Below, in pieces: positions 1 to 64,000 of a stretch of 64,000 nucleotides of DNA. Position 1 is the stretch's first letter. Every line of letters begins with the position of its first letter. The stretch is from Geodermatophilus ruber (GTDB taxonomy: Bacteria > Actinomycetota > Actinomycetes > Mycobacteriales > Geodermatophilaceae): contig NZ_FOSW01000018.1 in assembly GCF_900114385.1 (NCBI RefSeq), positions 1-64,000 of the forward strand. The letters are read 5' to 3'. Under the pieces are notes generated by a model. That model searched no databases, had not been told where the DNA came from, and saw nothing but the letters and a program-made list of their open reading frames with translations. A program made the translations under genes and the position numbers.

Positions 1-177
1 TCTCGATCGGTACAACACCCGGCACTCTGGCCGTCTTCCCACCGCGTCCGCGCTCCGCGTCATGGAGTTCGCGGAGCGGGAAACCGTCCGGTGGGTCCGG
101 GTGTCCCGACGTGTGGCGTCAACGCCGGCCCCGCGGGCCTGCTTCCGGCTGCGCTCGTGGGCTCGCTCACGAGCCAC

Positions 178-801
178 TCAAGCCACGCCGCGCGGCCGGA
201 ACTGCACGCTGACGCGGGGGCCCACGGCTCTGGCGGTCTTCGGGATGCAGTGCTCCCACGTGCGCTGGCACGAGCCGCCCATGACGACGAGGTCCCCGTG
301 CCCCAGGGGGAACCGGATGCTCTCGCCACCCCCGACGGGCCGGAGCATCAGCGGCCGGGGCGAGCCGAACGAGACGATCGCAACCATCGTGTCCACGCTC
401 CGCCCGCGGCCGATGCGGTCGCCGTGCCAGGCCACGCTGTCCCGCCCGTCCCGGTACAGGCACATGCCGGCGCTGACGAACGGCTCCCCGAGCTCGGGCC
501 CGTAGTGGGCGTTGAGCGCGGCGCGCGCCCGCCCGAGCAGCGGGTGCGGCAGCACCTCGTCGCCGCCGTACCACCGCAGCAGCCGGGGGACGGCGACCTC
601 CCGCTCGTACATCTGCCGCCGGTCGGCCCGCCAGCCGATGTCGCCGAGCAGCACCTCGAGCACCGCATCGGAACCGGAGACCCAGCCCGGCAGGTGGTCG
701 ACCCAGGCGCCCCGGTTCAGGTGGTGCCGGGTCCCGGCGAACGGCGTCAGGGCCGGCTCGTCGGCGAGGTCCCAGATCGACGGCTGGTGGGCGAGCGACA
801 T
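178..801 (-). CDS. AlkB-like 2-oxoglutarate/Fe(II) dioxygenase
   Basis: This 207-residue protein looks like an AlkB-family oxidative demethylase, which removes alkyl groups from damaged nucleic acid bases using Fe(II), O2 and 2-oxoglutarate in the cytoplasm. The iron ligands are visible as H126-x-D128 (AWHGD) and H184 (TWEHCIPKT). Arginines in the C-terminal RVSVQFR segment (about 196-202) fit 2-oxoglutarate and substrate binding. The length is normal for the family. It is followed on the same strand by no other gene in the window. The 177 bases to its left hold no gene I can support. The exact substrate (DNA, RNA or protein) cannot be read from the sequence. Confidence 0.85.
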   Translation of the reverse strand: MSLAHQPSIWDLADEPALTPFAGTRHHLNRGAWVDHLPGWVSGSDAVLEVLLGDIGWRADRRQMYEREVAVPRLLRWYGGDEVLPHPLLGRARAALNAHYGPELGEPFVSAGMCLYRDGRDSVAWHGDRIGRGRSVDTMVAIVSFGSPRPLMLRPVGGGESIRFPLGHGDLVVMGGSCQRTWEHCIPKTARAVGPRVSVQFRPRGVA

Positions 802-839
802 GGCCGCAGGCTACGCCGGGTCGAACGTTTGTACGAGTC

Positions 840-3062
840 TCAGGCGATCAACGCCAGCGCGAAGGGCAGCACGCGCGAGGCACCGGCCAGCCGCAGCTCC
901 CGGCCGGCGACGGTCATCGTCCACCGGGAGTCGGCGAGGTCGTCGACGAGCAGCACCGGGCCCTGCACCGAGGACAGCGCCATGCGCAGCTCCGGTCCCA
1001 CGACGATCCGCTGCCACACCCCCGCCAGCCGGAAGGCGCTGTTGCCCCCCGGCCCGCCGGTGGGCCCGCCGTGCGCCAGGGACAGCTCACCGAGGTAGGG
1101 CAGCCGGCCGAGTCGAGCCAGGCCCTCGGCGAGGCCGGTGACCAACCGCGGCCGCCGGCGCGAGGGCACGGCCACGACCGCGGCCGGACGCTCGGCCCAG
1201 TCCCAGGCGGCCAGCACGCGCGCGCAGGCGCGGAGGAGCTCCTCGTCCGGGGGGACGTCGGAGACCGAGCGCTGCACCGGGACGTCGAAGGCGGCGTCCG
1301 GGTCCTCCTCGATCCCCGGCGCCTGCAGGTCCAGAGTGACCGTGCCCCCCACGCCGTCGTCCCCGAGCAGGGTGCGCAGCCGCTGCCCCCAGCCGAGGTC
1401 GGTGAGCCGTGCCACGGCCCGGCCCGGCTCCAGCTGCTCCGCCGGGGCGATCTTTCCCCTCACCTCGACCCCGAGCCGGTCGGCACCGGTCGGCCACTGC
1501 GCCCGCGGCGGCAGCTCCACCCCGGGGCGATCGAGCACCGCGGACGCGGCCTCGGCTGCGCCGGCCGGCACATCGGTCGGGTACCAGGGGCCGGCGCAGA
1601 CGTCGCACCGCCCGCAGGGCGCGGCGGTCGGGTCGTCCAGCGCCTCCTGGAGGAAGGCCATCCGGCACTGCGCCTCGTCGACCGGCCGGGCATAGGTGAT
1701 CATCGCCCGCTGCTCGGCCTCGCGGGTGGTGGCCACGCGCCCGTACCGCTCGCCGTCGTAGACCCACGGCTGCCCGGTCGCCCGCCAGCCGCCCTGCACC
1801 CGCTCCACCGCCCCGTCGACGGCGAGCACCTTGAGCAGCAGCTCCAGCCGCGACCGGCGCACGTCGGCCACCGTCTCCAGCCGGGCCACCGACCACGCCT
1901 TTCCGTCGGCCATCGCCGCGAGCACCGCGGCTGCGTGGTCCTCCCGGGGCATGGACGACGTGGCGAACCACTGCCAGATCGCGAGGTCCTCGGGCCCGGG
2001 CAGCAGCAGGACGTCGGCGTGCTCGACGGCGCGGCCGGCGCGGCCGACCTGCTGGTAGTAACTCACCGGCGAGGACGGCGCGCCGAGGTGGACGACGAAG
2101 CCGAGGTCGGGCTTGTCGAAGCCCATGCCGAGCGCGGAGGTGGCCACCAGCGCCTTGACCCGGTTCTCCCGCAGCGCCGCCTCGGCATCCTTGCGGTCGG
2201 CGTCGTCCAGCCGGCCGGTGTAGGCGCGGACCTCGTACCCGGCGTCCCGCAGCAGCGACGCGGTCTCCTCGGCCGCGGCCACCGTGAGCGTGTAGACGAT
2301 GCCGCTGCCCGGCAGCTGGTCCAGATGCGCGGCCAGCCAGGCCAACCGCGCGCGGTCGGTGGGCAGCCGGAGCACGCCCAACCGCAGCGAGTCACGGGCC
2401 AGCGGCCCGCGCACGGTGGTGACGGAGACCCCGCCGGCGCCCAGCTGCTCGGCGACGTCGGCGACCACCCGCTCGTTGGCCGTGGCCGTCGTCGCCAGGA
2501 CGGGCGTGCCCTCCGGCAGCGCGCCCAGCAGGTCGCGGATGCGCCGGTAGTCGGGGCGGAAGTCGTGCCCCCAGTCGGAGACGCAGTGCGCCTCGTCGAC
2601 GACCAGCAGGCCGCAGCGCTTGACCAGGTCGGGCAGCTGCTCCTCGCGGAAACGCGGGTTGGTCAGCCGCTCGGGGGAGACGAGCAGGACGTCGACCTCG
2701 TCGGCGGCCAGCCGCGCGGCGACGTCGTCCCACTCGGTGGCGTTGGCGCTGGAGATCTCCACCGCCCTGATGCCGGCGCGAGACGCAGCGGCGACCTGGT
2801 CGCGCATCAGCGCGAGCAGCGGGCTGACCAGCAGCGTCGGCCCGGCGCCGCGGCGGCGCAGCAGCGCGGTGGAGACGAAGTAGACCGCCGACTTGCCCCA
2901 GCCGGTGCGCTGGACGACCAGCGCCCGCTGCGACCGCTCGACCAGTGCGGCCACGGCGGCGTCCTGCCCCTCGCGGAACTCCGCGTCGGGACGGCCGGTC
3001 AGCTCGCGGAGAACCTCGAGCGCCTCAGCGGCGAGGGCGGAAGTCGGGGCGGCGGTGCTCAT
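840..3062 (-). CDS. RecQ-like DNA helicase fused to a phosphoribosyltransferase-like domain
   Basis: An ATP-dependent superfamily 2 DNA helicase of the RecQ type, 740 residues. Visible motifs are the P-loop QRTGWGKS (51-58), DEAH (156-159), a TATA box motif, and YYQQVGRAGR (motif VI). A Cys cluster CGRCDVC at about 470-480 fits the RecQ zinc subdomain. The last 150 residues do not look like an HRDC domain. They resemble a type I phosphoribosyltransferase, with the PRPP-binding-like segment VLLVDDLADSRWT near the C-terminus. I chose the ATG at 3062 because the helicase domain begins soon after it; an upstream frame to 3152 is open but overlaps the divergent PHP gene's leader. RecQ-PRTase fusions occur in actinobacteria but their job is not established. 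Confidence 0.88.
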   Translation of the reverse strand: MSTAAPTSALAAEALEVLRELTGRPDAEFREGQDAAVAALVERSQRALVVQRTGWGKSAVYFVSTALLRRRGAGPTLLVSPLLALMRDQVAAASRAGIRAVEISSANATEWDDVAARLAADEVDVLLVSPERLTNPRFREEQLPDLVKRCGLLVVDEAHCVSDWGHDFRPDYRRIRDLLGALPEGTPVLATTATANERVVADVAEQLGAGGVSVTTVRGPLARDSLRLGVLRLPTDRARLAWLAAHLDQLPGSGIVYTLTVAAAEETASLLRDAGYEVRAYTGRLDDADRKDAEAALRENRVKALVATSALGMGFDKPDLGFVVHLGAPSSPVSYYQQVGRAGRAVEHADVLLLPGPEDLAIWQWFATSSMPREDHAAAVLAAMADGKAWSVARLETVADVRRSRLELLLKVLAVDGAVERVQGGWRATGQPWVYDGERYGRVATTREAEQRAMITYARPVDEAQCRMAFLQEALDDPTAAPCGRCDVCAGPWYPTDVPAGAAEAASAVLDRPGVELPPRAQWPTGADRLGVEVRGKIAPAEQLEPGRAVARLTDLGWGQRLRTLLGDDGVGGTVTLDLQAPGIEEDPDAAFDVPVQRSVSDVPPDEELLRACARVLAAWDWAERPAAVVAVPSRRRPRLVTGLAEGLARLGRLPYLGELSLAHGGPTGGPGGNSAFRLAGVWQRIVVGPELRMALSSVQGPVLLVDDLADSRWTMTVAGRELRLAGASRVLPFALALIA

Positions 3063-3142
3063 GGCTCCCGACAGTAGGCACGGCAGCCGACGGAACGGCC
3101 CCCGCGCGGGAACGGTGGACGGAGGAGGAGGATCCACAGGTG

Positions 3143-3961
3143 ATGCGACCACCGGACAACCACGTGCACAGCAGGTGGTCCTGGGACACCGCGGGTTCGG
3201 CGACCATGGTGCGCGCCTGCGAGCGGGCGCTCGCCCAGGGTCTGCCCGCGATCGCCTTCACCGAGCACCTGGACTTCACCGTCTGGGCGCCGGAGGACCG
3301 CGCCACCACCGACGGGCTGGTGGACCGGCACGCGTCCCGGCACGAACCGATCGACGTCGAGGGGTACTTCGCCGAGCTCGCGGAGTGCCGCGAGCGCTTC
3401 CCGGAGCTGCGCATCTGGTCGGGCGTGGAGACCGGCGAACCGCACCTGTTCGCCGCCAGCGTCGCCGCCCACCTCCGGGACGCCCCGGTCGACCGGGTGC
3501 TCGGCTCGCTGCACTCGCTGAGCCTGGACGGGCGGCTCTACGGCGTCGGCCAGCTCCTCTACCGGGACGCCGACGCGACCATGCGCCGCTACCTCGGCGA
3601 GCTGGTCGACATGGTCGAGAGCAGCGCCGTCTTCCAGGTTCTCGCCCACGTCGACTTCCCGCGGCGGTACTGGCCCGGCGGCCGGCAGAAATACGCGGAG
3701 AAGGACTACGAGGAGGAGTACCGGGCGGTGTTCCGCGCGCTGGCCGGCACCGGGCGGGCGCTGGAGGTCAACACCACCAGCCCGCTGGCGTCGGTCGACC
3801 AGGTGCGCTGGTTCTTCGAGGAGGGCGGCGAGGTGGTCAGCTTCGGCAGCGACGCCCACGGGCCGGACGCCGTCGGCCAGCACTTCGACCTCGCGGTGGA
3901 CGTCGTCGAGGCGGCCGGCTTCCGGCCGGGCCGCGATCGGTTCGACTTCTGGCGCCGGTGA
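3143..3961 (+). CDS. PHP-domain phosphoesterase, histidinol-phosphatase-like
   Basis: A PHP-family metal-dependent phosphoesterase of 272 residues. Metal-binding motifs are in order: DNHVHS at the N-terminus, TEHLDF around residue 40, AHVDFPRRY in the middle, and SFGSDAHGPDAVG near the C-terminus. This set is typical of HisJ-type histidinol phosphatases and relatives. A GGAGGAGGAG ribosome site at 3121-3130 precedes two in-frame starts, GTG at 3140 and ATG at 3143; I took the ATG, but the GTG has the better spacing. No histidine biosynthesis genes lie nearby, so a true histidinol phosphatase role is uncertain and another phosphate ester may be the substrate. Confidence 0.82.
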   Translation: MRPPDNHVHSRWSWDTAGSATMVRACERALAQGLPAIAFTEHLDFTVWAPEDRATTDGLVDRHASRHEPIDVEGYFAELAECRERFPELRIWSGVETGEPHLFAASVAAHLRDAPVDRVLGSLHSLSLDGRLYGVGQLLYRDADATMRRYLGELVDMVESSAVFQVLAHVDFPRRYWPGGRQKYAEKDYEEEYRAVFRALAGTGRALEVNTTSPLASVDQVRWFFEEGGEVVSFGSDAHGPDAVGQHFDLAVDVVEAAGFRPGRDRFDFWRR

Positions 3962-4094
3962 GGGCGCCGCAGGTCCGGGCCGCGACGGACGACGACGTCG
4001 CCTCGGTGCAGCGGCCGATCGGCCCGGACGGCGCCCCATCGGCCGAGCCGCGCTGAACCGCGGACTGTCGTCCCGGCCTGCCAGGATCCGCGGC

Positions 4095-4478
4095 ATGGGA
4101 CGACGCAGTGCCGACGCCGATCGGCTCGTGCAGGAGCTCGACCACCCGCTGGAGGAGGGGATCGAGGAGCTCCGGCAGGCGATCCTCGACGTCGATCCCG
4201 ACCTCACCGAGCAGGTGAAGTGGAAGGCGCCGAGCTTCGTGTACGACGGGGAGGACCGCGTCACCTTCCGGCTACGCCCCGGCGACCGGCTGCAGCTGGT
4301 GCTCCACCGCGGGGTCCGGACCAGGCCGGACGGCGCCGGCTTCTCCTTCGACGACCCCTCGGGGCTGATCGCGTGGGCCGCGCCGGACCGGGGTGTGATC
4401 ACGCTGGCGGACCTCGACGCGGTCCGCGAGCACCGCGACGCCGTGGTTTCGCTGGTGGACCGGTGGATCCGCGTGTGA
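4095..4478 (+). CDS. DUF1801 domain protein
   Basis: A 127-residue cytoplasmic protein of the DUF1801 (YdhG-like) family, shown by the N-terminal helix with regularly spaced acidic residues and the family's KWKAPSF segment at about 42-48. It continues as a small alpha/beta domain ending in a helical tail with WIRV. The family fold is known but no reaction has been established. The gene stands alone: the previous gene ends 133 bases upstream and the next begins 54 bases downstream behind its own regulatory site. I see no promoter or regulator that would suggest a role. Confidence 0.8.
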   Translation: MGRRSADADRLVQELDHPLEEGIEELRQAILDVDPDLTEQVKWKAPSFVYDGEDRVTFRLRPGDRLQLVLHRGVRTRPDGAGFSFDDPSGLIAWAAPDRGVITLADLDAVREHRDAVVSLVDRWIRV

Positions 4479-4497
4479 GTCGATCGGGGCAACTACT

Positions 4498-4516
4498 TCA
4501 CCGCTAAGAGAAATCC
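4498..4516 (+). promoter_or_regulatory. shared 19-bp element, carbamate kinase promoter
   Basis: TCACCGCTAAGAGAAATCC lies 16 bases before the GTG start of the carbamate kinase gene, in the AT-rich part of the gap. It matches the hyuA-promoter copy TCAGCGCTAAGGTTTTTCC at 13 of 19 positions and is the weakest of five copies in the window. It has the same orientation relative to its gene as the other four. Confidence 0.5.
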
Positions 4517-4532
4517 CGCTAGGGTCGCCAGG

Positions 4533-5483
4533 GTGACCCCCACCCGCCGCGTCGTGATCGCCCTGGGCGGCAACGCGATGACCGGACCCGACGGCTCGGC
4601 CACCCCCGGCGCCCAGCAGGACGCGATCGCCGCGGCGGCGGTCCACATCGCCGAGGTGGTGGCCACCGGCGTCGAGGTCGTGCTGACCCACGGCAACGGG
4701 CCCCAGGTGGGCAACCTGCTGGTCAAGAACGAGCTGGCCGCGCACGAGGTGCCGCCGGTCCCGCTGGACTGGTGCGTGGCGCAGACCCAGGCGACGATCG
4801 GCTTCACCGTCGCCGACGAGCTGGACGCCGCCCTGGCCGCCCGCGGCCTGCCGCAGCGCACCGCCAGCCTCATCACGCGCACCCTCGTCGACGCCGACGA
4901 CCCGCACTTCCGGGAGCCGTCCAAGCCGGTCGGCCGCTTCCTGACCCGCGAGAAGGCCGAGACGTTCCTCGCGCTCGGCCAGATCTGGGAGGACCGCGGC
5001 GAGCGCGGCTGGCGGCGGGTGGTCGCCTCCCCCGAGCCCCTGTCGGTGATCGACGCCCCGACCGTCTCCGCGCTGGCCGCGGCCGGCTTCGTCGTCGTCT
5101 GCGCCGGCGGTGGCGGCATCCCCGTGGTGGACGACGGCGAGGGCGGCGCGCTGCGCGGTGTCGAGGCGGTCATCGACAAGGACCTGACCGCCGCGCTGCT
5201 GGCGCGGGAGCTCTCCGCCGACACCCTGGTGATCGCCACGGACGTCCCGAACGTGATGGTCGACTTCGGCACCCCGTCGGCCCGGCCGCTGGGCGCGGTC
5301 ACGGCCGCGGAGCTGCGCACGCACGCCGCGGAGGGGCAGTTCGCCCGCGGCAGCATGGGCCCCAAGGTCGACGCCGCGCTGCGCTTCGTCGAAGGCGGCG
5401 GTCGGCGCGCCGTCATCACCAGCCTGGAACACATCTCCGACGCCGTCCGCGGGGACGACGTCGGCACCGTCCTGACCGCCTGA
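4533..5483 (+). CDS. arcC: carbamate kinase
   Basis: Catalyses carbamoyl phosphate + ADP to carbamate + ATP; in catabolism it captures the energy of carbamoyl phosphate. The protein has 316 residues, the usual length. It starts with [10 protein letters not shown], the N-terminal glycine-rich motif of amino acid kinases, and has [11 protein letters not shown] at about 50-60, the [12 protein letters not shown] core, and [10 protein letters not shown] for nucleotide binding. GTG at 4533 is the only start that keeps the first strand. The barbiturase-family gene begins 28 bases downstream, clearly the same transcript. There is no arginine deiminase or ornithine carbamoyltransferase gene here, so the carbamoyl phosphate probably comes from a transcarbamylase other than the arginine pathway; the FdrA/DUF1116 pair with the same promoter element is the obvious candidate. 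Confidence 0.92.
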
Positions 5484-5511
5484 TCCGACCACCCGAACCG
5501 GAAGGAATCCG

Positions 5512-6615
5512 ATGCCCGCACCGATCGAGGTCCGCAAGGTCCCGCTGCACAACGTCAGTGACGCCTCCGAGCTGGCCAAGCTCATCGACGAGGGCGTCCT
5601 GGAGGCCGACCGCGTCATCGCGATCATCGGCAAGACCGAGGGCAACGGCGGCATCAACGACTACACCCGGATCATCGCCGACCGCGCCTTCCGCGAGGTG
5701 CTGGAGGAGAAGGGCTCGCGCCCGATGGAGGAGATCAAGCAGATCCCCATCGTGTGGTCCGGCGGCACCGACGGCGTCATCAGCCCGCACGCCACGATCT
5801 TCGCGACCCTGCCCGAGGACTCGGTCGAGAAGACCGACGAGCCGCGGCTGACCGTCGGCTTCGCGATGAGCGAGGTGCTGCTGCCCGAGGACATCGGCCG
5901 CGTCTCGATGGTGGAGAAGGTCGCCGAGGGCGTGCGCCGGGCGATGAAGGAGGCCGGGATCACCGACCCGGCCGACGTCCACTACGTGCAGACCAAGACG
6001 CCGCTGCTGACGATCGACACGATCCGCGACGCCCGCGAGCGCGGGAAGACGACGTACATGAACGAGCCGCACGGCTCGATGGACCTGTCCAACGGCACCA
6101 CCGCGCTGGGCATCGCCGTTGCGCTCGGCGAGATCGAGATGCCGACGCAGGAGCAGATCATGCACGACCTGTCGCTGTACTCCTCGGTGGCGTCCTGCTC
6201 GTCGGGCGTGGAGCTGGACCAGGCGCAGATCGTCGTCGTGGGCAACGCGCGCGGGCACGGCGGCAACTACCGCGTCGGCCACTCGGTCATGAAGGACGCT
6301 CTGGACCAGGACGGCATCTGGGCCGCGATCCGCGATGCCGGCCTCGAGCTGCCCGAGCGGCCGCACCACACCGACCTGGGTGACCGGCTGGTCAACGTCT
6401 TCCTCAAGTGCGAGGCCTCGCCGGACGGCAAGGTCCGTGGCCGGCGCAACGCCATGCTCGACGACTCCGACGTCTCCTGGCACCGCCAGATCAAGGCGAC
6501 CGTCGGCGGCGTGACCGCCTCGGTGACCGGTGACCCGGCGGTCTTCGTCTCCGTCGCCGCCGTGCACCAGGGCCCCTCGGGCGGCGGCCCGGTGGCCGCC
6601 ATCGTGCGCGCGTAA
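5512..6615 (+). CDS. barbiturase / cyanuric acid amidohydrolase family ring-opening hydrolase
   Basis: A 367-residue ring-opening amidohydrolase of the small AtzD/TrzD/barbiturase family. The three-fold repeated fold with one Lys-Ser pair per repeat can be read directly: K41 (IGKTEGNG) with S83 (VWSGGTD), K162 (QTKTPLL) with S230/S231 (SCSSGVE), and K328 (RQIKATVGG) with S356 (GPSGGGP). Family members hydrolyse barbiturate to ureidomalonate or cyanuric acid to carboxybiuret. The neighbour genes favour barbiturate: carbamate kinase lies 28 bases upstream, and a uracil-type permease, a molybdenum hydroxylase and FdrA/DUF1116 share the promoter element. The start has AGGAA 6-7 bases upstream. 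Cyanuric acid remains possible. It is followed by a strong hairpin. Confidence 0.85.
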
Positions 6616-6635
6616 GGCTCAGCCAGCTCCATCGG

Positions 6636-6687
6636 CCTCGGGGAGGTCGGGCTCCGGACGTCGTTCCGGGGCCCGGCCTCCCCGAGG
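6636..6687. terminator. bidirectional hairpin terminator
   Basis: Perfect 11-bp outer arms CCTCGGGGAGG (6636-6646) and CCTCCCCGAGG (6677-6687), with an imperfect inner stem of CCGG-rich sequence. It lies between the convergent ends of the barbiturase-family gene and the F420/NADP reductase-like gene. Confidence 0.7.
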
Positions 6688-6702
6688 TCGTCTCCGGGGC
6701 CG

Positions 6703-7332
6703 TCAGGCCATCGGGCCGACGAGCTGCCAGGCCGTCTGCCACGACCAGCCCCGGGTCGCGTTGAGGGTGATGTTCAGGAACGCCATCTCCTCCAGGGAGC
6801 GGGCGAACCGCAGGCCCTCGACGTCGAGCGGCGCGAAGCCGAGAGACCGAGCGAAATCGCCGACGACACGCCGGGCGGTCTCGTCGTCCCCGGCGATGTG
6901 CACCTGCAGCGGCCGGCCGTTCTCGCTCGGTGCGGCGTACCGGGCCGCCAGGATCGTGTTGAACGCCTTGACGACGGGCGCGCTGCCCGCCGCGCGCTGC
7001 ACCGCCTCGGCGCCGGACGTTCCCTCGATCGCCAGGTCGCTGCAGGTCTCGTCGAGGGGATTGGTGGCGTCGACGACCACGGCGCCGGCCAGGGCGGGAG
7101 CGATCTCCGCCGCCACGAACGGGGCCACGACGGCCGGCACCATCAGGACGACGAGCTCTGCGTGCTCCACCGCGACGACGTTGTTCGCGGCGGGGGTGGC
7201 GCCGATGTCATGCGCGACGGCCCGGGCACGATCCGGGCGCAGGGCCGAGAGGTGGACGTGGTGACCGGCGCGGACGGCCGCGCGGCCGAGGGCGGAGCCC
7301 GCGGTGCCGGCCCCGATGACCGCGATTCGCAT
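6703..7332 (-). CDS. NADPH-dependent F420 reductase-like NAD(P)-binding protein
   Basis: A 209-residue Rossmann protein with the dinucleotide-binding motif MRIAVIGAGTAGSALG at the very N-terminus, the conserved VVVDATNPLD strand-turn at about 88-97, and PVVKAFNT at about 120-127. These are hallmarks of the F420H2:NADP oxidoreductase-like family, members of which swap hydride between NADP and F420 or reduce small substrates. I chose the ATG at 7332 because the beta strand of the Rossmann fold starts there; an in-frame ATG at 7359 would add nine residues. The gene is single, between a terminator and the IclR gene, and its partner is unknown. Confidence 0.75.
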   Translation of the reverse strand: MRIAVIGAGTAGSALGRAAVRAGHHVHLSALRPDRARAVAHDIGATPAANNVVAVEHAELVVLMVPAVVAPFVAAEIAPALAGAVVVDATNPLDETCSDLAIEGTSGAEAVQRAAGSAPVVKAFNTILAARYAAPSENGRPLQVHIAGDDETARRVVGDFARSLGFAPLDVEGLRFARSLEEMAFLNITLNATRGWSWQTAWQLVGPMA

Positions 7333-7459
7333 GGCGCCCCCAGATGCTTGATCGCTCAAGTGATCTGTCGACGCTAGGCGGGTGGACGGGGCCCATCAAC
7401 CCCTCCCGGCGTCAGGGGCCCCTCCACCTGGCGGCCTGATCCGGACCGGGATCCATCCG

Positions 7460-8269
7460 CTACGGCCGGCCCCCCAGGTCGGCGGTGATCCGGTTCGCCG
7501 TCTCCACCAGCAGCGGCACCACCTCTCGCTGCAACTGCCCGCTGCTGGAGCGGCCGGCCGAGGTCGACGACGCCAGCGCCGCGACGACCTGCCCCGTCCG
7601 GTCACGCACGGGGGCCGCGGCCGACAGCAACCCGACCTCGAGCTCCTCGGCCACGATCGACCAGCCCTGCTCGCGGACGCGGGCGAGTTCGGCCCGCAGC
7701 GCCGAGGCGTCGGTCACCGTCCTGGGAGTGATGGGCCGCAGCGGCCGGCGGTTGAGCGCCGAGTCGACGACGTCCCTCGGCGCCCAGGCCAGGAGCACCC
7801 GGCCCATCGAGGTGGCGTACGCAGGCACCCGCGTGCCGACCGAGACGTTGATGCTCATGATCCGGCGCACCGGCACGCGGGCGACGTAGACGGCCTCGTC
7901 GCCGTCCAGCGTCGCCAGCGAGGCCGACTCGTGCGTCTCCTCCGCCAGGCGTAGCAGGTGCGGCTGGGCCAGCTCGATGAGCGCGTGCGAGGCCGTGTAG
8001 TGCTGGCCGATCGCGAGCACGCGGGGGGTCAGCGACCAGCGGCCCCCGGAGCCGCGCACGTACCCCATCCGCTCCAGCGTGATCAGGAAGCGCCGCACCG
8101 CCGGGCGGGAGAAGCCGGTGATCTGCGCCAGCTCGGCCAGCGTCGGCTCGGGATGCTCCTCGTCGAAGGCGAGCAGGACGGCGATCCCACGCTCCAGGCT
8201 CTGCACGTAATCGCGGTCGACCTGGGGGGACGCGCCGGTGGAGACGTCTGCGATGACCATCGGCCTCAT
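7460..8269 (-). CDS. IclR-family regulator of the aromatic cluster
   Basis: A 269-residue IclR-type transcription factor. The N-terminal winged helix-turn-helix is at about 20-85 (TLAELAQITGFSRPAVRRFLITLERMGYV), followed by the effector-binding domain with SINVSVGTRVPAYATSMGRVLLA and the C-terminal AAPVRDRTGQVVAAL motif. This is the PcaR/PobR/CatR subgroup, which responds to aromatic ring-cleavage intermediates. It is divergent from the phenol hydroxylase-catechol operon across a 137-base gap, so it most likely controls that operon and perhaps itself. A second ATG three codons in (8260) has GAGG in front of it and may be the true start. The inducer could be cis,cis-muconate or a phenol; the sequence does not decide. 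Confidence 0.88.
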   Translation of the reverse strand: MRPMVIADVSTGASPQVDRDYVQSLERGIAVLLAFDEEHPEPTLAELAQITGFSRPAVRRFLITLERMGYVRGSGGRWSLTPRVLAIGQHYTASHALIELAQPHLLRLAEETHESASLATLDGDEAVYVARVPVRRIMSINVSVGTRVPAYATSMGRVLLAWAPRDVVDSALNRRPLRPITPRTVTDASALRAELARVREQGWSIVAEELEVGLLSAAAPVRDRTGQVVAALASSTSAGRSSSGQLQREVVPLLVETANRITADLGGRP

Positions 8270-8339
8270 CTTCCTGCACCGGAGGGGTTGACGTGCCGGG
8301 TGACGCGCAGCACACTGCCTGCACGCGCTGCGGTCAGAT

Positions 8340-8356
8340 TGTACGCATAGCGGGCA
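8340..8356. promoter_or_regulatory. candidate IclR operator
   Basis: TGTACGCATAGCGGGCA is an imperfect 17-bp dyad (TG..CGC-ATA-GCG..CA, 5 of 7 arm pairs) in the gap between the divergent IclR and flavin reductase genes. Its position fits an operator, but the assignment is by position and symmetry only. Confidence 0.3.
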
Positions 8357-8406
8357 CGACAGGAACCAGCAGGCACGGCCGGCGAGCTCGACGAGGAGAT
8401 CCCCCG

Positions 8407-8979
8407 ATGCTCGATTCCCGCACGATCCGCACCGCCTTCGGGCGCTTCGCGACCGGCGTCACCGTGGTCACCTGCGCCAAGGACGACGGTCTGCCCCACG
8501 GGGCCACCGTCAACGCCTTCACCGCCGTCTCCCTCGAACCGGCTCTGTGCCAGGTGACGCTCACCCGGCAGTCGAAGGCCTGCGGCTACCTGGAGGACGC
8601 GCCGTTCGCGGTCAACGTCCTGTCCTCGGCGCAGCTCGACACGGCGTGGCACTTCGCGGGCCGGCCGCAGTCCCGGGAGCCGGAATGGGCCGAGGGCCCC
8701 ACCGCCCCCGTTCTCGTGGGCAATGCGGCGACCATCTCGTGCCGGCCGTGGCGCACCTACGACGGTGGCGACCACCTGATCGTCATCGGCGAGGTCGTCG
8801 ACCTGCAGGTCGGCGACGAGGATCCCCTGGTCTTCTTCAGCGGCCGCTTCCGCGAGCTGGCCGCCCCGGCGACCGGCGTCCACTGGGCCGGGTCCATGGA
8901 CTGCCCGGAACTGGGCTGGTTCGACGCCTCGACCACCTTCACGGCGCTCCACGCCCACAAGCACCGCGCCGCCTCCTGA
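8407..8979 (+). CDS. pheA2: flavin reductase component of a two-component phenol hydroxylase
   Basis: A 190-residue flavin reductase of the HpaC/TftC/PheA2 type, which supplies FADH2 to the oxygenase encoded next. The flavin-binding segment is visible: [12 protein letters not shown] at about 10-21, [15 protein letters not shown] at about 30-44, and QSKACGYL and PFAVNVLSS after it. ATG at 8407 follows AGGAG at a normal distance. It begins the rightward aromatic operon, 62 bases before the monooxygenase gene. The gene symbol is by analogy with the Rhodococcus phenol hydroxylase system. Confidence 0.85.
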
Positions 8980-9041
8980 AGCTCGGCACGGCCCCTGCAC
9001 CACAGCAGCACCCGACTCCACCGCCGAAGAAGGGTTCCCCT

Positions 9042-10646
9042 GTGACACTGGAGAAAGAGCAAGAAGTCGTCGGCCCGCGCACGACGGCCGAGGGCGCGCC
9101 CGATCCCGATGCCCCCACCGCCACCCGGCCCATGACCGGGGACGAGTACATCGAGAGCCTCCGCGACGACCGCGAGGTCTGGATCTACGGCGAGCGGGTC
9201 GAGGACGTCACCACGCACCCGGCCTTCCGCAACCCGATCCGCATGACCGCGCGGCTCTACGACTCGATGCACGACCCCGCTGTCCAGGACAAGGTGACGA
9301 CGCCGACCGACACCGGTACCGGCGGCGTCACCCACCCGTTCTTCCGCGCGCCGCACTCGGTGGAGGACATGGTCCGCGACCGGGACGCCATCGCGACCTG
9401 GGCCCGGATGTCCTACGGCTGGATGGGCCGGGCCCCCGACTACAAGGCCGCGTTCCTCGGCACCCTGGGCGCGAACAGCGAGTTCTACGCGCCCTACGAG
9501 GCCAATGCGAAGCGCTGGTACAAGGAGTCGCAGGAGAAGGTCCTCTACTGGAACCACGCGATCATCAACCCTCCGGTGGACCGCAATCTCCCGCCGGACG
9601 AGGTCGGCGACGTCTTCATGAAGGTGGAGAAGGAGACCGATGCGGGGCTGATCGTGTCCGGGGCCAAGGTCGTGGCCACCGGTTCGGCGATCACCAACTA
9701 CAACTTCATCGCCCACTACGGACTCCCGATCAAGAAGAAGGAGTACTCGCTGATCTGCACGGTGCCGATGGACGCACCGGGCGTGAAGCTGATCTGCCGG
9801 GCCTCGTACAGCCAGCAGGCCGCGGTGATGGGCAGCCCGTTCGACTACCCGCTGTCGAGCCGGATGGACGAGAACGACACGATCTTCGTCTTCGACAAGG
9901 TCCTGGTGCCGTGGGAGAACGTCTTCCTCTACGGCGACGTCGAGAAGATCAACGGGTTCTTCCCCGCGTCCGGGTTCCTCCCCCGCTTCACGCTGCACGG
10001 CTGCACCCGCCTCGCGGTCAAGCTCGACTTCATCGCGGGCCTGCTGCTCAAGGCGCTGGAGATCACCGGCAGCAAGGACTTCCGCGGCGTGCAGACCCGG
10101 GTCGGTGAGGTCATCGGCTGGCGGAACGTCTTCTGGGCGCTGAGCGACGCGATGATCCACAACCCCGACGAGTGGGTCGGCGGCACCATGCTGCCCAAGC
10201 TCGACTACGGCCTGACCTATCGGATGTTCATGATCCAGGGCTATCCGCGGGTGAAGGAGATCATCGAGTCCGACGTGGCCAGCGGGCTGATCTACCTGAA
10301 CTCGCACTCCCTGGACTTCAAGACCCCCGAGGTCCGGCCCTACCTGGACAAGTACGTCCGCGGCTCCAACGGCGTCGAGGCCGTCGACCGGGTCAAGCTC
10401 ATGAAGGCCCTCTGGGACTCGGTCGGCACCGAGTTCGGCGGCCGGCACGAGCTGTACGAGCGCAACTACTCGGGCAACCACGAGGGCGTGAGGGCCGAAC
10501 TGCTCTTCGCCGCCGAGGCCCAGGGCACCACCGGCGCCATGAAGGGCCTGGCCGAGCAGTGCCTCTCCGAGTACGACCTCGACGGCTGGACGGTGCCCGA
10601 CCTCATCGGCAACGACGACGTCTCGTACTTCCGCAACCGCCGCTGA
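9042..10646 (+). CDS. pheA1: FADH2-dependent phenol 2-monooxygenase, HpaB family
   Basis: A 534-residue flavin-dependent aromatic hydroxylase of the HpaB/TftD/PheA1 family, expected to ortho-hydroxylate phenol to catechol with FADH2 from the upstream reductase. Family landmarks include [23 protein letters not shown] at the start of the conserved domain (residues about 37-60), an R[14 protein letters not shown] segment at about 125-145, and the [15 protein letters not shown] segment at about 207-221. GTG at 9042 follows GAAGAAGGG. Length and setting match the Rhodococcus two-component phenol hydroxylase. 4-hydroxyphenylacetate or chlorophenols are alternatives, but the downstream genes (catechol dioxygenase, catB, catC) argue for a simple phenol that yields catechol. 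Confidence 0.82.
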
Positions 10647-11537
<891 letters not shown>

Positions 11538-11549
11538 CCGACCGTCCTG

Positions 11550-11585
11550 CTGCGGCCTCCGGTCCCCAGCGACCGGAGGCCGCAG
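11550..11585. terminator. hairpin between catA and the P450 gene
   Basis: Perfect 15-bp arms CTGCGGCCTCCGGTC (11550-11564) and GACCGGAGGCCGCAG (11571-11585) around a six-base loop, starting 12 bases after the catA stop codon. It could end or attenuate the phenol-catechol transcript before gcoA. Confidence 0.65.
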
Positions 11586-11661
11586 CCTGCACGGGGGCCG
11601 ACGGCCCCACCACCCCCCACCCCAGCGGCAACGACGCCGACGTACGAGGAGCAACCCCTAC

Positions 11662-12885
11662 GTGACCGCAGTGACCGAGACGCCCGCCTGGATCGCCGAG
11701 ATCACCATGGCCGAGCTCGAGAAGAACCCCTACCCGTTCTACGAGCGGCTGCGCCGGGAGGCCCCGGTGGCCTTCGTCCCCGCGCTCGGCCTCCACATCG
11801 CCTCGACGAGGGCGGCCTGCCAGGAGATCGGGTCGCAGAGCGACATCTGGGACGGCGTGATCAGCCCGGCCGGCGGCCGCACCTTCGGCCACCCCAACGT
11901 GCTCAACGCCAACGGCCCCGAGCACGACGAGCTCCGCGGGATGGTGGACCCGGCCCTGCAGCCCAGCGAGGTCGACCGCTACGTCGACAAGCTGGTGCGC
12001 CCCATCGCCAAGCGGTACGTGGAGGCCTTCGAGAACGACGGGCACGCCGACCTGGTGGCCCAGTTCTGCGAGCCGGTGAGCGTCCGCGCCCTGGGCGACC
12101 TCATGGGCCTGCAGTCGGTCAGCTCGGACAAGCTCCGCGAGTGGTTCCACAAGCTGAACGTCTCGTTCACCAACGCGGCGGTCGACGAGAACGGCGAGTT
12201 CGCCAACCCCGACGGGTTCATCCCCGGTGACGAGGCGCGCGCCGAGATCCGGGCGGTGCTCGACCCGCTCCTGGACAAGTGGACCGTCGAGCCGGACGAC
12301 AGCGCCCTGTCCCACTGGCTGCACGACGGCATGCCCGAGGGCCAGACGCGGGACCGGGAGAAGATCTACCCGACCGTCTTCGTCTTCCTGCTCGGTGCCA
12401 TGCAGGAGCCTGGGCACGCGATGGCATCGACCATCGCCGGCCTGTGGAGCCGCCCCGAGCAGTTCGAGCGCGTCGTCGACGACCCCAAGCTGATCCGCCG
12501 GGCGATCACCGAGAGCCTGCGCTGGACCTCCCCCATCTGGTCGGCCGTGGCCCGGGTCAACAAGGTCGACACCACCGTGGCCGGCACCTTCCTGCCGGCC
12601 GGCTCGGTCGTGATGCTGTCCTACGGCTCGGCCAACCACGACGGGAACGCCTACGACGCGCCGTCGGACTACGACCTCGACCGCGCGCCCGTCCCGCACA
12701 TGGCCTTCGGCGCCGGCAAGCACGGCTGTGCCGGGACCTACTTCGCCAGCGAGGTGTGCCGGATCGGGCTCGAGGAGCTCTTCGAGACCATCCCCAACCT
12801 CGAGCGGGACGAGACGAAGGGGATCGACTTCTGGGGCTGGGGCTTCCGCGGGCCGGTCGAGCTGCACGCGAACTGGGAGGTCTGA
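11662..12885 (+). CDS. gcoA: guaiacol O-demethylase, cytochrome P450 (CYP255A type)
   Basis: A 407-residue P450 predicted to demethylate guaiacol to catechol and formaldehyde. Length and numbering line up with GcoA of Amycolatopsis as I remember it: the three substrate-caging phenylalanines fall at the same positions, F75 (GGRTFGHP), F169 (LNVSFT) and F395 (WGWGFRGP), and V241, G245, I292 and A295 are also kept. Position 296 is Val where GcoA has Thr, and 81 is Leu where it has Ile. The heme ligand is in [10 protein letters not shown], and ESLR is the ExxR motif. The I helix reads GAMQEPGH instead of the usual acid-threonine pair, a feature of this subfamily. GTG at 11662; the reductase gene follows 6 bases later. 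Confidence 0.88.
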
Positions 12886-12891
12886 GCTGAC

Positions 12892-13941
12892 ATGACGGGG
12901 CACACCGTCCGCCTGCAGACGCTGGGCAAGGTCACCAGCTGCCGCAGCGACCAGTCCCTCCTGGACGCCTATCTCCGGGAGAACGTCTGGCTGCCGCACG
13001 GCTGCACGCAGGGCACCTGCGGCAGCTGCAAGCTCAAGGTGCTCGACGGGGAGGTCGACCACGGGGACGCGCCGGCGTTCACCCTCACCCCGGAGGAGCG
13101 GGAGCAGGGGATCACCCTCGCCTGCCAGGCCACCCCGCGCTCGGACCTGCTGGTGGAGCCGCTCGCGGAGGTGTCCGACGACGGCGTCGTCCGGCATCCG
13201 CTGCGCGACCTCACCGGCAGCGTCGTCGTGCTGGAGGACATCGCCCGCGACACCCGTCGCGTCGTGGTCGAGCTGACCGAGGCGATGCCGTTCAACGCCG
13301 GGCAGTACGCCGAGCTGCGGGTTCCCGGCACCGGCGTGTGGCGCCAGTACTCGATGGCCAACCCGCCTTCGGAGACCCACCGGCTGGAGTTCCACGTCCG
13401 GCGGACCCCCGGCGGCGTCGCCACCGACGGGTGGGTCTTCGCCTCGTTGGCCGTCGGCGACGCCGTCGACGTCCGCGGCCCGCTGGGCGTCTTCGGGATC
13501 TCCCGGCCCCAGGAGGAGCCGGCGATCCTGATCGCCGGCGGCACCGGCCTGGCCCCGATGAAGTCGATGGTGCTGCACGCGCTGGCCGAGGGGCTGGTGC
13601 CCGAGCTCTACCTGTACCACGGCGGGCGGACCGAGGCCGATCTCTACGACGGCGACCTGTTCCGCGCGCTGGACGCCGAACACCCCCACTTCCACTACCG
13701 GCCGTGCCTGTCCGAGCAGCAGTGGGACGGCGCGAGCGGCATGGTCACCGACGTCGTCCTCGAGGACTTCGCGACCTGCAAGGGCATGTCGGCCTACCTG
13801 TGCGGCCCCCCCGCCATGGTCGAGGCCGCGGGCAAGGTGCTCAAGCGCCGCCGGATGGCCCCCCGACTGGTCTTCAAGGAGGAGTTCACCGACGCCGCCG
13901 ATCTCGCCGCCGCCGGGGGCCCCCTGGCCACCGCCAGCTGA
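12892..13941 (+). CDS. gcoB: GcoB-type ferredoxin/FAD reductase partner of the P450
   Basis: A 349-residue single-chain electron transfer protein for GcoA, moving electrons from NADH through FAD and a [2Fe-2S] cluster to the heme. The plant-type ferredoxin domain is N-terminal with CTQGTCGSCKLKV (about 38-50) and a fourth Cys in TLACQATP (about 80). A ferredoxin-reductase FAD domain follows with RQYSMANPP (about 150), and the NAD domain with IAGGTGLAPMKSM (about 212-224) and YLCGPPAMVEAA. This domain order is the unusual arrangement known for GcoB. It follows gcoA by only 6 bases. Confidence 0.88.
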   Translation: MTGHTVRLQTLGKVTSCRSDQSLLDAYLRENVWLPHGCTQGTCGSCKLKVLDGEVDHGDAPAFTLTPEEREQGITLACQATPRSDLLVEPLAEVSDDGVVRHPLRDLTGSVVVLEDIARDTRRVVVELTEAMPFNAGQYAELRVPGTGVWRQYSMANPPSETHRLEFHVRRTPGGVATDGWVFASLAVGDAVDVRGPLGVFGISRPQEEPAILIAGGTGLAPMKSMVLHALAEGLVPELYLYHGGRTEADLYDGDLFRALDAEHPHFHYRPCLSEQQWDGASGMVTDVVLEDFATCKGMSAYLCGPPAMVEAAGKVLKRRRMAPRLVFKEEFTDAADLAAAGGPLATAS

Positions 13942-13966
13942 ACCCCGGACGAGAGGCACTCTCCCG

Positions 13967-14182
13967 ATGCACACCCCGATGGCCCCGTACCGCCCGCCGG
14001 CCGACCGCGCGGCGTTCAACCGGCACTGCGGGCAGGTCCACCTGCCGCTGGCGCAGAAGCTCCCCGGCGTGCGGGCCGCGCACCACAGCCTGGACGCGGC
14101 CGGCGAGGCGGCCGGGGCCGACATCCCGAACTTCGCGACGAGCGGCCTGGAGATCCTGCACTTCCCGGCCCGCGCGTCCTGA
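13967..14182 (+). CDS. EthD-type protein with apparent internal deletion
   Basis: A 71-residue reading frame between gcoB and catB. Its first half, YRPPADRAAFNRHCGQVHLP followed by LAQKLPG, is a good EthD-family N-terminus, and its last part, AAGADIPNFATSGLEILHF, resembles the C-terminal end of the same family. The middle that normally links them, about 30-35 residues with the conserved beta strands, is missing, and the frame is kept. It may be a broken gene still in frame or a real minimal variant. EthD proteins form small dimeric ferredoxin-like folds and often accompany P450 or dioxygenase systems without a settled reaction. The ATG is preceded by GAGAGG. Confidence 0.5.
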   Translation: MHTPMAPYRPPADRAAFNRHCGQVHLPLAQKLPGVRAAHHSLDAAGEAAGADIPNFATSGLEILHFPARAS

Positions 14183-14210
14183 CCTCGACTCCCCGGACAG
14201 AGGCAATCCC

Positions 14211-15332
14211 ATGAGCGACCTGCACATCGAACGAGTCCAGACCGCGATCCTGGACGTCCCCCTCCGGCGACCGCACCGGTTCGCGCGCACCGGCATGGAC
14301 GCCCAGCCCCTCCTGCTGGTCACGCTCACCACCCGGGGCGGCGTCCGGGGCGTGGGCGAGGGCGTCGTGCCCGGCGGACCCTGGTGGGGCGGCGAATCGG
14401 TCGAGACGATGCAGGTCGTCATCGAGCGGTACATCGCACCGCTGCTGATCGGCCGTCGCGTCGACGACATCGCCGGCATCCAACAGGCCGTCGACGACGT
14501 CGTCGCCGCCAACCTCTACGCGAAGGCCGCTGTCGAGGTGGCCCTGCACGACGCCTGGGCCCGCAGCCTCGGCGTTCCGGTGCACACGCTGCTCGGCGGC
14601 CTGGCCCGCACGTCGATACCGGTGACGTGGGCGCTGGGCACCGAGTCGGCGGCCGAGGTCATCGACGAGGCGCAGGGAAAGCTGGACGCCGGGTTGCACT
14701 CGAGCTTCAAGCTCAAGATGGGCGCCCAGGACCCTGCGGACGACGTCGCGCGGATCGTCGAGGTGGCCGAGAAGCTGTCGTGCAACGCCAGCATCCGGGT
14801 CGACATCAACGCCCGCTGGGACCTCATCACCTCGCTGCGCTGGCTGCCCCGCCTGGCCGAGGCGGGGGTCGATCTCATCGAGCAGCCGGTGCCGGGCGCC
14901 GAGGTCGAGTGGCTGGCCGAGATCAACGCGGCGCTGCCGATCCCGGTCATGGCCGACGAGAGCCTCCGGACACCGTCGGACGCACTGCGGCTGGTCAAGC
15001 TGCGCGCCGCCGACGTCTTCTCGCTCAAGACGACCAAGTCCGGCGGCCTCCGCTACACCCGCCAGATCGCCGACGTCGCCGCGGCCGCCGGCATCCCCTG
15101 CCACGGCGGCACCGCGATCGAGGGGCCGATCGGCACGGTCGCGTCCCTGCACCTGGCCTGCTCGACCCCGGCGGTCAGCTACGGCAGCGAGCTGTTCGGC
15201 CCGCTGCTCATGCGGGAGGAGTTGCTGACCGGGCCACTGCGCTACGCCGACGGCTCTCTGCACCTGCCCGAGGGCCCGGGCCTCGGCGTCGAGCTCGACC
15301 CTGCCGCCGTCGCCCGATTCACCCGAGCCTGA
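14211..15332 (+). CDS. catB: muconate cycloisomerase
   Basis: Converts cis,cis-muconate to muconolactone, the second step after catechol cleavage. This is an enolase-superfamily protein of 373 residues. The catalytic Lys pair is K167-x-K169 (SFKLKMG), and the metal ligands are D198 (RVDINARWD), E224 (LIEQPVPG) and D249 (MADES); these residue numbers coincide with those I recall for the Pseudomonas enzyme. A second catalytic lysine sits in VFSLKTTKSGG. ATG at 14211 follows GAGGCAA. Its neighbour catC supports the muconate (not chloromuconate) assignment. Confidence 0.9.
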   Translation: MSDLHIERVQTAILDVPLRRPHRFARTGMDAQPLLLVTLTTRGGVRGVGEGVVPGGPWWGGESVETMQVVIERYIAPLLIGRRVDDIAGIQQAVDDVVAANLYAKAAVEVALHDAWARSLGVPVHTLLGGLARTSIPVTWALGTESAAEVIDEAQGKLDAGLHSSFKLKMGAQDPADDVARIVEVAEKLSCNASIRVDINARWDLITSLRWLPRLAEAGVDLIEQPVPGAEVEWLAEINAALPIPVMADESLRTPSDALRLVKLRAADVFSLKTTKSGGLRYTRQIADVAAAAGIPCHGGTAIEGPIGTVASLHLACSTPAVSYGSELFGPLLMREELLTGPLRYADGSLHLPEGPGLGVELDPAAVARFTRA

Positions 15333-15351
15333 CCTGCGAAGGAGCTCCAGC

Positions 15352-15639
15352 ATGCTGTTCCACGTCCGCATGGACGTCGCCGTCCCCCGCGACCTCGACC
15401 CCGACGAGCGCACCACCCTGCTGGCCACGGAGAAGGCGCGTGCGCTGGAGTTGCAGCGCAGCGGCAAGTGGGTGCACCTGTGGCGGGTGGTGGGCAGGTA
15501 CAGCAACGTGAGCATCTTCGACGTCGACAGCGGCGACGAGCTCCACGAGATCCTCTGGAGCCTGCCTCTGTTCCCGTTCATGACGATCGCGGTCACGCCG
15601 CTGACCGAGCACCCGTCGGCGCTGTCGGCCAACCCGTGA
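15352..15639 (+). CDS. catC: muconolactone delta-isomerase
   Basis: A 95-residue protein of the muconolactone isomerase family, which forms a ring-shaped oligomer of ferredoxin-like subunits and turns muconolactone into beta-ketoadipate enol-lactone. MLFHVRMDVAVPRDLD at the N-terminus, the central LQRSGKWVHLWRVVGRYSNVSIFDVDS (given here only as a family landmark at about 35-61), and the LPLFPFMTIAVTPLTEHPSA C-terminus are all typical. GGAGCTCC precedes the ATG. Its stop codon overlaps the GTG start of the next gene. Confidence 0.92.
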   Translation: MLFHVRMDVAVPRDLDPDERTTLLATEKARALELQRSGKWVHLWRVVGRYSNVSIFDVDSGDELHEILWSLPLFPFMTIAVTPLTEHPSALSANP

Positions 15640-16130
15640 ATGCGGTCGAGGAGCGGCTGCGGCGCCTCGAGGACACCGAGCAGATCCGGACCCTCGATGC
15701 CGTCTACTGCCGGCTGCTCGACGACGGGAACTGGCCGGCGCTGGTGTCGCTGTTCACCCCGGACGGAACGTTCGACGGCCTGTCGGTGGTCACGGGCCGG
15801 GACGCGCTGCTCGCCTTCTTCAGCAGCCTGGCCGACAGCGGGCTGACCGCGTTCTGGCACCACGTGTCCAACCTGGAGATCGCCGTCGACGGCGACATCG
15901 CCCACGTCGGTTCCCTGCTGTGGCAGCCCTGCGTCGTCGACGGCGTCCCCCATGTGGCCGCCGGCCGCTACGCCGATCGCCTGGTGCGCACCGACGACGG
16001 CTGGCGCTACTCGGTCAAGCAGGTGCGCTTCTTCTACTGGGCCCCCCTGGCGCAGGGGTGGGACCACCACCGGTTCACCCTCGAGTCGGCCCGCAACGCC
16101 GCCACCACCCCGTCGAGAGGACTCGCATGA
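15636..16130 (+). CDS. SnoaL-like (NTF2-fold) protein in the catechol operon
   Basis: A 164-residue protein with a SnoaL/NTF2-like cone fold: an N-terminal helix (VEERLRRLEDTEQIRTLDAVY), then the pattern DDGNWPALVSLFTPDGTFDG, and strand-rich VDGDIAHVGSLLWQ to the end. Such proteins are isomerases, dehydratases or ring-hydroxylating dioxygenase beta subunits, so the reaction is unknown. The GTG start overlaps the catC stop (GTGA) and its own stop overlaps the pcaD start (ATGA). This means tight translational coupling and a role in the same pathway. No alpha subunit of a dioxygenase is adjacent. Confidence 0.7.
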   Translation: MNAVEERLRRLEDTEQIRTLDAVYCRLLDDGNWPALVSLFTPDGTFDGLSVVTGRDALLAFFSSLADSGLTAFWHHVSNLEIAVDGDIAHVGSLLWQPCVVDGVPHVAAGRYADRLVRTDDGWRYSVKQVRFFYWAPLAQGWDHHRFTLESARNAATTPSRGLA

Positions 16131-16894
16131 CCACCGCCCGCCTGCACGCCGTCGAGGACGGTCCCGCCGACGGCCCCGTGCTGGTGCTCGGCCCGTCGCT
16201 GGGCACCGACACCGGACTGTTCGACGCCCAGGTCGCCGAGTTCGCCGGCACGCATCGGGTGATCCGCTACGACCTGCGCGGGCACGGCGGCTCGGAGGTG
16301 GTGGCGGGCACGTGCACGATGGCCGACCTGGCGCGCGACGTGCTCGCGCTGCTCGACGGCCTCGGCGTCGAGCGGTTCTCCTACGCCGGGGTGTCGATCG
16401 GCGGGGCGATCGGCCAGCAGCTCGCGCTGACCGTGCCCGAGCGGCTGGAGAAGCTGGCGATCATCGCCTCCGCGGCCCAGTTCGCCGACCCGCCCTCCTG
16501 GCCGGTGCGGGCCCGGCAGGTGCGCGAGCAGGGCACCGAGATCCTCGTGCCGTCGCGCACCGGTACCTGGTTCACCGAGGAGTGGGCGGCGGAGAACCCG
16601 AAGGCGGCCGAGCGGCTGCTCCAGATGCTGCGCGACACCCCGGCCGAGGGCTACGCCGCCTGCTGCGAGGCGATCGGCACCTTCGACGTCCGAGACCGGC
16701 TGGGCGGGATCTCCACGCCGACGCTCGCGATCGCCGGCGCCGAGGACCCGGCGACGCCGCCGGACATGGTGCGACTCATCGCCGAGGGGATCGACGGCGC
16801 GGAGTTCGTCGTCGTCCCGGGGGCGGCGCACCTGCCCAACGCCACCGATCCGGAGACCGTCAACGCTGCCCTGCGCCGGCACCTCGGGAGCTGA
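16127..16894 (+). CDS. pcaD: 3-oxoadipate enol-lactonase
   Basis: Hydrolyses beta-ketoadipate enol-lactone to beta-ketoadipate, the last step of the catechol branch found in this window. It is a 255-residue alpha/beta hydrolase. The oxyanion region is VLGPSLGTDTGLFDAQV (about 18-34), the nucleophile Ser is in GVSIGG (about 90), and the catalytic His is in PGAAHLPN (about 232). The protein lacks the PcaC decarboxylase extension seen in some actinobacteria. The genes for the next steps (CoA transfer and thiolysis) are not in the window. Confidence 0.85.
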   Translation: MTTARLHAVEDGPADGPVLVLGPSLGTDTGLFDAQVAEFAGTHRVIRYDLRGHGGSEVVAGTCTMADLARDVLALLDGLGVERFSYAGVSIGGAIGQQLALTVPERLEKLAIIASAAQFADPPSWPVRARQVREQGTEILVPSRTGTWFTEEWAAENPKAAERLLQMLRDTPAEGYAACCEAIGTFDVRDRLGGISTPTLAIAGAEDPATPPDMVRLIAEGIDGAEFVVVPGAAHLPNATDPETVNAALRRHLGS

Positions 16895-16913
16895 GCACGC
16901 CCCTCGTCGGGGG

Positions 16914-17516
16914 TCAGCGGGAGTAGTACTCCACGACGAGCTGCTCCTCGCAGATCACCGGGACCTCGTCGCGGGACGGCGTCCGCTCGACCCGGGCCGT
17001 CAGGTCGGCCAGGCGCACGGTCAGGTAGGCCGGGGCATCGGCGTGCGCGCCTGAGGCGGCGACGACGAACGGCTCCTTGCTGCGGGACTTGTCGGCGACC
17101 TGCACGAAGTCACCGGGCTGCAGCCGGTAGGAGGGGCGGTCGACCCGCTTGCCGTTGACCAGCACGTGCTGGTGGACGACGAACTGGCGGGCCTGGTAGA
17201 TCGTGCGCGCGAACCCCGCGCGCAGCACCGTGGCGTCCAGCCGGGACTCGAGGTCCTGGATCAGCGCCTCGCCGGTCTTGCCCCCGGAGCGCCTGGCCCG
17301 GTCGAAGGCGGCCCGGAGCTGGGTCTCGCTGATGTCGTACTGCGCCCGCAGCCGCTGCTTCTCCCGCAGCCGGGTGGAGTAGTCGCTGACCTGGCGCCGC
17401 TTGCGGCCGTGCTCCCCCGGCGGGTACGGCCGGCGCTCGAAGTACGGGACGGATTTCGGCGTGAGTGGGATGCCGAGCGCGCGGCTCAGCCGGACCTTGG
17501 GACGTGATGTGTTCAT
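16914..17516 (-). CDS. rpsD: 30S ribosomal protein S4
   Basis: Primary rRNA-binding protein of the small subunit body, 200 residues. The S4 N-terminal domain begins SRPKVRLSRALGIPLTPKS and has the conserved FERRPYPPGEHGRKRR. The S4 RNA-binding domain covers about 95-160 (LDATVLRAGFARTIYQARQ), and the C-terminus is the conserved EEQLVVEYYSR. It lacks the Cys-rich zinc motif of other S4 forms. The N-terminus is like the stand-alone S4 of Streptomyces rather than the Mycobacterium form. I took the ATG at 17516; the frame is open upstream but the family begins here. An iron-box-like site overlaps its promoter region. Whether it is the only S4 in this genome cannot be seen. Confidence 0.9.
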   Translation of the reverse strand: MNTSRPKVRLSRALGIPLTPKSVPYFERRPYPPGEHGRKRRQVSDYSTRLREKQRLRAQYDISETQLRAAFDRARRSGGKTGEALIQDLESRLDATVLRAGFARTIYQARQFVVHQHVLVNGKRVDRPSYRLQPGDFVQVADKSRSKEPFVVAASGAHADAPAYLTVRLADLTARVERTPSRDEVPVICEEQLVVEYYSR

Positions 17517-17528
17517 GCCACTTTCAAG

Positions 17529-17547
17529 TGTAGTTAGGCTCACCTTA
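17529..17547 (-). promoter_or_regulatory. iron-box-like (DtxR/IdeR/DmdR) site upstream of rpsD
   Basis: TGTAGTTAGGCTCACCTTA agrees with the actinobacterial iron-box consensus TTAGGTTAGGCTCACCTAA at 14 of 19 positions, including the whole core GTTAGGCTCACCT. On the minus strand it is followed by a possible -10 box TACACT and then by the ATG 12 bases beyond the site, so a bound repressor would cover the promoter. It does not look like the Zur box (TGAAAATGATTTTCA type). Confidence 0.5.
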
Positions 17548-17618
17548 TTTCCTGCTCCACCCTCTTCGACGCCGTCGCCACCCTGCTGGCCTGCGGCTGC
17601 TGACGGTCGGCGGCGGGG

Positions 17619-19238
17619 TCAGGCCGAGCGCGCGCTCTCCACCCGCGGCGCACCGGCGGGGCCGGTGTCGGCGAGCCGGGTCGTCGGCAGCTGCCGGGTG
17701 AGGAACAGGCTCAGCAGCGCGATCGCCGCCGCGGCCAGCAGCGCCACCTTCAGCCCCTCCAGCTGCGCCTGGGCGTAGGTGTCCAGCAGGGCGCCCACCT
17801 CGGACGGCGAGATGCCCGCCCGCTCGAGGGCGGCCCGCGCCTGGTCGACCGGGACGAAGCCGACGCCGCCGCTGATCGCGACGCCCACCTCCTGCTGCAC
17901 GGCGTCGGAGATCGCCGGGTTGTCGGTGATCCCGCGCTCGGCCGAGACGGTCAGGGCGCCGATGAGGACCGAGCCGATGAACGCCGTCCCGAGGGAGGAC
18001 CCGAGGTTCTGCGCGGTGTACTGCAACCCGCCCACCTCGCTGCGCTCGGCCTCCCCGACGCTGGACTGCGCCACGTTGCCGAGCTGGGCGGCCAGCAGCC
18101 CCATCCCGATGCCCAGCAGCGCCATGGCGGCGGCGAAGGAGGCGTCGTCGAGCTCCGGGTCGATGGCCGACACCAACCACACCGTCGCGAGGACCAGCAG
18201 AGCGAACCCGGCGCGGACGACGGAGCGCGGCGCGGCGACCCGGTTGAGCAGCGGTGCGCTCATCGCGGTGACCAGCATCAGGACCGAGACGGGTAGCAGC
18301 CGCAGGCCGGTCTCGAAGGCGTTCAGCCCCTGCACCACCTGCAGGTAGAGCGGAACGGTGAAGAACACCCCGAGCAGGATCAGGTTCTGGGCGAGCAGCG
18401 TGGTGACGGCGGCGCGCAGCGGCGGGATGTCGAACAGGCTCCAGTGCAGCAGCGGGTCCTGCCCCCGCTCCTCCCGCCGCCGCAGCCAGCCGCGGAGCAG
18501 GCCGAGCGTGGCCAGCCCCGCCGCGATCACGAACGGCGTCGGGGAGAACCCGAGGACCGTGAACGGTGCCTCGCGGGGCCGCAGCCACCCCCACTCGGTG
18601 CTCTGCAGCACGCCGAGGACGACGAGGGTCAGCCCGACGACGGAGAGCACGCCGCCCACGACGTCCAGGCGCACGCGGGGGCCGGTCACCGGCGCGTCGT
18701 CGACCCAGCGGAGGACGGCGAGGATGCACAGGACCACGACCACCTCGCCGGCGAACACCAGCCGCCAGGTGAGGTTCGTGGTCACCCAGCCGCCGAGCAG
18801 CGGCCCGACCGCGATACCGGCGCCGGCCAGGCCACCGATGACGCCGTAGGCCATCGCCCGGTCCCGCCCCGCGTAGTTCCCGCCGACCAGGGCGGCCAGC
18901 GCGGGCAGGACCAGCGCCGCCCCGAGCCCCTCGATGATCGACCAGCCGAGGACGAGCACCCCCAGCGTCGGGGCGAGGGAGGTCAGCAGCGAGCCCACGC
19001 CGTAGATCACGAGCCCCACCGCGAAGGCGCGCCGGCGCCCGATCAGGTCGGCCACCTTGCCGCCGAGCAGCATGAAGGCCGCCATCACCAGCGTGTAGAT
19101 GGTGATGACGGCCTGGATGGCGGTCACCGTGGTGTCGAAGTCCTCGACCAGCTGGCTGATCGACACGTTCATGACCGAGGTGTCGAGCACCATGAGGAAC
19201 TGGGCCGTCCCCAGGGCCACGAGAGGCTTCGCTCTCAC
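17619..19238 (-). CDS. DHA2-family (EmrB/QacA) MFS drug exporter
   Basis: A 539-residue proton-coupled exporter of the 14-helix DHA2 group. The first helix reads PLVALGTAQFLMVLDTSVMN with the family's LD-S-MN motif (about 4-23). The loop motif GGKVADLIGRRR is at about 60-71, and the motif C-like GPLLGGWVTT is near 145. A long extracellular loop before the last helix contains an extra helical stretch, and the C-terminus is cytoplasmic and short. The start is GTG at 19238; no better start with a clear ribosome site is visible. It is the only member of its transcript. The substrate cannot be inferred. Confidence 0.85.
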   Translation of the reverse strand: MRAKPLVALGTAQFLMVLDTSVMNVSISQLVEDFDTTVTAIQAVITIYTLVMAAFMLLGGKVADLIGRRRAFAVGLVIYGVGSLLTSLAPTLGVLVLGWSIIEGLGAALVLPALAALVGGNYAGRDRAMAYGVIGGLAGAGIAVGPLLGGWVTTNLTWRLVFAGEVVVVLCILAVLRWVDDAPVTGPRVRLDVVGGVLSVVGLTLVVLGVLQSTEWGWLRPREAPFTVLGFSPTPFVIAAGLATLGLLRGWLRRREERGQDPLLHWSLFDIPPLRAAVTTLLAQNLILLGVFFTVPLYLQVVQGLNAFETGLRLLPVSVLMLVTAMSAPLLNRVAAPRSVVRAGFALLVLATVWLVSAIDPELDDASFAAAMALLGIGMGLLAAQLGNVAQSSVGEAERSEVGGLQYTAQNLGSSLGTAFIGSVLIGALTVSAERGITDNPAISDAVQQEVGVAISGGVGFVPVDQARAALERAGISPSEVGALLDTYAQAQLEGLKVALLAAAAIALLSLFLTRQLPTTRLADTGPAGAPRVESARSA

Positions 19239-19318
19239 GGCCCCGACCGTGACACCGCCGGGCGCCGGGCACCTCGTCCGCCCGGGGCGATCCGCTCGTC
19301 CACCCCGCCCTGAACCGC

Positions 19319-19377
19319 CGAGATCGCGCGATCTCGCACGGATCCGGCGGGGACACGTGCGAGATCGCGCGATCTCG
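19319..19377. repeat. inverted pair of nested palindromes
   Basis: Two identical perfect 18-bp palindromes, CGAGATCGCGCGATCTCG, lie at 19319-19336 and 19360-19377. They extend into an inverted repeat whose outer arms are 19319-19340 and 19356-19377. The block sits in the 158-base gap between the DUF1116 gene end and the MFS start, both leftward. It could fold as one long cruciform or two short ones. A terminator role or an interspersed palindromic repeat are the simplest readings. Confidence 0.7.
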
Positions 19378-19396
19378 ACAGGAATGGAGCCCGGCG

Positions 19397-20818
19397 TCAG
19401 GCCGCGGCGCGGGACTCCTCGGCCAGCGCGGCCAGCGCCTTCTCGAAGCACTCCTGCGGCGGCTGGACCAGCCCGGCACCGACCTGCCCGGTGCCGGCGA
19501 CGCGGCCGGCCATGCCGGTGTTGATCTGCGGCAGCCAGCCGGTGCGGGCCACCTTGAGCACGTCGATGCCGGTGGGCGAGCCGCGGAAGCCGAGGATCGG
19601 CACCTGCATCGCCGGGTTCTCGGCGAGGGTGAGCTGGTACATCCGCTCGGTGGTGGCCAGCGCGTCGGGCACGGAGCCGCCGACGAAGCGGACGATCGCC
19701 GGGGCCGCGGCCATGGTGAACCCGCCGACACCGTAGGTCTCCATGATCGCGGAGTCGCCGATGTCGGGGTTGGCGTCCTCGGGGCCGTAGTCGCCGAGGA
19801 AGAGGCCGACCGGGGTGTTCGCCGGGCCGGTGAACCAGCGGTCGCCGGTGCCGGCGGTCTGGATGCCGAACTCGGTGCCGTTGCGGGACATGACGGTGAC
19901 CATCGAGGAGCCGGGGACGTCGCGGGCGGCGTCCATGGCCAGCTTCGCCGTCGGCATCCCGAGGTTGAGGAAGAAGTGCTCGTTGCCGCCGATGAACTTC
20001 AGCACCGCGGCGATGTCGGACGCCGGGGCGTCGACCTCGACGATCGCCGGCGAGAGCTCGCGCAGGGTCATCAGCGAACCGGCGCGGTTGCGGTTGTGCC
20101 CCTCGTCGCCCATCTGCAGCATCTGCGCGAGCACGGCCTTGACGTCCAGCGGGTCGGCGCCGGCGTCGATCGGGTCGCGGACGGCCCGCGACAGGATCGG
20201 GCCGAGCACGTCGCGCATCCAGGCCAGGCGGGTGAGGACCTCCTCGTTGTAGGCCCCCATCCGCAGCACCTTGCCCAGGCCCTCGTTGAGGTTGCAGAAC
20301 GCCCGCCCCCCGTTCACCGGGTCGGACAGGCACCACATCCACATCGACGGGCTGGTGACGCCGGCCATCGGGCCGACGGTGCGGTGGTGGTGACAGGGGT
20401 CGAGGGTGATCTCGCCCGCGGCGAGGATCTTCTCGGCCTCCTCCACCGTGGACGCCCAGCCCTCGAACAGGCAGGCGCCGATCAGCGCGCCGCGCATCGG
20501 GCCCGAGGCCATGTCCCAGGTCAGCGGCGGGCCCGAGTGCAGCAGCGTGCGGTCGGGCAGGCCGAGCACCTCGCGCGCCGGCCGGACGTCGACCAGCTGC
20601 GACCCGGCGGCCATCAGCCGTTCGACCGCGGTGCGGTTGGCCACGGCCCGCCGCGGGTCGAGGGCCAGCGCGGCCAGATCGGCCGGGTCGCCGAAGCCCG
20701 GCGGGCGCCAGTCGACGTCGGTCACGTCGGCACCCTGGGCGCGCAGCGCGTCGGAGAAGACGTCGACACCGGCGGCGACGATCGCCGGCGGGGCGGACAG
20801 GAGCTGTCCCAGACTCAT
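19397..20818 (-). CDS. DUF1116 protein (YlbE/YahG/AllG family), candidate transcarbamylase subunit
   Basis: A 473-residue protein of the DUF1116 family. Landmarks are RTLLHSGPPLTWDMASGPMRGALIGA at about 110-135 (glycine-rich, likely phosphate or nucleotide site), DPCHHHRTVGPMAGVTSPSM, the NEGLGKVLRMGAY segment, and the conserved QMGDEGHNRNRAGS. In E. coli the family member YlbE works with FdrA and YlbF (as I recall, now named AllG, AllF and AllH) as oxamate carbamoyltransferase. Its start overlaps the stop of the FdrA gene (ATGA), so the two are made together. I see no DUF2877/YlbF gene nearby, so the third E. coli subunit is absent here, encoded elsewhere, or replaced. Confidence 0.85.
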   Translation of the reverse strand: MSLGQLLSAPPAIVAAGVDVFSDALRAQGADVTDVDWRPPGFGDPADLAALALDPRRAVANRTAVERLMAAGSQLVDVRPAREVLGLPDRTLLHSGPPLTWDMASGPMRGALIGACLFEGWASTVEEAEKILAAGEITLDPCHHHRTVGPMAGVTSPSMWMWCLSDPVNGGRAFCNLNEGLGKVLRMGAYNEEVLTRLAWMRDVLGPILSRAVRDPIDAGADPLDVKAVLAQMLQMGDEGHNRNRAGSLMTLRELSPAIVEVDAPASDIAAVLKFIGGNEHFFLNLGMPTAKLAMDAARDVPGSSMVTVMSRNGTEFGIQTAGTGDRWFTGPANTPVGLFLGDYGPEDANPDIGDSAIMETYGVGGFTMAAAPAIVRFVGGSVPDALATTERMYQLTLAENPAMQVPILGFRGSPTGIDVLKVARTGWLPQINTGMAGRVAGTGQVGAGLVQPPQECFEKALAALAEESRAAA

Positions 20819-22320
20819 CGCGCGGCTCCCAGCAGGTCGAGGGCGTGCCGCGTGGCCGCGGCGTTGGAGGAGAAGACGGCGGCGCCGGCGGCGGCGAGGG
20901 CGTCGGCCTGCCGGCTCCAGCCCTGCGGGTCGCCCTCGGTGCCGACCAGCGCGATCACCACCGGCAGCGGGGTGGCCGACGTCTCCCGTGCGGCGATCAA
21001 CGCCGGCACGAGCGAGCCGGCGGGGTCGGCGTCCGCCCCGTGGCCGAGGACGACGTCCATGAGCAGCACCGCGGGCTCGCCGCTCGCGGCGACCCCGGCG
21101 AGGGCCTCGAGCCGCAGCGTGGGGTCGATCATCGGGTGCGCCCGCCCGACGGTGAGCGCGTCGTCCCCGAAGTCGATGACGACGTGACCCGTGGCGGACA
21201 GGTCCGTCCCGAGGTCGAGGCCGGGCTCCAGCGGGGTGTTGGACCGGATGCCGCCGAGCACCGGGGCGGCGAGGAGCATCGCCTCGTCGGCGAGGGTGCC
21301 CCCGGAGTACAGGCCCTTGAGGACGGCGCCCGGCGCGGCGGTCGTGCCGTCGCCGGGCCGGGCCGGCCACTCCGGCACCGCGGCGCCCATGTCGGCCAGC
21401 AGCGCCTCGACGGCGGCGGTGAGGTCGGGGGTCTCGGGCGAGAGGGCCGCCGAGCGCACCGGCACCGCGAGCTTCCCGGCGGCCTCCTCCACGGCGGCGG
21501 CCACGGACGGCGCCGGCGGCTTGGAGACCAGCAGCACCCGCTCGGTGGCCGGGTCGGCGTCCAGGGCGGCGAGCGCGTCGAGCGTGGCGAGCCCGCCGAC
21601 GGCCTCGGACAGGTCCCGACCGCCGACACCCAGCACGTGGCTGACGCCGACGCCGGCCATGTCGAGCAGGCAGGAGACCTGCTGCGCGCCGGTGCCGGAG
21701 GCGGCGACCAGACCGACCGCCCCCGGCCGGACGACATTGGCGAAGCCCAGCGCGACGCCGGAGACGATCGCGGTGCCGCAGTCCGGGCCCATGACGAGGA
21801 CGCCGGCGTCGTGCGCCGCCCGCTTCAGCGCGACCTCGTGCTCGACCGGCACGCCGTCGGAGAAGACCAGCACGCTGCGCCCGGCGGCGATCGCGTCGGC
21901 GGCCTCGGCGACGGCGTACTGCCCGGGCACGCTGACGATGGCCAACGCGGAACCGTCGGTCGGGAGGGCGTCGAGCCCGGCGGCGACGGTGCGCGCGGGA
22001 ATGGCGTCGGCCGTGCCGGTGGAGCGCTCGCGGGCGGCCAGGGCGGCGTCGACGGCGGTGACCGCGGCGGCCAGCACGTCCTCGTCGGCCGCCTTGATGG
22101 CGATGAGCAGCTGGTCCGGGGAGGGCTCGCCGTCGGGCGCCAGGCCCATGCCCGCGGCCAGTTCGAGGTTGAGCGGGGTGGCCATGGCGACCAGTACGGC
22201 GGAGACGCCGTCGCGGGCGCCGATGTCGCGGCTGACCTGCATCAGCTTGACCGAGTCGGCGTAGACGCCACTGCGGAGGGAGACGTGCCGGGCTCCGGCA
22301 CCGGGGGGAGGGGCGCTCAC
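20815..22320 (-). CDS. fdrA: FdrA-family protein (succinyl-CoA synthetase-like), candidate carbamoyltransferase subunit
   Basis: A 501-residue FdrA protein with succinyl-CoA-synthetase-like domains. The N-terminal part has SLRSGVYADSVKLMQVSRDI. A CoA-binding-like Rossmann domain has VLVMGPDCGTAIVSGVALGFANVV at about 180-205 and GAVGLVAASGTGAQQVSCLLD at about 210-230. A ligase-like half ends with HVVIDFGDDALTVGRAHPMIDPTLR. The family was tied to FtsH and later to oxamate carbamoyltransferase in allantoin breakdown in E. coli. The GTG start lies 18 bases from the shared 19-bp element, and the gene is divergent from the permease. In this setting I infer phosphorolysis of an N-carbamoyl amide to carbamoyl phosphate, feeding the carbamate kinase 16 kb away. 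Confidence 0.85.
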   Translation of the reverse strand: MSAPPPGAGARHVSLRSGVYADSVKLMQVSRDIGARDGVSAVLVAMATPLNLELAAGMGLAPDGEPSPDQLLIAIKAADEDVLAAAVTAVDAALAARERSTGTADAIPARTVAAGLDALPTDGSALAIVSVPGQYAVAEAADAIAAGRSVLVFSDGVPVEHEVALKRAAHDAGVLVMGPDCGTAIVSGVALGFANVVRPGAVGLVAASGTGAQQVSCLLDMAGVGVSHVLGVGGRDLSEAVGGLATLDALAALDADPATERVLLVSKPPAPSVAAAVEEAAGKLAVPVRSAALSPETPDLTAAVEALLADMGAAVPEWPARPGDGTTAAPGAVLKGLYSGGTLADEAMLLAAPVLGGIRSNTPLEPGLDLGTDLSATGHVVIDFGDDALTVGRAHPMIDPTLRLEALAGVAASGEPAVLLMDVVLGHGADADPAGSLVPALIAARETSATPLPVVIALVGTEGDPQGWSRQADALAAAGAAVFSSNAAATRHALDLLGAAR

Positions 22321-22337
22321 CCCGATGACCGTACCCG

Positions 22338-22356
22338 GGAAGTTCCTCAGCGTTAA
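22338..22356 (-). promoter_or_regulatory. shared 19-bp element, fdrA promoter
   Basis: On the minus strand this reads TTAACGCTGAGGAACTTCC, ending 17 bases before the fdrA GTG. It differs from the permease-side copy (22377-22395) at only two positions and points the opposite way; the two copies are separated by 20 AT-rich bases. Confidence 0.6.
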
Positions 22357-22376
22357 GACATCACTGCAATAACGAT

Positions 22377-22395
22377 TTAACGATGAGGTACTTCC
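22377..22395 (+). promoter_or_regulatory. shared 19-bp element, permease promoter
   Basis: TTAACGATGAGGTACTTCC, 110 bases before the permease ATG. It differs from the copy at 37286-37304 at two positions, and the similarity between the two regions continues past the element (CGC, then GTGACAC-like, then the ribosome site and first codons). Confidence 0.6.
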
Positions 22396-22505
22396 GCCGT
22401 CTCGTGGTGCATGACACATTGGCGCCGCTCCAGTTCCGGCAACGCCCCTGTGGGCGCCCCACACTCGGTACCGGACCGGGTCACAGTGCAGTCGAGGAGG
22501 CACTC

Positions 22506-23963
22506 ATGGCGTTCGGTTGGAAGCTCTACGGGGACGGCAAGACCCCGCCGTTGGGCGAGGCCGTCGCGCCCGACGAACGGTTGTCCTGGCCGCGCACCGT
22601 CGGCATCGGCGCGCAGCACGTCGTCGCCATGTTCGGCGCGACCTTCGTCTTCCCCATCATCATGGGGCTGGACCCCAACCTCGCGATCATGATGAGCGGG
22701 ATCGCGACGATCATCTTCCTGCTCATCGTGAAGAACCAGGTGCCCAGCTACCTGGGCACCAGCGCCGCGTTCGTGGGTGGCGTCCTGGCCATCCGTGCCA
22801 ACGAGGGTGACTCCAGCGACGTCGTCGGCGCGATCCTGGTCGCCGGCGTGGTGCTCGCCTTGATCGGCCTGCTGATCCACTTCGCCGGCGTCGGTGCGGT
22901 CAACAAGCTGCTGCCCCCCGCCGTCACCGGCGCGGTGGTCATGCTGATCGGGTTCAACCTGGCGCCGGTGGTGGCCAGCATCTACTGGCCGCAGGACCAG
23001 TGGGTCGCCCTCGCCGTGATGACCTTCGTGATCGTGGCGTCGCTGGCGCTGCGCGGCTTCCTCGCCCGCATCGCCATCCTGCTGGGCCTGATCTTCGGCT
23101 ACCTGCTGTCGGCGCTGCTCGACGTGACCGCCGGTCCGATCACCGGGCCCGACGGCACCGGCGCCGTGAGCACCCACGAGCGGATCAACTTCGACGCCGT
23201 CGGTGCGGCCGACTGGTTCGGCCTGCCGGACTTCATCGCGCCCAGCTTCTCGTTCAAGTTCAGCCTGCTCGTGCTCCCCGCCGTCATCGCGCTCGTCGCG
23301 GAGAACGTCGGGCACGTGAAGGCCGTTGCCGAGATGACCAAGCGCGACCTCGACCCGGTCATGGGCCGCGCGATCTTCGCCGACGGCGTCGCCACGGTGG
23401 TCGCCTCGTCGGTCGGCGGGTCTCCGACGACCACGTACGCCGAGAACATCGGCGTCATGGCCGCCACCCGCGTCTACTCGACCGCGGCCTACTACGTCGC
23501 CGCGCTCGTCGCGATCCTGCTCGGCCTCTGCCCGAAGTTCGGCGCGCTGATCAGCATCGTCCCCGGCGGCGTGCTCGGCGGCATCACCGTCGTCCTCTAC
23601 GGGATGATCGGCCTGCTCGGCGCGAAGATCTGGAAGGAGAACCGGGTCGACTTCGGCAACCCGATCAACCTGGTGCCGCTGGCCGCCGGGATCATCATCG
23701 CGATCGGGAACGTCAACCTGCAGATCACGGACTCCTTCTCGCTGTCCGGCATCGCGCTCGGCTCGATCGTCGCGGTGGTCGGCTGGCACCTCGCCCGGGC
23801 ACTGGCCCCGGCGGACCTGAAGGCCGCGCTGCTGCGCGAGGGCCCGCACCCGGCCGCCGCCTCCACGCTCAGCCACGCCGCCGACCCGTCGTCGGTGGAC
23901 CAGGTCGACCGTCCGGGGGTGCCCGGCGCCCGCACGCCGGGAGAGAGGGCGCGCAACAGCTAG
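22506..23963 (+). CDS. uracil/xanthine permease, NCS2 family (UraA-like)
   Basis: A 485-residue proton symporter of the nucleobase:cation symporter 2 family with about 14 membrane segments. The substrate-site glutamates lie in LVAENVGHVKAVAEMTKRDL (about 262) and TTTYAENIGVMAATRVYSTA (about 310-325), which resemble E. coli UraA more than the xanthine or uric acid members. ATG at 22506 has a strong GAGGAGG eight bases upstream. The hydrophilic C-terminal tail of about 45 residues is long for the family. It is divergent from FdrA/DUF1116 and carries the shared promoter element, so its ring substrate (uracil, thymine, or barbiturate/xanthine) is probably the start of the pathway. Confidence 0.88.
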   Translation: MAFGWKLYGDGKTPPLGEAVAPDERLSWPRTVGIGAQHVVAMFGATFVFPIIMGLDPNLAIMMSGIATIIFLLIVKNQVPSYLGTSAAFVGGVLAIRANEGDSSDVVGAILVAGVVLALIGLLIHFAGVGAVNKLLPPAVTGAVVMLIGFNLAPVVASIYWPQDQWVALAVMTFVIVASLALRGFLARIAILLGLIFGYLLSALLDVTAGPITGPDGTGAVSTHERINFDAVGAADWFGLPDFIAPSFSFKFSLLVLPAVIALVAENVGHVKAVAEMTKRDLDPVMGRAIFADGVATVVASSVGGSPTTTYAENIGVMAATRVYSTAAYYVAALVAILLGLCPKFGALISIVPGGVLGGITVVLYGMIGLLGAKIWKENRVDFGNPINLVPLAAGIIIAIGNVNLQITDSFSLSGIALGSIVAVVGWHLARALAPADLKAALLREGPHPAAASTLSHAADPSSVDQVDRPGVPGARTPGERARNS

Positions 23964-23978
23964 CGACCGCCCGCCGGA

Positions 23979-23998
23979 CCGCCACGTCACCGTGGCGG
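23979..23998 (+). terminator. hairpin after the permease gene
   Basis: CCGCCACG-TCAC-CGTGGCGG, perfect 8-bp arms, 15 bases after the permease stop. Confidence 0.5.
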
Positions 23999-25222
23999 CC
24001 CGGCGCCACCGCTGGCCGGAAGGGGCCCCGTCACTCGGTGACGGGGCCCCTTCCGCCACATGTGGGGCAGCGCGAGCAACGGCGCGAGCCACAGTCCCGC
24101 GACCGCGAGCAGGGCGGCCGTGGTCCACGAGTGGTCGATGGCGGCACCGAGCAACGGGGTCCCGAGCAGGATGACACCGTTCGCCAGGCCGTTGAGCAGG
24201 CCGACAGCAGCCGCCGGCCGCTCGGGCCGGCGCGCCTGAGCGGCGGTGACCAGGCCGGCGAACGGCAGGCCGCTCATGATGCCGATCACGGTGACCGCCA
24301 CCAGGGCGACGGCCACGTGGCTCGGCATCGCCAGGAGCGCAGTACCGGCGGCGCACCCGACCAGGGCGCTGAGGGTGATCCGCCGGGCGCGGTCCGGGTA
24401 CCGACCGTTCAGGTATCCGCCGAGCGGTTGGCTGACGGTTGCGCACAGCAGGATCACCGACGCCAGGCCGGCCGCCGCACCCGGCGCGGCGCCCCAGGTG
24501 CGCTCGAGGACGGTCGCGGCCCAGACGCTGAGGACGACGGCCATGCCGAAGTTCACGGCCTGGACGAGGGCGAGGCGGTGCAGTTCCCGATCGCGCAGAA
24601 CGGACGCTCCGGGACCGCTCTGCCGCGGCGGGGTCAGGGGTACCGGAGGGGTCCGGTGCAGGGCCACGCTCACGATGGCCAGCGCGGCGGCGAGGGCACA
24701 GGTCAGCCAGGCCGAGCGCCAGCCCAGGACCCCCCCGGCCGCAGGGACGACCGCCACGGCCGCACCGCCGACGGCGAGCGACGCGCCGCCGAAGAAGCCC
24801 AGCGCCGTGGGACCCAGACCCGCCCGGCGTGCCACCTCGACGCCGGCGACGAAGCACACGGCGCTCCCGGCCCCGGCGACCGCACGGGCGCCGATGGCCA
24901 GGGACATGACGGGCGCGAGTGACGCTGCCAGGTAAGCCAGCAGCGTCATGCCGAGCCCGAGGAGCGCCGCGGGGCGGACGCCGATCCGATCGATGAGCAT
25001 GCCGGCGGGGATCTGGCCGATCGCGTACGGCACCCCGAACGCGGTGGTGAGCAGCCCGATGCCCACGAGGCTCGTGTCGTACGCCGGAGCCAGGTCGGTG
25101 ACCCCCGCGCCGGCAGCGGTCAGGCTCCAGGCGGACGCGCCCCCCAGTAGCAGTGCGGTCAGCAGAGCTCCCGCGCGCAACCGTGTCGACAGCGCGTCGA
25201 CGCCTGCGGCTGCAGCTACCAC
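23987..25222 (-). CDS. MFS transporter
   Basis: A 411-residue major facilitator with 12 predicted helices. The helix-1 region (ALLTALLLGGASAWSLTAAG) is followed by AFGVPYAIGQIPAGMLIDRIGVRP at about 50-73 with the D-R-G loop motif, and by AVAGAGSAVCFVAGVEVARR. The second half starts near LHRLALVQAVNFGMAVVLS. The start is a GTG at 25222; it is 37 bases from the upstream DUF5107 gene, so the gene is probably the last of the leftward Rieske-ABC operon. The last residues (about 390-411) are encoded through a 17-bp terminator stem and look unstructured. Substrate unknown; an aromatic acid or sugar is plausible from context only. Confidence 0.75.
   Translation of the reverse strand: MVAAAAGVDALSTRLRAGALLTALLLGGASAWSLTAAGAGVTDLAPAYDTSLVGIGLLTTAFGVPYAIGQIPAGMLIDRIGVRPAALLGLGMTLLAYLAASLAPVMSLAIGARAVAGAGSAVCFVAGVEVARRAGLGPTALGFFGGASLAVGGAAVAVVPAAGGVLGWRSAWLTCALAAALAIVSVALHRTPPVPLTPPRQSGPGASVLRDRELHRLALVQAVNFGMAVVLSVWAATVLERTWGAAPGAAAGLASVILLCATVSQPLGGYLNGRYPDRARRITLSALVGCAAGTALLAMPSHVAVALVAVTVIGIMSGLPFAGLVTAAQARRPERPAAAVGLLNGLANGVILLGTPLLGAAIDHSWTTAALLAVAGLWLAPLLALPHMWRKGPRHRVTGPLPASGGAGPPR
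24018..24054 (-). terminator. strong hairpin inside the 3' end of the MFS gene
   Basis: Perfect 17-bp arms GGAAGGGGCCCCGTCAC (24018-24034) and GTGACGGGGCCCCTTCC (24038-24054) around TCG. It overlaps the last codons of the leftward MFS gene and can serve both convergent transcripts. Confidence 0.7.
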
Positions 25223-25259
25223 GTGCGGGCACCGGACGCGCCGCGCGGAGCGACCCGCC

Positions 25260-26915
25260 TCATGTCCGCAGGCTCTCGGCGATGGAGTGGCACCACGGCT
25301 CGAACGCCTTCCCGTCCGGACACCTCCGGGCCTCCTCGAGGTGCGCGTGGGCCTGCTCCCCGGCGGCGCTTCGGAGCGCCACCTCCGCCCGGAGGAGCCA
25401 GTAGCGGGCCGAGGAGTCCTGCGCACGCACCGCCATCCGATCGAGCACCACGGTGCAGTCCTGGACCCGCGCCGCCCCGAGCAGGCAGCCCACCGCCTCG
25501 ACGCCGAGCTCGACCTCCTGCGGGTCGATGCGATGGGCCCTCAGCAGTCGGACCGCGGCGTCCTGGATACGACCGGCCGCGAGGTCGACGAGGGCGAGGT
25601 TCCGCTCGGTCCAGACCGTCGGGCGCAGCGCGTGCGACCACGACCAGCGTTGGTGGGCCTCCCGCAGGTCCCCGTCGAGGAAGGCGATGTCACCCAGCCG
25701 AAGGTGAACCCGCCAGTCACCCAGCGACTCACGGCGGTGGGCCCGGCGCAGCTCGGACAGCCAGTGGTGGCCCACCGGATGACCGACGTCTCCCGGATGC
25801 ACGCGATCGGAGGTCCCCAGCCCCTCGTCCCGGAAGAGGTGAAGCCACTGCTGCTCCGGTACGCCGCGGAGGCGTGCAGCGACGTCGGCCGGTTCCGCGG
25901 GTTCGCGGACGGGGGTCGCCGCCGGGACGACCGGGACAGCCGTCCCGCGCTCGCGTGCGCGCACCACCTCCAGGCCGGCCCACGCCGAGCCGGTGCCCAC
26001 CTGGCCCGTGCCGTCCGCAGGCGCGGGGTCCTCCAGACCCGCCAGGACCGCCGGGACCAGCGCCGCGAGCCGTTCGGAATCGACCGGCGCCACGGCCAGC
26101 GCCAGCCAGCGCACCACCTGGCCGTCGTTCGCAGGGCGGGCAACGGGCTCGGCACCCGTGCTGTCGCCGTCCGTGTGTCGCGTGATGTCCCCGAACACGC
26201 TGATCGCCGCAGCGCCGGTGAGGATCGTGGCCGACCCGTCGTCGCCCGTGCCACCCCATCGGGCATCGTCGACGAGCATCGTGAAGCCTGGTTCGGCGCC
26301 GTCCACGGCCGACGTGAGCGGTGTCTGCCGGACGGCTACCAGGAGGACCGGCGCACCATCGGGGAGATGCAGGTCGACCTGGCAGAGGTAGCCGCCGGCC
26401 CGCTCCAGTTCCCACCACCGCAGCCGGTCGCCACCCAGGCGGTCCGGCAGGGACACCGTGGCGTGGACCGGTTCGAGGGCGAGCGGTGATCTGCGCAGGC
26501 GACTGGGGTTCCACTCCACCCCGCCGCGAAGACCGGTACCGCGCGCGTCCCGGCCGTCCATGACCGCGTGCGCCACGGCGGACAGCCCGGCCCCGCCCCA
26601 GGTGACCAGTTCCAGCAGCCGCCCGCCGTGCGCGAGGTCGACCGTTGCCTCGAGATGACGACCGCGCAGCCGGACCTCCCCCGGCCGGCCCGGCTCGGGC
26701 TCCGGGAGGAGGCCGCCGGACCACAGCGGGTAGGGGTATCCGCTGTGGTCCGCGCAGCCACGTCCGGGATGGTGCGGGGGAAGGACACCCGCGCGCGGGA
26801 TGGGCGAGAGGTGCGAAGCCCGCACACCGGTGGCCCGGAAGACGTCCTCTTCCCCCGGCAGGCCGGGGCCCCGCGTCGGTCCCGACGTCATCGGAATTGC
26901 CGCGTGCATGTTCAT
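25260..26915 (-). CDS. DUF5107 domain protein with C-terminal TPR-like repeats
   Basis: A 551-residue protein. After a linker, the stretch YPYPLWSGGLLPEPEPGRPG, then LEATVDLAHGGRLLELVTWGG and GVEWNPSRLRRSPLALEPVH (about 95-150) has the galactose-mutarotase-like (DUF5107) pattern, which suggests binding of a carbohydrate or glycoside. The last 180 residues are helical with TPR-like spacing (HLRLGDIAFLDGDLREAHQRW, RNLALVDLAAGRIQDA). I chose the ATG at 26915, preceded by GAGGGAG; the longer frame upstream has no family similarity. It follows the NIPSNAP gene by 47 bases in the Rieske-ABC operon. The reaction is unknown. Confidence 0.7.
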   Translation of the reverse strand: MNMHAAIPMTSGPTRGPGLPGEEDVFRATGVRASHLSPIPRAGVLPPHHPGRGCADHSGYPYPLWSGGLLPEPEPGRPGEVRLRGRHLEATVDLAHGGRLLELVTWGGAGLSAVAHAVMDGRDARGTGLRGGVEWNPSRLRRSPLALEPVHATVSLPDRLGGDRLRWWELERAGGYLCQVDLHLPDGAPVLLVAVRQTPLTSAVDGAEPGFTMLVDDARWGGTGDDGSATILTGAAAISVFGDITRHTDGDSTGAEPVARPANDGQVVRWLALAVAPVDSERLAALVPAVLAGLEDPAPADGTGQVGTGSAWAGLEVVRARERGTAVPVVPAATPVREPAEPADVAARLRGVPEQQWLHLFRDEGLGTSDRVHPGDVGHPVGHHWLSELRRAHRRESLGDWRVHLRLGDIAFLDGDLREAHQRWSWSHALRPTVWTERNLALVDLAAGRIQDAAVRLLRAHRIDPQEVELGVEAVGCLLGAARVQDCTVVLDRMAVRAQDSSARYWLLRAEVALRSAAGEQAHAHLEEARRCPDGKAFEPWCHSIAESLRT

Positions 26916-26962
26916 CGTGGGGTCCACTCCCTCGAATCGCACCGGTGGGCCGGGCGGGCGGG

Positions 26963-27280
26963 TCAGGCCAGCGGTGAGAAGCTCGCCGGCGACAGCAGCC
27001 GCATCCGTCGGCGCGTGATGAGATGGCCGTACTCCCCCGCGAAGGACACCCAGTCGGGGTCCTCGGCCAGCGACAGGCGGCGCTGGCGTCGGTCCTCCAC
27101 GTCGGCGAACCGCCACACCTGCACCATCTCGTCGATGTCGCCGCCGAGGTCCACGCCCCAGCAGCCGACGAGGTCGCCCAGATGGCGGTGCAGCACCGCG
27201 AGACCCCGCTGCTCGTAGGCCCGCATGAGCACGGGGACCTTGCCGACCTGGAGGGTGTAGGTCTGCTCCTCGTAGATCAT
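26963..27280 (-). CDS. NIPSNAP family protein
   Basis: A 105-residue dimeric ferredoxin-like protein of the NIPSNAP family, recognised by MIYEEQTYTLQVGKVP at the start, then GDLVGCWGVDLGGDIDEMVQVWRFADVEDRRQRR and the C-terminal DPDWVSFAGEY with basic residues. The ATG at 27280 overlaps the stop of the Rieske oxygenase gene (ATGA). These proteins often accompany aromatic or terpenoid catabolic oxygenases, but no general reaction is known. Its tight coupling to the oxygenase suggests it acts on the same substrate or product. Confidence 0.8.
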   Translation of the reverse strand: MIYEEQTYTLQVGKVPVLMRAYEQRGLAVLHRHLGDLVGCWGVDLGGDIDEMVQVWRFADVEDRRQRRLSLAEDPDWVSFAGEYGHLITRRRMRLLSPASFSPLA

Positions 27281-28443
27281 CCGACGGGCCGGCCCGCCGC
27301 TACCGTGAGGCCGACGCCGGCCTCCTCGCTCTCGATGGCCACCTGGTCCAGCGCCGCCTGCAGCTCCTCGGGGCCGCGGCGGGCCGCGATGTCGAGCTCC
27401 CGGATCCACCGCCGCCACAGAATCATCGGCTTGTCCGGCAGCACCGAGATCTCCTCGTTGGGCTCACCGATCCGCGCCGGCTCGTGCGTCACGACCACCG
27501 GGAGGTCCTCGCCGAGGACCATGTCCTGCAGCTGCAGATGGACCTCGTCCGCGGAGTCGTCCACCGTGTGGCAGGTGAACCAGTAGCTCCGGCAGGTGAT
27601 CCCGTCGATCGGGGTGGCGTGCATGAAGATCTGCGTCGCGAACGTCTCGGTCCAGGTGAACATCAGCGTGATGCTGAACGGCATCTCGATCACGTACCGG
27701 GCCGGCGGGATCATGACGGAGTCCGGGTGCGTGGGCGGACCGTAGGTGTCGCTGCCGGGGTTGGCCGCGAGGAACGTTTCCGTCTTCCAGGTCAGCCGCC
27801 GGTCGGCCTGGTCCACCGGGTAGACGGGGAAGACGGTGTTGGGCGGCGCGCCCAGCGTTCCCTGGTGGGCGAAGGGGAAGTGGGTGACGTCCATGAAGTT
27901 CTCCATCCGGCGGCCGGAGGAGCATGCCCACAGGTACGGCTCGCCCATGATGCAGTGCATGGACTCGTCGTCCCACCCGGGGAAGTCGGGGATCTGCGTG
28001 TCCAGCGACGAGTCCAGCCGCACCCAGATGAGGTCGTAGCGGACCTCGCAGTCGTACTGCTTGAGCCGGGCGCGGGCGGGCAGGGTGGCACCCGGCGGGA
28101 GCGACGGGATCTCCGTGGCCTTGCCCGTGTTGTCGAAGCACCAGCCGTGGTACCGGCAGCGGAGCCCCTCGTCCTCCGCCCAGCCGAGGGTGAGCGCCAC
28201 CCCACGGTGCGGGCAGCGATCCTCGAAGGCGACGATCTTGCCGTCGATCTCGGCGATCCCGACCTTCTCCCCCAGCAGGGTCGACTGCAGGGGACCACGG
28301 CCGCCCGGCTTGGCCTCCCGCAACTCGTCCAGGGTCGCGACCGGGTGCCAGAAGTGCCGCCACGTCTCCGCCCGGCTGCCCAGGTCGTAGATCCCGTCCC
28401 GCGCTCGGGTGTCGTGGCTGAGGTCCTGGTTGATGCTGCTCAT
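27277..28443 (-). CDS. Rieske non-heme iron oxygenase, terminal component
   Basis: A 388-residue terminal oxygenase of the Rieske type, single-subunit group (demethylases, ketosteroid hydroxylases and related enzymes). The [2Fe-2S] cluster ligands are C77, H79 (RCPHRG) and C96, H99 (CRYHGW). The mononuclear iron site is in NFMDVTHFPFAH: D185 is the bridging Asp and H188 and H193 are ligands, with the third ligand expected in the C-terminal half. The ferredoxin and reductase genes that supply electrons lie immediately upstream in the same operon, so it is a complete three-component system. The substrate is unknown. The import system beside it is of the pentose/sugar type, which suggests a polar or glycosylated compound. 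Confidence 0.87.
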   Translation of the reverse strand: MSSINQDLSHDTRARDGIYDLGSRAETWRHFWHPVATLDELREAKPGGRGPLQSTLLGEKVGIAEIDGKIVAFEDRCPHRGVALTLGWAEDEGLRCRYHGWCFDNTGKATEIPSLPPGATLPARARLKQYDCEVRYDLIWVRLDSSLDTQIPDFPGWDDESMHCIMGEPYLWACSSGRRMENFMDVTHFPFAHQGTLGAPPNTVFPVYPVDQADRRLTWKTETFLAANPGSDTYGPPTHPDSVMIPPARYVIEMPFSITLMFTWTETFATQIFMHATPIDGITCRSYWFTCHTVDDSADEVHLQLQDMVLGEDLPVVVTHEPARIGEPNEEISVLPDKPMILWRRWIRELDIAARRGPEELQAALDQVAIESEEAGVGLTVAAGRPVG

Positions 28444-28489
28444 CGATGGTCTCCTCGGATGGTTGGTGGGCGACTGGACGTCGAGCGGG

Positions 28490-28720
28490 TCAGAACAGGT
28501 CGATCTCTGAGCCGTTGTCGGTCAAGGTGATGCAGAGGGTCGGGCAGTTCTTCGCGGCCCGGACCAGCACGTCCCGGTCGGTGGTGGCGGCCGTGTCCAG
28601 CACGACCGCGACACCGCTGGTGTCCAGCCGGAACGCGGTGGGTGCGATCGAGGCGCACAGCCCCGACCCGCAGCACTCCGTCTGATCGAGCTGCACCTCG
28701 ATGGGCAGCGTGTGGCTCAC
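28490..28720 (-). CDS. [3Fe-4S] ferredoxin
   Basis: A 76-residue actinobacterial ferredoxin. Cluster ligands are C16-x5-C22 and C59-P (NCPTLC), with Ser at position 19 where a fourth cluster Cys would stand, so a [3Fe-4S] cluster is expected. The GTG start at 28720 overlaps the stop of the reductase gene and has GGAGGAG seven bases upstream. It is the electron carrier between the FAD reductase and the Rieske oxygenase that flank it, an arrangement more usual for P450 systems. Confidence 0.85.
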   Translation of the reverse strand: MSHTLPIEVQLDQTECCGSGLCASIAPTAFRLDTSGVAVVLDTAATTDRDVLVRAAKNCPTLCITLTDNGSEIDLF

Positions 28721-29997
28721 GCGGCATCTCCTCCGCTCAAGTCGTCGGCTAGGGACATCTCCCGGGGTGCGATCTGCGACCACGGGGCACCGGCTGCGGC
28801 GAGCGCGCGCAGCCGGCGGAACTCCTTGGGGTGGTTGACGGTCAGGACGCCGCCGAGCCGGTCGGCGTCGCGATAGGCCGCAACCAGGCGGCTCCGGTCG
28901 GGGCGCAGCTCGAGCAGCGCGGCATCCCGGTTCAGCAGGCCTGCGCCCTGGATCTTCACGCCGTACTGGTCGGACCAGAAGTACAGGTCGTGCTCGAACG
29001 GCCCGGCCGCGTCCGCGCCGTACACGAGAACCTCGGCCACGTGCCGGCCCTGGTCGCCGGCGGTGGTCCACTGCTGGGATCGCGTCCGGTAGGCATCCCG
29101 GCCCGGGCTGCGGTTCGGCCAGGACACGGCGTCGCCTGCGCCGAGGACTTCGCTGCGGCCGGCGCGCAGGTACTCGTCGCACGCAACCCCGTCGTCCAGC
29201 GGCAGCCCGCTGTCGGCGAGCCACTCGACGTCCGGGACCACCCCGACGCCCACGACCACCAGGTCGGCGGCGACGGACGTCCCGTCGTCGAGCAGCAGGC
29301 CCTCGACCCGGTCCGTGCCGTGCAGGCCGGTGACCCCGCGCCCGCAGACCAGGCGGACGCCGTTGCGTGCGTGCAGGCCGCCGAGGAGGTCGCCCATGCT
29401 CTGCCCGATCGCCCGGGCGAGCGGGGAGGCGGCCGACTCGATGACCGTGACGTCCAGCCCCAGCGCTCGTGCGCTGGATGCGACCTCGGCCCCGATGAAC
29501 CCGGCGCCCACCACCGCCACCTGGGGACCGGTCAGCAGTTCCGCGCGCAGCCCGGCGGCATCCTCGACGGTGCGGACGACGTGCACGCCCTCGGGGGGCT
29601 CGGCACAGGGCAGCCGCCGTGGCCGGGCTCCCGTGGCGATGACCACCGCCGAGTACGGCACCGTCAGCTCCCCGCCACCGGCATCGCCGACGTGGAGCAC
29701 CCGGCGCTCCACGTCGAGCCGGCGGGCCTGCTGCCCGAGCATGAGGTCGATCCCAAGGTCCGCGAAGTACTCCGCGCCGTGGTAGACGGGTGCCTCGGGG
29801 GCCAGTTCACCGGTCAGGACCTGCTTGGACAGGGGCGGACGGTCGTAGGGCAGGTGCCTCTCCGCCGCCACCACGGTGACGCGGCCGGTGTACCCCGCGC
29901 TGCGCACGGTCTGCACTGTCCGCAGCCCTGCGATCCCGCCGCCCACGACGACCAGGCCGGGGTCACCTGCCCGCAGGGTCGTCAGGACGCCGGTCAT
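28717..29997 (-). CDS. FAD-dependent ferredoxin reductase
   Basis: A 426-residue pyridine nucleotide-disulfide-type reductase that passes electrons from NAD(P)H to the adjacent ferredoxin. The FAD motif is LVVVGGGIAGLRTVQTVRSAG at about 15-35, with RPPLSKQVLTGE close behind. The NAD motif is VAVVGAGFIGAEVASSARALG at about 155-175, and the second FAD segment with the Asp is GVACDEYLRAGRSEVLGAGDAV at about 275-296. The C-terminal reductase domain contains FWSDQYGVKIQ. ATG at 29997 overlaps the permease stop (ATGA), and its own stop overlaps the ferredoxin start. Confidence 0.9.
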   Translation of the reverse strand: MTGVLTTLRAGDPGLVVVGGGIAGLRTVQTVRSAGYTGRVTVVAAERHLPYDRPPLSKQVLTGELAPEAPVYHGAEYFADLGIDLMLGQQARRLDVERRVLHVGDAGGGELTVPYSAVVIATGARPRRLPCAEPPEGVHVVRTVEDAAGLRAELLTGPQVAVVGAGFIGAEVASSARALGLDVTVIESAASPLARAIGQSMGDLLGGLHARNGVRLVCGRGVTGLHGTDRVEGLLLDDGTSVAADLVVVGVGVVPDVEWLADSGLPLDDGVACDEYLRAGRSEVLGAGDAVSWPNRSPGRDAYRTRSQQWTTAGDQGRHVAEVLVYGADAAGPFEHDLYFWSDQYGVKIQGAGLLNRDAALLELRPDRSRLVAAYRDADRLGGVLTVNHPKEFRRLRALAAAGAPWSQIAPREMSLADDLSGGDAA

Positions 29998-31109
29998 CCG
30001 AGTTCCTGCGGTCGTCGGCCGCGCAGCAGCTGGGACAGGGCCACGGCGAGGACCAGAGCTCCGCCGTAGAACAGGTCCTGCACGTACGGCTCGGCGCCGA
30101 GCATCTGGAGCCCGGTGATGCCCACCAGCAGGAAGTAGGCAGCGACCAGCGTGCCGAAGGGGTTGAACTGGCCCGGCTGGATGCTGGTGGCACCGAGGAA
30201 AGCCGCCGCGAAGGCCGGGAGCAGGTACGCCACGCCTCCCCGGGGGTCGGCCGAGCCGGTGGTACCCGCATACAGCACGCCGGCCAGCGCAGCGACGGCC
30301 CCCGACGTGATCAGGGCACCCCACCGGTTGCGGTCGACCTTGATCCCGCTGAGTCGGGCGACGTCACGCCCGGCGCCCACGAACAGCCACCGCCGGCCCG
30401 TCGCGGTGCGTTCGAAGACGAACCACATCAGCAGGCACAGCGCCAACGCGTAGTAGAAGGCGAGCGGGATCCCCAGGACCCGGGTGAGGACGACGAGGTC
30501 CAGCAGCGCAGAGTCGATGCCCGAGACGATGCGGTTGTCGCTGAGCCAGCTCACGACACCGAGCAGGAAGGTACCGATGCCGATCGTGACGATGAAGGAG
30601 TTGATGCCGAAGACGATGACGAAGAACCCGTTGATCGCGCCGACCGCGGCGCCGGCGGCGAGCGCGGCCAGGATGCTGAGCCAGAGCGGGAGACCGTGCT
30701 GGCCGTTGAGGACGGCCACGATCATCGTGGCGAGAGTCAGCGTGCCCCCGACGGACAGATCGAAGTCGCCGCAGCGGAGGGGCACCAGCAGCCCGAGCGC
30801 GACGACGACCAGGACCGCCTGCGCGCCGAGGATGGCCGCCGCGTTGTCCGTCGTGGCGAACGACGTCGGTCGGAGGACCGAGAAGATCACCACGAGCAGG
30901 AGCAGAACCAGCGGCAGCGCCGCACGCTCGAGGGACGTCGCCCACAGTCGGCTGCCGGGCCCCATCGGCGACGTCGTGGTGCGGCCCTCGTCCGCTGCCC
31001 CCGGTGCCGGCGCGCTGGTGGCGCCCCGGGACGGCGACGGGGAGTCCAGGGATACGACCGTCGTGCCGCTCGGGGGCAGCCCGGAGCCGGGGTCCGCGTC
31101 AGCGTTCAT
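29994..31109 (-). CDS. ABC transporter permease, sugar (CUT2/RbsC-like) type
   Basis: A 371-residue inner-membrane permease. About 45 hydrophilic residues precede the first membrane helix (LVLLLLVVIFSVLRPTSFATTDN). The EAA-like signature region GTLTLATMIVAVLNG, AGAAVGAINGFFVIVFGINSFIVTIG and SGAVAALAGVLYAG follow the RbsC/XylH pattern. The start has AGGAGGT nine bases upstream and overlaps the ATPase stop (ATGA). Typical substrates of this family are pentoses, inositol, autoinducer-2 and related polar compounds. Here the operon also encodes an oxygenase, which is unusual for sugar import. Confidence 0.88.
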   Translation of the reverse strand: MNADADPGSGLPPSGTTVVSLDSPSPSRGATSAPAPGAADEGRTTTSPMGPGSRLWATSLERAALPLVLLLLVVIFSVLRPTSFATTDNAAAILGAQAVLVVVALGLLVPLRCGDFDLSVGGTLTLATMIVAVLNGQHGLPLWLSILAALAAGAAVGAINGFFVIVFGINSFIVTIGIGTFLLGVVSWLSDNRIVSGIDSALLDLVVLTRVLGIPLAFYYALALCLLMWFVFERTATGRRWLFVGAGRDVARLSGIKVDRNRWGALITSGAVAALAGVLYAGTTGSADPRGGVAYLLPAFAAAFLGATSIQPGQFNPFGTLVAAYFLLVGITGLQMLGAEPYVQDLFYGGALVLAVALSQLLRGRRPQELG

Positions 31110-32698
31110 CTCGGTGCTACCTCCTTGCCGACCGGCTGGTCGGTCGTTGCGCTGAGCAGGTCGGTGGACCCACCGGTCAGGCAGGCCTGGGCGATGCGGT
31201 GCTTGGTCAGGGACTCGCCCTGCAGGACCTCGACGACCCGGCCCTCGGACAGGACGAGCACCCGATGGCACAGGTCCGCGAGCTGTTCAGGGTCGGAGCT
31301 GGTGAGCAGGACCCCCGCCCCCTCGGCGGCCGCGGCGAGGATGCTCGCCTCGATCTGCGCGCGGGCGCCCACATCGACCCCCTGGGTCGGTTCCTCGAGG
31401 ATCAGGAAGCGAGGAGCCCGGCGCAGCCACTTGGCCATCAGCACCTTCTGAGCGTTGCCACCGCTGAGCGCCGAGACCGGCAGATCCGGCGAGGGTGGAT
31501 GCACCGCATAGGTGCGGGCCAGCCGGGCCGCCGCCGAACGCATCGCCCGGCGGCGCAGGGCTCCGGCGCGGCGGTACGCGGGCAGGACGGTGATGCTGCT
31601 GTTGTCCGTGACGGGCAGCGTCACGCAGACGCCTTCCCTGGCACGGTCGGCGGGTACGAAGGCGATGCCGGCCGCCATGGCCCGGGCCGGGCGCAGCGAC
31701 GCGAGGTCGAGCCGGCGCCCGTCGACGTCCAGGTGGCCACGGGCCTGCCCGCCGCCGAACAGTCCCCGAGCGACCTCGTCGACGCCGCACCCCAGCAGTC
31801 CGGTGAGCCCGACCACTTCACCCGGCGCGATGTCGAGATCGAGGTGCGGCAGGCTCGGGGTGCGCAGGCCGCGCACGTGGACGTGGGGCGCCTCACGCAC
31901 CACCGGCCGCTCCAGCGCGGCCTGGGAGGTGGCGCTGCCCACGATGTGCCGCATGAGGTCGTGAACGCTCAGCAACTCGACCGGCGCGCCCGACACCACC
32001 ATCTGCCCGTCGCGCAGAACGGACACCCGGTCGCTGAGGCTGAGCACCTCGTCGAGGAAGTGCGAGACGAATAGCACGGCCGTTCCGCGGCTGGTGACCT
32101 GTCCGACCATCTCGTAGACGTGTCGCTTGTCCTCGGGCGGGAGGAACGCCGTGGGCTCGTCCAGCACGAGCAGGCCGGCCGCCGTGTCGCCGTCGCCCGC
32201 GGGGATCACTGCCCTGAGGATCGCCAGGTTCGCCTTCTGGACCGCGGTCAGCCGGTGAACCGGCTCCCGCGGGTCGAGGGGCAGCCCGTACTCCTCCAGG
32301 GCCTGGGCGGCGTCACGACAGAGCGAGCCAAAGTCCACCCGCCGCCGGGTCCCGAGGGCCAACTGCTCGAGCCACAGGTTCTCCGCGACCGTCAGCCGTT
32401 CGACGAGCCCGAGGTGCTGGTGCACGAAGCGCACCCGGTGCTGGCGCAGCACGCTGGGCTGGACGGGCAGATCGACCGGTTGCCCGCCGAACCGCACCGA
32501 CGCGCCGGGGTCGGCATCCTGATACCCCGCGAGGATCTTGATGAGGGTGGACTTGCCGGACCCGTTGTGGCCGACGAGGGCGTGGACCTCGCTGCCCTCG
32601 ATGACCAGGTCCACATCGGACAGCGCACGCGTCGGGCCGAAGGTCTTGGACAGCCGGTGGACGGAGAGGGCCTCGGCGCCGGAGGCGGGAACTCCCAT
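31106..32698 (-). CDS. ABC transporter ATP-binding protein with two nucleotide domains (RbsA-like)
   Basis: A 530-residue protein with two ATPase domains. Domain 1 has Walker A GHNGSGKST (43-51), Walker B LLVLDEPTAF and a degenerate signature, LTAVQKANLAIL, in place of LSGGQ. Domain 2 has a weak Walker A (GLLGCGVDE), the intact signature LSGGNAQKVLMAKWL and FLILEEPTQGVD. A mix of degenerate motifs is normal for RbsA-type proteins. It powers the permease next to it, and its start lies one base after the stop codon of the binding-protein gene. Confidence 0.9.
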   Translation of the reverse strand: MGVPASGAEALSVHRLSKTFGPTRALSDVDLVIEGSEVHALVGHNGSGKSTLIKILAGYQDADPGASVRFGGQPVDLPVQPSVLRQHRVRFVHQHLGLVERLTVAENLWLEQLALGTRRRVDFGSLCRDAAQALEEYGLPLDPREPVHRLTAVQKANLAILRAVIPAGDGDTAAGLLVLDEPTAFLPPEDKRHVYEMVGQVTSRGTAVLFVSHFLDEVLSLSDRVSVLRDGQMVVSGAPVELLSVHDLMRHIVGSATSQAALERPVVREAPHVHVRGLRTPSLPHLDLDIAPGEVVGLTGLLGCGVDEVARGLFGGGQARGHLDVDGRRLDLASLRPARAMAAGIAFVPADRAREGVCVTLPVTDNSSITVLPAYRRAGALRRRAMRSAAARLARTYAVHPPSPDLPVSALSGGNAQKVLMAKWLRRAPRFLILEEPTQGVDVGARAQIEASILAAAAEGAGVLLTSSDPEQLADLCHRVLVLSEGRVVEVLQGESLTKHRIAQACLTGGSTDLLSATTDQPVGKEVAPR

Positions 32699-32699
32699 C

Positions 32700-33839
32700 T
32701 CAGTTCAGGCCCCACAGGGTGCGGAAGCCCTCCTGGTAAGCGTCGCCGTAACCCTGCGAGTCGGTCGGGGGGTCGCCGGCCTGGTCGAGGTTGTCGTGGG
32801 TCCAGATGTAGAGCGGCCAGGTGGCGTCGGGGTTGGTCGGCAGCCCGGCGACGAGGCGCATCTGCTGGTCGAGGGTGACGTGGGCCATCCAGTCGTTGCT
32901 CTGCCCGACGTTCATCTCGATGAGGTCGCTCTCCCGCATCATCGCGAGGATGGAGGGAGTGCCGTTGTAGGTCGCGATGTGGACGGAGTCGCTCCGGCCG
33001 GCCTGGATGATGGCCTGGCTGGCCCAGATCGACATGGTGTCGTAGAGCGGCAGGACGTAGTCGATCTCGGAGTCGGCGACCAGTGCGGACTGGACCTGCG
33101 GAAGGATCTTCGTCGCCCAGTCCGCCGACGGGACGTCGATGTACTCGACCTGGCAGCCGGGACAGACCTCGGCGAACTCGTCCTTGATCGCCTCCTCCGC
33201 CGCCTCGCTCGGTTTGATGTCGCTGGACGTGATGACCAGCGCCCGGCCGGCACCGTTCGTCTGGACGGTGACCCAGTCCGCCATCAGGCGGGCGGCTTCC
33301 GAGCACGGGCAGTTGACCGCTGCGGCCAGGGACCCGTCGGGCTCCTGCTCCACGTCGTACCCGTCGGTCGAGACGACCGGGATCCCGGCTCGCTCGGCCT
33401 CGACCATCTGGGGAGACACCTGACCGGGGTCGATGCCGGCGAAGAGTTCGATGACGTCGGCGTCGTCGGCGAGCGCGGCCTGGATGCCCTGGCCCCACTC
33501 GCTAGGACGGCCCTGGTTCTGCCAGGTGGTGTACTCGAAGCCGACCGAGTCGGCGATCCGTTCGGCCGCCTGACGGTAGAACTGGGTGAAGTCGATCGCC
33601 GCGTTGACCGGGACACTGGCGATCGTCCGGCCGGACATCGCTGCGGCGGCGTCGAACGGTTCGCCCGGGGCCTCGAACTCCGGCACCTGCGAGAACTGGT
33701 CGATGCGCTCCTGCGCCGCCGCGAGATCGCCTTCCGCTGCGCCTGCCGCGCTCTGCGACTCCGCGCCGGAGGAGCAGGCGGACAACACGGCGAGCAAGGC
33801 CATGGCGGCGACCATGGTGACGCGCGAGGGCTTTCGCAT
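32700..33839 (-). CDS. sugar-type ABC transporter substrate-binding lipoprotein
   Basis: A 379-residue extracellular binding protein. The signal peptide ends with the lipobox LLAVLSAC (Cys at 22), so it is a lipoprotein. The mature part has the periplasmic-binding fold of the ribose/xylose class, seen in AGIPVVSTDGYDV, LVADSEIDYVLPLYDTMSIWASQAI, and EMNVGQSNDWMAHVTLDQQ. A CPCSEAARLMADWV loop and a second Cys pair (CPGC) may form disulfides. It is the first gene of the leftward operon: binding protein, ATPase, permease, reductase, ferredoxin, oxygenase, NIPSNAP and DUF5107. Confidence 0.88.
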   Translation of the reverse strand: MRKPSRVTMVAAMALLAVLSACSSGAESQSAAGAAEGDLAAAQERIDQFSQVPEFEAPGEPFDAAAAMSGRTIASVPVNAAIDFTQFYRQAAERIADSVGFEYTTWQNQGRPSEWGQGIQAALADDADVIELFAGIDPGQVSPQMVEAERAGIPVVSTDGYDVEQEPDGSLAAAVNCPCSEAARLMADWVTVQTNGAGRALVITSSDIKPSEAAEEAIKDEFAEVCPGCQVEYIDVPSADWATKILPQVQSALVADSEIDYVLPLYDTMSIWASQAIIQAGRSDSVHIATYNGTPSILAMMRESDLIEMNVGQSNDWMAHVTLDQQMRLVAGLPTNPDATWPLYIWTHDNLDQAGDPPTDSQGYGDAYQEGFRTLWGLN

Positions 33840-33969
33840 GGTGTCTCGTCTCTCGGGTGGGGCTCGGGGAGCCGCAGCGGTCGGTACGGCAAGACTCGTC
33901 ACCCGCTGTGATCCCGGCCTCACCCCGACGGCGCGATTACTGGCCGCCGGCCACCCGTCGCATGTGATG

Positions 33970-33994
33970 CGCCTCACCCCATCGGGGTGAGGCG
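33970..33994. terminator. short perfect hairpin between LAL regulator and ABC operon
   Basis: Perfect 11-bp arms CGCCTCACCCC (33970-33980) and GGGGTGAGGCG (33984-33994) around ATC. It may end the LAL regulator transcript. The half-site CCTCACCCC recurs at 33918-33926, nearer the binding-protein gene, so an operator role is also possible. Confidence 0.45.
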
Positions 33995-34065
33995 GTAGGC
34001 GGGCAGCGCCCGGTAGAGGCGGGGACGGCGCGGGCGGCGAGCCGCCGGTCTCGGATGCGCCGGGG

Positions 34066-36825
34066 TCAGACGAGCCCGAGCTCCCGGGCGCGGGCCACGG
34101 CTTCACGGCGCCCGTTGACCCCGAGCTTGCGGTACAGGCTCCGCAGGTGGGCCTTCACCGTGTTCACGGAGACGAACAACCCGGAGCTGATCTCGGGAAG
34201 GGTCAGCAAGCTGTCGAGGCACCGCAGCACCTCGAGTTCTCGTTCGGTCGGCGGTTCCGGGAGCGCACCCCTCCCCGGCTCGGCAAGGGGCACCCAGGGG
34301 CTGACGTGGCCGGCCAGGCACTTCCTGAGCCGTTGCACGAACCTCCGCTGCGGGCCGCGCTGCCGGTCCAGGGCCTCCAGCAGCCGGTCGACGCGCGCAC
34401 CGAACTGCAGGAAGGGCTGCACCATCTCCTCGGGCTCGGCCATGGCGACGACCTCGGCCATGGTCTGCACGGCGGCGACGCTCCCCACGTGCTGGGCACG
34501 GAGCAGCGACAGCAGCACCCCCGCCTGCAGTCGCTGGTCCAGGAAGCCTTCCCCGACCGCGACCGCCTTCTCCAACAGGTCCATGGCCGCATCGGGGCGA
34601 CCGTCACTGAGGAGGAGCTCCGCGTGGGCGAGCGCGAGGTGGATGGAGCCGTAGGCATCGGGGGGGCTGCCGGCCAGGAGGCGACGGGTGACGGCGGTCT
34701 GCCCGATCGCCAACGACAGCCGGGCGCGCTCGCCGGTGATGTAGCCGCCGAACACGTACGGCACGTGCAGCCGCTGCATGGTGCGCTCGGCTGCCTCCAG
34801 CGTCGCCAGGGCCTCCCGCTTACGCCCGCGCAGACCGGTGACCAGGCCCCGCACCAGGAGGATCACGGCGCCCACTGCGGCGTCCTGCCGACGGACGGCG
34901 TCTTCGGCCAGGTCGAGGTACTGATCGGCGTCGTCCAGCTCGCCGCGCACGTAGTGGATCCAGCCCAGCGCGTGCCAGAGCTCGGCCGCCGCTCCGCTCT
35001 GCTCCCATCCCCGGATGCGGGCCAGCTCGACCGCCTCCTCGGACGCCGTCAGGGCGTCACCGAGGCGGTCCTGAGCGGTCAGGACGCCGATCAGCTGGCT
35101 CAGGCAGCCCAGCTCGACGTAACCGCGCTCGTTGGCCCGTGCTGCCGCCAGCGCCTCGCGGAGGTGGTCCTCGGCCTCGGCCCGACGCCCGGCCCAGTAC
35201 TCGGTGGTGCCCAGCTCCTGAAGCGCGAGCGCGCGCAGATCGTTCGCGTGCCGCGGGCTGCCGGCCCCGTGCTCGGCCGCATGCATGAGCCCACCCGCGG
35301 CGCTGGTCACGGCGGCGAGGTCACCGGACAACCGCGCGCGCTCCAGACCCACGACCAGCTCCGGGATGCCCGCCGTCCCGCCGTCGTCGCCCGGCGCGGA
35401 AACTGCCGGCACGGAGGCGGCGGTGGCGTTTGGCGTCTCCGACGAGTCGTCGACCCCGGCGCCGGCCAGCGCGGCGTCCCCGGTGCCCACGAAGCCGCTG
35501 TCCCCCAGCGCCAGCCCGGTGGCGATGCGTACCAGCGCGATCTGACCGCTGCACCGCACGACGTGGTCGGGCAGGCGCCGAATGAGGTCCTGGAGGGTCA
35601 CCAGCTGCCCGTCGAGGTACAGGGAGAGCCACGCCGAGAGCAGCACCTCCTCCGCCAGGTCCCAGTCCTCGGCGTGCACGGCGTGCTCGAAGGCGTCCAC
35701 CGGCATGCCCTGGTCGAGGAACCAGCGGGACGCCGTGACGTGCAGGTGGCTCCGCGTGGGGGCGCCGAGCCGGTCGAAGCGGCTGCGCAGGAGGTCGGCG
35801 AACATGGCGTGGTAGCGGAACCAGTCCTGCCGCGACGTGGTCGGCGTCGTGAACACGTTGCGGCGCGCTAGCCCCAGCAGCGTCTCGCGCCCGTTCGCGC
35901 GGCCGGTCAGCGCCGACGCCAGGTCGCCGGTGAGCCGATCGCAGATCGACGTCCGCAGCAGGAAGTCCTGGGTGTCCGCGGGCAACCGGTCGAAAACCTC
36001 CTCGACGAGGTAATCGGCGACGTCCGCATGCTCGCCGTTGAACTCCACCAGGGTCTGCTCGGCGGAACCGCCGTCGGCGAGCGAGAGCGCCGCCAGGCGC
36101 AGCCCCGCCGACCACCCCTCGGTCCGGTCCCGCAGGATCCGCGCGGCCTCGTCGGACACCGTGATGCCCGAGTGCCGCAGCATCTCGGCCGTCTCCTCGG
36201 CGGTGAAAGCGAGGTCCTGCGCGTGGACGACCTCCAGCCGGCCCTCCAACCGCAACCGCTGGGTCGGCAGCTCGGGGAGGTAGAGCCCGCTCAGGACGAG
36301 CCGGACCGAGGGCGGCAGGTGGAGCATCAGGTACGACAGGCCGGAGGCGACGGGGGAACCCTCCAGCCAGTGGACGTCGTCCAGGACGAGGACCGTGGTC
36401 GGCTCGAGGCCGGCGAACGCCTCGGCCACCAGGGCGGGCAGCAGATCGGGCGGTGTCTCGGACTGCGGGGCGGGCGCGAGGGAGGAGAGCAGCGAGCCCT
36501 CCGGCGGCGCGGCCGCGCTACGCGCGGCCGCCAGCAAGGCCGACCAGAAGCGGACCGGGTCCCGGTCGGTGCGGTCCAGGGTGACCCATCCGGGCGCACC
36601 GGGAGCCGCGGACGAGCGCAGCCAGGAGGCCAGCAGCTGCGTCTTGCCGCAGCCGGTTGGACCGGTCACGACGGTCACCGAGCACCGAGCGGCCTCGGTC
36701 AGACGCCGGAACAGCCGGGGGCGGTCCACCACACCCCGCGGCAGCTGCGGCAACGACACTTTGCCGAGCAGCATGGGCGACACCGCGAAACCTGAGGCGT
36801 GGCCGTGCTCGTGCTGCGGAGTCAC
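34066..36825 (-). CDS. LAL (MalT-like) LuxR-family transcriptional regulator
   Basis: A 919-residue STAND-type activator. The nucleotide-binding domain has Walker A GPTGCGKT (55-62) and Walker B VLVLDDVHW (about 147-155). This is followed by a helical winged region and a long TPR-like middle (about 430-840), and the C-terminal LuxR helix-turn-helix (TERELEVLRCLDSL... LFVSVNTVKAHLRSLYRKLGV, about 855-910). Such proteins bind an inducer together with ATP, oligomerise and activate transcription. It lies just upstream of the Rieske-ABC operon in the same orientation and is the likely regulator, presumably sensing the imported compound. Confidence 0.87.
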   Translation of the reverse strand: MTPQHEHGHASGFAVSPMLLGKVSLPQLPRGVVDRPRLFRRLTEAARCSVTVVTGPTGCGKTQLLASWLRSSAAPGAPGWVTLDRTDRDPVRFWSALLAAARSAAAPPEGSLLSSLAPAPQSETPPDLLPALVAEAFAGLEPTTVLVLDDVHWLEGSPVASGLSYLMLHLPPSVRLVLSGLYLPELPTQRLRLEGRLEVVHAQDLAFTAEETAEMLRHSGITVSDEAARILRDRTEGWSAGLRLAALSLADGGSAEQTLVEFNGEHADVADYLVEEVFDRLPADTQDFLLRTSICDRLTGDLASALTGRANGRETLLGLARRNVFTTPTTSRQDWFRYHAMFADLLRSRFDRLGAPTRSHLHVTASRWFLDQGMPVDAFEHAVHAEDWDLAEEVLLSAWLSLYLDGQLVTLQDLIRRLPDHVVRCSGQIALVRIATGLALGDSGFVGTGDAALAGAGVDDSSETPNATAASVPAVSAPGDDGGTAGIPELVVGLERARLSGDLAAVTSAAGGLMHAAEHGAGSPRHANDLRALALQELGTTEYWAGRRAEAEDHLREALAAARANERGYVELGCLSQLIGVLTAQDRLGDALTASEEAVELARIRGWEQSGAAAELWHALGWIHYVRGELDDADQYLDLAEDAVRRQDAAVGAVILLVRGLVTGLRGRKREALATLEAAERTMQRLHVPYVFGGYITGERARLSLAIGQTAVTRRLLAGSPPDAYGSIHLALAHAELLLSDGRPDAAMDLLEKAVAVGEGFLDQRLQAGVLLSLLRAQHVGSVAAVQTMAEVVAMAEPEEMVQPFLQFGARVDRLLEALDRQRGPQRRFVQRLRKCLAGHVSPWVPLAEPGRGALPEPPTERELEVLRCLDSLLTLPEISSGLFVSVNTVKAHLRSLYRKLGVNGRREAVARARELGLV

Positions 36826-37285
36826 GTCACCTCCCCGCTGTCACGATCCGGCCCTGCCGCTCGTGCGAATCCGTCCGGGCACAGGCCCCGGACACGGGAC
36901 CAGCGGGCACAGGTCCCGGACGTCGGGGGCGGTGCCACGACCGGTCCACCTGCCCCCGCGAACGTGGTCGGTCCCCGGGATCCGGAGGTGCGCTTCGCTG
37001 GATACCAGCCTGGCGGCGTGTGCTGCATCTAACCGTCGCGCGTCCCGTTCGGCCAGCATGAAGTCCCCTGGCCACGGCGCCGACGGTCTCCGTGCGCGGG
37101 CGGTTCGTGGCGCGACGAGACATGAAAGTGCTGGTCAAGCGACGGATCGGGGCCCGTCCGGCGGTCGGCGCAGCTGGCGGCGTCGACCGCACCGGGCGCC
37201 GGCGGTCCGGGCGAGGCGCCCGCCCGCGGGCCCACCGGGCACGGTTGGCAGGAGCCCTCGGGGAACATCGTCGCGGCATAACAAT
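36826..37285. other. 460-base region without a supported gene
   Basis: This stretch separates the leftward LAL gene from the rightward molybdenum hydroxylase operon. Short open frames here have no family features. It contains a direct repeat, GGGCACAGGCCCCGGAC (36877-36893) and GGGCACAGGTCCCGGAC (36905-36921), spaced 28 bases start to start. This lies upstream of the LAL start and could be a regulator site. Confidence 0.5.
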
Positions 37286-37304
37286 TTAGCGCTGAGGTAC
37301 TTCC
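37286..37304 (+). promoter_or_regulatory. shared 19-bp element, molybdenum hydroxylase promoter
   Basis: TTAGCGCTGAGGTACTTCC, two differences from the permease copy. It lies 126 bases before a coupled leader frame and 167 bases before the FAD-subunit start. Confidence 0.6.
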
Positions 37305-37430
37305 GCGCCCCGCCTGCCGCGTGACACGCTGACGCCTCGCCGGTGCGGACGACGGACGTCGGCCAGCACCCTCGGGCCGGTCGACAGGGGGCCCTCGAGA
37401 GTCGGCGATGTGCGTGGCAAGGAGGCACTC

Positions 37431-37475
37431 GTGGCGTTGCGTCGGAAGCCCACCCCCGGGGACGTCGGCCGGTGA
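37431..37475 (+). CDS. 14-codon leader frame, remnant of a permease N-terminus
   Basis: A GTG codon with a perfect AAGGAGG seven bases upstream opens a frame reading VALRRKPTPGDVGR. Its stop TGA overlaps the GTG start of the FAD subunit (GTGA). The ribosome site and first codons, AAGGAGGCACTCGTGGCG, match those of the permease gene at 22495-22512 (GAGGAGGCACTCATGGCG), and the peptide lines up with MAFGWKLYGDGKTP. I read it as the decayed 5' end of a permease copy that now couples translation to the enzyme operon. Confidence 0.5.
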   Translation: MALRRKPTPGDVGR

Positions 37476-38350
37476 AGCCCTCGGCCTTCCGCTACGCCGA
37501 CCCCCGTTCCCTCGAGGAGGCCCTCGAGGTCCTCTCCGCCGAGGGGGAAGGCGCCAAGGTCCTCGCCGGCGGGCAGTCGCTGCTCCCGCTGCTGTCGATG
37601 CGCCTGGCCGCCCCGGCCACGCTGGTGGACATCAACCGGGTCCCCGGCCTCGACGCCGTCGAGACCGGCGAGGGCGGCGTCCGGGTGGGGGCCCTCGTGC
37701 GGCACGCCCGGCTGCTCGAGGACGCCGCCGCCGCGCGGGTGCAGCCACTGCTGGCCCGCGCGACCGCGAACGTCGCCCACCCCGCGATCCGCAACCGGGG
37801 GACGACGGTCGGCTCGATCGCGCACGCCGACCCCTCCGGCGAGATGACCTCCGTCCTCGCCCTCACCGGCGGCTCGGTCACCGTGGCCACGCCCGCAGGC
37901 GTCGAGACCGTCGGCTGGCAGGACCTCTTCGTCGGCCCGCTGGAGACCTCCGTGCACGGGCCCGCGGTCGTCACCTCCGCCTTCTTCCCCGCGCTGCCCG
38001 CCCGCTCGGGCACCGCCTTCGCCGAGATCGCCCGCCGCAAGGGCGACTACGCGGTCTGCGGCGCCGGCGTCGTCGTCACGCTGGACGAGGACCGCCGCGT
38101 GTCGGCCGCGCGGGCCGCCTACATCTCCGTCGGGCTGGTGCCCGAGGTGCACGACCTCACCGAGGCCGTCGCCGGGCAGCCGGTGGACACCGCCGACTGG
38201 GCCGGGGCCGGCGCGCTCGCGCGCACCCTGGTCGACCCGGACGCCGACATCCACGCCAGCGCCGACTACCGGCGCCTGCTGGTCGGCGTGCTGACCGAAC
38301 GAACCCTGATCGAAGCGGCCGCCGAGGCCGCCGGGAGGACCGCCGCATGA
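37472..38350 (+). CDS. molybdenum hydroxylase (xanthine dehydrogenase family), FAD-binding medium subunit
   Basis: A 292-residue FAD subunit of the CoxM/XdhB type. FAD-binding motifs are AGGQSLLPLLSMRLAAP at about 31-47 and NRGTTVGSIAHADPSGEM at about 109-126, spaced as in the family; the C-terminal domain has ARRKGDYAVCGAGVV. It receives electrons from the [2Fe-2S] subunit. The start is the GTG at 37472, which overlaps the stop of the leader frame; it has no good ribosome site of its own, so it depends on coupling. Its stop overlaps the next start (ATGA). Confidence 0.87.
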   Translation: MKPSAFRYADPRSLEEALEVLSAEGEGAKVLAGGQSLLPLLSMRLAAPATLVDINRVPGLDAVETGEGGVRVGALVRHARLLEDAAAARVQPLLARATANVAHPAIRNRGTTVGSIAHADPSGEMTSVLALTGGSVTVATPAGVETVGWQDLFVGPLETSVHGPAVVTSAFFPALPARSGTAFAEIARRKGDYAVCGAGVVVTLDEDRRVSAARAAYISVGLVPEVHDLTEAVAGQPVDTADWAGAGALARTLVDPDADIHASADYRRLLVGVLTERTLIEAAAEAAGRTAA

Positions 38351-38865
38351 CCGCCTCCGTCGACGCCGAGCGCACCGTCACCCTCACCGTGAACGGTGTT
38401 CCACGTGAAGCCACCGTGCCGGTGCGCCGGCTGCTGTCGGACGCGCTGCGCCACGACCTCGGGCTGACCGGCACGCACGTCGGGTGCGAGCACGGCGTCT
38501 GCGGCGCCTGCACGGTGCTGGTCGACGGCGCCCCGGTGCGCTCCTGCCTGGTGCTCGCCGTCCAGGTCGAGGGCGCCGAGGTGCGTACCGTCGAGGGGCT
38601 GGCGCACGACGATCACCAGGGCGGCCAGGTGCTCCACCCGGTGCAGGAGGCCTTCCGCGAATGCCACGCGCTGCAGTGCGGGTTCTGCACACCCGGCTTC
38701 CTCATGACGATCGCCGCGGGGCTGGAGAACCGGGACGCGTCGGCGGAGCTCACCGAGGAGGAGGTCGAGGAGATGGTCGGCGGCAACCTCTGCCGGTGCA
38801 CCGGCTACGCCAACATCAAGAAGGCCGTCCGGCACGCCGCCGCCGCGATGAAGGACGCCGAATGA
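38347..38865 (+). CDS. molybdenum hydroxylase, [2Fe-2S] small subunit
   Basis: A 172-residue subunit with two [2Fe-2S] clusters. The plant-type cluster is bound by GCEHGVCGACTVLVDG and a further Cys (about 44-66), and the second, helical cluster by QCGFCTPG and NLCRCTGY (about 105-145). This is the CoxS/XdhC arrangement and passes electrons from the molybdenum cofactor to FAD. The start overlaps the stop of the FAD subunit, and its stop overlaps the large-subunit start. Confidence 0.92.
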   Translation: MTASVDAERTVTLTVNGVPREATVPVRRLLSDALRHDLGLTGTHVGCEHGVCGACTVLVDGAPVRSCLVLAVQVEGAEVRTVEGLAHDDHQGGQVLHPVQEAFRECHALQCGFCTPGFLMTIAAGLENRDASAELTEEEVEEMVGGNLCRCTGYANIKKAVRHAAAAMKDAE

Positions 38866-41288
38866 CCACCAAGGTGTTCGGCGAGCCGGTCCGCCGGCGC
38901 GAGGACGCCCGGCTGATCACCGGCAAGGGCCGTTACCTCGACGACATCGGCTCCACCGCGACCCTGGCCGCCGCGTTCGTGCGCAGCCCGCACGCCCACG
39001 CCCGCATCCTCGACATCGACGTCACCGGCGCGCTGGACGTCGAGGGCCTGGTCGCCATCTACACCTACGAGGACCTCACCGGCCCGCTGGCCGAGCCGCT
39101 GCCGGTCCTCATCCCGCACCCGCAGCTGACCGCGCCGCGCACCGGCTTCCCGCTGGCCAACGGTGAGGTCAACCACGTCGGCGAGCCGGTCGTCATGGTC
39201 GTCGCGACCGACCGGTACCTCGCCGAGGACGCCGCCGAGCGGATCCTCGTCACCTACGAGGAGCTGCCCCCGGTCGTCGGCGTCGACGCCGCCCGCGAGG
39301 CGCGGCACGCGGTCCACGCCGAGATCCCGGACAACGTCGCGGCGCGGCACCACCAGGAGACCGGCGACGTCGAGCCGGCGCTGGCGGCCGCGAAGAACAC
39401 GCTGTCGTTCACCCAGTACATCGAGCGCAGCGCCTGCATGCCGATGGAGGGCAAGGGCGTGCACGCCCGGTGGGACGCCGCCGACTCCTCGCTGCGCGTC
39501 TACACCAGCACCCAGGCCTCGACGTCGGTGCGCGCGGCGATCGCGGCCAAGCTGGAGCTGTCGCTGGACAAGGTCGAGGTCATCGCGCCGGACGTCGGCG
39601 GCGGCTTCGGCGTGAAGATCGTGCACCCGTGGCCGGAGGAGCTGCTGGTGCCGATGGCCGCGATCGCGCTGCAGGCCGAGGTGAAGTGGGCCGAGGACCG
39701 GCGCGAGCACTTCGTCTCCTCGGCGCACGAGCGCCAGCAGCGGCAGGAGATCACCGTCGGCTACGACGACGAGGGCCGGATCACCGCCCTCGACGTCCAC
39801 ATCTGGCACGACAACGGGGCGTACACGCCCTACGGGATCATCGTGCCGATCGTGACCGCGACCCAGCTGGTCGGGCCGTACGTGATCCCGGTCTACCGGG
39901 TGATCGTGGAGAGCGTCTTCACCAACACCGTCATCGTGACGCCGTACCGCGGCGCCGGGCGGCCGCAGGGCTGCTTCGCGATGGAGCGCACGATGGACCG
40001 CATCGCCGATGCCCTCGGGCTGGACCGGGCCGTCGTCCGCGAGCGCAACCTCATCCAGCCCGACCAGTTCCCCTACGACCACCACCTGACGTTCCAGGAC
40101 GGCCGGCCGGTCATCTACGACTCCGGCGACTACCCGGGGCTGATGGCCAAGCTGAAGAAGCTGGTCGGCTGGGAGGAGGCCGAGCAGCTGCGGGCGGACG
40201 CCGGGGCGCGCGGCCGCATGCTCGGCGTGGGGATGGCCCTGTACGTGGAAGGCACCGGGCCCGGCCCGTACGAGGGCGGGCACGTGCAGGTGCTCGGCAG
40301 CGGCAAGGTGCTGGTCTCCACCGGGCTGACCTCGCAGGGCCAGGGGCACGAGACGGCGTTCGCGCAGATCGTGGCCACCGAGCTCGGGGTGCCGATCGAG
40401 GACATCGAGGTCACCACCGGCGACACCCGCCGGTTCGGCTACGCGGTGGGCACCTTCGCCTCCCGGGCCGCGGTGATGAGCGGCAACGCGATCGCGCTGG
40501 CCGCCCGCGGCGTGCGGGCGAAGGCGCTGCGGATCGCCGCCGACGTCCTGGAGGTGGACCCGGGCGACCTGGAGATCGACGAGGGCGTGGTCCAGGTCAA
40601 GGGGACGCCGGGGGCGTCGATCCCGCTGCGGACGGTCGCCGTCCTGTCCAACCCGCTGCGCTACGCGTTCGACGAGGCGGCCCGGCAGGCCACCCAGTTC
40701 GCCGGCCCGGCTGACGACACCAGGCCGCCGGTGGCCGAGGGTGACGCGCCCGGGCTGGAGCACGTCGATTACTACTCGCCGGTCCGCTCCACGTTCGCCT
40801 CGGGCGCGCACGCGGCGATCGTGGAGATCGACCCGGCGACGTGGGAGATCGACGTGGTGAAGTACGCGGTCGTCCACGACTGCGGAAACATCGTCAACCC
40901 CATGATCGTCGAGGGGCAGGTGCAGGGCGGCGTCGCGCAGGGCGTGGGCGGCGCGCTGTACGAGCGCATGGCCTACGACTCGGCCGGCCAGCTGCAGAAC
41001 GCCTCGTTCATGGACTTCCTCATGCCCTACTCGAGCGAGATCCCCGACGTGGTCATCGACCACCAGGAGACCCCCTCGCCGCTGAACCCGCTGGGCCTCA
41101 AGGGCGCCGGCGAGGCCGGGGTGATCCCCGGGACGGCGGCGATCGCCTCGGCGATCGAGGACGCGGTGGGACGGCGGATCACCGCGATGCCGATCTCCCC
41201 GACCCAGCTGTACGACCTCATGCGCGACCAGGACACGGAACGGACCGCGGCGGCAGCACGCCGGGCGGGGACAGGAGCGATGGCGTGA
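38862..41288 (+). CDS. molybdenum hydroxylase, large Mo-cofactor subunit
   Basis: An 808-residue catalytic subunit. The N-terminal hammerhead domain begins FGEPVRRREDARLITGKGRYLDD. The cofactor region has PDVGGGFGVK (about 244-253), TPYRGAGRPQGCFAMER and GLTSQGQGHETAFAQIVA. The catalytic Glu is in GLKGAGEAGVIPG near residue 750. It lacks the AYRCSFR loop with the copper-binding Cys of CO dehydrogenase, so it hydroxylates an organic ring instead of CO. The shared promoter element and nearby barbiturase, FdrA and permease genes suggest uracil/thymine dehydrogenase (uracil to barbiturate); xanthine or nicotinate-type activity is the alternative. Confidence 0.85.
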   Translation: MTTKVFGEPVRRREDARLITGKGRYLDDIGSTATLAAAFVRSPHAHARILDIDVTGALDVEGLVAIYTYEDLTGPLAEPLPVLIPHPQLTAPRTGFPLANGEVNHVGEPVVMVVATDRYLAEDAAERILVTYEELPPVVGVDAAREARHAVHAEIPDNVAARHHQETGDVEPALAAAKNTLSFTQYIERSACMPMEGKGVHARWDAADSSLRVYTSTQASTSVRAAIAAKLELSLDKVEVIAPDVGGGFGVKIVHPWPEELLVPMAAIALQAEVKWAEDRREHFVSSAHERQQRQEITVGYDDEGRITALDVHIWHDNGAYTPYGIIVPIVTATQLVGPYVIPVYRVIVESVFTNTVIVTPYRGAGRPQGCFAMERTMDRIADALGLDRAVVRERNLIQPDQFPYDHHLTFQDGRPVIYDSGDYPGLMAKLKKLVGWEEAEQLRADAGARGRMLGVGMALYVEGTGPGPYEGGHVQVLGSGKVLVSTGLTSQGQGHETAFAQIVATELGVPIEDIEVTTGDTRRFGYAVGTFASRAAVMSGNAIALAARGVRAKALRIAADVLEVDPGDLEIDEGVVQVKGTPGASIPLRTVAVLSNPLRYAFDEAARQATQFAGPADDTRPPVAEGDAPGLEHVDYYSPVRSTFASGAHAAIVEIDPATWEIDVVKYAVVHDCGNIVNPMIVEGQVQGGVAQGVGGALYERMAYDSAGQLQNASFMDFLMPYSSEIPDVVIDHQETPSPLNPLGLKGAGEAGVIPGTAAIASAIEDAVGRRITAMPISPTQLYDLMRDQDTERTAAAARRAGTGAMA

Positions 41289-42001
41289 ACCTCGACGGCT
41301 CGGCGGTTCTCTCGGGCGAACCGGAGCGGGTGTGGGCGGTGATCACCGACCCGGCGGTGCTCGCGCGGACGATTCCCGGCTGCGAACTGCTGGAGCAGGT
41401 GGGGAACGACGAGTACCGGATGACTGTCTCGGTCGGGGTCGGCGCGATCCGCGGCACCTACGCCGGCGAGGTCAAGCTGACCGACCAGAAGCGGCCCTAC
41501 TCCTACGTCATGCACGCCTCGGGCGCCGGTGCACCGGGCAACGCGCGGGCGACGGTGACGATCAACCTGGAGCCCAACGGCGACAGCACGATGCTCACCT
41601 ACTCGGCCGACGCCGTGGTCGGCGGGCCGGTGGCCGGCGTCGGGCAGCGGATGATGACCGGGGTGGCCAAGCGGATCGCCGGCCAGTTCTTCTCCGCGAT
41701 CGACGCCGAGCTGAACAGCCTCGCCCCGGCGCTGACCTCGACGGCCCCGGGCGAGGCGGCCCCGGGCGAGGTCGCTCCCGCCGAGGCGGCTCCGGTCGAG
41801 GCGGCTCCGGTCGAGGCCGCAGCGGTTCCGGCGACCGCTGCTTCCCCGGCCGCGCCCCGGGTGTTCGCCGCCAAGGCCGCCCCGGCCGCCGCCGCGGCGC
41901 CTGGCGACCTCCGCACGGCGCTGATCGGCGCGGTCGGCGGTGCGGGGCTCACCCTGCTCGGCGTCGTCGTCGGCTGGCTGCTGGGCCGCCGCAAGGGCTG
42001 A
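41285..42001 (+). CDS. coxG: CoxG-like SRPBCC protein with C-terminal membrane anchor
   Basis: A 238-residue protein. Residues 1-150 are a CoxG (SRPBCC/START-like) lipid-binding domain with GEPERVWAVITDPAVLARTIPGC and the VGVGAIRGTYAGEVKL motif. An Ala/Pro-rich linker (about 155-205, with APVEAAPVEAA repeats) follows, and then a single membrane helix, LIGAVGGAGLTLLGVVVGWL, ending in RRKG on the cytoplasmic side. In CO dehydrogenase systems this anchored CoxG is thought to hold the enzyme at the membrane and hand over quinone. Here it follows the large subunit by a GTGA overlap. It suggests that this ring hydroxylase gives electrons to menaquinone. Confidence 0.83.
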   Translation: MNLDGSAVLSGEPERVWAVITDPAVLARTIPGCELLEQVGNDEYRMTVSVGVGAIRGTYAGEVKLTDQKRPYSYVMHASGAGAPGNARATVTINLEPNGDSTMLTYSADAVVGGPVAGVGQRMMTGVAKRIAGQFFSAIDAELNSLAPALTSTAPGEAAPGEVAPAEAAPVEAAPVEAAAVPATAASPAAPRVFAAKAAPAAAAAPGDLRTALIGAVGGAGLTLLGVVVGWLLGRRKG

Positions 42002-42077
42002 CCCGCACCACCATCGTGGTGCGCTCGTCGTCGTATCGCGCGCTCCCGGATGCGACAACAAGGGCACAACACACGCC

Positions 42078-42110
42078 GAGGGCCCTCTCGATCCGATCGA
42101 GAGGGCCCTC
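42078..42110. terminator. bidirectional hairpin terminator
   Basis: Perfect 16-bp arms GAGGGCCCTCTCGATC (42078-42093) and GATCGAGAGGGCCCTC (42095-42110), with further partial pairing of ACACGC and GCGTGT outside. It lies between the coxG end and the convergent old yellow enzyme end. Confidence 0.8.
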
Positions 42111-42132
42111 AGCGCGTGTCCGGAGAGGAGGT

Positions 42133-43209
42133 TCAGCTGGCCGCGAGGAACGGGTAGTCGGTGTAGCCCTCGGCGCCGCTGGCGTAGAACAGGTGCGGCT
42201 TCGGCTCGTTCTCCGGGTGCTCGCCGGCCCACCGCTCGACCAGGTCGGGGTTGGCGATGACGGCGCGGCCCACGGCGACGGCCTCGGCGTGCGCGGCGTC
42301 GATCAGCGCGACCGCCTCCTCGCGGGTGGTCACCCGGCCGAAGCCGCTGTTGGCGATCAGCGGGCCGCCGAAGCGGCGGCGCAGCTCCTGCACCAGGTCA
42401 CCGGCGGGCTCGGCGTGCAGCACCGACAAGTATGCCAGGCCCAGCGGCGCCAGCTGGTCGACGAGGGTGCCGTAGGTGGCCAGGACGTCGTCGCGGTCGG
42501 TCTCGAACGCGTCCTGGATGTTGTGCTCGGGGGAGATCCGCAGGCCGACCTTGCCGGCGCCGATCGCCTCGGCCACCGCGGTCACGACCTCGACGACGAA
42601 GCGCGCCCGGTTCTCCGGCGAGCCGCCGTACCGGTCGGTGCGCTCGTTGGACCCCGGCGCCAGGAACTCGTGCAGCAGGTAGCCGTTGGCCCCGTGCACC
42701 TCGACGCCGTCCAGGCCGGCCTCGACGGCCCGCTTGGCGGAGGCGACGAAGTCGTCCAGGGTCGCGCGTGCCTCGTCGGTGGTCAGCGCGTGGGGCACCG
42801 GGTAGGCCTGCTTGCCCTTCTCGGTGTGCCCCTCGCCGTTGATCGCGAGGGCGCTCGGGCCGACGACGGTGCGTCCGCCATTGACGTCGGAGTGCGTCAC
42901 CCGGCCGGCGTGCATCAGCTGCATGACGATCCGGCCGCCACGCTCGTGCACGGCGTCGGCGACGCGGCGCCAGCCGGCGACCTGCTCGTCGGTGACGATG
43001 CCGGGCTGGCCGACGAAGCCCTGCCCCTCGTGGTTCGGGTAGGTGCCCTCGGTGATGATCAGGCCGACACCGGCGCGCTGCGCGTAGTGCTCGACGACGA
43101 GGTCACCGGGAACGCCGGACGCGCCGGAACGCATGCGGGTCAGCGGGGCCATGACGACGCGGTTGGCAAGCTGGAGGTCGCCCAGGGCGACAGCTGAGAA
43201 CAGGTCCAC
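42133..43209 (-). CDS. old yellow enzyme family NAD(P)H:flavin oxidoreductase (ene-reductase)
   Basis: A 358-residue FMN enzyme that reduces activated C=C bonds with NAD(P)H. It begins VDLFSAVALGDLQLANRVVMAPLTRMRS, has the active-site strand IVMQLMHAGRVTH (His at about 122), the FMN and substrate region VEVHGANGYLLHEFLAPGSNERTDRYGGSPENR (about 165-197), and the FMN-phosphate region PLIANSGF and AVAVGRAVIANPDL. The GTG at 43209 is the only reasonable start, though it lacks a ribosome site. It is transcribed toward the coxG gene and is not part of that operon. Confidence 0.87.
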   Translation of the reverse strand: MDLFSAVALGDLQLANRVVMAPLTRMRSGASGVPGDLVVEHYAQRAGVGLIITEGTYPNHEGQGFVGQPGIVTDEQVAGWRRVADAVHERGGRIVMQLMHAGRVTHSDVNGGRTVVGPSALAINGEGHTEKGKQAYPVPHALTTDEARATLDDFVASAKRAVEAGLDGVEVHGANGYLLHEFLAPGSNERTDRYGGSPENRARFVVEVVTAVAEAIGAGKVGLRISPEHNIQDAFETDRDDVLATYGTLVDQLAPLGLAYLSVLHAEPAGDLVQELRRRFGGPLIANSGFGRVTTREEAVALIDAAHAEAVAVGRAVIANPDLVERWAGEHPENEPKPHLFYASGAEGYTDYPFLAAS

Positions 43210-43210
43210 G

Positions 43211-43232
43211 GATGGTTGAAACGCGAACCATC
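43211..43232. promoter_or_regulatory. inverted repeat at the old yellow enzyme start
   Basis: GATGGTT (43211-43217) and AACCATC (43226-43232), perfect 7-bp arms with an 8-base spacer, immediately upstream of the GTG start. Candidate operator for a repressor of the ene-reductase gene. Confidence 0.35.
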
Positions 43233-43357
43233 GGGGAGCCGATTCCGGAACGCGACGCTCGTCACGTCGCCGCCGCCTGCGCCGGTGCGCACGAACCGAC
43301 CCATCACGAGCCCGGATACCGCGGCCCGCGCGCAATCGGGAACACAAGCCGGCCCGG

Positions 43358-43981
43358 TCAGTCGTATTCGGGACCCATCGACCCGGTCTGCACCTCGCCG
43401 GCGCGCTCGTAGGTGGCGATGAGCGCGCCCGTGGACGTCGCCTTCGACGAGGTCAGCCGCCACGCGCCCGGGATCGCCCCGTCCCCGAACAGCCGCTTGC
43501 CCTCGCCGAGCACCACGGGGAAGACGACCAGCCGCAGCTCGTCGACCAGATCCTCCTGAAGCAGCGTCTGCACCAGCCCCGCCGAGCCGTGGACCTGCAG
43601 CTCGCCGCCGTCCTCCTCCTTGAGCTTCCGGACGGCGTCGGGCACCTCCCCGTCCAGCAGCCGGGCGGTCTCCCACTCCACCGACGGGAGCGTGCGGGAG
43701 GCGACGTACTTGGTCTTCGTGTTCAGCGCCGCCGAGACCGGGTCGCCCTCGGTCGGCATCTGCGGCCAGGAGGCGTGGAAGATGTCGTAGGTGCCGCGGC
43801 CGAGCAGGAAGTCCTGCGCCGGCGCGAACCACTCGTGGACCTGAGCGCCCAGGACGTCGTCGAACAGGGGCACCAGCCAGCCCTCGTGGCCGAACCCGCC
43901 CGACGGATCCTCCCCGGGGCCGCCGGGTGCCTGCATGACCCCGTCCAGGGTCAGGAACGTGGTGACGACGAGCTTGCGCAT
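43358..43981 (-). CDS. dihydrofolate reductase-like (RibD C-terminal domain) protein
   Basis: A 207-residue NADPH-dependent reductase-fold protein of the RibD C-terminal/YyaP type. It begins RKLVVTTFLTLDGVMQAPGG, has FLLGRGTYDIFHASWP (about 58-73), KYVASRTLPSVEWE, and ELQVHGSAGLVQTLLQEDLVDELRLVVFPVVLGEGKRLF (about 122-162). All are standard for this widespread actinobacterial family. The true substrate is unknown; drug resistance links are not shown by sequence. It is separated from the old yellow enzyme gene by 148 bases in the same orientation. Confidence 0.85.
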   Translation of the reverse strand: MRKLVVTTFLTLDGVMQAPGGPGEDPSGGFGHEGWLVPLFDDVLGAQVHEWFAPAQDFLLGRGTYDIFHASWPQMPTEGDPVSAALNTKTKYVASRTLPSVEWETARLLDGEVPDAVRKLKEEDGGELQVHGSAGLVQTLLQEDLVDELRLVVFPVVLGEGKRLFGDGAIPGAWRLTSSKATSTGALIATYERAGEVQTGSMGPEYD

Positions 43982-44157
43982 GCCCGCTCCTCCGCGACGG
44001 CGGGCGATCCCTCCGATCGCCTCCTCAGAACAGACGCCGGACCGGCGCCGTTCTCATCACCGACCGGCGCAGAATCATCGGACGCCCAGGCCGAGCACGG
44101 CCGCTGCCACCGCCTTCCGGCGAACACCCGTGCTGCGGGACCCGGGACGATGGGTCG

Positions 44158-45807
44158 GTGGACGTGGAGACCACCTTGCTCTTCGTGCTCACCGCGGTCG
44201 CCGTGCTCGTGGTCGTCCACTGGCTCGCCGACCGGACCGGCCTGCCCGCCGCCGCATTGCTGACCGCCGTCGGCCTCGGCTTCGCGTTCCTACCCGGCCC
44301 GAACGTCGTCCTCGACCCTCACCTGGTGCTGACGGTGGTCATCCCGCCGCTGCTCTACAGCGCCGCGCTGGACTCCTCGCTGCTGGCCATCCGCCGCAAC
44401 CTGCGCACGATGATCAGCCTGTCGGTCCTGCTCGTGCTGGTCACCGCGCTCATCGTCGGTGTGGCCTTCGATCTCCTCGTCCCCGGGGCGACGCTGGCCG
44501 CCGGCATCGCACTCGGCGCCGCGGTGGCACCGCCGGACCCGGTCGCAGCCCTCGCGGTGGGCCGGCGGGTCGGACTGCCGCCCCGGCTCATCACCCTCAT
44601 CCAAGGCGAGGGACTGCTCAACGACGCCACCGCGCTCACGATCCTGTCGGTGGCCGTGGCCGTCGCCACCGGTGAGCGCTATTCGACGTGGTGGGCGGTG
44701 GGCCGGTTTCTCCTCGCCTCCGTCGGCGGGGTCGCGATCGGGGTCCTGGTCGCCGTCGGTGTCCGGTGGGTGCGTCGCTGGCGACGCGACCCGATGACCC
44801 TGAACGCGGTGTCCCTGGCCACGCCGTTCGTCGCCTACCTGCTCGGCGAGAAGGCCCACGTCTCCGGAGTGCTGGCGGTGGTGGTCGCCGGACTGGTCAT
44901 CGGTCACGACAGCTCCCGGATGGTGTCCGGCGCCAGCCGGCTTCAGGTCAACGCGGTGTGGCGGTTGGTCAGCTTCCTCCTCGAGGGGTTCGTCTTCCTG
45001 CTCATCGGCCAGCAGTTGCCCACGGTGGTGGCCGGGCTGGGCCAGTACGAGACCTCGACGATCGTCCTCGCCTCCGTCGTCACCCTGGGGGCGGTGCTGC
45101 TGGTGCGGCCGCTGTGGCTGGCCCTCACGCAACTGCTCCCGCAGTCGCTGCACACCCGCCTCGGCGGTGGAGAGGACGAGGACGAGGACGACCGACCCGA
45201 CACACGCCGGGCGCACGCCGAGCAGCGGTTCACCGGCCGTGAACTGGCTGTCCTGAGCTGGGCAGGGACCCGCGGGGTCATCAGCCTGGCCGCGATCTCC
45301 ACCCTGCCGCTGACCTTCCCCGACCGCGACCTGCTCCTGTTCTGCACCTACCTCGTCGTGCTCGTCACCCTGTTGGGCCAGGGCGTCACCTTCGCGCCGC
45401 TGGTACGGGCGCTCCGCATGCGCGCGAATGCCGCCGACCAGGCTCGGTTGCGCAACCGCGCCCGCGCGGCAGCCGTGCAGGCGGGGTTGGACCGGCTCGG
45501 GGAGATGCAGAAAGAAGAGCACGACGCCATCGACGACCAGGCGATCGCCGCGCTGCGGGCCCAGCTCGAGTCCCGGCTGGCGCGGTACCGGCAGCGGCTG
45601 GACGTCCTGAGGAACGCCGAGAGCACGATCCCGTACAACCCGCAGTACGAGGCGGCGGTGCGCGCGCAACGGGCGGTCATCGAGGCCGAGCGCGAGGAGC
45701 TGCTGCGGCTGCGGGACGTCGGCCGGCTGCCCGACTCCGGGCTGCGCGTGCTGGAGCGGGAGCTCGACCACCAAGAGGGCCTGCTCCCCGCCCGACCGGC
45801 CGGGTGA
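44158..45807 (+). CDS. Na+/H+ antiporter, CPA1 family
   Basis: A 549-residue cation/proton antiporter with 12 or so membrane segments in the first 400 residues. The ion-binding helix is IQGEGLLNDATALTIL (about 144-159, the ND motif), with GAAVAPPDPVAALAVGRRVGLP before it and SWAGTRGVISLAAI near residue 375. The cytoplasmic C-terminus (about 430-549) is helical and highly charged, with a coiled-coil tendency, probably a regulatory tail. It starts at GTG 44158; GTG 44164 is two codons later. It stands alone, and its likely role is pH and sodium homeostasis. Confidence 0.87.
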   Translation: MDVETTLLFVLTAVAVLVVVHWLADRTGLPAAALLTAVGLGFAFLPGPNVVLDPHLVLTVVIPPLLYSAALDSSLLAIRRNLRTMISLSVLLVLVTALIVGVAFDLLVPGATLAAGIALGAAVAPPDPVAALAVGRRVGLPPRLITLIQGEGLLNDATALTILSVAVAVATGERYSTWWAVGRFLLASVGGVAIGVLVAVGVRWVRRWRRDPMTLNAVSLATPFVAYLLGEKAHVSGVLAVVVAGLVIGHDSSRMVSGASRLQVNAVWRLVSFLLEGFVFLLIGQQLPTVVAGLGQYETSTIVLASVVTLGAVLLVRPLWLALTQLLPQSLHTRLGGGEDEDEDDRPDTRRAHAEQRFTGRELAVLSWAGTRGVISLAAISTLPLTFPDRDLLLFCTYLVVLVTLLGQGVTFAPLVRALRMRANAADQARLRNRARAAAVQAGLDRLGEMQKEEHDAIDDQAIAALRAQLESRLARYRQRLDVLRNAESTIPYNPQYEAAVRAQRAVIEAEREELLRLRDVGRLPDSGLRVLERELDHQEGLLPARPAG

Positions 45808-45903
45808 GCGATGTCCGCCGGGCGTTGAAGCGCGATCATGTGCAGCTGCTTCACCCGCTCCCGAGGTCCAGAACCAGCTTGCAACCTCAGACATTGATTC
45901 CCA

Positions 45904-45996
45904 ATGCCCGAGAGTCGGTTGCTGACCGAGCTCGATCTGGCCAACCGGACGCATGCGGCCGACCTCGCCCACGAGGCCGGCCTGCTGGAGGGCTGA
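45904..45996 (+). other. possible short gene fragment
   Basis: A 30-codon frame (MPESRLLTELDLANRTHAAD and ten more residues) with protein-like composition but no ribosome site and no recognisable family. It may be the tail of a lost gene. Nothing else is seen in the 234 bases between the antiporter and luciferase-like genes. Confidence 0.15.
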
Positions 45997-46041
45997 CCCG
46001 GGTGAGCTCTCCGCGCGGAGGGCCCACCCGGGGGCCCCGGA

Positions 46042-47031
<990 letters not shown>

Positions 47032-47104
47032 GGCATGACCTCTTCCGTGGGGATACAGCGAGCAACCTGTGCCCCGTCGCGCCCCTTCCCACGCCGCTCC
47101 CTGC

Positions 47105-47410
47105 CTACGCGGCCAGGGCCACGGCCCGCCCACCGGCCGCGAGCAGGGCGGCGTAGGGGCCGCCCTGCTCGACGAGCTCCCCGTGCGTCCCGCTCTCCCA
47201 CGCGCCCCTCGGACAGGACCGCGATCCGGTCGGCGCCGCCCACCGTCGACAGCCGGTGGGCGATGGTGATCGTCGTCCGGCCCCGGCTGGCCTCGACGAG
47301 GGCCGCCTGCACCGCCCGCTCGGTGCCGGTGTCCAGCGCGCTGGTCGCCTCGTCGAGCACCAGCACCCGGGGATCGCGCGGCAGCGTCCGGGCGATCGCC
47401 TCCGGCCGGG
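47105..47410 (-). pseudogene. remnant of an ABC exporter nucleotide-binding domain
   Basis: Two reading frames on the minus strand together give the C-terminal third of an MsbA-like ATPase. The first has [20 protein letters not shown] and continues [47 protein letters not shown]. After a frameshift near 47210 the second has [21 protein letters not shown]. The Walker A region, membrane domain and start are missing, so it is a dead fragment. Immediately right (47411-47486), the plus strand has a frame ending [15 protein letters not shown], possibly the tail of another lost gene. Confidence 0.75.
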
Positions 47411-47612
47411 AGGGCTCGATCCCGCCGACCGCGCCTCGCTGTCCCGGATCCTCACCGCCCTGCTGGACGCCGAGCAGTACACCTAGCCCGCCCCCTCCCG
47501 GCACCGGACCCCGGTGGTTCACCCGGACCATCCATGCGTAGCCTCAGCCGCCGCGGGCTAGGAGCTGGAGCGCCGGACCCGCCGCGCGCCGATCGAGGGG
47601 AAGGGACCCGCC

Positions 47613-48821
47613 GTGCTGTCCGAGAAGGCCAAGCCCGTCATCGAGGCCACGCTGCCCGTGGTCGGCGAGAACATCGGGGCGATCGCCGAGCGGTTCTACG
47701 CGCACCTGTTCGGGGAGCACCCCGAGCTGCTCGATGGCACCTTCAACCGGGGCAACCAGGCCGAGGGCGCCCAGCAGAAGGCCCTGGCCGGCTCGGTCGC
47801 GATGTTCGCCAGCGCGCTGGTCAACCACCCCGATCACCTGCCCGAGCACCTGCTCAACCGGGTGGCGCACAAGCACACCTCGCTGGGTATCCGCGCCGAT
47901 CAGTACCAGGTCGTCCACGACCACCTGTTCTGGGCGATCGCCGACGTCCTCGGTGACGCGGTCACGCCGGAGGTCGCCGCCGCGTGGGACGAGGTCTACT
48001 GGCTGATGGCGTTCGCGCTGATCAACCGGGAACGCGGGCTCTACAGCGCCCGCGGCGTCCGGGCGGAGACGGTCTGGCGCGACTGGGAGGTCATCGAGAA
48101 GGTCCGGGAGACCGACGATGTGGTCACCTTCCGGGTCAAGCGGATCGACGACCGGCTGGTGAAGACCTCCCTGCCCGGCCAGTACGTGAGCGTCAAGATG
48201 CTGATGCCCGACGGCGTGCACCAGCCGCGGCAGTACAGCCTCACCCAGGCCGACGACGGCGAGCACCGCTCATTCGCGGTCAAGCGGGTATCCGGCAACG
48301 GAAAGCCCGCCGGCGAGGTCTCCACCCTGCTGCACGACACGGTGCAGGTCGGCGACACGATCACCATGTCGCTGCCGTTCGGGGACGTCGTCCTCGACGA
48401 CTCCGGCCGCCCGGTCGTCTTCGCCAGCGCCGGCATCGGCATCACCCCGATGGCCGGCATGCTCTCCCACCTGACCGCCGCGGGCTCCCACCTGGACGTG
48501 ACACTGCTGCACGCCGACCTCGACGAGGCCTCCTGGGCGCTGCGGCGGCAGGTGTTCGACGACGTCCGGAAGCTGCCGAACGGGAAGCTGCACGTCTGGT
48601 TCGAGCGCGGCGCCGAGTGCAGCCTGCCGGTCGACGGCGTCCACAGCGGGACGATGGACCTCTCGGATGTCGACCTGCCCGCCGGCGCCGTCTACTACCT
48701 GTGCGGGCCGCTGCCGTTCATGAAGGCGGTGCGCAGCACGCTGATCGACCGCGGCGTGTCCACCCAGGACATCCAGTACGAGGTGTTCGGCCCCGACCTG
48801 TGGCAGGCCGACGCCGACTGA
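47613..48821 (+). CDS. hmp: flavohemoglobin, nitric oxide dioxygenase
   Basis: A 402-residue fusion of a globin and a ferredoxin-NADP reductase that converts NO to nitrate with O2 and NAD(P)H. In the globin, Tyr29 (B10, RFYAHLF) and the proximal His in RVAHKHTSLGI (H86 or H88) are present. The FAD motif is RQYSLTQADDG (about 205-215), and the NAD domain has ASAGIGITPMAGMLSHL (about 270-286) and YYLCGPLPFMKAV. GTG at 47613 has GAGGGGAAGGG upstream. It is monocistronic; no NsrR or NnrR-like site is clear to me upstream. Confidence 0.93.
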   Translation: MLSEKAKPVIEATLPVVGENIGAIAERFYAHLFGEHPELLDGTFNRGNQAEGAQQKALAGSVAMFASALVNHPDHLPEHLLNRVAHKHTSLGIRADQYQVVHDHLFWAIADVLGDAVTPEVAAAWDEVYWLMAFALINRERGLYSARGVRAETVWRDWEVIEKVRETDDVVTFRVKRIDDRLVKTSLPGQYVSVKMLMPDGVHQPRQYSLTQADDGEHRSFAVKRVSGNGKPAGEVSTLLHDTVQVGDTITMSLPFGDVVLDDSGRPVVFASAGIGITPMAGMLSHLTAAGSHLDVTLLHADLDEASWALRRQVFDDVRKLPNGKLHVWFERGAECSLPVDGVHSGTMDLSDVDLPAGAVYYLCGPLPFMKAVRSTLIDRGVSTQDIQYEVFGPDLWQADAD

Positions 48822-48923
48822 CGTCGGCGCCAGCGGTGCGAGTGCGCGCGAAACGCCCCTCCCGGCGCCCCGAGAGGGTGCCGTTCGCCCACTCGCGCTG
48901 GAGCCGGTGCCACGATCGGTTCC

Positions 48924-49358
48924 GTGACCGAGCCGGTGCGCCCCGACGAGCTGCGCGTGTCCGACGTCGAGCGCGCCGCGGTCCAGGAGAGGCTGCGGCA
49001 GGCTGTCGCCGCCGGACAGCTCGACCTGCACGAGTTCGACGCCCGCGTGCAGTCGGTGTGGGCCGCGCGGACTCGTGGGGAGCTCTCCCGGATCACCCGG
49101 GACCTGCCGGAGCCGCCGCCCGCGCCGCCTTCCCCACCGCCGCTGGGCCGGGCGTTCTCCGACGACGCCGGCGGCATGGCGATGCGGGTGCTGACCATCG
49201 TCTGGGCCAGCATCGTGGCGATCAACCTGGTGGTGTGGGGCCTGGTCTCGCTGACCACGGCGGAGGTCGTGCACCCGTGGTGGGTCTGGGTGGCCGGGCC
49301 GCCGGGCGCCGTCCTCGCGGTGCTCTACGCCGCCGGGATCGGCCGCCCGAAGCGATGA
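48924..49358 (+). CDS. DUF1707 protein with two membrane helices
   Basis: A 144-residue protein with an N-terminal DUF1707 domain: PDELRVSDVERAAVQERLRQAVAAGQLDLHEFDARV, the typical helix-turn-helix-like SHOCT-related motif (about 7-45). A Pro-rich linker (PEPPPAPPSPPP) follows, then two membrane helices (about 88-112 and 118-138). Such proteins are common in actinobacteria and have no known reaction. It begins at GTG 48924 and stands alone between the flavohemoglobin and a small acidic protein gene. Confidence 0.82.
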   Translation: MTEPVRPDELRVSDVERAAVQERLRQAVAAGQLDLHEFDARVQSVWAARTRGELSRITRDLPEPPPAPPSPPPLGRAFSDDAGGMAMRVLTIVWASIVAINLVVWGLVSLTTAEVVHPWWVWVAGPPGAVLAVLYAAGIGRPKR

Positions 49359-49460
49359 CCGGGCACCTGGGGGCCCGCACGTCACCGCCGCGGCCGGACG
49401 CCTGGCCGCGTTCCGGCAGGTGCGGCCGAAGGACGTCGCGATCGACCGAGAGGAGCAGTC

Positions 49461-49649
49461 ATGACCGGGCCCGACGACGCCTTCCTGGCGCCGGATGACG
49501 CACTGCAGGACGTCGACGAGGACATCGAGCACGGCACGGGCGGCGTCGCGCGCGGGAGGGAGGACATCGAGCGCCCGGCCCCGCCCGGCCCCCGGAGCGA
49601 GGTCGAGGCCGAGGTGCCCTCGACCGACGCCGAGCCGCGGCCCGAGTAG
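49461..49649 (+). CDS. small acidic hypothetical protein
   Basis: A 62-residue, strongly acidic and Pro/Gly-rich protein with no recognised family. The ATG is well placed after GAGAGGAG, which supports it as a real gene. It is probably mostly unstructured. It sits 100 bases downstream of the DUF1707 gene and 63 bases before the hyuA start. I cannot suggest a function. Confidence 0.55.
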   Translation: MTGPDDAFLAPDDALQDVDEDIEHGTGGVARGREDIERPAPPGPRSEVEAEVPSTDAEPRPE

Positions 49650-49692
49650 CAGCGGGTACCGGACCTGTGGTGCGTCTTCCGCCGAAGTTATC

Positions 49693-49711
49693 TCAGCGCT
49701 AAGGTTTTTCC
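49693..49711 (+). promoter_or_regulatory. shared 19-bp element at the hyuA start
   Basis: TCAGCGCTAAGGTTTTTCC ends one base before the hyuA ATG. It matches the molybdenum hydroxylase copy at 15 of 19 positions. The only ribosome-site-like bases, AAGG, lie inside it, so a bound regulator would block both initiation of transcription near here and translation. Confidence 0.55.
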
Positions 49712-49712
49712 C

Positions 49713-51791
49713 ATGACTGCGCCACCCCGCCGGGTCCGCATCGGCATCGACACCGGGGGGACGTTCACCGACGTCGTCGCGGTGGACGAGGAGACCGGGC
49801 AGACCACCACCACCAAGACCCCGTCCACGCCCGCGGACCCCGCCGAGGGCTTCCTCAACGGCGTCCGCAAGGTGCTCGACCTCATGGGCCTGTCCGGTGA
49901 CACGGTCACCGCCGTCAGCCATGGCACGACGGTCGCCACCAACCAGCTGCTCGAGGGCAAGCTCGACCGCATCGGGTTCATCACCACCGAGGGCTACGAG
50001 TCGGTGCTGGAGATCGCCCGCCAGTCCGTACCCGACGGCTACGGCAACAGCTACTTCTGGGTCAAGCCGCCGCGGATCGTCCCGGCCGACCTGGTGAGGA
50101 CGGTGCGCGGCCGCCTCGACCACACCGGCGCCGAGGTCCGGCCGTTCGACCGGGACGACGCCCGCGCGGCGGCCCGCTTCTTCAAGGACGCCGGCGTCTC
50201 CACCCTGGGCGTCTGCTTCCTGCACGCCTACGCCAACGACGCGCACGAGCGGGCCATGCTCGAGGTGCTCCGCGAGGAGTTCCCCGGCGCGGTCGTGTCG
50301 CTCTCCTCCGAGGTGCTGCGCGAGTACCGCGAGTACGAGCGCTCGGTGACCACGCTCGTCGACGCCGCGGTGAAGCCCAAGGTCGGCGCCTACGTCACCA
50401 ACATCCGCACCCGCCTCGACGAGATCGCCCCGGGCGTGCCCTTCTACGTGATGAAGAGCAACGGCGGCGTGCTGTCGGCGCAGGAGGTCGTGCACCAGCC
50501 GATCACCACGATGCTCTCCGGCCCGGCCGCCGGCGCCCTGGGTGCCGCACTCATCGCCGGCACCGCCGGCTTCGACCGGGTGCTCACCTGCGACGGCGGC
50601 GGCACCTCCACCGACGTCACCGTGGTCATCGACGGCGAGCCGACGCTCACCACCGAGGGCTCGGTCGGCGACTACCCGTCCAAGATTCCGATGATCGACG
50701 TCGTCACCGTCGGCGCGGGCGGCGGCTCGATCGCCTGGCTCTCCCCCGAGGGCACGCTCAAGGTCGGCCCCAAGTCGGCCGGCGCCGACCCCGGCCCGAT
50801 GTGCTACCCGAACGGCGGCGACCAGCCGACCGTCACCGACGCGCACGTCACGCTCGGCCGGATCCCCCCGCACCTGCTGGGCGGCGAGATCCCGCTCTCG
50901 GTGGAGGCCGCTCGCGACGGCCTGGAGCGGCTCGGCGGCAAGCTGGACCTGTCGCTGGAGAAGACCGCCACCGGCATCCTCGAGATCTCCGCGTGGAACC
51001 AGGCCAACGCGCTGCGCCAGGTCACCGTCGCGCGCGGCCTCGACGTCCGCGACTTCACGCTGACCACGTTCGGTGGCTCGGGCTCGCTGCTGGCCTGCCG
51101 GCTCATGGACATCCTCAACCTGCCGCGCACGCTGGTGCCGCCGAACCCGGGCAACGTCAGCGCGTTCGGCCTGCTCACCGTCGACGTGCGCAACGACTAC
51201 GTGCAGACCGTCGTCTCCAAGCACGCCGACCTCGACCTCGACCGGGTGCAGGCGGTGTACGCCGACCTCGAGGCCCAGGCCCGGGTGGCCCTGGACGGCG
51301 AGGGCTTCGGCCGTGACGCCCAGCGCATGCAGCGCACCGCCGACCTGCGCTACGTGGGCCAGGCGTTCGAGGTGCGGGTGCCGGTGGCCGAGGGCGCGCT
51401 GGACGCCGCGGCCGCCGAGCAGGTCGCCCAGGCCTTCCACGCCGCGCACCGGCAGCTCTACGGCTACGACTTCGCCGACGACCCGCGCCAGGCCGTGGAG
51501 TGGGTCAACCTCCGGGTGAGCGGGATCGGCCCGATCCGCCGTCCGGACATGGTGGAGCTGCAGCCGTTGGACGGCGGCCCCGAACGCGCCGTCACCGGCT
51601 CGCGCCGGGTGTTCTTCGACGACTGGGTGGACACCCCCACCTACAACCGGCCCGACCTGGGCCCCGGGGACGTCGTCCGCGGCCCGGCGATCATCGAGGA
51701 GTTCGGCTCGACCGTGCCCGTGCACCCCGGCTTCGCCGCCACCGTCGACAGCTACGGCAACCTGCTGCTCACGAAGGAGACCGGCCAGTGA
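49713..51791 (+). CDS. hyuA: hydantoinase/oxoprolinase family protein, subunit A
   Basis: A 692-residue ATP-dependent amidohydrolase subunit of the HyuA/5-oxoprolinase/acetone carboxylase beta group. The N-terminal ATPase domain begins with RIGIDTGGTFTDVVAVDEETG, then SHGTTVATNQLLEGK at about 69-83. The central part has YVMKSNGGVLSAQEV and GPAAGALGAALIAG, and the Asp/Gly-rich LTCDGGGTSTDVTV (about 290-303). The C-terminal domain follows. These enzymes open small amide rings or activate substrates with ATP. Its partner HyuB overlaps by the GTGA codon. The promoter element links it to the barbiturase-FdrA set, but its own substrate is not defined. Confidence 0.87.
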   Translation: MTAPPRRVRIGIDTGGTFTDVVAVDEETGQTTTTKTPSTPADPAEGFLNGVRKVLDLMGLSGDTVTAVSHGTTVATNQLLEGKLDRIGFITTEGYESVLEIARQSVPDGYGNSYFWVKPPRIVPADLVRTVRGRLDHTGAEVRPFDRDDARAAARFFKDAGVSTLGVCFLHAYANDAHERAMLEVLREEFPGAVVSLSSEVLREYREYERSVTTLVDAAVKPKVGAYVTNIRTRLDEIAPGVPFYVMKSNGGVLSAQEVVHQPITTMLSGPAAGALGAALIAGTAGFDRVLTCDGGGTSTDVTVVIDGEPTLTTEGSVGDYPSKIPMIDVVTVGAGGGSIAWLSPEGTLKVGPKSAGADPGPMCYPNGGDQPTVTDAHVTLGRIPPHLLGGEIPLSVEAARDGLERLGGKLDLSLEKTATGILEISAWNQANALRQVTVARGLDVRDFTLTTFGGSGSLLACRLMDILNLPRTLVPPNPGNVSAFGLLTVDVRNDYVQTVVSKHADLDLDRVQAVYADLEAQARVALDGEGFGRDAQRMQRTADLRYVGQAFEVRVPVAEGALDAAAAEQVAQAFHAAHRQLYGYDFADDPRQAVEWVNLRVSGIGPIRRPDMVELQPLDGGPERAVTGSRRVFFDDWVDTPTYNRPDLGPGDVVRGPAIIEEFGSTVPVHPGFAATVDSYGNLLLTKETGQ

Positions 51792-53659
51792 CCCTCACCG
51801 ACGGCAAGGTCGCCGCCGACCCGGTGCTCGTGGAGATCGTCGCCGGCACGCTGGCCGCGATCGAGAAGGAGGTCGAGACCTCCATCGGGCGCACCTCCCG
51901 CTCGCCGATGATCCGCGACGCGCACGACTTCCGCGCCGGCATCCACGACCGGCAGCTGCGCAAGCTCACCGGCCGCTCGTACTCCGCGCTGGTGCAGCCG
52001 GTGGTGCGGGACTACCCGATCGAGCAGATGAACGTCGGCGACGTCTTCTTCCACAACGACGTCTACATGTCCGAGGGCGGCATCGGCCACCTGCCCGACC
52101 TGTGCGTCACCGTGCCGGTCTTCGCGCGCGTGGACGGCGAGGAGAAGGTGGTCGCCTTCATCCAGGCCTTCGGCCACCACGACGACATCGGCGGCGCGGT
52201 GCCCGGCTCCATGCCGTCGGCGGCGACCAGCGTGTACGAGGAGGGGCTGATGGTCCCCCCGATCAAGCTGTGGGACCGCGGCGTGCCCAACGAGTCGGCG
52301 CTGAAGATCATGACCCGCAACTCGCGGATGCCCGACTCGCTGGCCGCCGACCTCGACGCCGAGTGCTCGGCCTGCCTGGCCGGCGCCCGCCGGCTGGGCG
52401 AGCTGTTCGACCGGTACGGCGTGGAGGCGGTCGAGGCGTGCTTCGACACGATCCTGGCCAACTCCACCGAGGTCTACCGGCGGGAGATCCTGAGCCAGAT
52501 CCCCGACGGCACCTACGTCTGGGAGGACTACGCCGAGCACGACGGCGTGGAGGAGCCGCAGCTGCACCGGCAGCGGATCACGCTGATCATGGACTCCTCG
52601 AAGGAGACCCCGCTGGTCATCGACTTCACCGGCACCGGCCCGCAGGCCAAGGGCCCGATCAACCACTGCGGTGACTACGCCGACGGCAACTTCCTCAAGA
52701 AGTGGCTCGCGCCGATCCTGCGCAACCTGGCCGAGACGCCGGAGCGGATGGCCGAGCTCGACGTCAACGAGGGCGTCGTCCCGCTGATCGAGATGCGATT
52801 CCCGGAGAAGGGCACGCTGCTCACGCCGATCTTCCCGGCGCCGACCAACGCGCGGACCTTCGTCATCCTGCGGCTGCTCGGCGTCCTCGCCGGCGTGCTG
52901 GCCAAGGCCACCGGCGGCCGGATGCCGGCCGACCAGGAGACGATCCGCTACACCGGCGTCTACGGCACCGACGCGGACGGGCAGCCCTACCTCATGCGCG
53001 AGGTGCTCGGCGGCGGCTCGGGCGGGCGGTACTACGCCGACGGCGAGGACACCATCCACGTCGTCCCGGACTCGCGGAACCTGCCGACGGAATTCACCGA
53101 GGGGCGCTTCCCGCTGCGGGTGGAGCGGCTGGGCCTGGCCCTGGACTCCGGCGGCCCGGGGCGCTACCGCGGTGGCTGCGGCTACGAGAAGCACATCCGG
53201 GTGCTGCGCGACGCGCACTTCATGTCGATCGCCGACCGCTCGATCCTGGCCTGCTGGGGCGTCAAGGGCGGCAAGGCCGGGCGGCCGTTCCAGATCACCG
53301 TCGACCCGGGCGGGCCGAACGAGCACGACGTCGACGCGCTGGCCGACGCCGAGCCGCTGAAGGCCGGCACCGTCGTCCGCATCCGGACGACGGGCGGCGG
53401 CGGCTGGGGCGACCCGCTGGACCGGCCGGTCGAGGAGGTGCTGCGGGACATCGCCTGGCGCAAGGTGAGCGTCTCCGGTGCCCGCGAGGACTACGGCGTC
53501 GTCGTCCTGGAGTCCGGCGAGGCCGACCTGGCCGCGACGGAGCAGCTGCGGGCGTCGCTGCGGGCCTCCCGCACCGGCGAGGAGCCGTTCTTCGACCGCG
53601 GCCCCGGCTACGCACAGCTCTCCGGCGGCGCGGCGTTCAACGAGTTCGACGTCCTCTGA
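51788..53659 (+). CDS. hyuB: hydantoinase/oxoprolinase family protein, subunit B
   Basis: A 623-residue HyuB-type subunit. Landmarks are VEIVAGTLAAIEKEVETSIGRTSRSPMIRDAHDF at about 12-45, VGDVFFHNDVYMSEGGIGHLPDLCV at about 78-102 with the metal-binding HND region, FIQAFGHHDDIGGAVPGSMPS, and the C-terminal LDSGGPGRYRGGCGYEKHI. The C-terminal RIRTTGGGGWGDPLDRP motif is also typical. The length is a little above the usual for HyuB. It starts at GTG 51788 inside the hyuA stop. A 21-bp-arm hairpin follows 55 bases after the stop, closing the operon. Confidence 0.87.
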   Translation: MTLTDGKVAADPVLVEIVAGTLAAIEKEVETSIGRTSRSPMIRDAHDFRAGIHDRQLRKLTGRSYSALVQPVVRDYPIEQMNVGDVFFHNDVYMSEGGIGHLPDLCVTVPVFARVDGEEKVVAFIQAFGHHDDIGGAVPGSMPSAATSVYEEGLMVPPIKLWDRGVPNESALKIMTRNSRMPDSLAADLDAECSACLAGARRLGELFDRYGVEAVEACFDTILANSTEVYRREILSQIPDGTYVWEDYAEHDGVEEPQLHRQRITLIMDSSKETPLVIDFTGTGPQAKGPINHCGDYADGNFLKKWLAPILRNLAETPERMAELDVNEGVVPLIEMRFPEKGTLLTPIFPAPTNARTFVILRLLGVLAGVLAKATGGRMPADQETIRYTGVYGTDADGQPYLMREVLGGGSGGRYYADGEDTIHVVPDSRNLPTEFTEGRFPLRVERLGLALDSGGPGRYRGGCGYEKHIRVLRDAHFMSIADRSILACWGVKGGKAGRPFQITVDPGGPNEHDVDALADAEPLKAGTVVRIRTTGGGGWGDPLDRPVEEVLRDIAWRKVSVSGAREDYGVVVLESGEADLAATEQLRASLRASRTGEEPFFDRGPGYAQLSGGAAFNEFDVL

Positions 53660-53714
53660 CCCGAGCAGAGGCGGGCGCGCGTCACGGCGACCCTGCCGGC
53701 GGCTGGTGCCTCCG

Positions 53715-53762
53715 GCCCCGCTCTGTCTCCGAGTCCGCTGTGACTCGGAGACAGAGCGGGGC
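53715..53762. terminator. long hairpin terminator after hyuB
   Basis: Perfect 21-bp arms at 53715-53735 and 53742-53762 (inner part CTCTGTCTCCGAGTC / GACTCGGAGACAGAG) around the six-base loop CGCTGT. Confidence 0.8.
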
Positions 53763-53804
53763 GCCCCCGCCCGACGTCTGCCGCGGCCGTGCGAGGGTGG
53801 GCCG

Positions 53805-54356
53805 GTGCCGCCCGCCACCCGCCTCGTGCGCCCGGACGACGCCCCCGCCCTCGCCGACCTGCTGCGCCGGAACCGCGATTTCCTCGCCCCGTGGGAGCCG
53901 GTCCGTACCGATGAATGGTTCACCGTCGAGGGCCAGCGGACAGCGATCCACGAGGTCCTCGGCCAGCACGAGCGGGGCCTGGCGCTGCCGCACGTCGTCC
54001 TGGACCGCGACGGGCGGGTCGCCGGCCGGGTCAACCTGAACACCATCGTCCGCGGCGCCTTCCAGTCCGCCTCGGTCGGCTATTGGGTCTCGGAGGACCG
54101 GAACGGGCAGGGACTGGCCACCGCAGGCGTCCGCGAGATGAAGCGTGTGGCGTTCGAGGAGCTCGGCCTGCACCGCTTGGAGGCGGGGACGCTCCTGCAC
54201 AACGCCGCCTCGCAGCGCGTGCTGGAGCGCAACGCCTTCGAGCGGTTCGGCCTCGCGCCCCGCTACCTGCGGATCGCCGGGCGCTGGCAGGACCACGTCC
54301 TGTTCCAGGTGCTGGACGAGGACGAGGCCCGCGACCCGGCCGGCTACTTCCAGTAG
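53805..54356 (+). CDS. GNAT acetyltransferase, RimJ/RimL type
   Basis: A 183-residue acetyl-CoA-dependent N-acetyltransferase of the RimJ-like group. It begins TRLVRPDDAPALADLLRRNRDFLAPWEP. The acetyl-CoA loop is SVGYWVSEDRNGQGLATAGVREM (about 86-108), and the C-terminal part HRLEAGTLLHNAASQRVLERNAFERFGL is typical of ribosomal-protein N-acetyltransferases. Start GTG at 53805. Its last 13 bases overlap the end of the convergent metallopeptidase gene. The protein substrate cannot be told. Confidence 0.85.
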   Translation: MPPATRLVRPDDAPALADLLRRNRDFLAPWEPVRTDEWFTVEGQRTAIHEVLGQHERGLALPHVVLDRDGRVAGRVNLNTIVRGAFQSASVGYWVSEDRNGQGLATAGVREMKRVAFEELGLHRLEAGTLLHNAASQRVLERNAFERFGLAPRYLRIAGRWQDHVLFQVLDEDEARDPAGYFQ

Positions 54357-55189
54357 GCGCCGATGCAGGCCTCCGGGCCGCCCCCGGAGAAGCCCGCGTT
54401 CAGGGCCTGCACCCGGTCCCCGCCGCTCCTGTTCCAGCCGGAGGTCGCCGTCGTGCCGCTGAGCGCCTCCAGGGTGGCGATCGCCTCCTCGACGTCGCCG
54501 GCCTCGAGGAGGCCCTCGCGCTGGACCCACGCCATCCAGACGCCGGCCATGCAATCGGCGATCAGCTCCAGGTTCTGCCCGGTGGGGCGCGACCCGCCCA
54601 GCGCGGTGCCGCGCTCGTCCACGACGGAGTGGCCGAACTCGTGGGCCACGGACACCGCGGCCGCGAAGTCACCGGGGACGCTGCTGCGGAAGCCCAGGAT
54701 GTCCCCCGACCACATCCGCTGCAGCGTCACGACGGGCAGCACCATGCTGCCGACGACGTCGGTGCCGTCTGCCGCACGGCCGGTGTCGGTCGAGCAGTAG
54801 AAGAGGTTCTGGTACTCACTGGTCACCACGGGACTGGTCCCGGTCCGGTCCACGCACGTGGTCCGGTACGACTCCCCGGGGCCGACGAGGTGGACGACCA
54901 CGTCGGGTTCCTTCGCGATCCCCTGCGCACGGAACCAGGCCGCCCAGTTCTTCTGGAGGTCGTTCACGACGAAGGTGACGTACTGCTCGACCTCGGCGAC
55001 CGACGGCGCGGTCGGCGCGCCCGACAGCCCTTCCAGGGGATCGGGCTCCGCCCTCCCGCTCCGCTCCGCCCCCCCGCTCCGATCCGCCCCGCCGCCGGAC
55101 TGGTCCGACGCGAACGCCGGCAGCGGGCCGACCAGCAGCGCCAGCACCCCTGCGATGATCACCACGACGGTCCTGCGCGCACCGCTCAT
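54344..55189 (-). CDS. secreted neutral zinc metallopeptidase-like protein
   Basis: A 281-residue exported protein. An N-terminal signal or anchor helix (TVVVIIAGVLALLVGPLPAFA) is followed by a low-complexity linker rich in Ser, Gly and Arg. The peptidase domain has the zinc motif VAHEFGHSV (about residue 180), the third ligand region NLELIADCMAGVWM (about 205), and the C-terminal DRVQALNAGFSGG. This is the YpfJ-like neutral zinc metallopeptidase family. Cysteines at two sites fit an extracellular disulfide. Its physiological target is unknown. Confidence 0.83.
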   Translation of the reverse strand: MSGARRTVVVIIAGVLALLVGPLPAFASDQSGGGADRSGGAERSGRAEPDPLEGLSGAPTAPSVAEVEQYVTFVVNDLQKNWAAWFRAQGIAKEPDVVVHLVGPGESYRTTCVDRTGTSPVVTSEYQNLFYCSTDTGRAADGTDVVGSMVLPVVTLQRMWSGDILGFRSSVPGDFAAAVSVAHEFGHSVVDERGTALGGSRPTGQNLELIADCMAGVWMAWVQREGLLEAGDVEEAIATLEALSGTTATSGWNRSGGDRVQALNAGFSGGGPEACIGAYWK

Positions 55190-55367
55190 CGTCCCGGCCC
55201 CGTTCTGGCTGCTCGGCCTCGTCCGCCTGGTCGTGCCGAGCGACGCTAGTGACGGGCCGCCCCGCGGCGGCAGGGCCGCAACGACGCCCCGGCGGCCGCT
55301 CCGGCACCCTGCGGCGGGTCGCGCCGGTCGGGCGGCGGCCCGGTCGCGGAGCGTGCACCGGCCCGGG

Positions 55368-55850
55368 TCAGCCGGGCCGGCGGCGCCACCACGGCCGTCG
55401 CCGCGGCGGGGGTGCCGGGGCCTCGGTCACCGGGGGCGGCGGCGGGCGGGTGGCCCGCCAGTGCGCGACGAGCGCCTCGACATCGGCCAGGCCGGGCACC
55501 GGCGCCCAGCGGCTCTCCTGCGGCCGGCGCCAGAACGTCTCGACGCGGGCGTTGTAGTCCTCGACCAGCGCCCGGACGGCGGCCTCGGACTCCAGCAGCG
55601 CGGCCCGCTCCGGGAGCCGGTCCCGCTCCCGCCGCAGCACCAGCCCCGGCGGGAGCATCGCGGCGGTGTCGATCCCCTCCCGCCGCGCCTTGGCCACCGC
55701 CCAGTCGTAGGCGGTCTCGTCCCGGTCCAGCCCCTGCAACGGCTTGCCCGCGCCGGCCAGGTCGGCGAAGTCACCGCGGGCCAGGCCGCGCTCGATCTGC
55801 GCGTCGACCCAGCTCTCGAACGACATGCCCGGCGGCTTGCGTTCGACCAC
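55368..55850 (-). CDS. DUF1992 (DnaJ-C28 conserved domain) protein
   Basis: A 160-residue protein whose first 90 residues form the conserved DUF1992 domain, recognisable by ERKPPGMSFESWVDAQIERGLARGDFADLAGAGKPL and the following LDRDETAYDWAVAKARREG. In eukaryotes the domain is part of DNAJC28; in bacteria it is alone and of unknown role. The C-terminal 40 residues are basic and Pro/Arg-rich. GTG at 55850 is the likely start. The 178 bases upstream of the peptidase gene show nothing clear. Confidence 0.75.
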   Translation of the reverse strand: MVERKPPGMSFESWVDAQIERGLARGDFADLAGAGKPLQGLDRDETAYDWAVAKARREGIDTAAMLPPGLVLRRERDRLPERAALLESEAAVRALVEDYNARVETFWRRPQESRWAPVPGLADVEALVAHWRATRPPPPPVTEAPAPPPRRRPWWRRRPG

Positions 55851-55983
55851 GGCCCCATCGTGGCACCGCGCGGCCCGGGGCACGCACGTGGAGCTCACCG
55901 GGGCGCACTGACAGGACGCGCCGAGGGGTTCGACCGGTACCCCGAACGGGTGACACCACGGGTCGACACCCCTACGGACGGTC

Positions 55984-57021
55984 GTGCCTGGCCGCAGGCT
56001 GACCGGCGTGCCGCTGTCCGCGCCCGGGGTGCCCGACCTGCCGCCCGAGCTCGCCGGGCCGGTCCCCGTGGCGCTGGCCCGGGCCGTCCGGGACCTCCCG
56101 CGCACCGACGCGCTCCCCGGCGGCGTCCTCTACGAGCCCAAGTGGGACGGCTACCGGCTGGTGATCGTCCGCACCGGCGGCACCACCCGGCTGTGGTCCC
56201 GGCAGGGCCGCGACCTCACCGCCCGCTTCCCGGACGTCGTCGCCGCCGCCGTCGGGCAGGTCCCGGCGGGCACCGTCGTCGACGGCGAGGTGGTCGTCTG
56301 GAACGGCGAGCGGCTGGACTTCGGCCTGCTGCAGCGCCGCATGGTCACCCCACCGAGCCGGATCGACGCCCTGGTCGCGCGCTTCCCCGCCTCCTACGTG
56401 GCCTTCGACCTGCTGGCGCGGGGCGGCACCGACCTGCGCGGCCGGCCGCTGCGCGAGCGGCGGGTCGAGCTGGCCGCGCTGGCGCAGCGCTGGGCACCAC
56501 CGATGCAGCTCTCCCCCGCCACCGCCGACCCGGACGAGGCCCGCCAGTGGTCCACCGACTTCCGCGCCGCCGGGGTGGAGGGGCTCGTCGCCAAGGGCGC
56601 CGGCACCCGCTACGCGCCGGGTCGGCGGGAGTGGGTCAAGGTGAAGTCGTGGGAGACCACCGAGGTGGTCGCCGGCGGCGTCATCGGGCCGATCGAGCGC
56701 CCTGGCCAGCTGGTGGCGGGGCGGTACCGGCACGGCGAGCTGGTCGTGGTGGGCCGCACCAGCCCGCTGTCCCCCGCGCAGGCCGCCGAGCTCGCCGCGG
56801 TCCTCCGCCCCGCGGGCCTGGAGCACCCGTGGCCCGACCGGATCGGCGCCGGCCGCTTCGGCGGCGGCCGGCTCTCCGTGCCGCTCACCCGGGTCGTGCC
56901 GGACGTCGTCGTGGAGGTCAGCGCCGACGCCGCGCTGCAGGCCGGGATCTTCCGGCACCCGCTGCGCTACGTCCGCGTACGGCCCGACCTGCAGCCCTCC
57001 GACCTGGACGAACTGGCCTGA
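55984..57021 (+). CDS. ATP-dependent DNA ligase, LigC-like
   Basis: A 345-residue ATP-dependent DNA ligase with the adenylation domain and OB-fold only. The nucleotidyl-transfer motif is EPKWDGYRL, with K53 as the adenylated lysine. Motif III is VDGEVVVW, a motif IV-like segment is GVEGLVAKGAGTRYAPGRR (about 199-217), and motif V is EWVKVKSW. The OB domain follows with AGGVIGPIERPGQLVAGRYRHGELVVVGR. It is the size of the mycobacterial LigC group, which acts in repair as a second ligase. Start GTG 55984; a later GTG at 56008 is also possible. Confidence 0.85.
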   Translation: MPGRRLTGVPLSAPGVPDLPPELAGPVPVALARAVRDLPRTDALPGGVLYEPKWDGYRLVIVRTGGTTRLWSRQGRDLTARFPDVVAAAVGQVPAGTVVDGEVVVWNGERLDFGLLQRRMVTPPSRIDALVARFPASYVAFDLLARGGTDLRGRPLRERRVELAALAQRWAPPMQLSPATADPDEARQWSTDFRAAGVEGLVAKGAGTRYAPGRREWVKVKSWETTEVVAGGVIGPIERPGQLVAGRYRHGELVVVGRTSPLSPAQAAELAAVLRPAGLEHPWPDRIGAGRFGGGRLSVPLTRVVPDVVVEVSADAALQAGIFRHPLRYVRVRPDLQPSDLDELA

Positions 57022-57036
57022 CCGCCGCCGGACCGC

Positions 57037-57576
57037 TCAGGGCTGCTGTGGCAGCCGGCCCAGCGCGACCAGCAGCCGGCGCAGGAGGTCGGCCAGCTGA
57101 GCGAGGTCGTCGCCGGAGAGCCCCTCGAGCAGCCGGCGTTCGGTCTCCAGATGGTCGGGGAGCGCGGCGTCCAGCGCCTCGCGCCCGGCGTCGGTCAGCG
57201 TCACGACGACGGCCCGCCCGTCGGCCTCGCTGCGCTCCCGGGTGATCAGCCCCTTCTCCTCCAGCCGATCCAGCCGCTGGGTGATCGCCCCGGAGGTGAC
57301 CAGTGCGGTGCGCATGAGCGCGGTGGGGGTCAGCTGGTAGGGCTTGCCCGCCCGGCGCAGGGCGGCCAGGACGTCGAAGGACGGCGCGTCGAGGCCGTGC
57401 CGGGCGAAGGTGACCCGCTGGGCCAGGAACACCTCGCGCTGCAGCTGGGTGATCCGGGCGATGATCCCCATCGGGCTGCAGTCGAGGTCCGGGCGCTCGC
57501 GGGCCCACTGCTCCAGGATCAGGTCGACCGCGTCGTCCGCGGCCTCCCGGGCCTCACCGGCCTCCGGGCCCGTCAC
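57037..57576 (-). CDS. MarR-family regulator
   Basis: A 179-residue MarR-type dimeric repressor. The winged helix has PTALMRTALVTSGAITQRLDRLEEKGLITRERSEADGRAVVVTLTDAGREALDAALP (about 100-157), with the N-terminal dimer helices before it. The GTG start at 57576 overlaps the stop of the NmrA-like gene (GTGA), so the two form one operon. A palindrome covering the operon's translation start is the obvious operator, so autorepression is likely. Confidence 0.85.
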   Translation of the reverse strand: MTGPEAGEAREAADDAVDLILEQWARERPDLDCSPMGIIARITQLQREVFLAQRVTFARHGLDAPSFDVLAALRRAGKPYQLTPTALMRTALVTSGAITQRLDRLEEKGLITRERSEADGRAVVVTLTDAGREALDAALPDHLETERRLLEGLSGDDLAQLADLLRRLLVALGRLPQQP

Positions 57577-58406
57577 GCCGGGATCTCCAGCTCGGCGAGG
57601 TGCGCGGCGTAGGTGCGCGGTGGCCGGCCCAGCAGCGCGGTGAGGGTCCGGGGGCTGCCGGTGAACCCGTGCGCGCGGTAGTGGTCGAACATCAGCCGGC
57701 GGCAGCGCGCGGCATAGGCCTGGGGCACCTCGCCCCGGGGGACGACGTCCTCCACGGTCACCTCCCGCTCCAGCCGGGCGCCGATCAGCTCGGCCAGCCG
57801 GGGCGCGGTCAGCGGCTCGGGGCCCACGGCCTCGAAGGTCCCCCCGTCCAGGCCGTCCTCGGTGAGCAGCACGGCGGCGGCCTCGGCCACGTCGGCCAGG
57901 TCGACCAGCGACTGCGCCGTGCGCAGCCCCCACGGGCTGCGCAACCGGCCGGTCGCGGCCACCTGGGGCAGCTGGTCGTCGAAGTTCTGCGCGTACGCGC
58001 ACGGCTGCAGCACCCGCCAGGACAGCCCGGAGGCGTCCAGCGCCTCCTCGGCGCGGTCCTTGGCCGCGTGGTGCGGCATGACGCGCGCCTGCGGGCGCAG
58101 CACGGAGTGGTAGACGACCCGGGGGACGCCGGACCGCCGGGCCTCGCCGAACAGTGCCCGGGCACCCTCGGCCTCGTCGGGGTCGAAGTTCGGCCAGATG
58201 AGGTACATCGCGTCGGCGCCGGCCAGGATGTCCGCCCAGGGCATCGGCTGGGTCAGCTCGGCGACCACGACCTCGGCGCCGAGCCCGGTCAGCTCCGGCC
58301 GCGGGCCGCGCCGGGAGACCACCGCCCGCACCTGCTCGCCCCGGGCCCGCAGCGCCCGGACGACGGCGGTGCCGGTCTGCCCGCCCGCCGCTGTCACCAC
58401 GATCAC
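57573..58406 (-). CDS. NmrA-like NAD(P)-binding protein
   Basis: A 277-residue atypical short-chain dehydrogenase of the NmrA/QOR2 group. The Rossmann motif is IVVTAAGGQTGTAVVRALRARG (about 2-23), with AVVSRRGPRPELTGLGAEVV after it. The catalytic Tyr/Lys pair of true dehydrogenases is not obvious: YHSVLRPQARVMPHHAAKDRAEEAL has Tyr and Lys but in an NmrA-like arrangement. The family has quinone reductases and redox sensors. The GTG start is three bases from the palindromic operator, and the MarR gene follows, so it is likely controlled by, and may detoxify the effector of, that repressor. Confidence 0.8.
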   Translation of the reverse strand: MIVVTAAGGQTGTAVVRALRARGEQVRAVVSRRGPRPELTGLGAEVVVAELTQPMPWADILAGADAMYLIWPNFDPDEAEGARALFGEARRSGVPRVVYHSVLRPQARVMPHHAAKDRAEEALDASGLSWRVLQPCAYAQNFDDQLPQVAATGRLRSPWGLRTAQSLVDLADVAEAAAVLLTEDGLDGGTFEAVGPEPLTAPRLAELIGARLEREVTVEDVVPRGEVPQAYAARCRRLMFDHYRAHGFTGSPRTLTALLGRPPRTYAAHLAELEIPA

Positions 58407-58408
58407 CC

Positions 58409-58432
58409 GGTTACCTCAACAGTGAGATAACC
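58409..58432. promoter_or_regulatory. MarR operator with embedded ribosome site
   Basis: GGTTACCTCA-ACAG-TGAGATAACC: 10-bp arms with 9 of 10 pairs. On the minus strand the GAGGT of one arm is the only ribosome site for the GTG at 58406 (six bases between). Repressor binding would therefore cover the translation start region of the operon. Confidence 0.6.
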
Positions 58433-58458
58433 GCGCGTCAAGACCGGCGCCCGATCGG

Positions 58459-59454
58459 TCAGTGGAGCCGGGTGCAGAGCCGGACGGTGAGCCCGTGCGC
58501 TCCGGGCAGCAGGTCCACCGAGTCCCACAGCTTGCGGGCCAGCCACAGCCCCATGCCGCCACGGCTCAGATCGTCCCCGTGGGCGGGCTGGAAGCCGGCG
58601 AGCGGGTCGCCGAAGGTGCCCCCGGCATCGGTGATGGTGCAGACCATCCGGGTGCCGTCGGCCCACAGGCGGGCCGAGACCGGTCGCCGGCCGTGCCGGA
58701 AGGCGTTGGCCGCCACCTCGCTGATGGCCAGATGGAGGTCCTCCCGCTGATCACGGTCGGGCACCCGGGTCTCGAGGGCGGCGGCGAGGGCATGCCGCAG
58801 CCCGGCCAGGGTCGGTGCGTCGTCGATGGCCAGCACCGGGGGGATGTCCTCCACCGGCTCCCGGGGCACGGGCAGCAACCGCAGGAAGTCCCGGGGGTCG
58901 CAGTACTCGGGGCTGTCCACCCACCGGCCGTCGGCGACGACCTGCGGATGGGTCAGGCGGGCGCTGGACACCACCGCGGTGGGCAGCACCCGGCTGTCGT
59001 AGAGGCACATCGCGGTCAGGGGGCAGCCGTCCAGCAGCGCATTGACGGCGGCCTCGTAGCGCTGGCCCTCCCGCCAGCTGACCGGGTCGGAGCCGAACTG
59101 CACCTGACCCAGCACCCGCAGCCGCCCCGACCGGGTCTCCGCTGCCCTGGCCAGCAGCTGCCGGGTCACGCCGAGGGCATCGGGCGCGCGGGTGTCGAGC
59201 AGCGCCATCCGGGCATCGCGCTCCACCCCGCCGAGCGCCTCGCCGAACGCACCGGCGAGCAGGGTCGCGGCCTCCGGGCCGCAGGACAGGACGGTGAGAT
59301 CACCGGCGCGCAGACCCTCCTCCACGAAGGGCACCGCGGCGGCGAGCAGGTCGGCGTCGGAGTCGACGATCGCGGCGGTGTGCACGCGGAGCGCGGGCGG
59401 ACCGGGAAGGACGTCGTGCGCCAGCGCCGCACCCTCCCCTGCGCCCCGATCCAT
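58459..59454 (-). CDS. MEDS-domain protein with anti-sigma type HATPase domain
   Basis: A 331-residue signalling protein. The N-terminal half (about 20-180) is a MEDS/DcmR-like sensory domain: FVEEGLRAGDLTVLSCGPEAA, LAGAFGEALGGVERD and MCLYDSRVLPTAVVSSARLTHPQVV. The C-terminal part is an RsbW-like ATPase domain with LHLAISEVAANAFRHG (about 242-257) and the ATP lid DLSRGGMGLWLARKLWD (about 300-316). The ATG at 59454 has AAGGGG nine bases upstream. It sits next to a large phosphatase-kinase with its own ATPase and STAS domains, suggesting one partner-switching stress circuit. Confidence 0.83.
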   Translation of the reverse strand: MDRGAGEGAALAHDVLPGPPALRVHTAAIVDSDADLLAAAVPFVEEGLRAGDLTVLSCGPEAATLLAGAFGEALGGVERDARMALLDTRAPDALGVTRQLLARAAETRSGRLRVLGQVQFGSDPVSWREGQRYEAAVNALLDGCPLTAMCLYDSRVLPTAVVSSARLTHPQVVADGRWVDSPEYCDPRDFLRLLPVPREPVEDIPPVLAIDDAPTLAGLRHALAAALETRVPDRDQREDLHLAISEVAANAFRHGRRPVSARLWADGTRMVCTITDAGGTFGDPLAGFQPAHGDDLSRGGMGLWLARKLWDSVDLLPGAHGLTVRLCTRLH

Positions 59455-59574
59455 CGTTGCGAGCCCCTTCTTTCGCCGGGTCGTCCAGCTTCGCCGGGCA
59501 TGTCCGGTCGACTGAACCGACATTCTGGGACATGCCTGGCCGCGCCCCGTCGGTGGGGAGGGCCGGGCGCGTTC

Positions 59575-62500
59575 TCACCGTGACGACGCGGCAGCCGAGC
59601 CGGCCGCCTGTCCCCCCAATCCGGCCAGGGCGAGTATGCGCGCCGGAGGCGTACCCGGCTCGGTGCGCACCCGGACCTCGACGTCGGCCGCCCCCGCACG
59701 GGCGAGAGCGTGCAGGATCATCCCGACCCCCGCGCTGGCGAGGTAGGTCGTCGGCCGCAGGTCCAGGACCGCCACCGCGCCCGGCGGCAGCTGGCCCAGG
59801 CACCGGAGGAGCTCGTCACCCACCGGGCCGGCGGTGGCCAGGTCGAGCTCACCCACGACCTCCAGCCGCAGCCCCTCCGGTCCCTCGTGGACCACCGCGC
59901 GGGCCGGGACGCCACCGTTCTCCCTCGGGGAGGGTCCGCGCCGCGGGCTGCTGGTGGCGGGGGCCACCGCCGGCATGCGGAAGCGCACCGTCGTCCCCGG
60001 TCGGTCCTCCCCGTGGCTCACCTCGACGTCGGTCGCCAGCGCACTGATCAGCTCCAGCCCGCGCCCGCGGTACCCCCGGTCCGCCGGCGGCGGGCGCCAG
60101 AGCCCGGTGTCGCGCACCTCCACCCGCACCGAGCCGTCGGCGTCCCGGGCCACCCGGTACGAGCACTCCCCCGCCCCGGCACCGGCGTAGGCGTGCTCCA
60201 CCGCGTTGGCCAGGGCCTCTCCCAGCGCCAGCTGCAGGTCCTCGGTGGTGTCCTCGGGCAGCGCGGCCGCGACCGCCCAGGCGGTCACCGCACGCCGGGC
60301 GGCGGACAGCCGGGCGGGGTCCGCGGGCAGCTGTTCCTCCAGCGGGCCGGGCAGCAGCCGGGCGGCGATCACCGCGACGTCGTCGGGCTGGTCGGTGTCG
60401 GCGAGGACGTCGTCGAGCAGGCCGGCGGCCAGCCGGGCCGGATCGGCGGTGGCGTGCCGGGCCGCCACGGCGCGAACGCGGTCCAGCCCCTCGTCGAGCA
60501 CCTCGCCCCGGCGCTCGACGAGGCCGTCGGTGTACAGCAGCAGGGTGGCACCCGGCGACACCTCGACCGTCCCCTCGGCGTAGGGCGCCCGGCCGGGGGC
60601 GCCGAGCACGGCCCCCGCGCCGGCCCCGTCGAGCAGCCGGGTGATCCCGGCGTCGAGCAGCAGCGGCGGGGGGTGGCCGGCACGCGCCCAGCGCACCGTG
60701 CCGGCCGCGCCGTCGACGACCAGGCAGGCGGCGGTGGAGGCCAGCGCACCGGGCAGCCGGGCGGCGAACCGGTCCAGCAGCTCCAACGCCTCGGCCGGGC
60801 CGCAGCCCTGCAGCAGGGCGGTCGAGAGCGCGCTGCGCAGCTGCCCCATGACCGCCGCCGCGGCGGGTCCCTGGCCGACGACGTCGCCGACGGCGATGGC
60901 CACCCGGTCGTCGCCGAGCTCCACCACGTCGTACCAGTCGCCGCCCGCCTGGGCGCCCTCGGCGCCGGGGAGGTAGTGCGCCGCCAACGCCAGCCGCTCC
61001 AGCCGCGGCAGGTCGGCCGGCAGCAGGCTCAGCTGCAGCGTCTCGGCGATGCGCCGCTCGGCCCGGTACAGGCGGGCGCGGTCCAGCGCCTGGGCACACT
61101 GCTCGGCGACGGCCAGCAGCATGGCCCGGTCGGCGGACGAGAAGCGCTGGACCGTCGGCCAGGCGACGGAGAGGACGCCCATCACCCGGCCGGCGACGGT
61201 CAGCGGGAGACCGACGTTGGCCGCCAGCGCGAAGCCGCGCACCGCCTCGGCGAGCGCGGGGGGCAGCTCCCGGTCCCCCGGCGGGACGGCGGAGACGTCC
61301 TCGATCCACAGCGGGCGGCGCTCGGTGACCGCCGCCGTGGCGACCAGCGGGGCCGACAGCGGCAGGGTCCGCCACAGCCGCTTGCCCTCCTCGCTGCCGC
61401 CGCTGATGGTCAGCGCGGACAGTGCCCGGTGCGAGGGGTCGAGCTCGTACACGGCGACCCGGCTGTCGGGACCGGTGAGCGCCCGGATGTGGCCCGCGGC
61501 CGCGGCGGCGACCTCGACGGGGGTGGTCGCCGCCGACAGCTCGGCGGTGACCCGCTGCAGCAGGGCCAGCCCGTGCGCGGCGGCCCGCTCGTCGGCGAGC
61601 AGGACCGCGTTGTCCACGGCCAGGGCGGCACGGGCGGCGATCTCCTCGACCAGCAGGCGGTCGTCGTCGTTGTACGACGGCGCGTCGGCCTGCCGGCCGA
61701 GCGCCAGCACGGCCAGCAGCCGCCCCCGAACGCTGAGCGGGACCACCAGGGTCGACAGCAGCGACAGCGGCCACCCCGGCTCGTCCGGCTGCGGCCGCTC
61801 CTGCTGCAGCTCGGCGTCGCGCGCCGACTTCCCGGGACGCCAGACCGACCGACCGGTCGCCAGCACCTCCAGCGCCAGGCCGGAGTGCGGGTCGAGGCCG
61901 GCGAGGCCGGCCTCGGTGGCCGGGTCCAGGCCGGCGATGCCCGCGAAGCGCAGCCGGCCGTCGTCATCGAGCAGCCGCGCGGTGCACAGATCCGCCAGCC
62001 GGCTGTCCACCAGCAGCCGGGCCAGGGCGCCGAGCTGCCCGTCGACGGTCGATTCCCGGTCCAGGGCGGCGCCCACCTCGGCCAGCAGCGTCTGGCGCTC
62101 GGTCTCCTGGATGCGGGCGTTGACGTCGGTGCAGCTGCCCACGTAGCCGGTGAAGGTCTCGTTGGCGCCGATCGGGACCGCCCGCTCCAGCAGCCAGTGG
62201 TAGGCCCCGTCGCTGCGGCGCAGCCGGAACTCGACCTCCCAGCCCTGCCGCTGCGCCCGGGCCGCCCCGACGACCGCGGCGTACCGGTCGCGGTCCTCCG
62301 GGTGCATCAGCTCGGCCCAGCCGCGGCCGAGCTCCTCGCCCGGGCTCCGGCCGGTGAACTGGGTCCAGCCGTGGTTGACGTACACCTGCCGGCCCTGGGG
62401 GTCGGTCACCCAGATGAGCGCCGGCGCCAGGTCCGCCATCGCGGTGAACTGCTCCTCGGCGGCGCGCCGGGCCCGGCCCAGGTGCAGGTGCGCACCGACG

Positions 62501-64000
62501 CGGGCGATCAGCTCCTGCGCGGAGAACGGCTTGACCAGGTAGTCGTCGGCCCCGGCGGCCAGCCCCTCGACCGCCGCCTCCTCGCCGGCCCGCGCGGAGA
62601 GCAGCACGACGGGAACCCGGGCGGTCCGGGCGTCGGCGCGCAGGGCCGCGAGCAGCTGCATGCCGTCCAGCCCGGGCATCATCACGTCGCTGACGACGAG
62701 GTCGGGCGGGTCGGCCAGGGCGGCCGCGAGCGCCTGCCGGCCGTCGGCGACCGCCCGGACGTCGTGGTACGGCGTCAGCAGCCGCAGCAGGTACTCCCGC
62801 ATGTCGGCGTTGTCGTCGGCCACCAGGACCCGCCCGGCCCGGCCGCCCGGGGCCGGAGCCGGCTCCACCGGGCCGGTCGCCTCGCCCTCGTCCCCGGGCA
62901 GCCAGCCCATCGCCTCGGTGACGAACGGCGCGGCGCCCGGCGACACCGCCGGGGTGTCGGACGTGGCCTCGACCAGCCGGTCGACCGGCAGGTGCGCGGT
63001 GCCGAACGGGACCGTGACGGTGAACGTGGTGCCGGCGCCCGGGGTGCTCGTGACGTCGACGGTGCCGCCGTGCAGGCCGACCAGCTCGCGCACCATCGCC
63101 AGGCCGATGCCGCTGCCCTCGCCGGAGCGGCCACGGGCGTCGGCCACCCGGTGGAAGCGCTCGAAGAGCCGGGGCAGCTCGTCGGCGGGCACGCCGGTGC
63201 CGGTGTCGCTGACGGTGAGCTGCGCCCCACCCTCGGCCCGGCCCAGCCGCACGGTGATGCCACCGGTGAAGGTGAACTTCAGCGCGTTGGAGAGCAGGTT
63301 GAGGACGACCTTCTCCCACATGTCGCGGTCGATGTGCACCGGCTGCCCGAGCGGGGGGCAGTCGACGCGGAAGTCGAGGCCGGCCCGGGTGACCGCCGAC
63401 CGGAAGACGCTGGCCAGCTCGGCGGTGGTCCCGGCCAGGTCGACCGGTTCGAACCGCGCCTCGATCCGCCCGGCCTGGATCCGGGAGAAGTCGAGCAGGG
63501 TGTTCACCAGCTTGCCGAGCCGCAGCGCGTTGCGCTCGATCATCTCGAGCTCCTCGCGCAGCCGTGGATCGCCGTCCACGACCGGGTGGCCGCGCAGCTC
63601 GGCGACCGGGCCGGCGATGAGCGTCAGCGGGGTGCGGAACTCGTGGCTGACGTTGCTGAAGAAGTCGGTCTTGGCCCGGTCCAGCTCGGCGAGGGCCTCG
63701 GCGCGGCTGCGCTCGGCCTCGTAGCTGCCGGCGGCCTGCAGCCCGGAGGCGATCTGGTTGGCGATCAGCTCGGCGAAACCGCGGTAGCCGTCGTCCCACC
63801 GGCGGTGCGGGTTGAGCCCGACGACCAGGAAGCCCGACGCCGGGCCGCCTTCCAGCGCAGGCGAGGCGATCGGGACGGCCACCGCCTGCGTCGGCGGCTG
63901 GTCCCATGCCCCGGTCGGCAGGTCGGGGAAGCGGTCGGCGAGGCCCTCCACGAGCACCTGCTCCCCGGCGAGGATCCGGTCGAGCGGCCAGACCGGGTCG
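59575..64000 (-). CDS. multidomain hybrid histidine kinase with SpoIIE phosphatase, anti-sigma kinase and STAS domains (5' end cut by the window edge)
   Basis: The frame runs off the right edge and the first domain is incomplete; at least 1,470 residues are visible. Domains in order: part of a GAF domain, a histidine kinase with FFSNVSHEFRTPLTLIAGP and an ATPase core (DTGTGVPADELPRLFERF), a response-receiver domain (VLVADDNADMREYLLRLL ... VSDVMMPGLDG ... YLVKPFS), a PAS domain, two GAF-like regions, a PP2C/SpoIIE phosphatase (AGGDWYDVVELGDDRVAIAVGDVVG ... LLLYTDGLVERRGE), an RsbW-like anti-sigma ATPase (LQLALGEALANAVEHAY), and a STAS anti-sigma antagonist with Ser in TTYLASAGVGM. All three parts of an Rsb partner-switching circuit are in one chain. 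Confidence 0.9.
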   Translation of the reverse strand, partial: DPVWPLDRILAGEQVLVEGLADRFPDLPTGAWDQPPTQAVAVPIASPALEGGPASGFLVVGLNPHRRWDDGYRGFAELIANQIASGLQAAGSYEAERSRAEALAELDRAKTDFFSNVSHEFRTPLTLIAGPVAELRGHPVVDGDPRLREELEMIERNALRLGKLVNTLLDFSRIQAGRIEARFEPVDLAGTTAELASVFRSAVTRAGLDFRVDCPPLGQPVHIDRDMWEKVVLNLLSNALKFTFTGGITVRLGRAEGGAQLTVSDTGTGVPADELPRLFERFHRVADARGRSGEGSGIGLAMVRELVGLHGGTVDVTSTPGAGTTFTVTVPFGTAHLPVDRLVEATSDTPAVSPGAAPFVTEAMGWLPGDEGEATGPVEPAPAPGGRAGRVLVADDNADMREYLLRLLTPYHDVRAVADGRQALAAALADPPDLVVSDVMMPGLDGMQLLAALRADARTARVPVVLLSARAGEEAAVEGLAAGADDYLVKPFSAQELIARVGAHLHLGRARRAAEEQFTAMADLAPALIWVTDPQGRQVYVNHGWTQFTGRSPGEELGRGWAELMHPEDRDRYAAVVGAARAQRQGWEVEFRLRRSDGAYHWLLERAVPIGANETFTGYVGSCTDVNARIQETERQTLLAEVGAALDRESTVDGQLGALARLLVDSRLADLCTARLLDDDGRLRFAGIAGLDPATEAGLAGLDPHSGLALEVLATGRSVWRPGKSARDAELQQERPQPDEPGWPLSLLSTLVVPLSVRGRLLAVLALGRQADAPSYNDDDRLLVEEIAARAALAVDNAVLLADERAAAHGLALLQRVTAELSAATTPVEVAAAAAGHIRALTGPDSRVAVYELDPSHRALSALTISGGSEEGKRLWRTLPLSAPLVATAAVTERRPLWIEDVSAVPPGDRELPPALAEAVRGFALAANVGLPLTVAGRVMGVLSVAWPTVQRFSSADRAMLLAVAEQCAQALDRARLYRAERRIAETLQLSLLPADLPRLERLALAAHYLPGAEGAQAGGDWYDVVELGDDRVAIAVGDVVGQGPAAAAVMGQLRSALSTALLQGCGPAEALELLDRFAARLPGALASTAACLVVDGAAGTVRWARAGHPPPLLLDAGITRLLDGAGAGAVLGAPGRAPYAEGTVEVSPGATLLLYTDGLVERRGEVLDEGLDRVRAVAARHATADPARLAAGLLDDVLADTDQPDDVAVIAARLLPGPLEEQLPADPARLSAARRAVTAWAVAAALPEDTTEDLQLALGEALANAVEHAYAGAGAGECSYRVARDADGSVRVEVRDTGLWRPPPADRGYRGRGLELISALATDVEVSHGEDRPGTTVRFRMPAVAPATSSPRRGPSPRENGGVPARAVVHEGPEGLRLEVVGELDLATAGPVGDELLRCLGQLPPGAVAVLDLRPTTYLASAGVGMILHALARAGAADVEVRVRTEPGTPPARILALAGLGGQAAGSAAASSR

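Follow-up and report, generated by a model that had tools for sequence, protein, structure and literature searches.

Uracil is known to be broken down by reductive, Rut, URC and oxidative routes, and we know of none that regains ATP from the ureido bond. The oxidative pathway, with barbiturase and ureidomalonase, is that of Rhodococcus erythropolis; to our knowledge, sequences are lacking for the uracil/thymine dehydrogenase and ureidomalonase activities. Could a different actinobacterium recover the energy of this bond? We investigated this question in a 64,000-nucleotide stretch of Geodermatophilus ruber DNA (the window), which encodes a barbiturase-family enzyme, a carbamate kinase (CK) and the transcarbamylase subunits FdrA and AllG. 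Our analysis indicates that this actinobacterium, with its co-regulated gene set, probably degrades uracil via barbiturate and keeps the ureido-bond energy as carbamoyl phosphate and ATP instead of losing it as urea. The sole demonstrated role of the enzyme complex used is in E. coli allantoin breakdown.

A co-regulated gene set

CK, the barbiturase-family gene, AllG and FdrA each form an open frame, and the AllG and FdrA frames, both on the minus strand, overlap by 4 bases (Table 1). The preliminary description placed the operon of CK and the barbiturase-family gene on a common promoter element with FdrA/AllG. We confirm this arrangement, as the element copies before CK and facing FdrA-AllG are identical at 16 of 22 positions. 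The set extends beyond that description, in which HyuAB, the Mo hydroxylase and the element copy facing the permease went unnoticed; together they suggest a uracil pathway in full. The permease, Mo hydroxylase and HyuAB likewise bear the element and are clustered with the set in other actinobacteria. Moreover, the Mo hydroxylase leader resembles the permease leader, including the first codons. The copies at 37284 and 49691 lie beyond the interval covered by the preliminary description.

Table 1. Genes and promoter elements of the set, with positions in the window
Feature	Coordinates	Strand	Evidence
Promoter element (TCTTAnCGnTGAnGnAnTTnCC class) before CK	4488..4509	-	found in 33/38 relatives' loci
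Carbamate kinase (CK), 316 aa	4533..5483	+	TIGR00746 and NF009007 scores; E. coli identities
Barbiturase (AtzD/barbiturase family), 367 aa	5512..6615	+	PF09663; PDB 5hwe match
AllG (DUF1116), transcarbamylase subunit, 473 aa	19397..20818	-	PF06545, 312 bits; clade 100/99
FdrA (AllF), 501 aa, start GTG at 22320	20815..22320	-	NF004760; PDB 3dmy FdrA, 244 bits
Promoter element facing FdrA-AllG	22337..22358	-	11/27 relatives at cut
Promoter element facing permease	22375..22396	+	24/26 relatives
NCS2 nucleobase permease, uracil/RutG-like, 485 aa	22506..23963	+	RutG and ncs2 superfamily models
Promoter element before Mo hydroxylase operon	37284..37305	+	
Mo hydroxylase FAD subunit (CoxM-like), 292 aa	37472..38350	+	tblastn to L056 subunit with PF00941
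Mo hydroxylase [2Fe-2S] subunit (CoxS-like), 172 aa	38347..38865	+	tblastn to L056 subunit
Mo hydroxylase large subunit (CoxL-like), 808 aa; candidate uracil hydroxylase	38862..41288	+	
CoxG-like protein	41285..42001	+	PF06240
Near-palindromic element variant, directly 5' of hyuA start codon	49691..49712	.	
HyuA, hydantoinase/oxoprolinase family	49713..51791	+	7hk5 N-methylhydantoinase, 491 bits
HyuB	51788..53659	+	PF02538

The genes at 6703-19220 (an oxidoreductase, IclR, an aromatic operon, an S4 protein and an MFS protein) fall outside the set. We rejected 8407-16894 as a pathway part: it is an aromatic ring-cleavage operon comprising flavin reductase, HpaB, catechol 1,2-dioxygenase, P450, a reductase, muconate cycloisomerase, muconolactone isomerase, a SnoaL-like protein and a hydrolase.

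Is the element specific to this set? We scanned the 4.99-Mb assembly with a 20-base consensus, allowing up to 3 mismatches. All four exact matches lie within the window; their exactness is by construction because the consensus was built from those four sites. No site differed from the consensus at 1-2 positions and 17 differed at 3; the reversed control gave 7. Two observations lift the element beyond chance: the assembly has no other near sites, and the element is conserved in relatives, whose loci are close kin rather than independent cases. At a score of at least 14, the element precedes CK in 33 of 38 such Geodermatophilaceae loci (missing in 5) and the permease in 24 of 26, with none upstream of the control genes (PHP, 0/36; S4, 0/17; AllG, 0/30). 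The FdrA-facing copy is weaker in relatives (11/27). Upstream of 8 genes in 59 more distant loci, six Geodermatophilaceae MAGs among them, no element reached the cut-off (CK, 0/44). The element could instead reflect general nitrogen control, its genes not forming one pathway, a reading open to the extent that the consensus rests on four sites. We give it almost no credence, as the assembly holds no further sites with 1-2 mismatches and the identical genes are clustered in actinobacteria that lack the element.

From the observed genes, families, shared element, clustering and co-occurrence, we infer each catalytic step on its named substrate. The NCS2 permease would take up uracil, the Mo hydroxylase (37472-42001) would oxidize it to barbiturate, and barbiturase would open the ring to ureidomalonate. 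Window AllF-AllG, together with AllH encoded on another contig (C23), would then convert ureidomalonate and phosphate to malonamate and carbamoyl phosphate. CK would use the latter to make ATP, CO2 and NH3, and an amidase, here perhaps the Amid144 orthologue (C22:531163, which stands alone in the genome), would convert malonamate to malonate and NH3. Phosphorolysis would thus replace the hydrolytic ureidomalonase of the known pathway, which yields malonate and urea. We consider it likely that uracil is degraded by an oxidative route of this kind, co-regulated and energy-conserving.

Predicted uracil oxidation and ring opening

The permease exceeds the ncs2 superfamily cut-off (296 bits; cut-off, 292) and scores 380 bits with the RutG model, under its cut-off of 759. 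The Mo hydroxylase has the three-subunit composition of the xanthine oxidase family, as judged by Pfam on homologues from a cluster-bearing locus (L056), tblastn for the window's subunits, and phmmer for the window's large subunit. The latter is 68% to the L056 protein borne on the cluster, and its best solved match is quinoline 2-oxidoreductase (1t3q, 463 bits). The Mo hydroxylase is a candidate uracil dehydrogenase, for which oxidation of uracil at C6 would be the predicted reaction.

The ring-opening enzyme is of the barbiturase type, and barbiturate hydrolysis is its predicted reaction. It scores 649.5 bits to the PDB entry 5hwe, 'Barbiturase', versus at most 346.3 to six other solved relatives, which bears out the family assignment made earlier and places it closer to the solved barbiturase than to cyanuric acid hydrolases. 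The 5hwe protein in turn matches the R. erythropolis protein (L148) over all 369 aa with 805.7 bits, and the window enzyme is 81% identical to that protein.

On these scores, we rejected cyanuric acid as the substrate. A cyanuric acid route would be chemically analogous, with ring opening to 1-carboxybiuret and phosphorolysis to allophanate and carbamoyl phosphate. Furthermore, PF09663 is common to the window enzyme and the AtzD/TrzD cyanuric acid hydrolases, and with the NCBIfam cyanuric acid hydrolase model the enzyme scores 479 bits, above the cut-off of 360. However, its barbiturase score is about twice that with any solved cyanuric acid hydrolase, and a pyrimidine suits the permease and Mo hydroxylase. 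In addition, carboxybiuret decomposes spontaneously, according to the available text of PMC3758960. No triazine genes occur among the Pfam-scanned neighbors. We regard the cyanuric acid route as exceedingly improbable.

The transcarbamylase and carbamate kinase

Which carbamoyl compound does the FdrA-AllG pair act on? In E. coli, AllFGH and AllK, which belong to the same three families plus CK, serve the allantoin pathway (PMC11326118, PMC9843812; both in the portions available). AllFGH is an oxamic transcarbamylase whose full activity depends on each of its three genes (PMC11326118, available portion). Its substrate is likewise an N-carbamoyl amide of a short dicarboxylate, and the substrate predicted here is one CH2 longer. 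By analogy, action on ureidomalonate would involve an amide acceptor other than oxamate.

Window AllG matches PF06545 with 312 bits (cut-off, 27). FdrA scores 391 bits with NF004760 and is a divergent member, since this is under the subfamily cut-off of 433. Window CK falls under the TIGR00746 (arcC) cut-off (346.3 vs 358.25 bits), passes that of the NF009007 subfamily (317 vs 266), and is 43% identical to E. coli YahI and 40% to E. coli AllK (ybcF). The third subunit is indeed absent from the window, as noted in the preliminary description, and the genome search proposed there found a single AllH copy (PF11392, 93.7 bits) at C23:100653, beside a PucR regulator. Because no element precedes AllH (0/12 relatives), its tie to the set consists of the PucR adjacency and phylogeny, in which AllH groups weakly, with support of 83/91 and long branches.

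The window pair might be an oxalurate (allantoin) transcarbamylase that lies near barbiturase incidentally, as the reaction demonstrated for the AllFGH family is on oxalurate (available text of PMC11326118). However, the genome has a second FdrA-AllG pair on contig C16, whose FdrA scores 621 bits compared with 393 for the window (C27) pair, and the AllG that clusters in the tree with that of E. coli (100/99) is the C16 copy. Each barbiturase genome contributes one AllG copy (28 rows) to a single clade (100/99), which is separate from E. coli AllG and from paralogs in the same genomes. We assign the window set to another subfamily because the C16 paralog, not window AllG, joins E. coli AllG. 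The C27 pair is also linked to barbiturase by element, cluster and co-occurrence, and we judge the oxalurate reading very unlikely. The C16 pair could be the partner of AllH. Five AllG genomes without PF09663 hold a sister clade of the barbiturase-linked AllG, two of them with AllG adjoining a permease. Thus, near kin of the complex also function without barbiturase.

Co-occurrence, exceptions and known systems

Of 20 regions from the same phylum, each surrounding an AllG gene, 6 hold barbiturase, CK, AllH, FdrA and AllG within 20 kb. Among 536 confirmed barbiturase relatives, we kept 80, and CK adjoins barbiturase in 75 of these 80 loci. One locus (L064) has barbiturase, AllH, FdrA and AllG together, with no CK match within 20 kb. 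AllG is present in 34/34 genomes with CK beside barbiturase versus 1/5 without (Fisher p 6e-5, not corrected for kinship; of the four genomes lacking AllG, three belong to a single genus). In other words, AllG and barbiturase-linked CK are jointly present or jointly missing in 38 of 39 genomes. In Arachnia, the fifth genome without adjacent CK, AllG lies at a distance of about 17 kb, and a second AllFGH set has a CK next to it. In a survey of 296 genomes, AllG occurred in 14 of 18 with PF09663 (13 of 17 excluding our own genome) versus 36 of 296 overall (p 2.6e-11), and 22 of the 36 AllG genomes lack a PF09663 gene. In the 14 genomes with both, the PF09663 proteins are barbiturase-like (68-80% to the window protein, or that protein itself); in the 4 without AllG they are distant (36-43%).

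The energy-conserving barbiturate route proposed in the preliminary description is well supported as a genome-based prediction by the barbiturase type of the ring-opening enzyme, the CK-FdrA-AllG-AllH-barbiturase clusters of distant actinobacteria, this co-occurrence, and the presence of AllH in the genome; the step on ureidomalonate we infer.

What happens where AllG is absent? Three Rhodococcus genomes lack AllG and AllH altogether, and no CK adjoins their barbiturase. In Rhodococcus, an amidase lies directly 3' of barbiturase (in R. erythropolis at L148:11248-12726), and its orthologs of at least 79% are confined to the 3 Rhodococcus among 45 genomes. This amidase is a candidate hydrolytic ureidomalonase. 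Modestobacter muralis (L135, L197, L243) retains barbiturase, Mo hydroxylase, HyuAB, the Amid144 ortholog and AllH, with no AllG found in the genome and no CK beside barbiturase. Therefore, in this species ureidomalonate has another fate or the pathway is broken.

These cases bear on whether AllFG(H) and CK act on some other carbamoyl compound of the regulon, for example a methylated analog from thymine via 5-methylbarbiturate or a HyuAB product, while some amidase hydrolyzes ureidomalonate. HyuAB is conserved in the clusters and has no assigned step, amidases are present in both kinds of cluster, and M. muralis keeps barbiturase without AllG. However, CK lies beside barbiturase in nearly all loci and is missing jointly with AllG in 4 genomes, and the Rhodococcus amidase has no close ortholog where AllG occurs. 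Moreover, HyuA is independent of AllG and CK because it persists where AllG and adjacent CK are absent (L135, L148). We consider another carbamoyl substrate unlikely. On balance, we lean toward a complete and previously unrecognized actinobacterial oxidative uracil pathway, in which the Mo hydroxylase would be the missing uracil dehydrogenase, an AllFGH subfamily specific for ureidomalonate would lead to ATP, and the Rhodococcus amidase would supply the missing ureidomalonase gene. If true, ureidomalonate would be a second substrate for the AllFGH family, uracil/thymine dehydrogenase and ureidomalonase would gain candidate genes, and the predicted nitrogen product in these actinobacteria would shift from urea to ammonia plus ATP.

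How does the set compare with known systems? R. erythropolis shares its barbiturase, Mo hydroxylase type, permease and nearby HyuA and differs by its lack of adjacent CK, AllG and AllH and by the amidase directly after barbiturase. In the non-subscription literature searched, no paper names barbiturase together with carbamate kinase. Nitrifier MAGs, too, have a catabolic cluster for nitrogen compounds that includes AllFGH and CK; their allFGH-allK genes lie beside triuret/allophanate genes and were interpreted as oxalurate degradation, and the available text does not mention barbiturase (PMC12625717). Window AllG differs from E. coli AllG by its separate clade and its linkage to barbiturase, Mo hydroxylase and an NCS2 permease. 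The uncharacterized E. coli yahEFG-yahI-yahJ genes belong to the same families, with H-F-G order and a CK-like gene. PF09663 had no match in 14 control genomes, and YahG occupies a different tree branch from window AllG. Where the subunit genes are adjacent in the clusters, their order is AllH-FdrA-AllG, like yahEFG and unlike F-G-H.

Barbiturase type and the predicted fate of ureidomalonate

The window's AtzD-family (PF09663) protein scores 649.5 bits against PDB 5hwe ('Barbiturase') and at most 346.3 bits against six other matched solved sequences. It is 81% identical to the R. erythropolis protein (L148), which matches 5hwe over all 369 residues with 805.7 bits. Judged by these scores, the barbiturase-family enzyme named in the preliminary description is probably of the barbiturase type. 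Because it also exceeds the cut-off of the NCBIfam cyanuric acid hydrolase model (479 versus 360), that model is non-discriminating. The nearest named loci by barbiturase belong to Blastococcus, Geodermatophilus, Klenkia and Modestobacter (Geodermatophilaceae type).

How would ureidomalonate be used? The transcarbamylase AllFGH, composed of AllF (FdrA), AllG (DUF1116, PF06545) and AllH (PF11392), is described in PMC11326118 as converting oxalurate (HOOC-CO-NH-CO-NH2) and phosphate reversibly to oxamate and carbamoyl phosphate. The same cut on ureidomalonate (HOOC-CH2-CO-NH-CO-NH2) would give malonamate and carbamoyl phosphate, from which carbamate kinase (CK) would make ATP. We consider it quite probable that ureidomalonate phosphorolysis is the main role of the complex, and we lean, with less assurance, toward the complete route in which the Mo hydroxylase would act as uracil dehydrogenase. 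That account describes enteric bacteria with AllFGH as urease-negative, the complex then being their only access to ureido nitrogen (PMC11326118); an analogous reason may apply here.

Features of the window bearing on the predicted pathway
Feature	Position	Strand	Remark
CK	4533-5483	+	directly 5' of AtzD-family gene
AtzD-family gene (barbiturase type)	5512-6615	+	after CK
AllG/DUF1116	19397-20818	-	4-base overlap with FdrA
FdrA/AllF	20815-22320	-	divergent from NCS2 permease
NCS2 permease	22506-23963		best-scoring model RutG, score below RutG cut-off
CoxM-CoxS-CoxL-CoxG-like genes	37472-42001		preceded by element at 37284
HyuA-HyuB	49713-53659		preceded by element variant at 49691
Element	4488	-	
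Element	22337	-	
Element	22375	+	
Element	37284	+	
Element variant, near-palindromic	49691		abuts hyuA start codon

Between barbiturase and AllG lies an aromatic operon (8407-16894), which was considered as part of the pathway and rejected as unrelated. It encodes a flavin reductase, an HpaB-type monooxygenase, catechol 1,2-dioxygenase, a P450 plus a dedicated reductase, enzymes acting on muconate and muconolactone, and a hydrolase.

Co-occurrence of the complex with barbiturase

Across 296 genomes of the same phylum, PF09663 occurs in 18, AllG in 36 and both in 14 (2.2 expected, p = 2.6e-11). A barbiturase-like PF09663 protein, either the one in the window or one at 68-80% to it, is present in exactly these 14 genomes; the remaining four carry distant proteins (36-43%). 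CK adjoins barbiturase in 75 of the 80 named loci. We searched for AllG and AllH in the 39 genomes behind 40 of these loci and found them in 35 and 36, respectively. AllG is present in all 34 genomes with CK beside barbiturase (Fisher p = 6e-5 versus those without, uncorrected for kinship). Of the five lacking a barbiturase-adjacent CK, Arachnia (L151) alone encodes AllG, at a distance of about 17 kb from barbiturase; it also has a CK next to a second AllFGH set. The searched set includes 15 AllG-bearing genomes from outside Geodermatophilaceae. In 14 of them AllG and barbiturase share a contig and are 7-36 kb apart, and in L157 AllG is on a different contig (distances from gene coordinates, with contigs equated by length or by the position of the amidase, or from the locus itself for L139).

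Among 20 same-phylum regions taken around AllG, some of them interrupted by contig ends, six hold barbiturase, CK, AllH, FdrA and AllG together (L051, with barbiturase cut by the region end, L055, L056, L060, L061 and L068), and L064 has all except CK. L056 additionally encodes a Mo hydroxylase, CoxG, an amidase, an NCS2 permease, PucR and a PAS/response-regulator pair. Loci of the kind found in Nocardioides, Knoellia and Janibacter begin with AllG-FdrA-AllH, followed by a divergent PucR, the permease, CoxMSLG, then an amidase or CN-hydrolase, HyuA-HyuB and, further along, CK-barbiturase. Two unrelated amide hydrolase families in one slot would fit malonamate hydrolysis. In the neighbourhood of barbiturase, L135, L139, L151 and L155 carry maturation genes of the CoxD/CoxE/XdhC type. 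In another genome, a more distant AtzD homologue (L208, 41%) also adjoins Mo hydroxylase subunits and an amidase.

The preliminary description had called for a genome search for the third subunit (DUF2877, YlbF-type). The G. ruber assembly (4,990,455 bases, 32 contigs) contains a single AllH (C23:100653), adjoining a divergent PucR gene. All 12 Geodermatophilaceae genomes retrieved likewise have AllH next to a divergent PucR relative, as do several Nocardioidaceae-type loci, there inside the pathway cluster, and AllH-PucR therefore looks like a relocated piece of that cluster. In L193, a permease follows the AllH-adjoining PucR. In the AllH tree, a weak split (support only 83/91, long branches) sets 28 entries from barbiturase-bearing genomes apart from E. 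coli AllH and YahE.

Rhodococcus offers a contrast. Searches of R. erythropolis (L148), R. fascians (L154) and Rhodococcus sp. (L141) found no barbiturase-adjacent CK, no AllG and no AllH, and each has an amidase directly 3' of barbiturase. Orthologues of this amidase (at least 79%) occur in no other of 45 genomes searched; the next-best match (52%) is a paralogue in R. erythropolis itself. The published barbiturase and ureidomalonase originate from R. erythropolis, and the adjacent amidase is the obvious candidate ureidomalonase. As outlined in PMC3758960, the published pathway runs through these two enzymes to malonate and urea. The other amidase, Amid144, has orthologues in all 21 Geodermatophilaceae genomes behind the loci (55-61%), in G. 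ruber itself (57%, C22:531163, standing alone), and at 66-76% in those cluster-bearing Nocardioidaceae-type genomes having one.

Some observations weigh against the phosphorolytic role. Modestobacter muralis has neither AllG in its genome nor CK beside barbiturase, and keeps the remaining set, AllH included, with an Amid144 orthologue about 1.5 kb past HyuB within the cluster. Either a functional unit was lost jointly, or AllH plays a different role there and ureidomalonate is used in some other way. Moreover, PF09663 is missing from 22 of the 36 AllG genomes. The sister clade of barbiturase-linked AllG occurs in five of these 22, so close relatives of the complex have a different function or draw on a different source of the substrate. 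In L054 and L062, which have no PF09663 match in their genomes, sister-clade FdrA-AllG pairs lie beside a permease of the same family.

A shared promoter element and a possibly split operon

A promoter element common to the CK operon and FdrA-AllG had been proposed, and it is indeed seen: the two minus-strand copies agree at 16 of 22 positions. Searching the whole genome with the four-site consensus returned the same four sites exactly, none with one or two mismatches and 17 with three (reversed control, 7). We surveyed 40 barbiturase and 12 AllH loci of close kin at a score of at least 14. CK has the element upstream in 33 of 38 loci, and in 32 of these 33 the site falls between -41 and -48 relative to the estimated start. 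The element also precedes the permease in 24 of 26 loci and HyuA in the one examinable locus. It precedes CoxM in 4 of 21; many others have CoxM directly after the permease. Conservation is lower for the copy that faces FdrA (11 of 27), and a TCTCACCGCTGAG-like variant is found in many of the rest. Controls gave 0/36 for PHP, 0/17 for S4, 0/30 for AllG, 0/11 for CoxL, 1/40 for AtzD and 0/12 for AllH. The element was not found in more distant loci.

The window's CoxM leader (37274-37475) resembles the permease leader (22365-22545), including the ribosome site and first codons. Their local score is 57, versus a maximum of 25 in 300 shuffles; 2 of 300 random window pieces reached 57, the highest (338) presumably being the leader itself. 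This resemblance suggests that the leader of the Mo hydroxylase arose as a copy of the permease's, coding start included, and then diverged, and that the genes occupying 23987-36825 today broke up an operon that once joined permease and Mo hydroxylase. The CoxL-type large subunit is 68% identical to its counterpart in the L056 cluster; among solved proteins it matches quinoline 2-oxidoreductase best. HyuA-HyuB is kept in pathway clusters even without AllG and adjacent CK, and might be a candidate for a thymine branch.

AllG paralogues

Paralogue confusion is possible because G. ruber holds five AllG and three substantial FdrA genes. The AllG tree separates these paralogues, and the C16 copy groups with E. 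coli AllG. On contig C8 (L035:8622-11275, L036:547-3243), which has no FdrA match, two divergent AllG/DUF1116 paralogues each adjoin a glutamine-synthetase-like gene, possibly a different use of DUF1116 proteins. The fifth paralogue, on C17 (L037:9949-16109, L205), accompanies DUF7714, a PLP enzyme and two argininosuccinate-lyase-like lyase-family genes. A CK-FdrA pair lies some 9 kb away, and the set resembles a biosynthetic cluster that draws on carbamoyl chemistry. In E. coli, the uncharacterised second set yahEFGIJ (L231) shares the H-F-G gene order with the barbiturase clusters and also includes a CK-like gene and an amidohydrolase.
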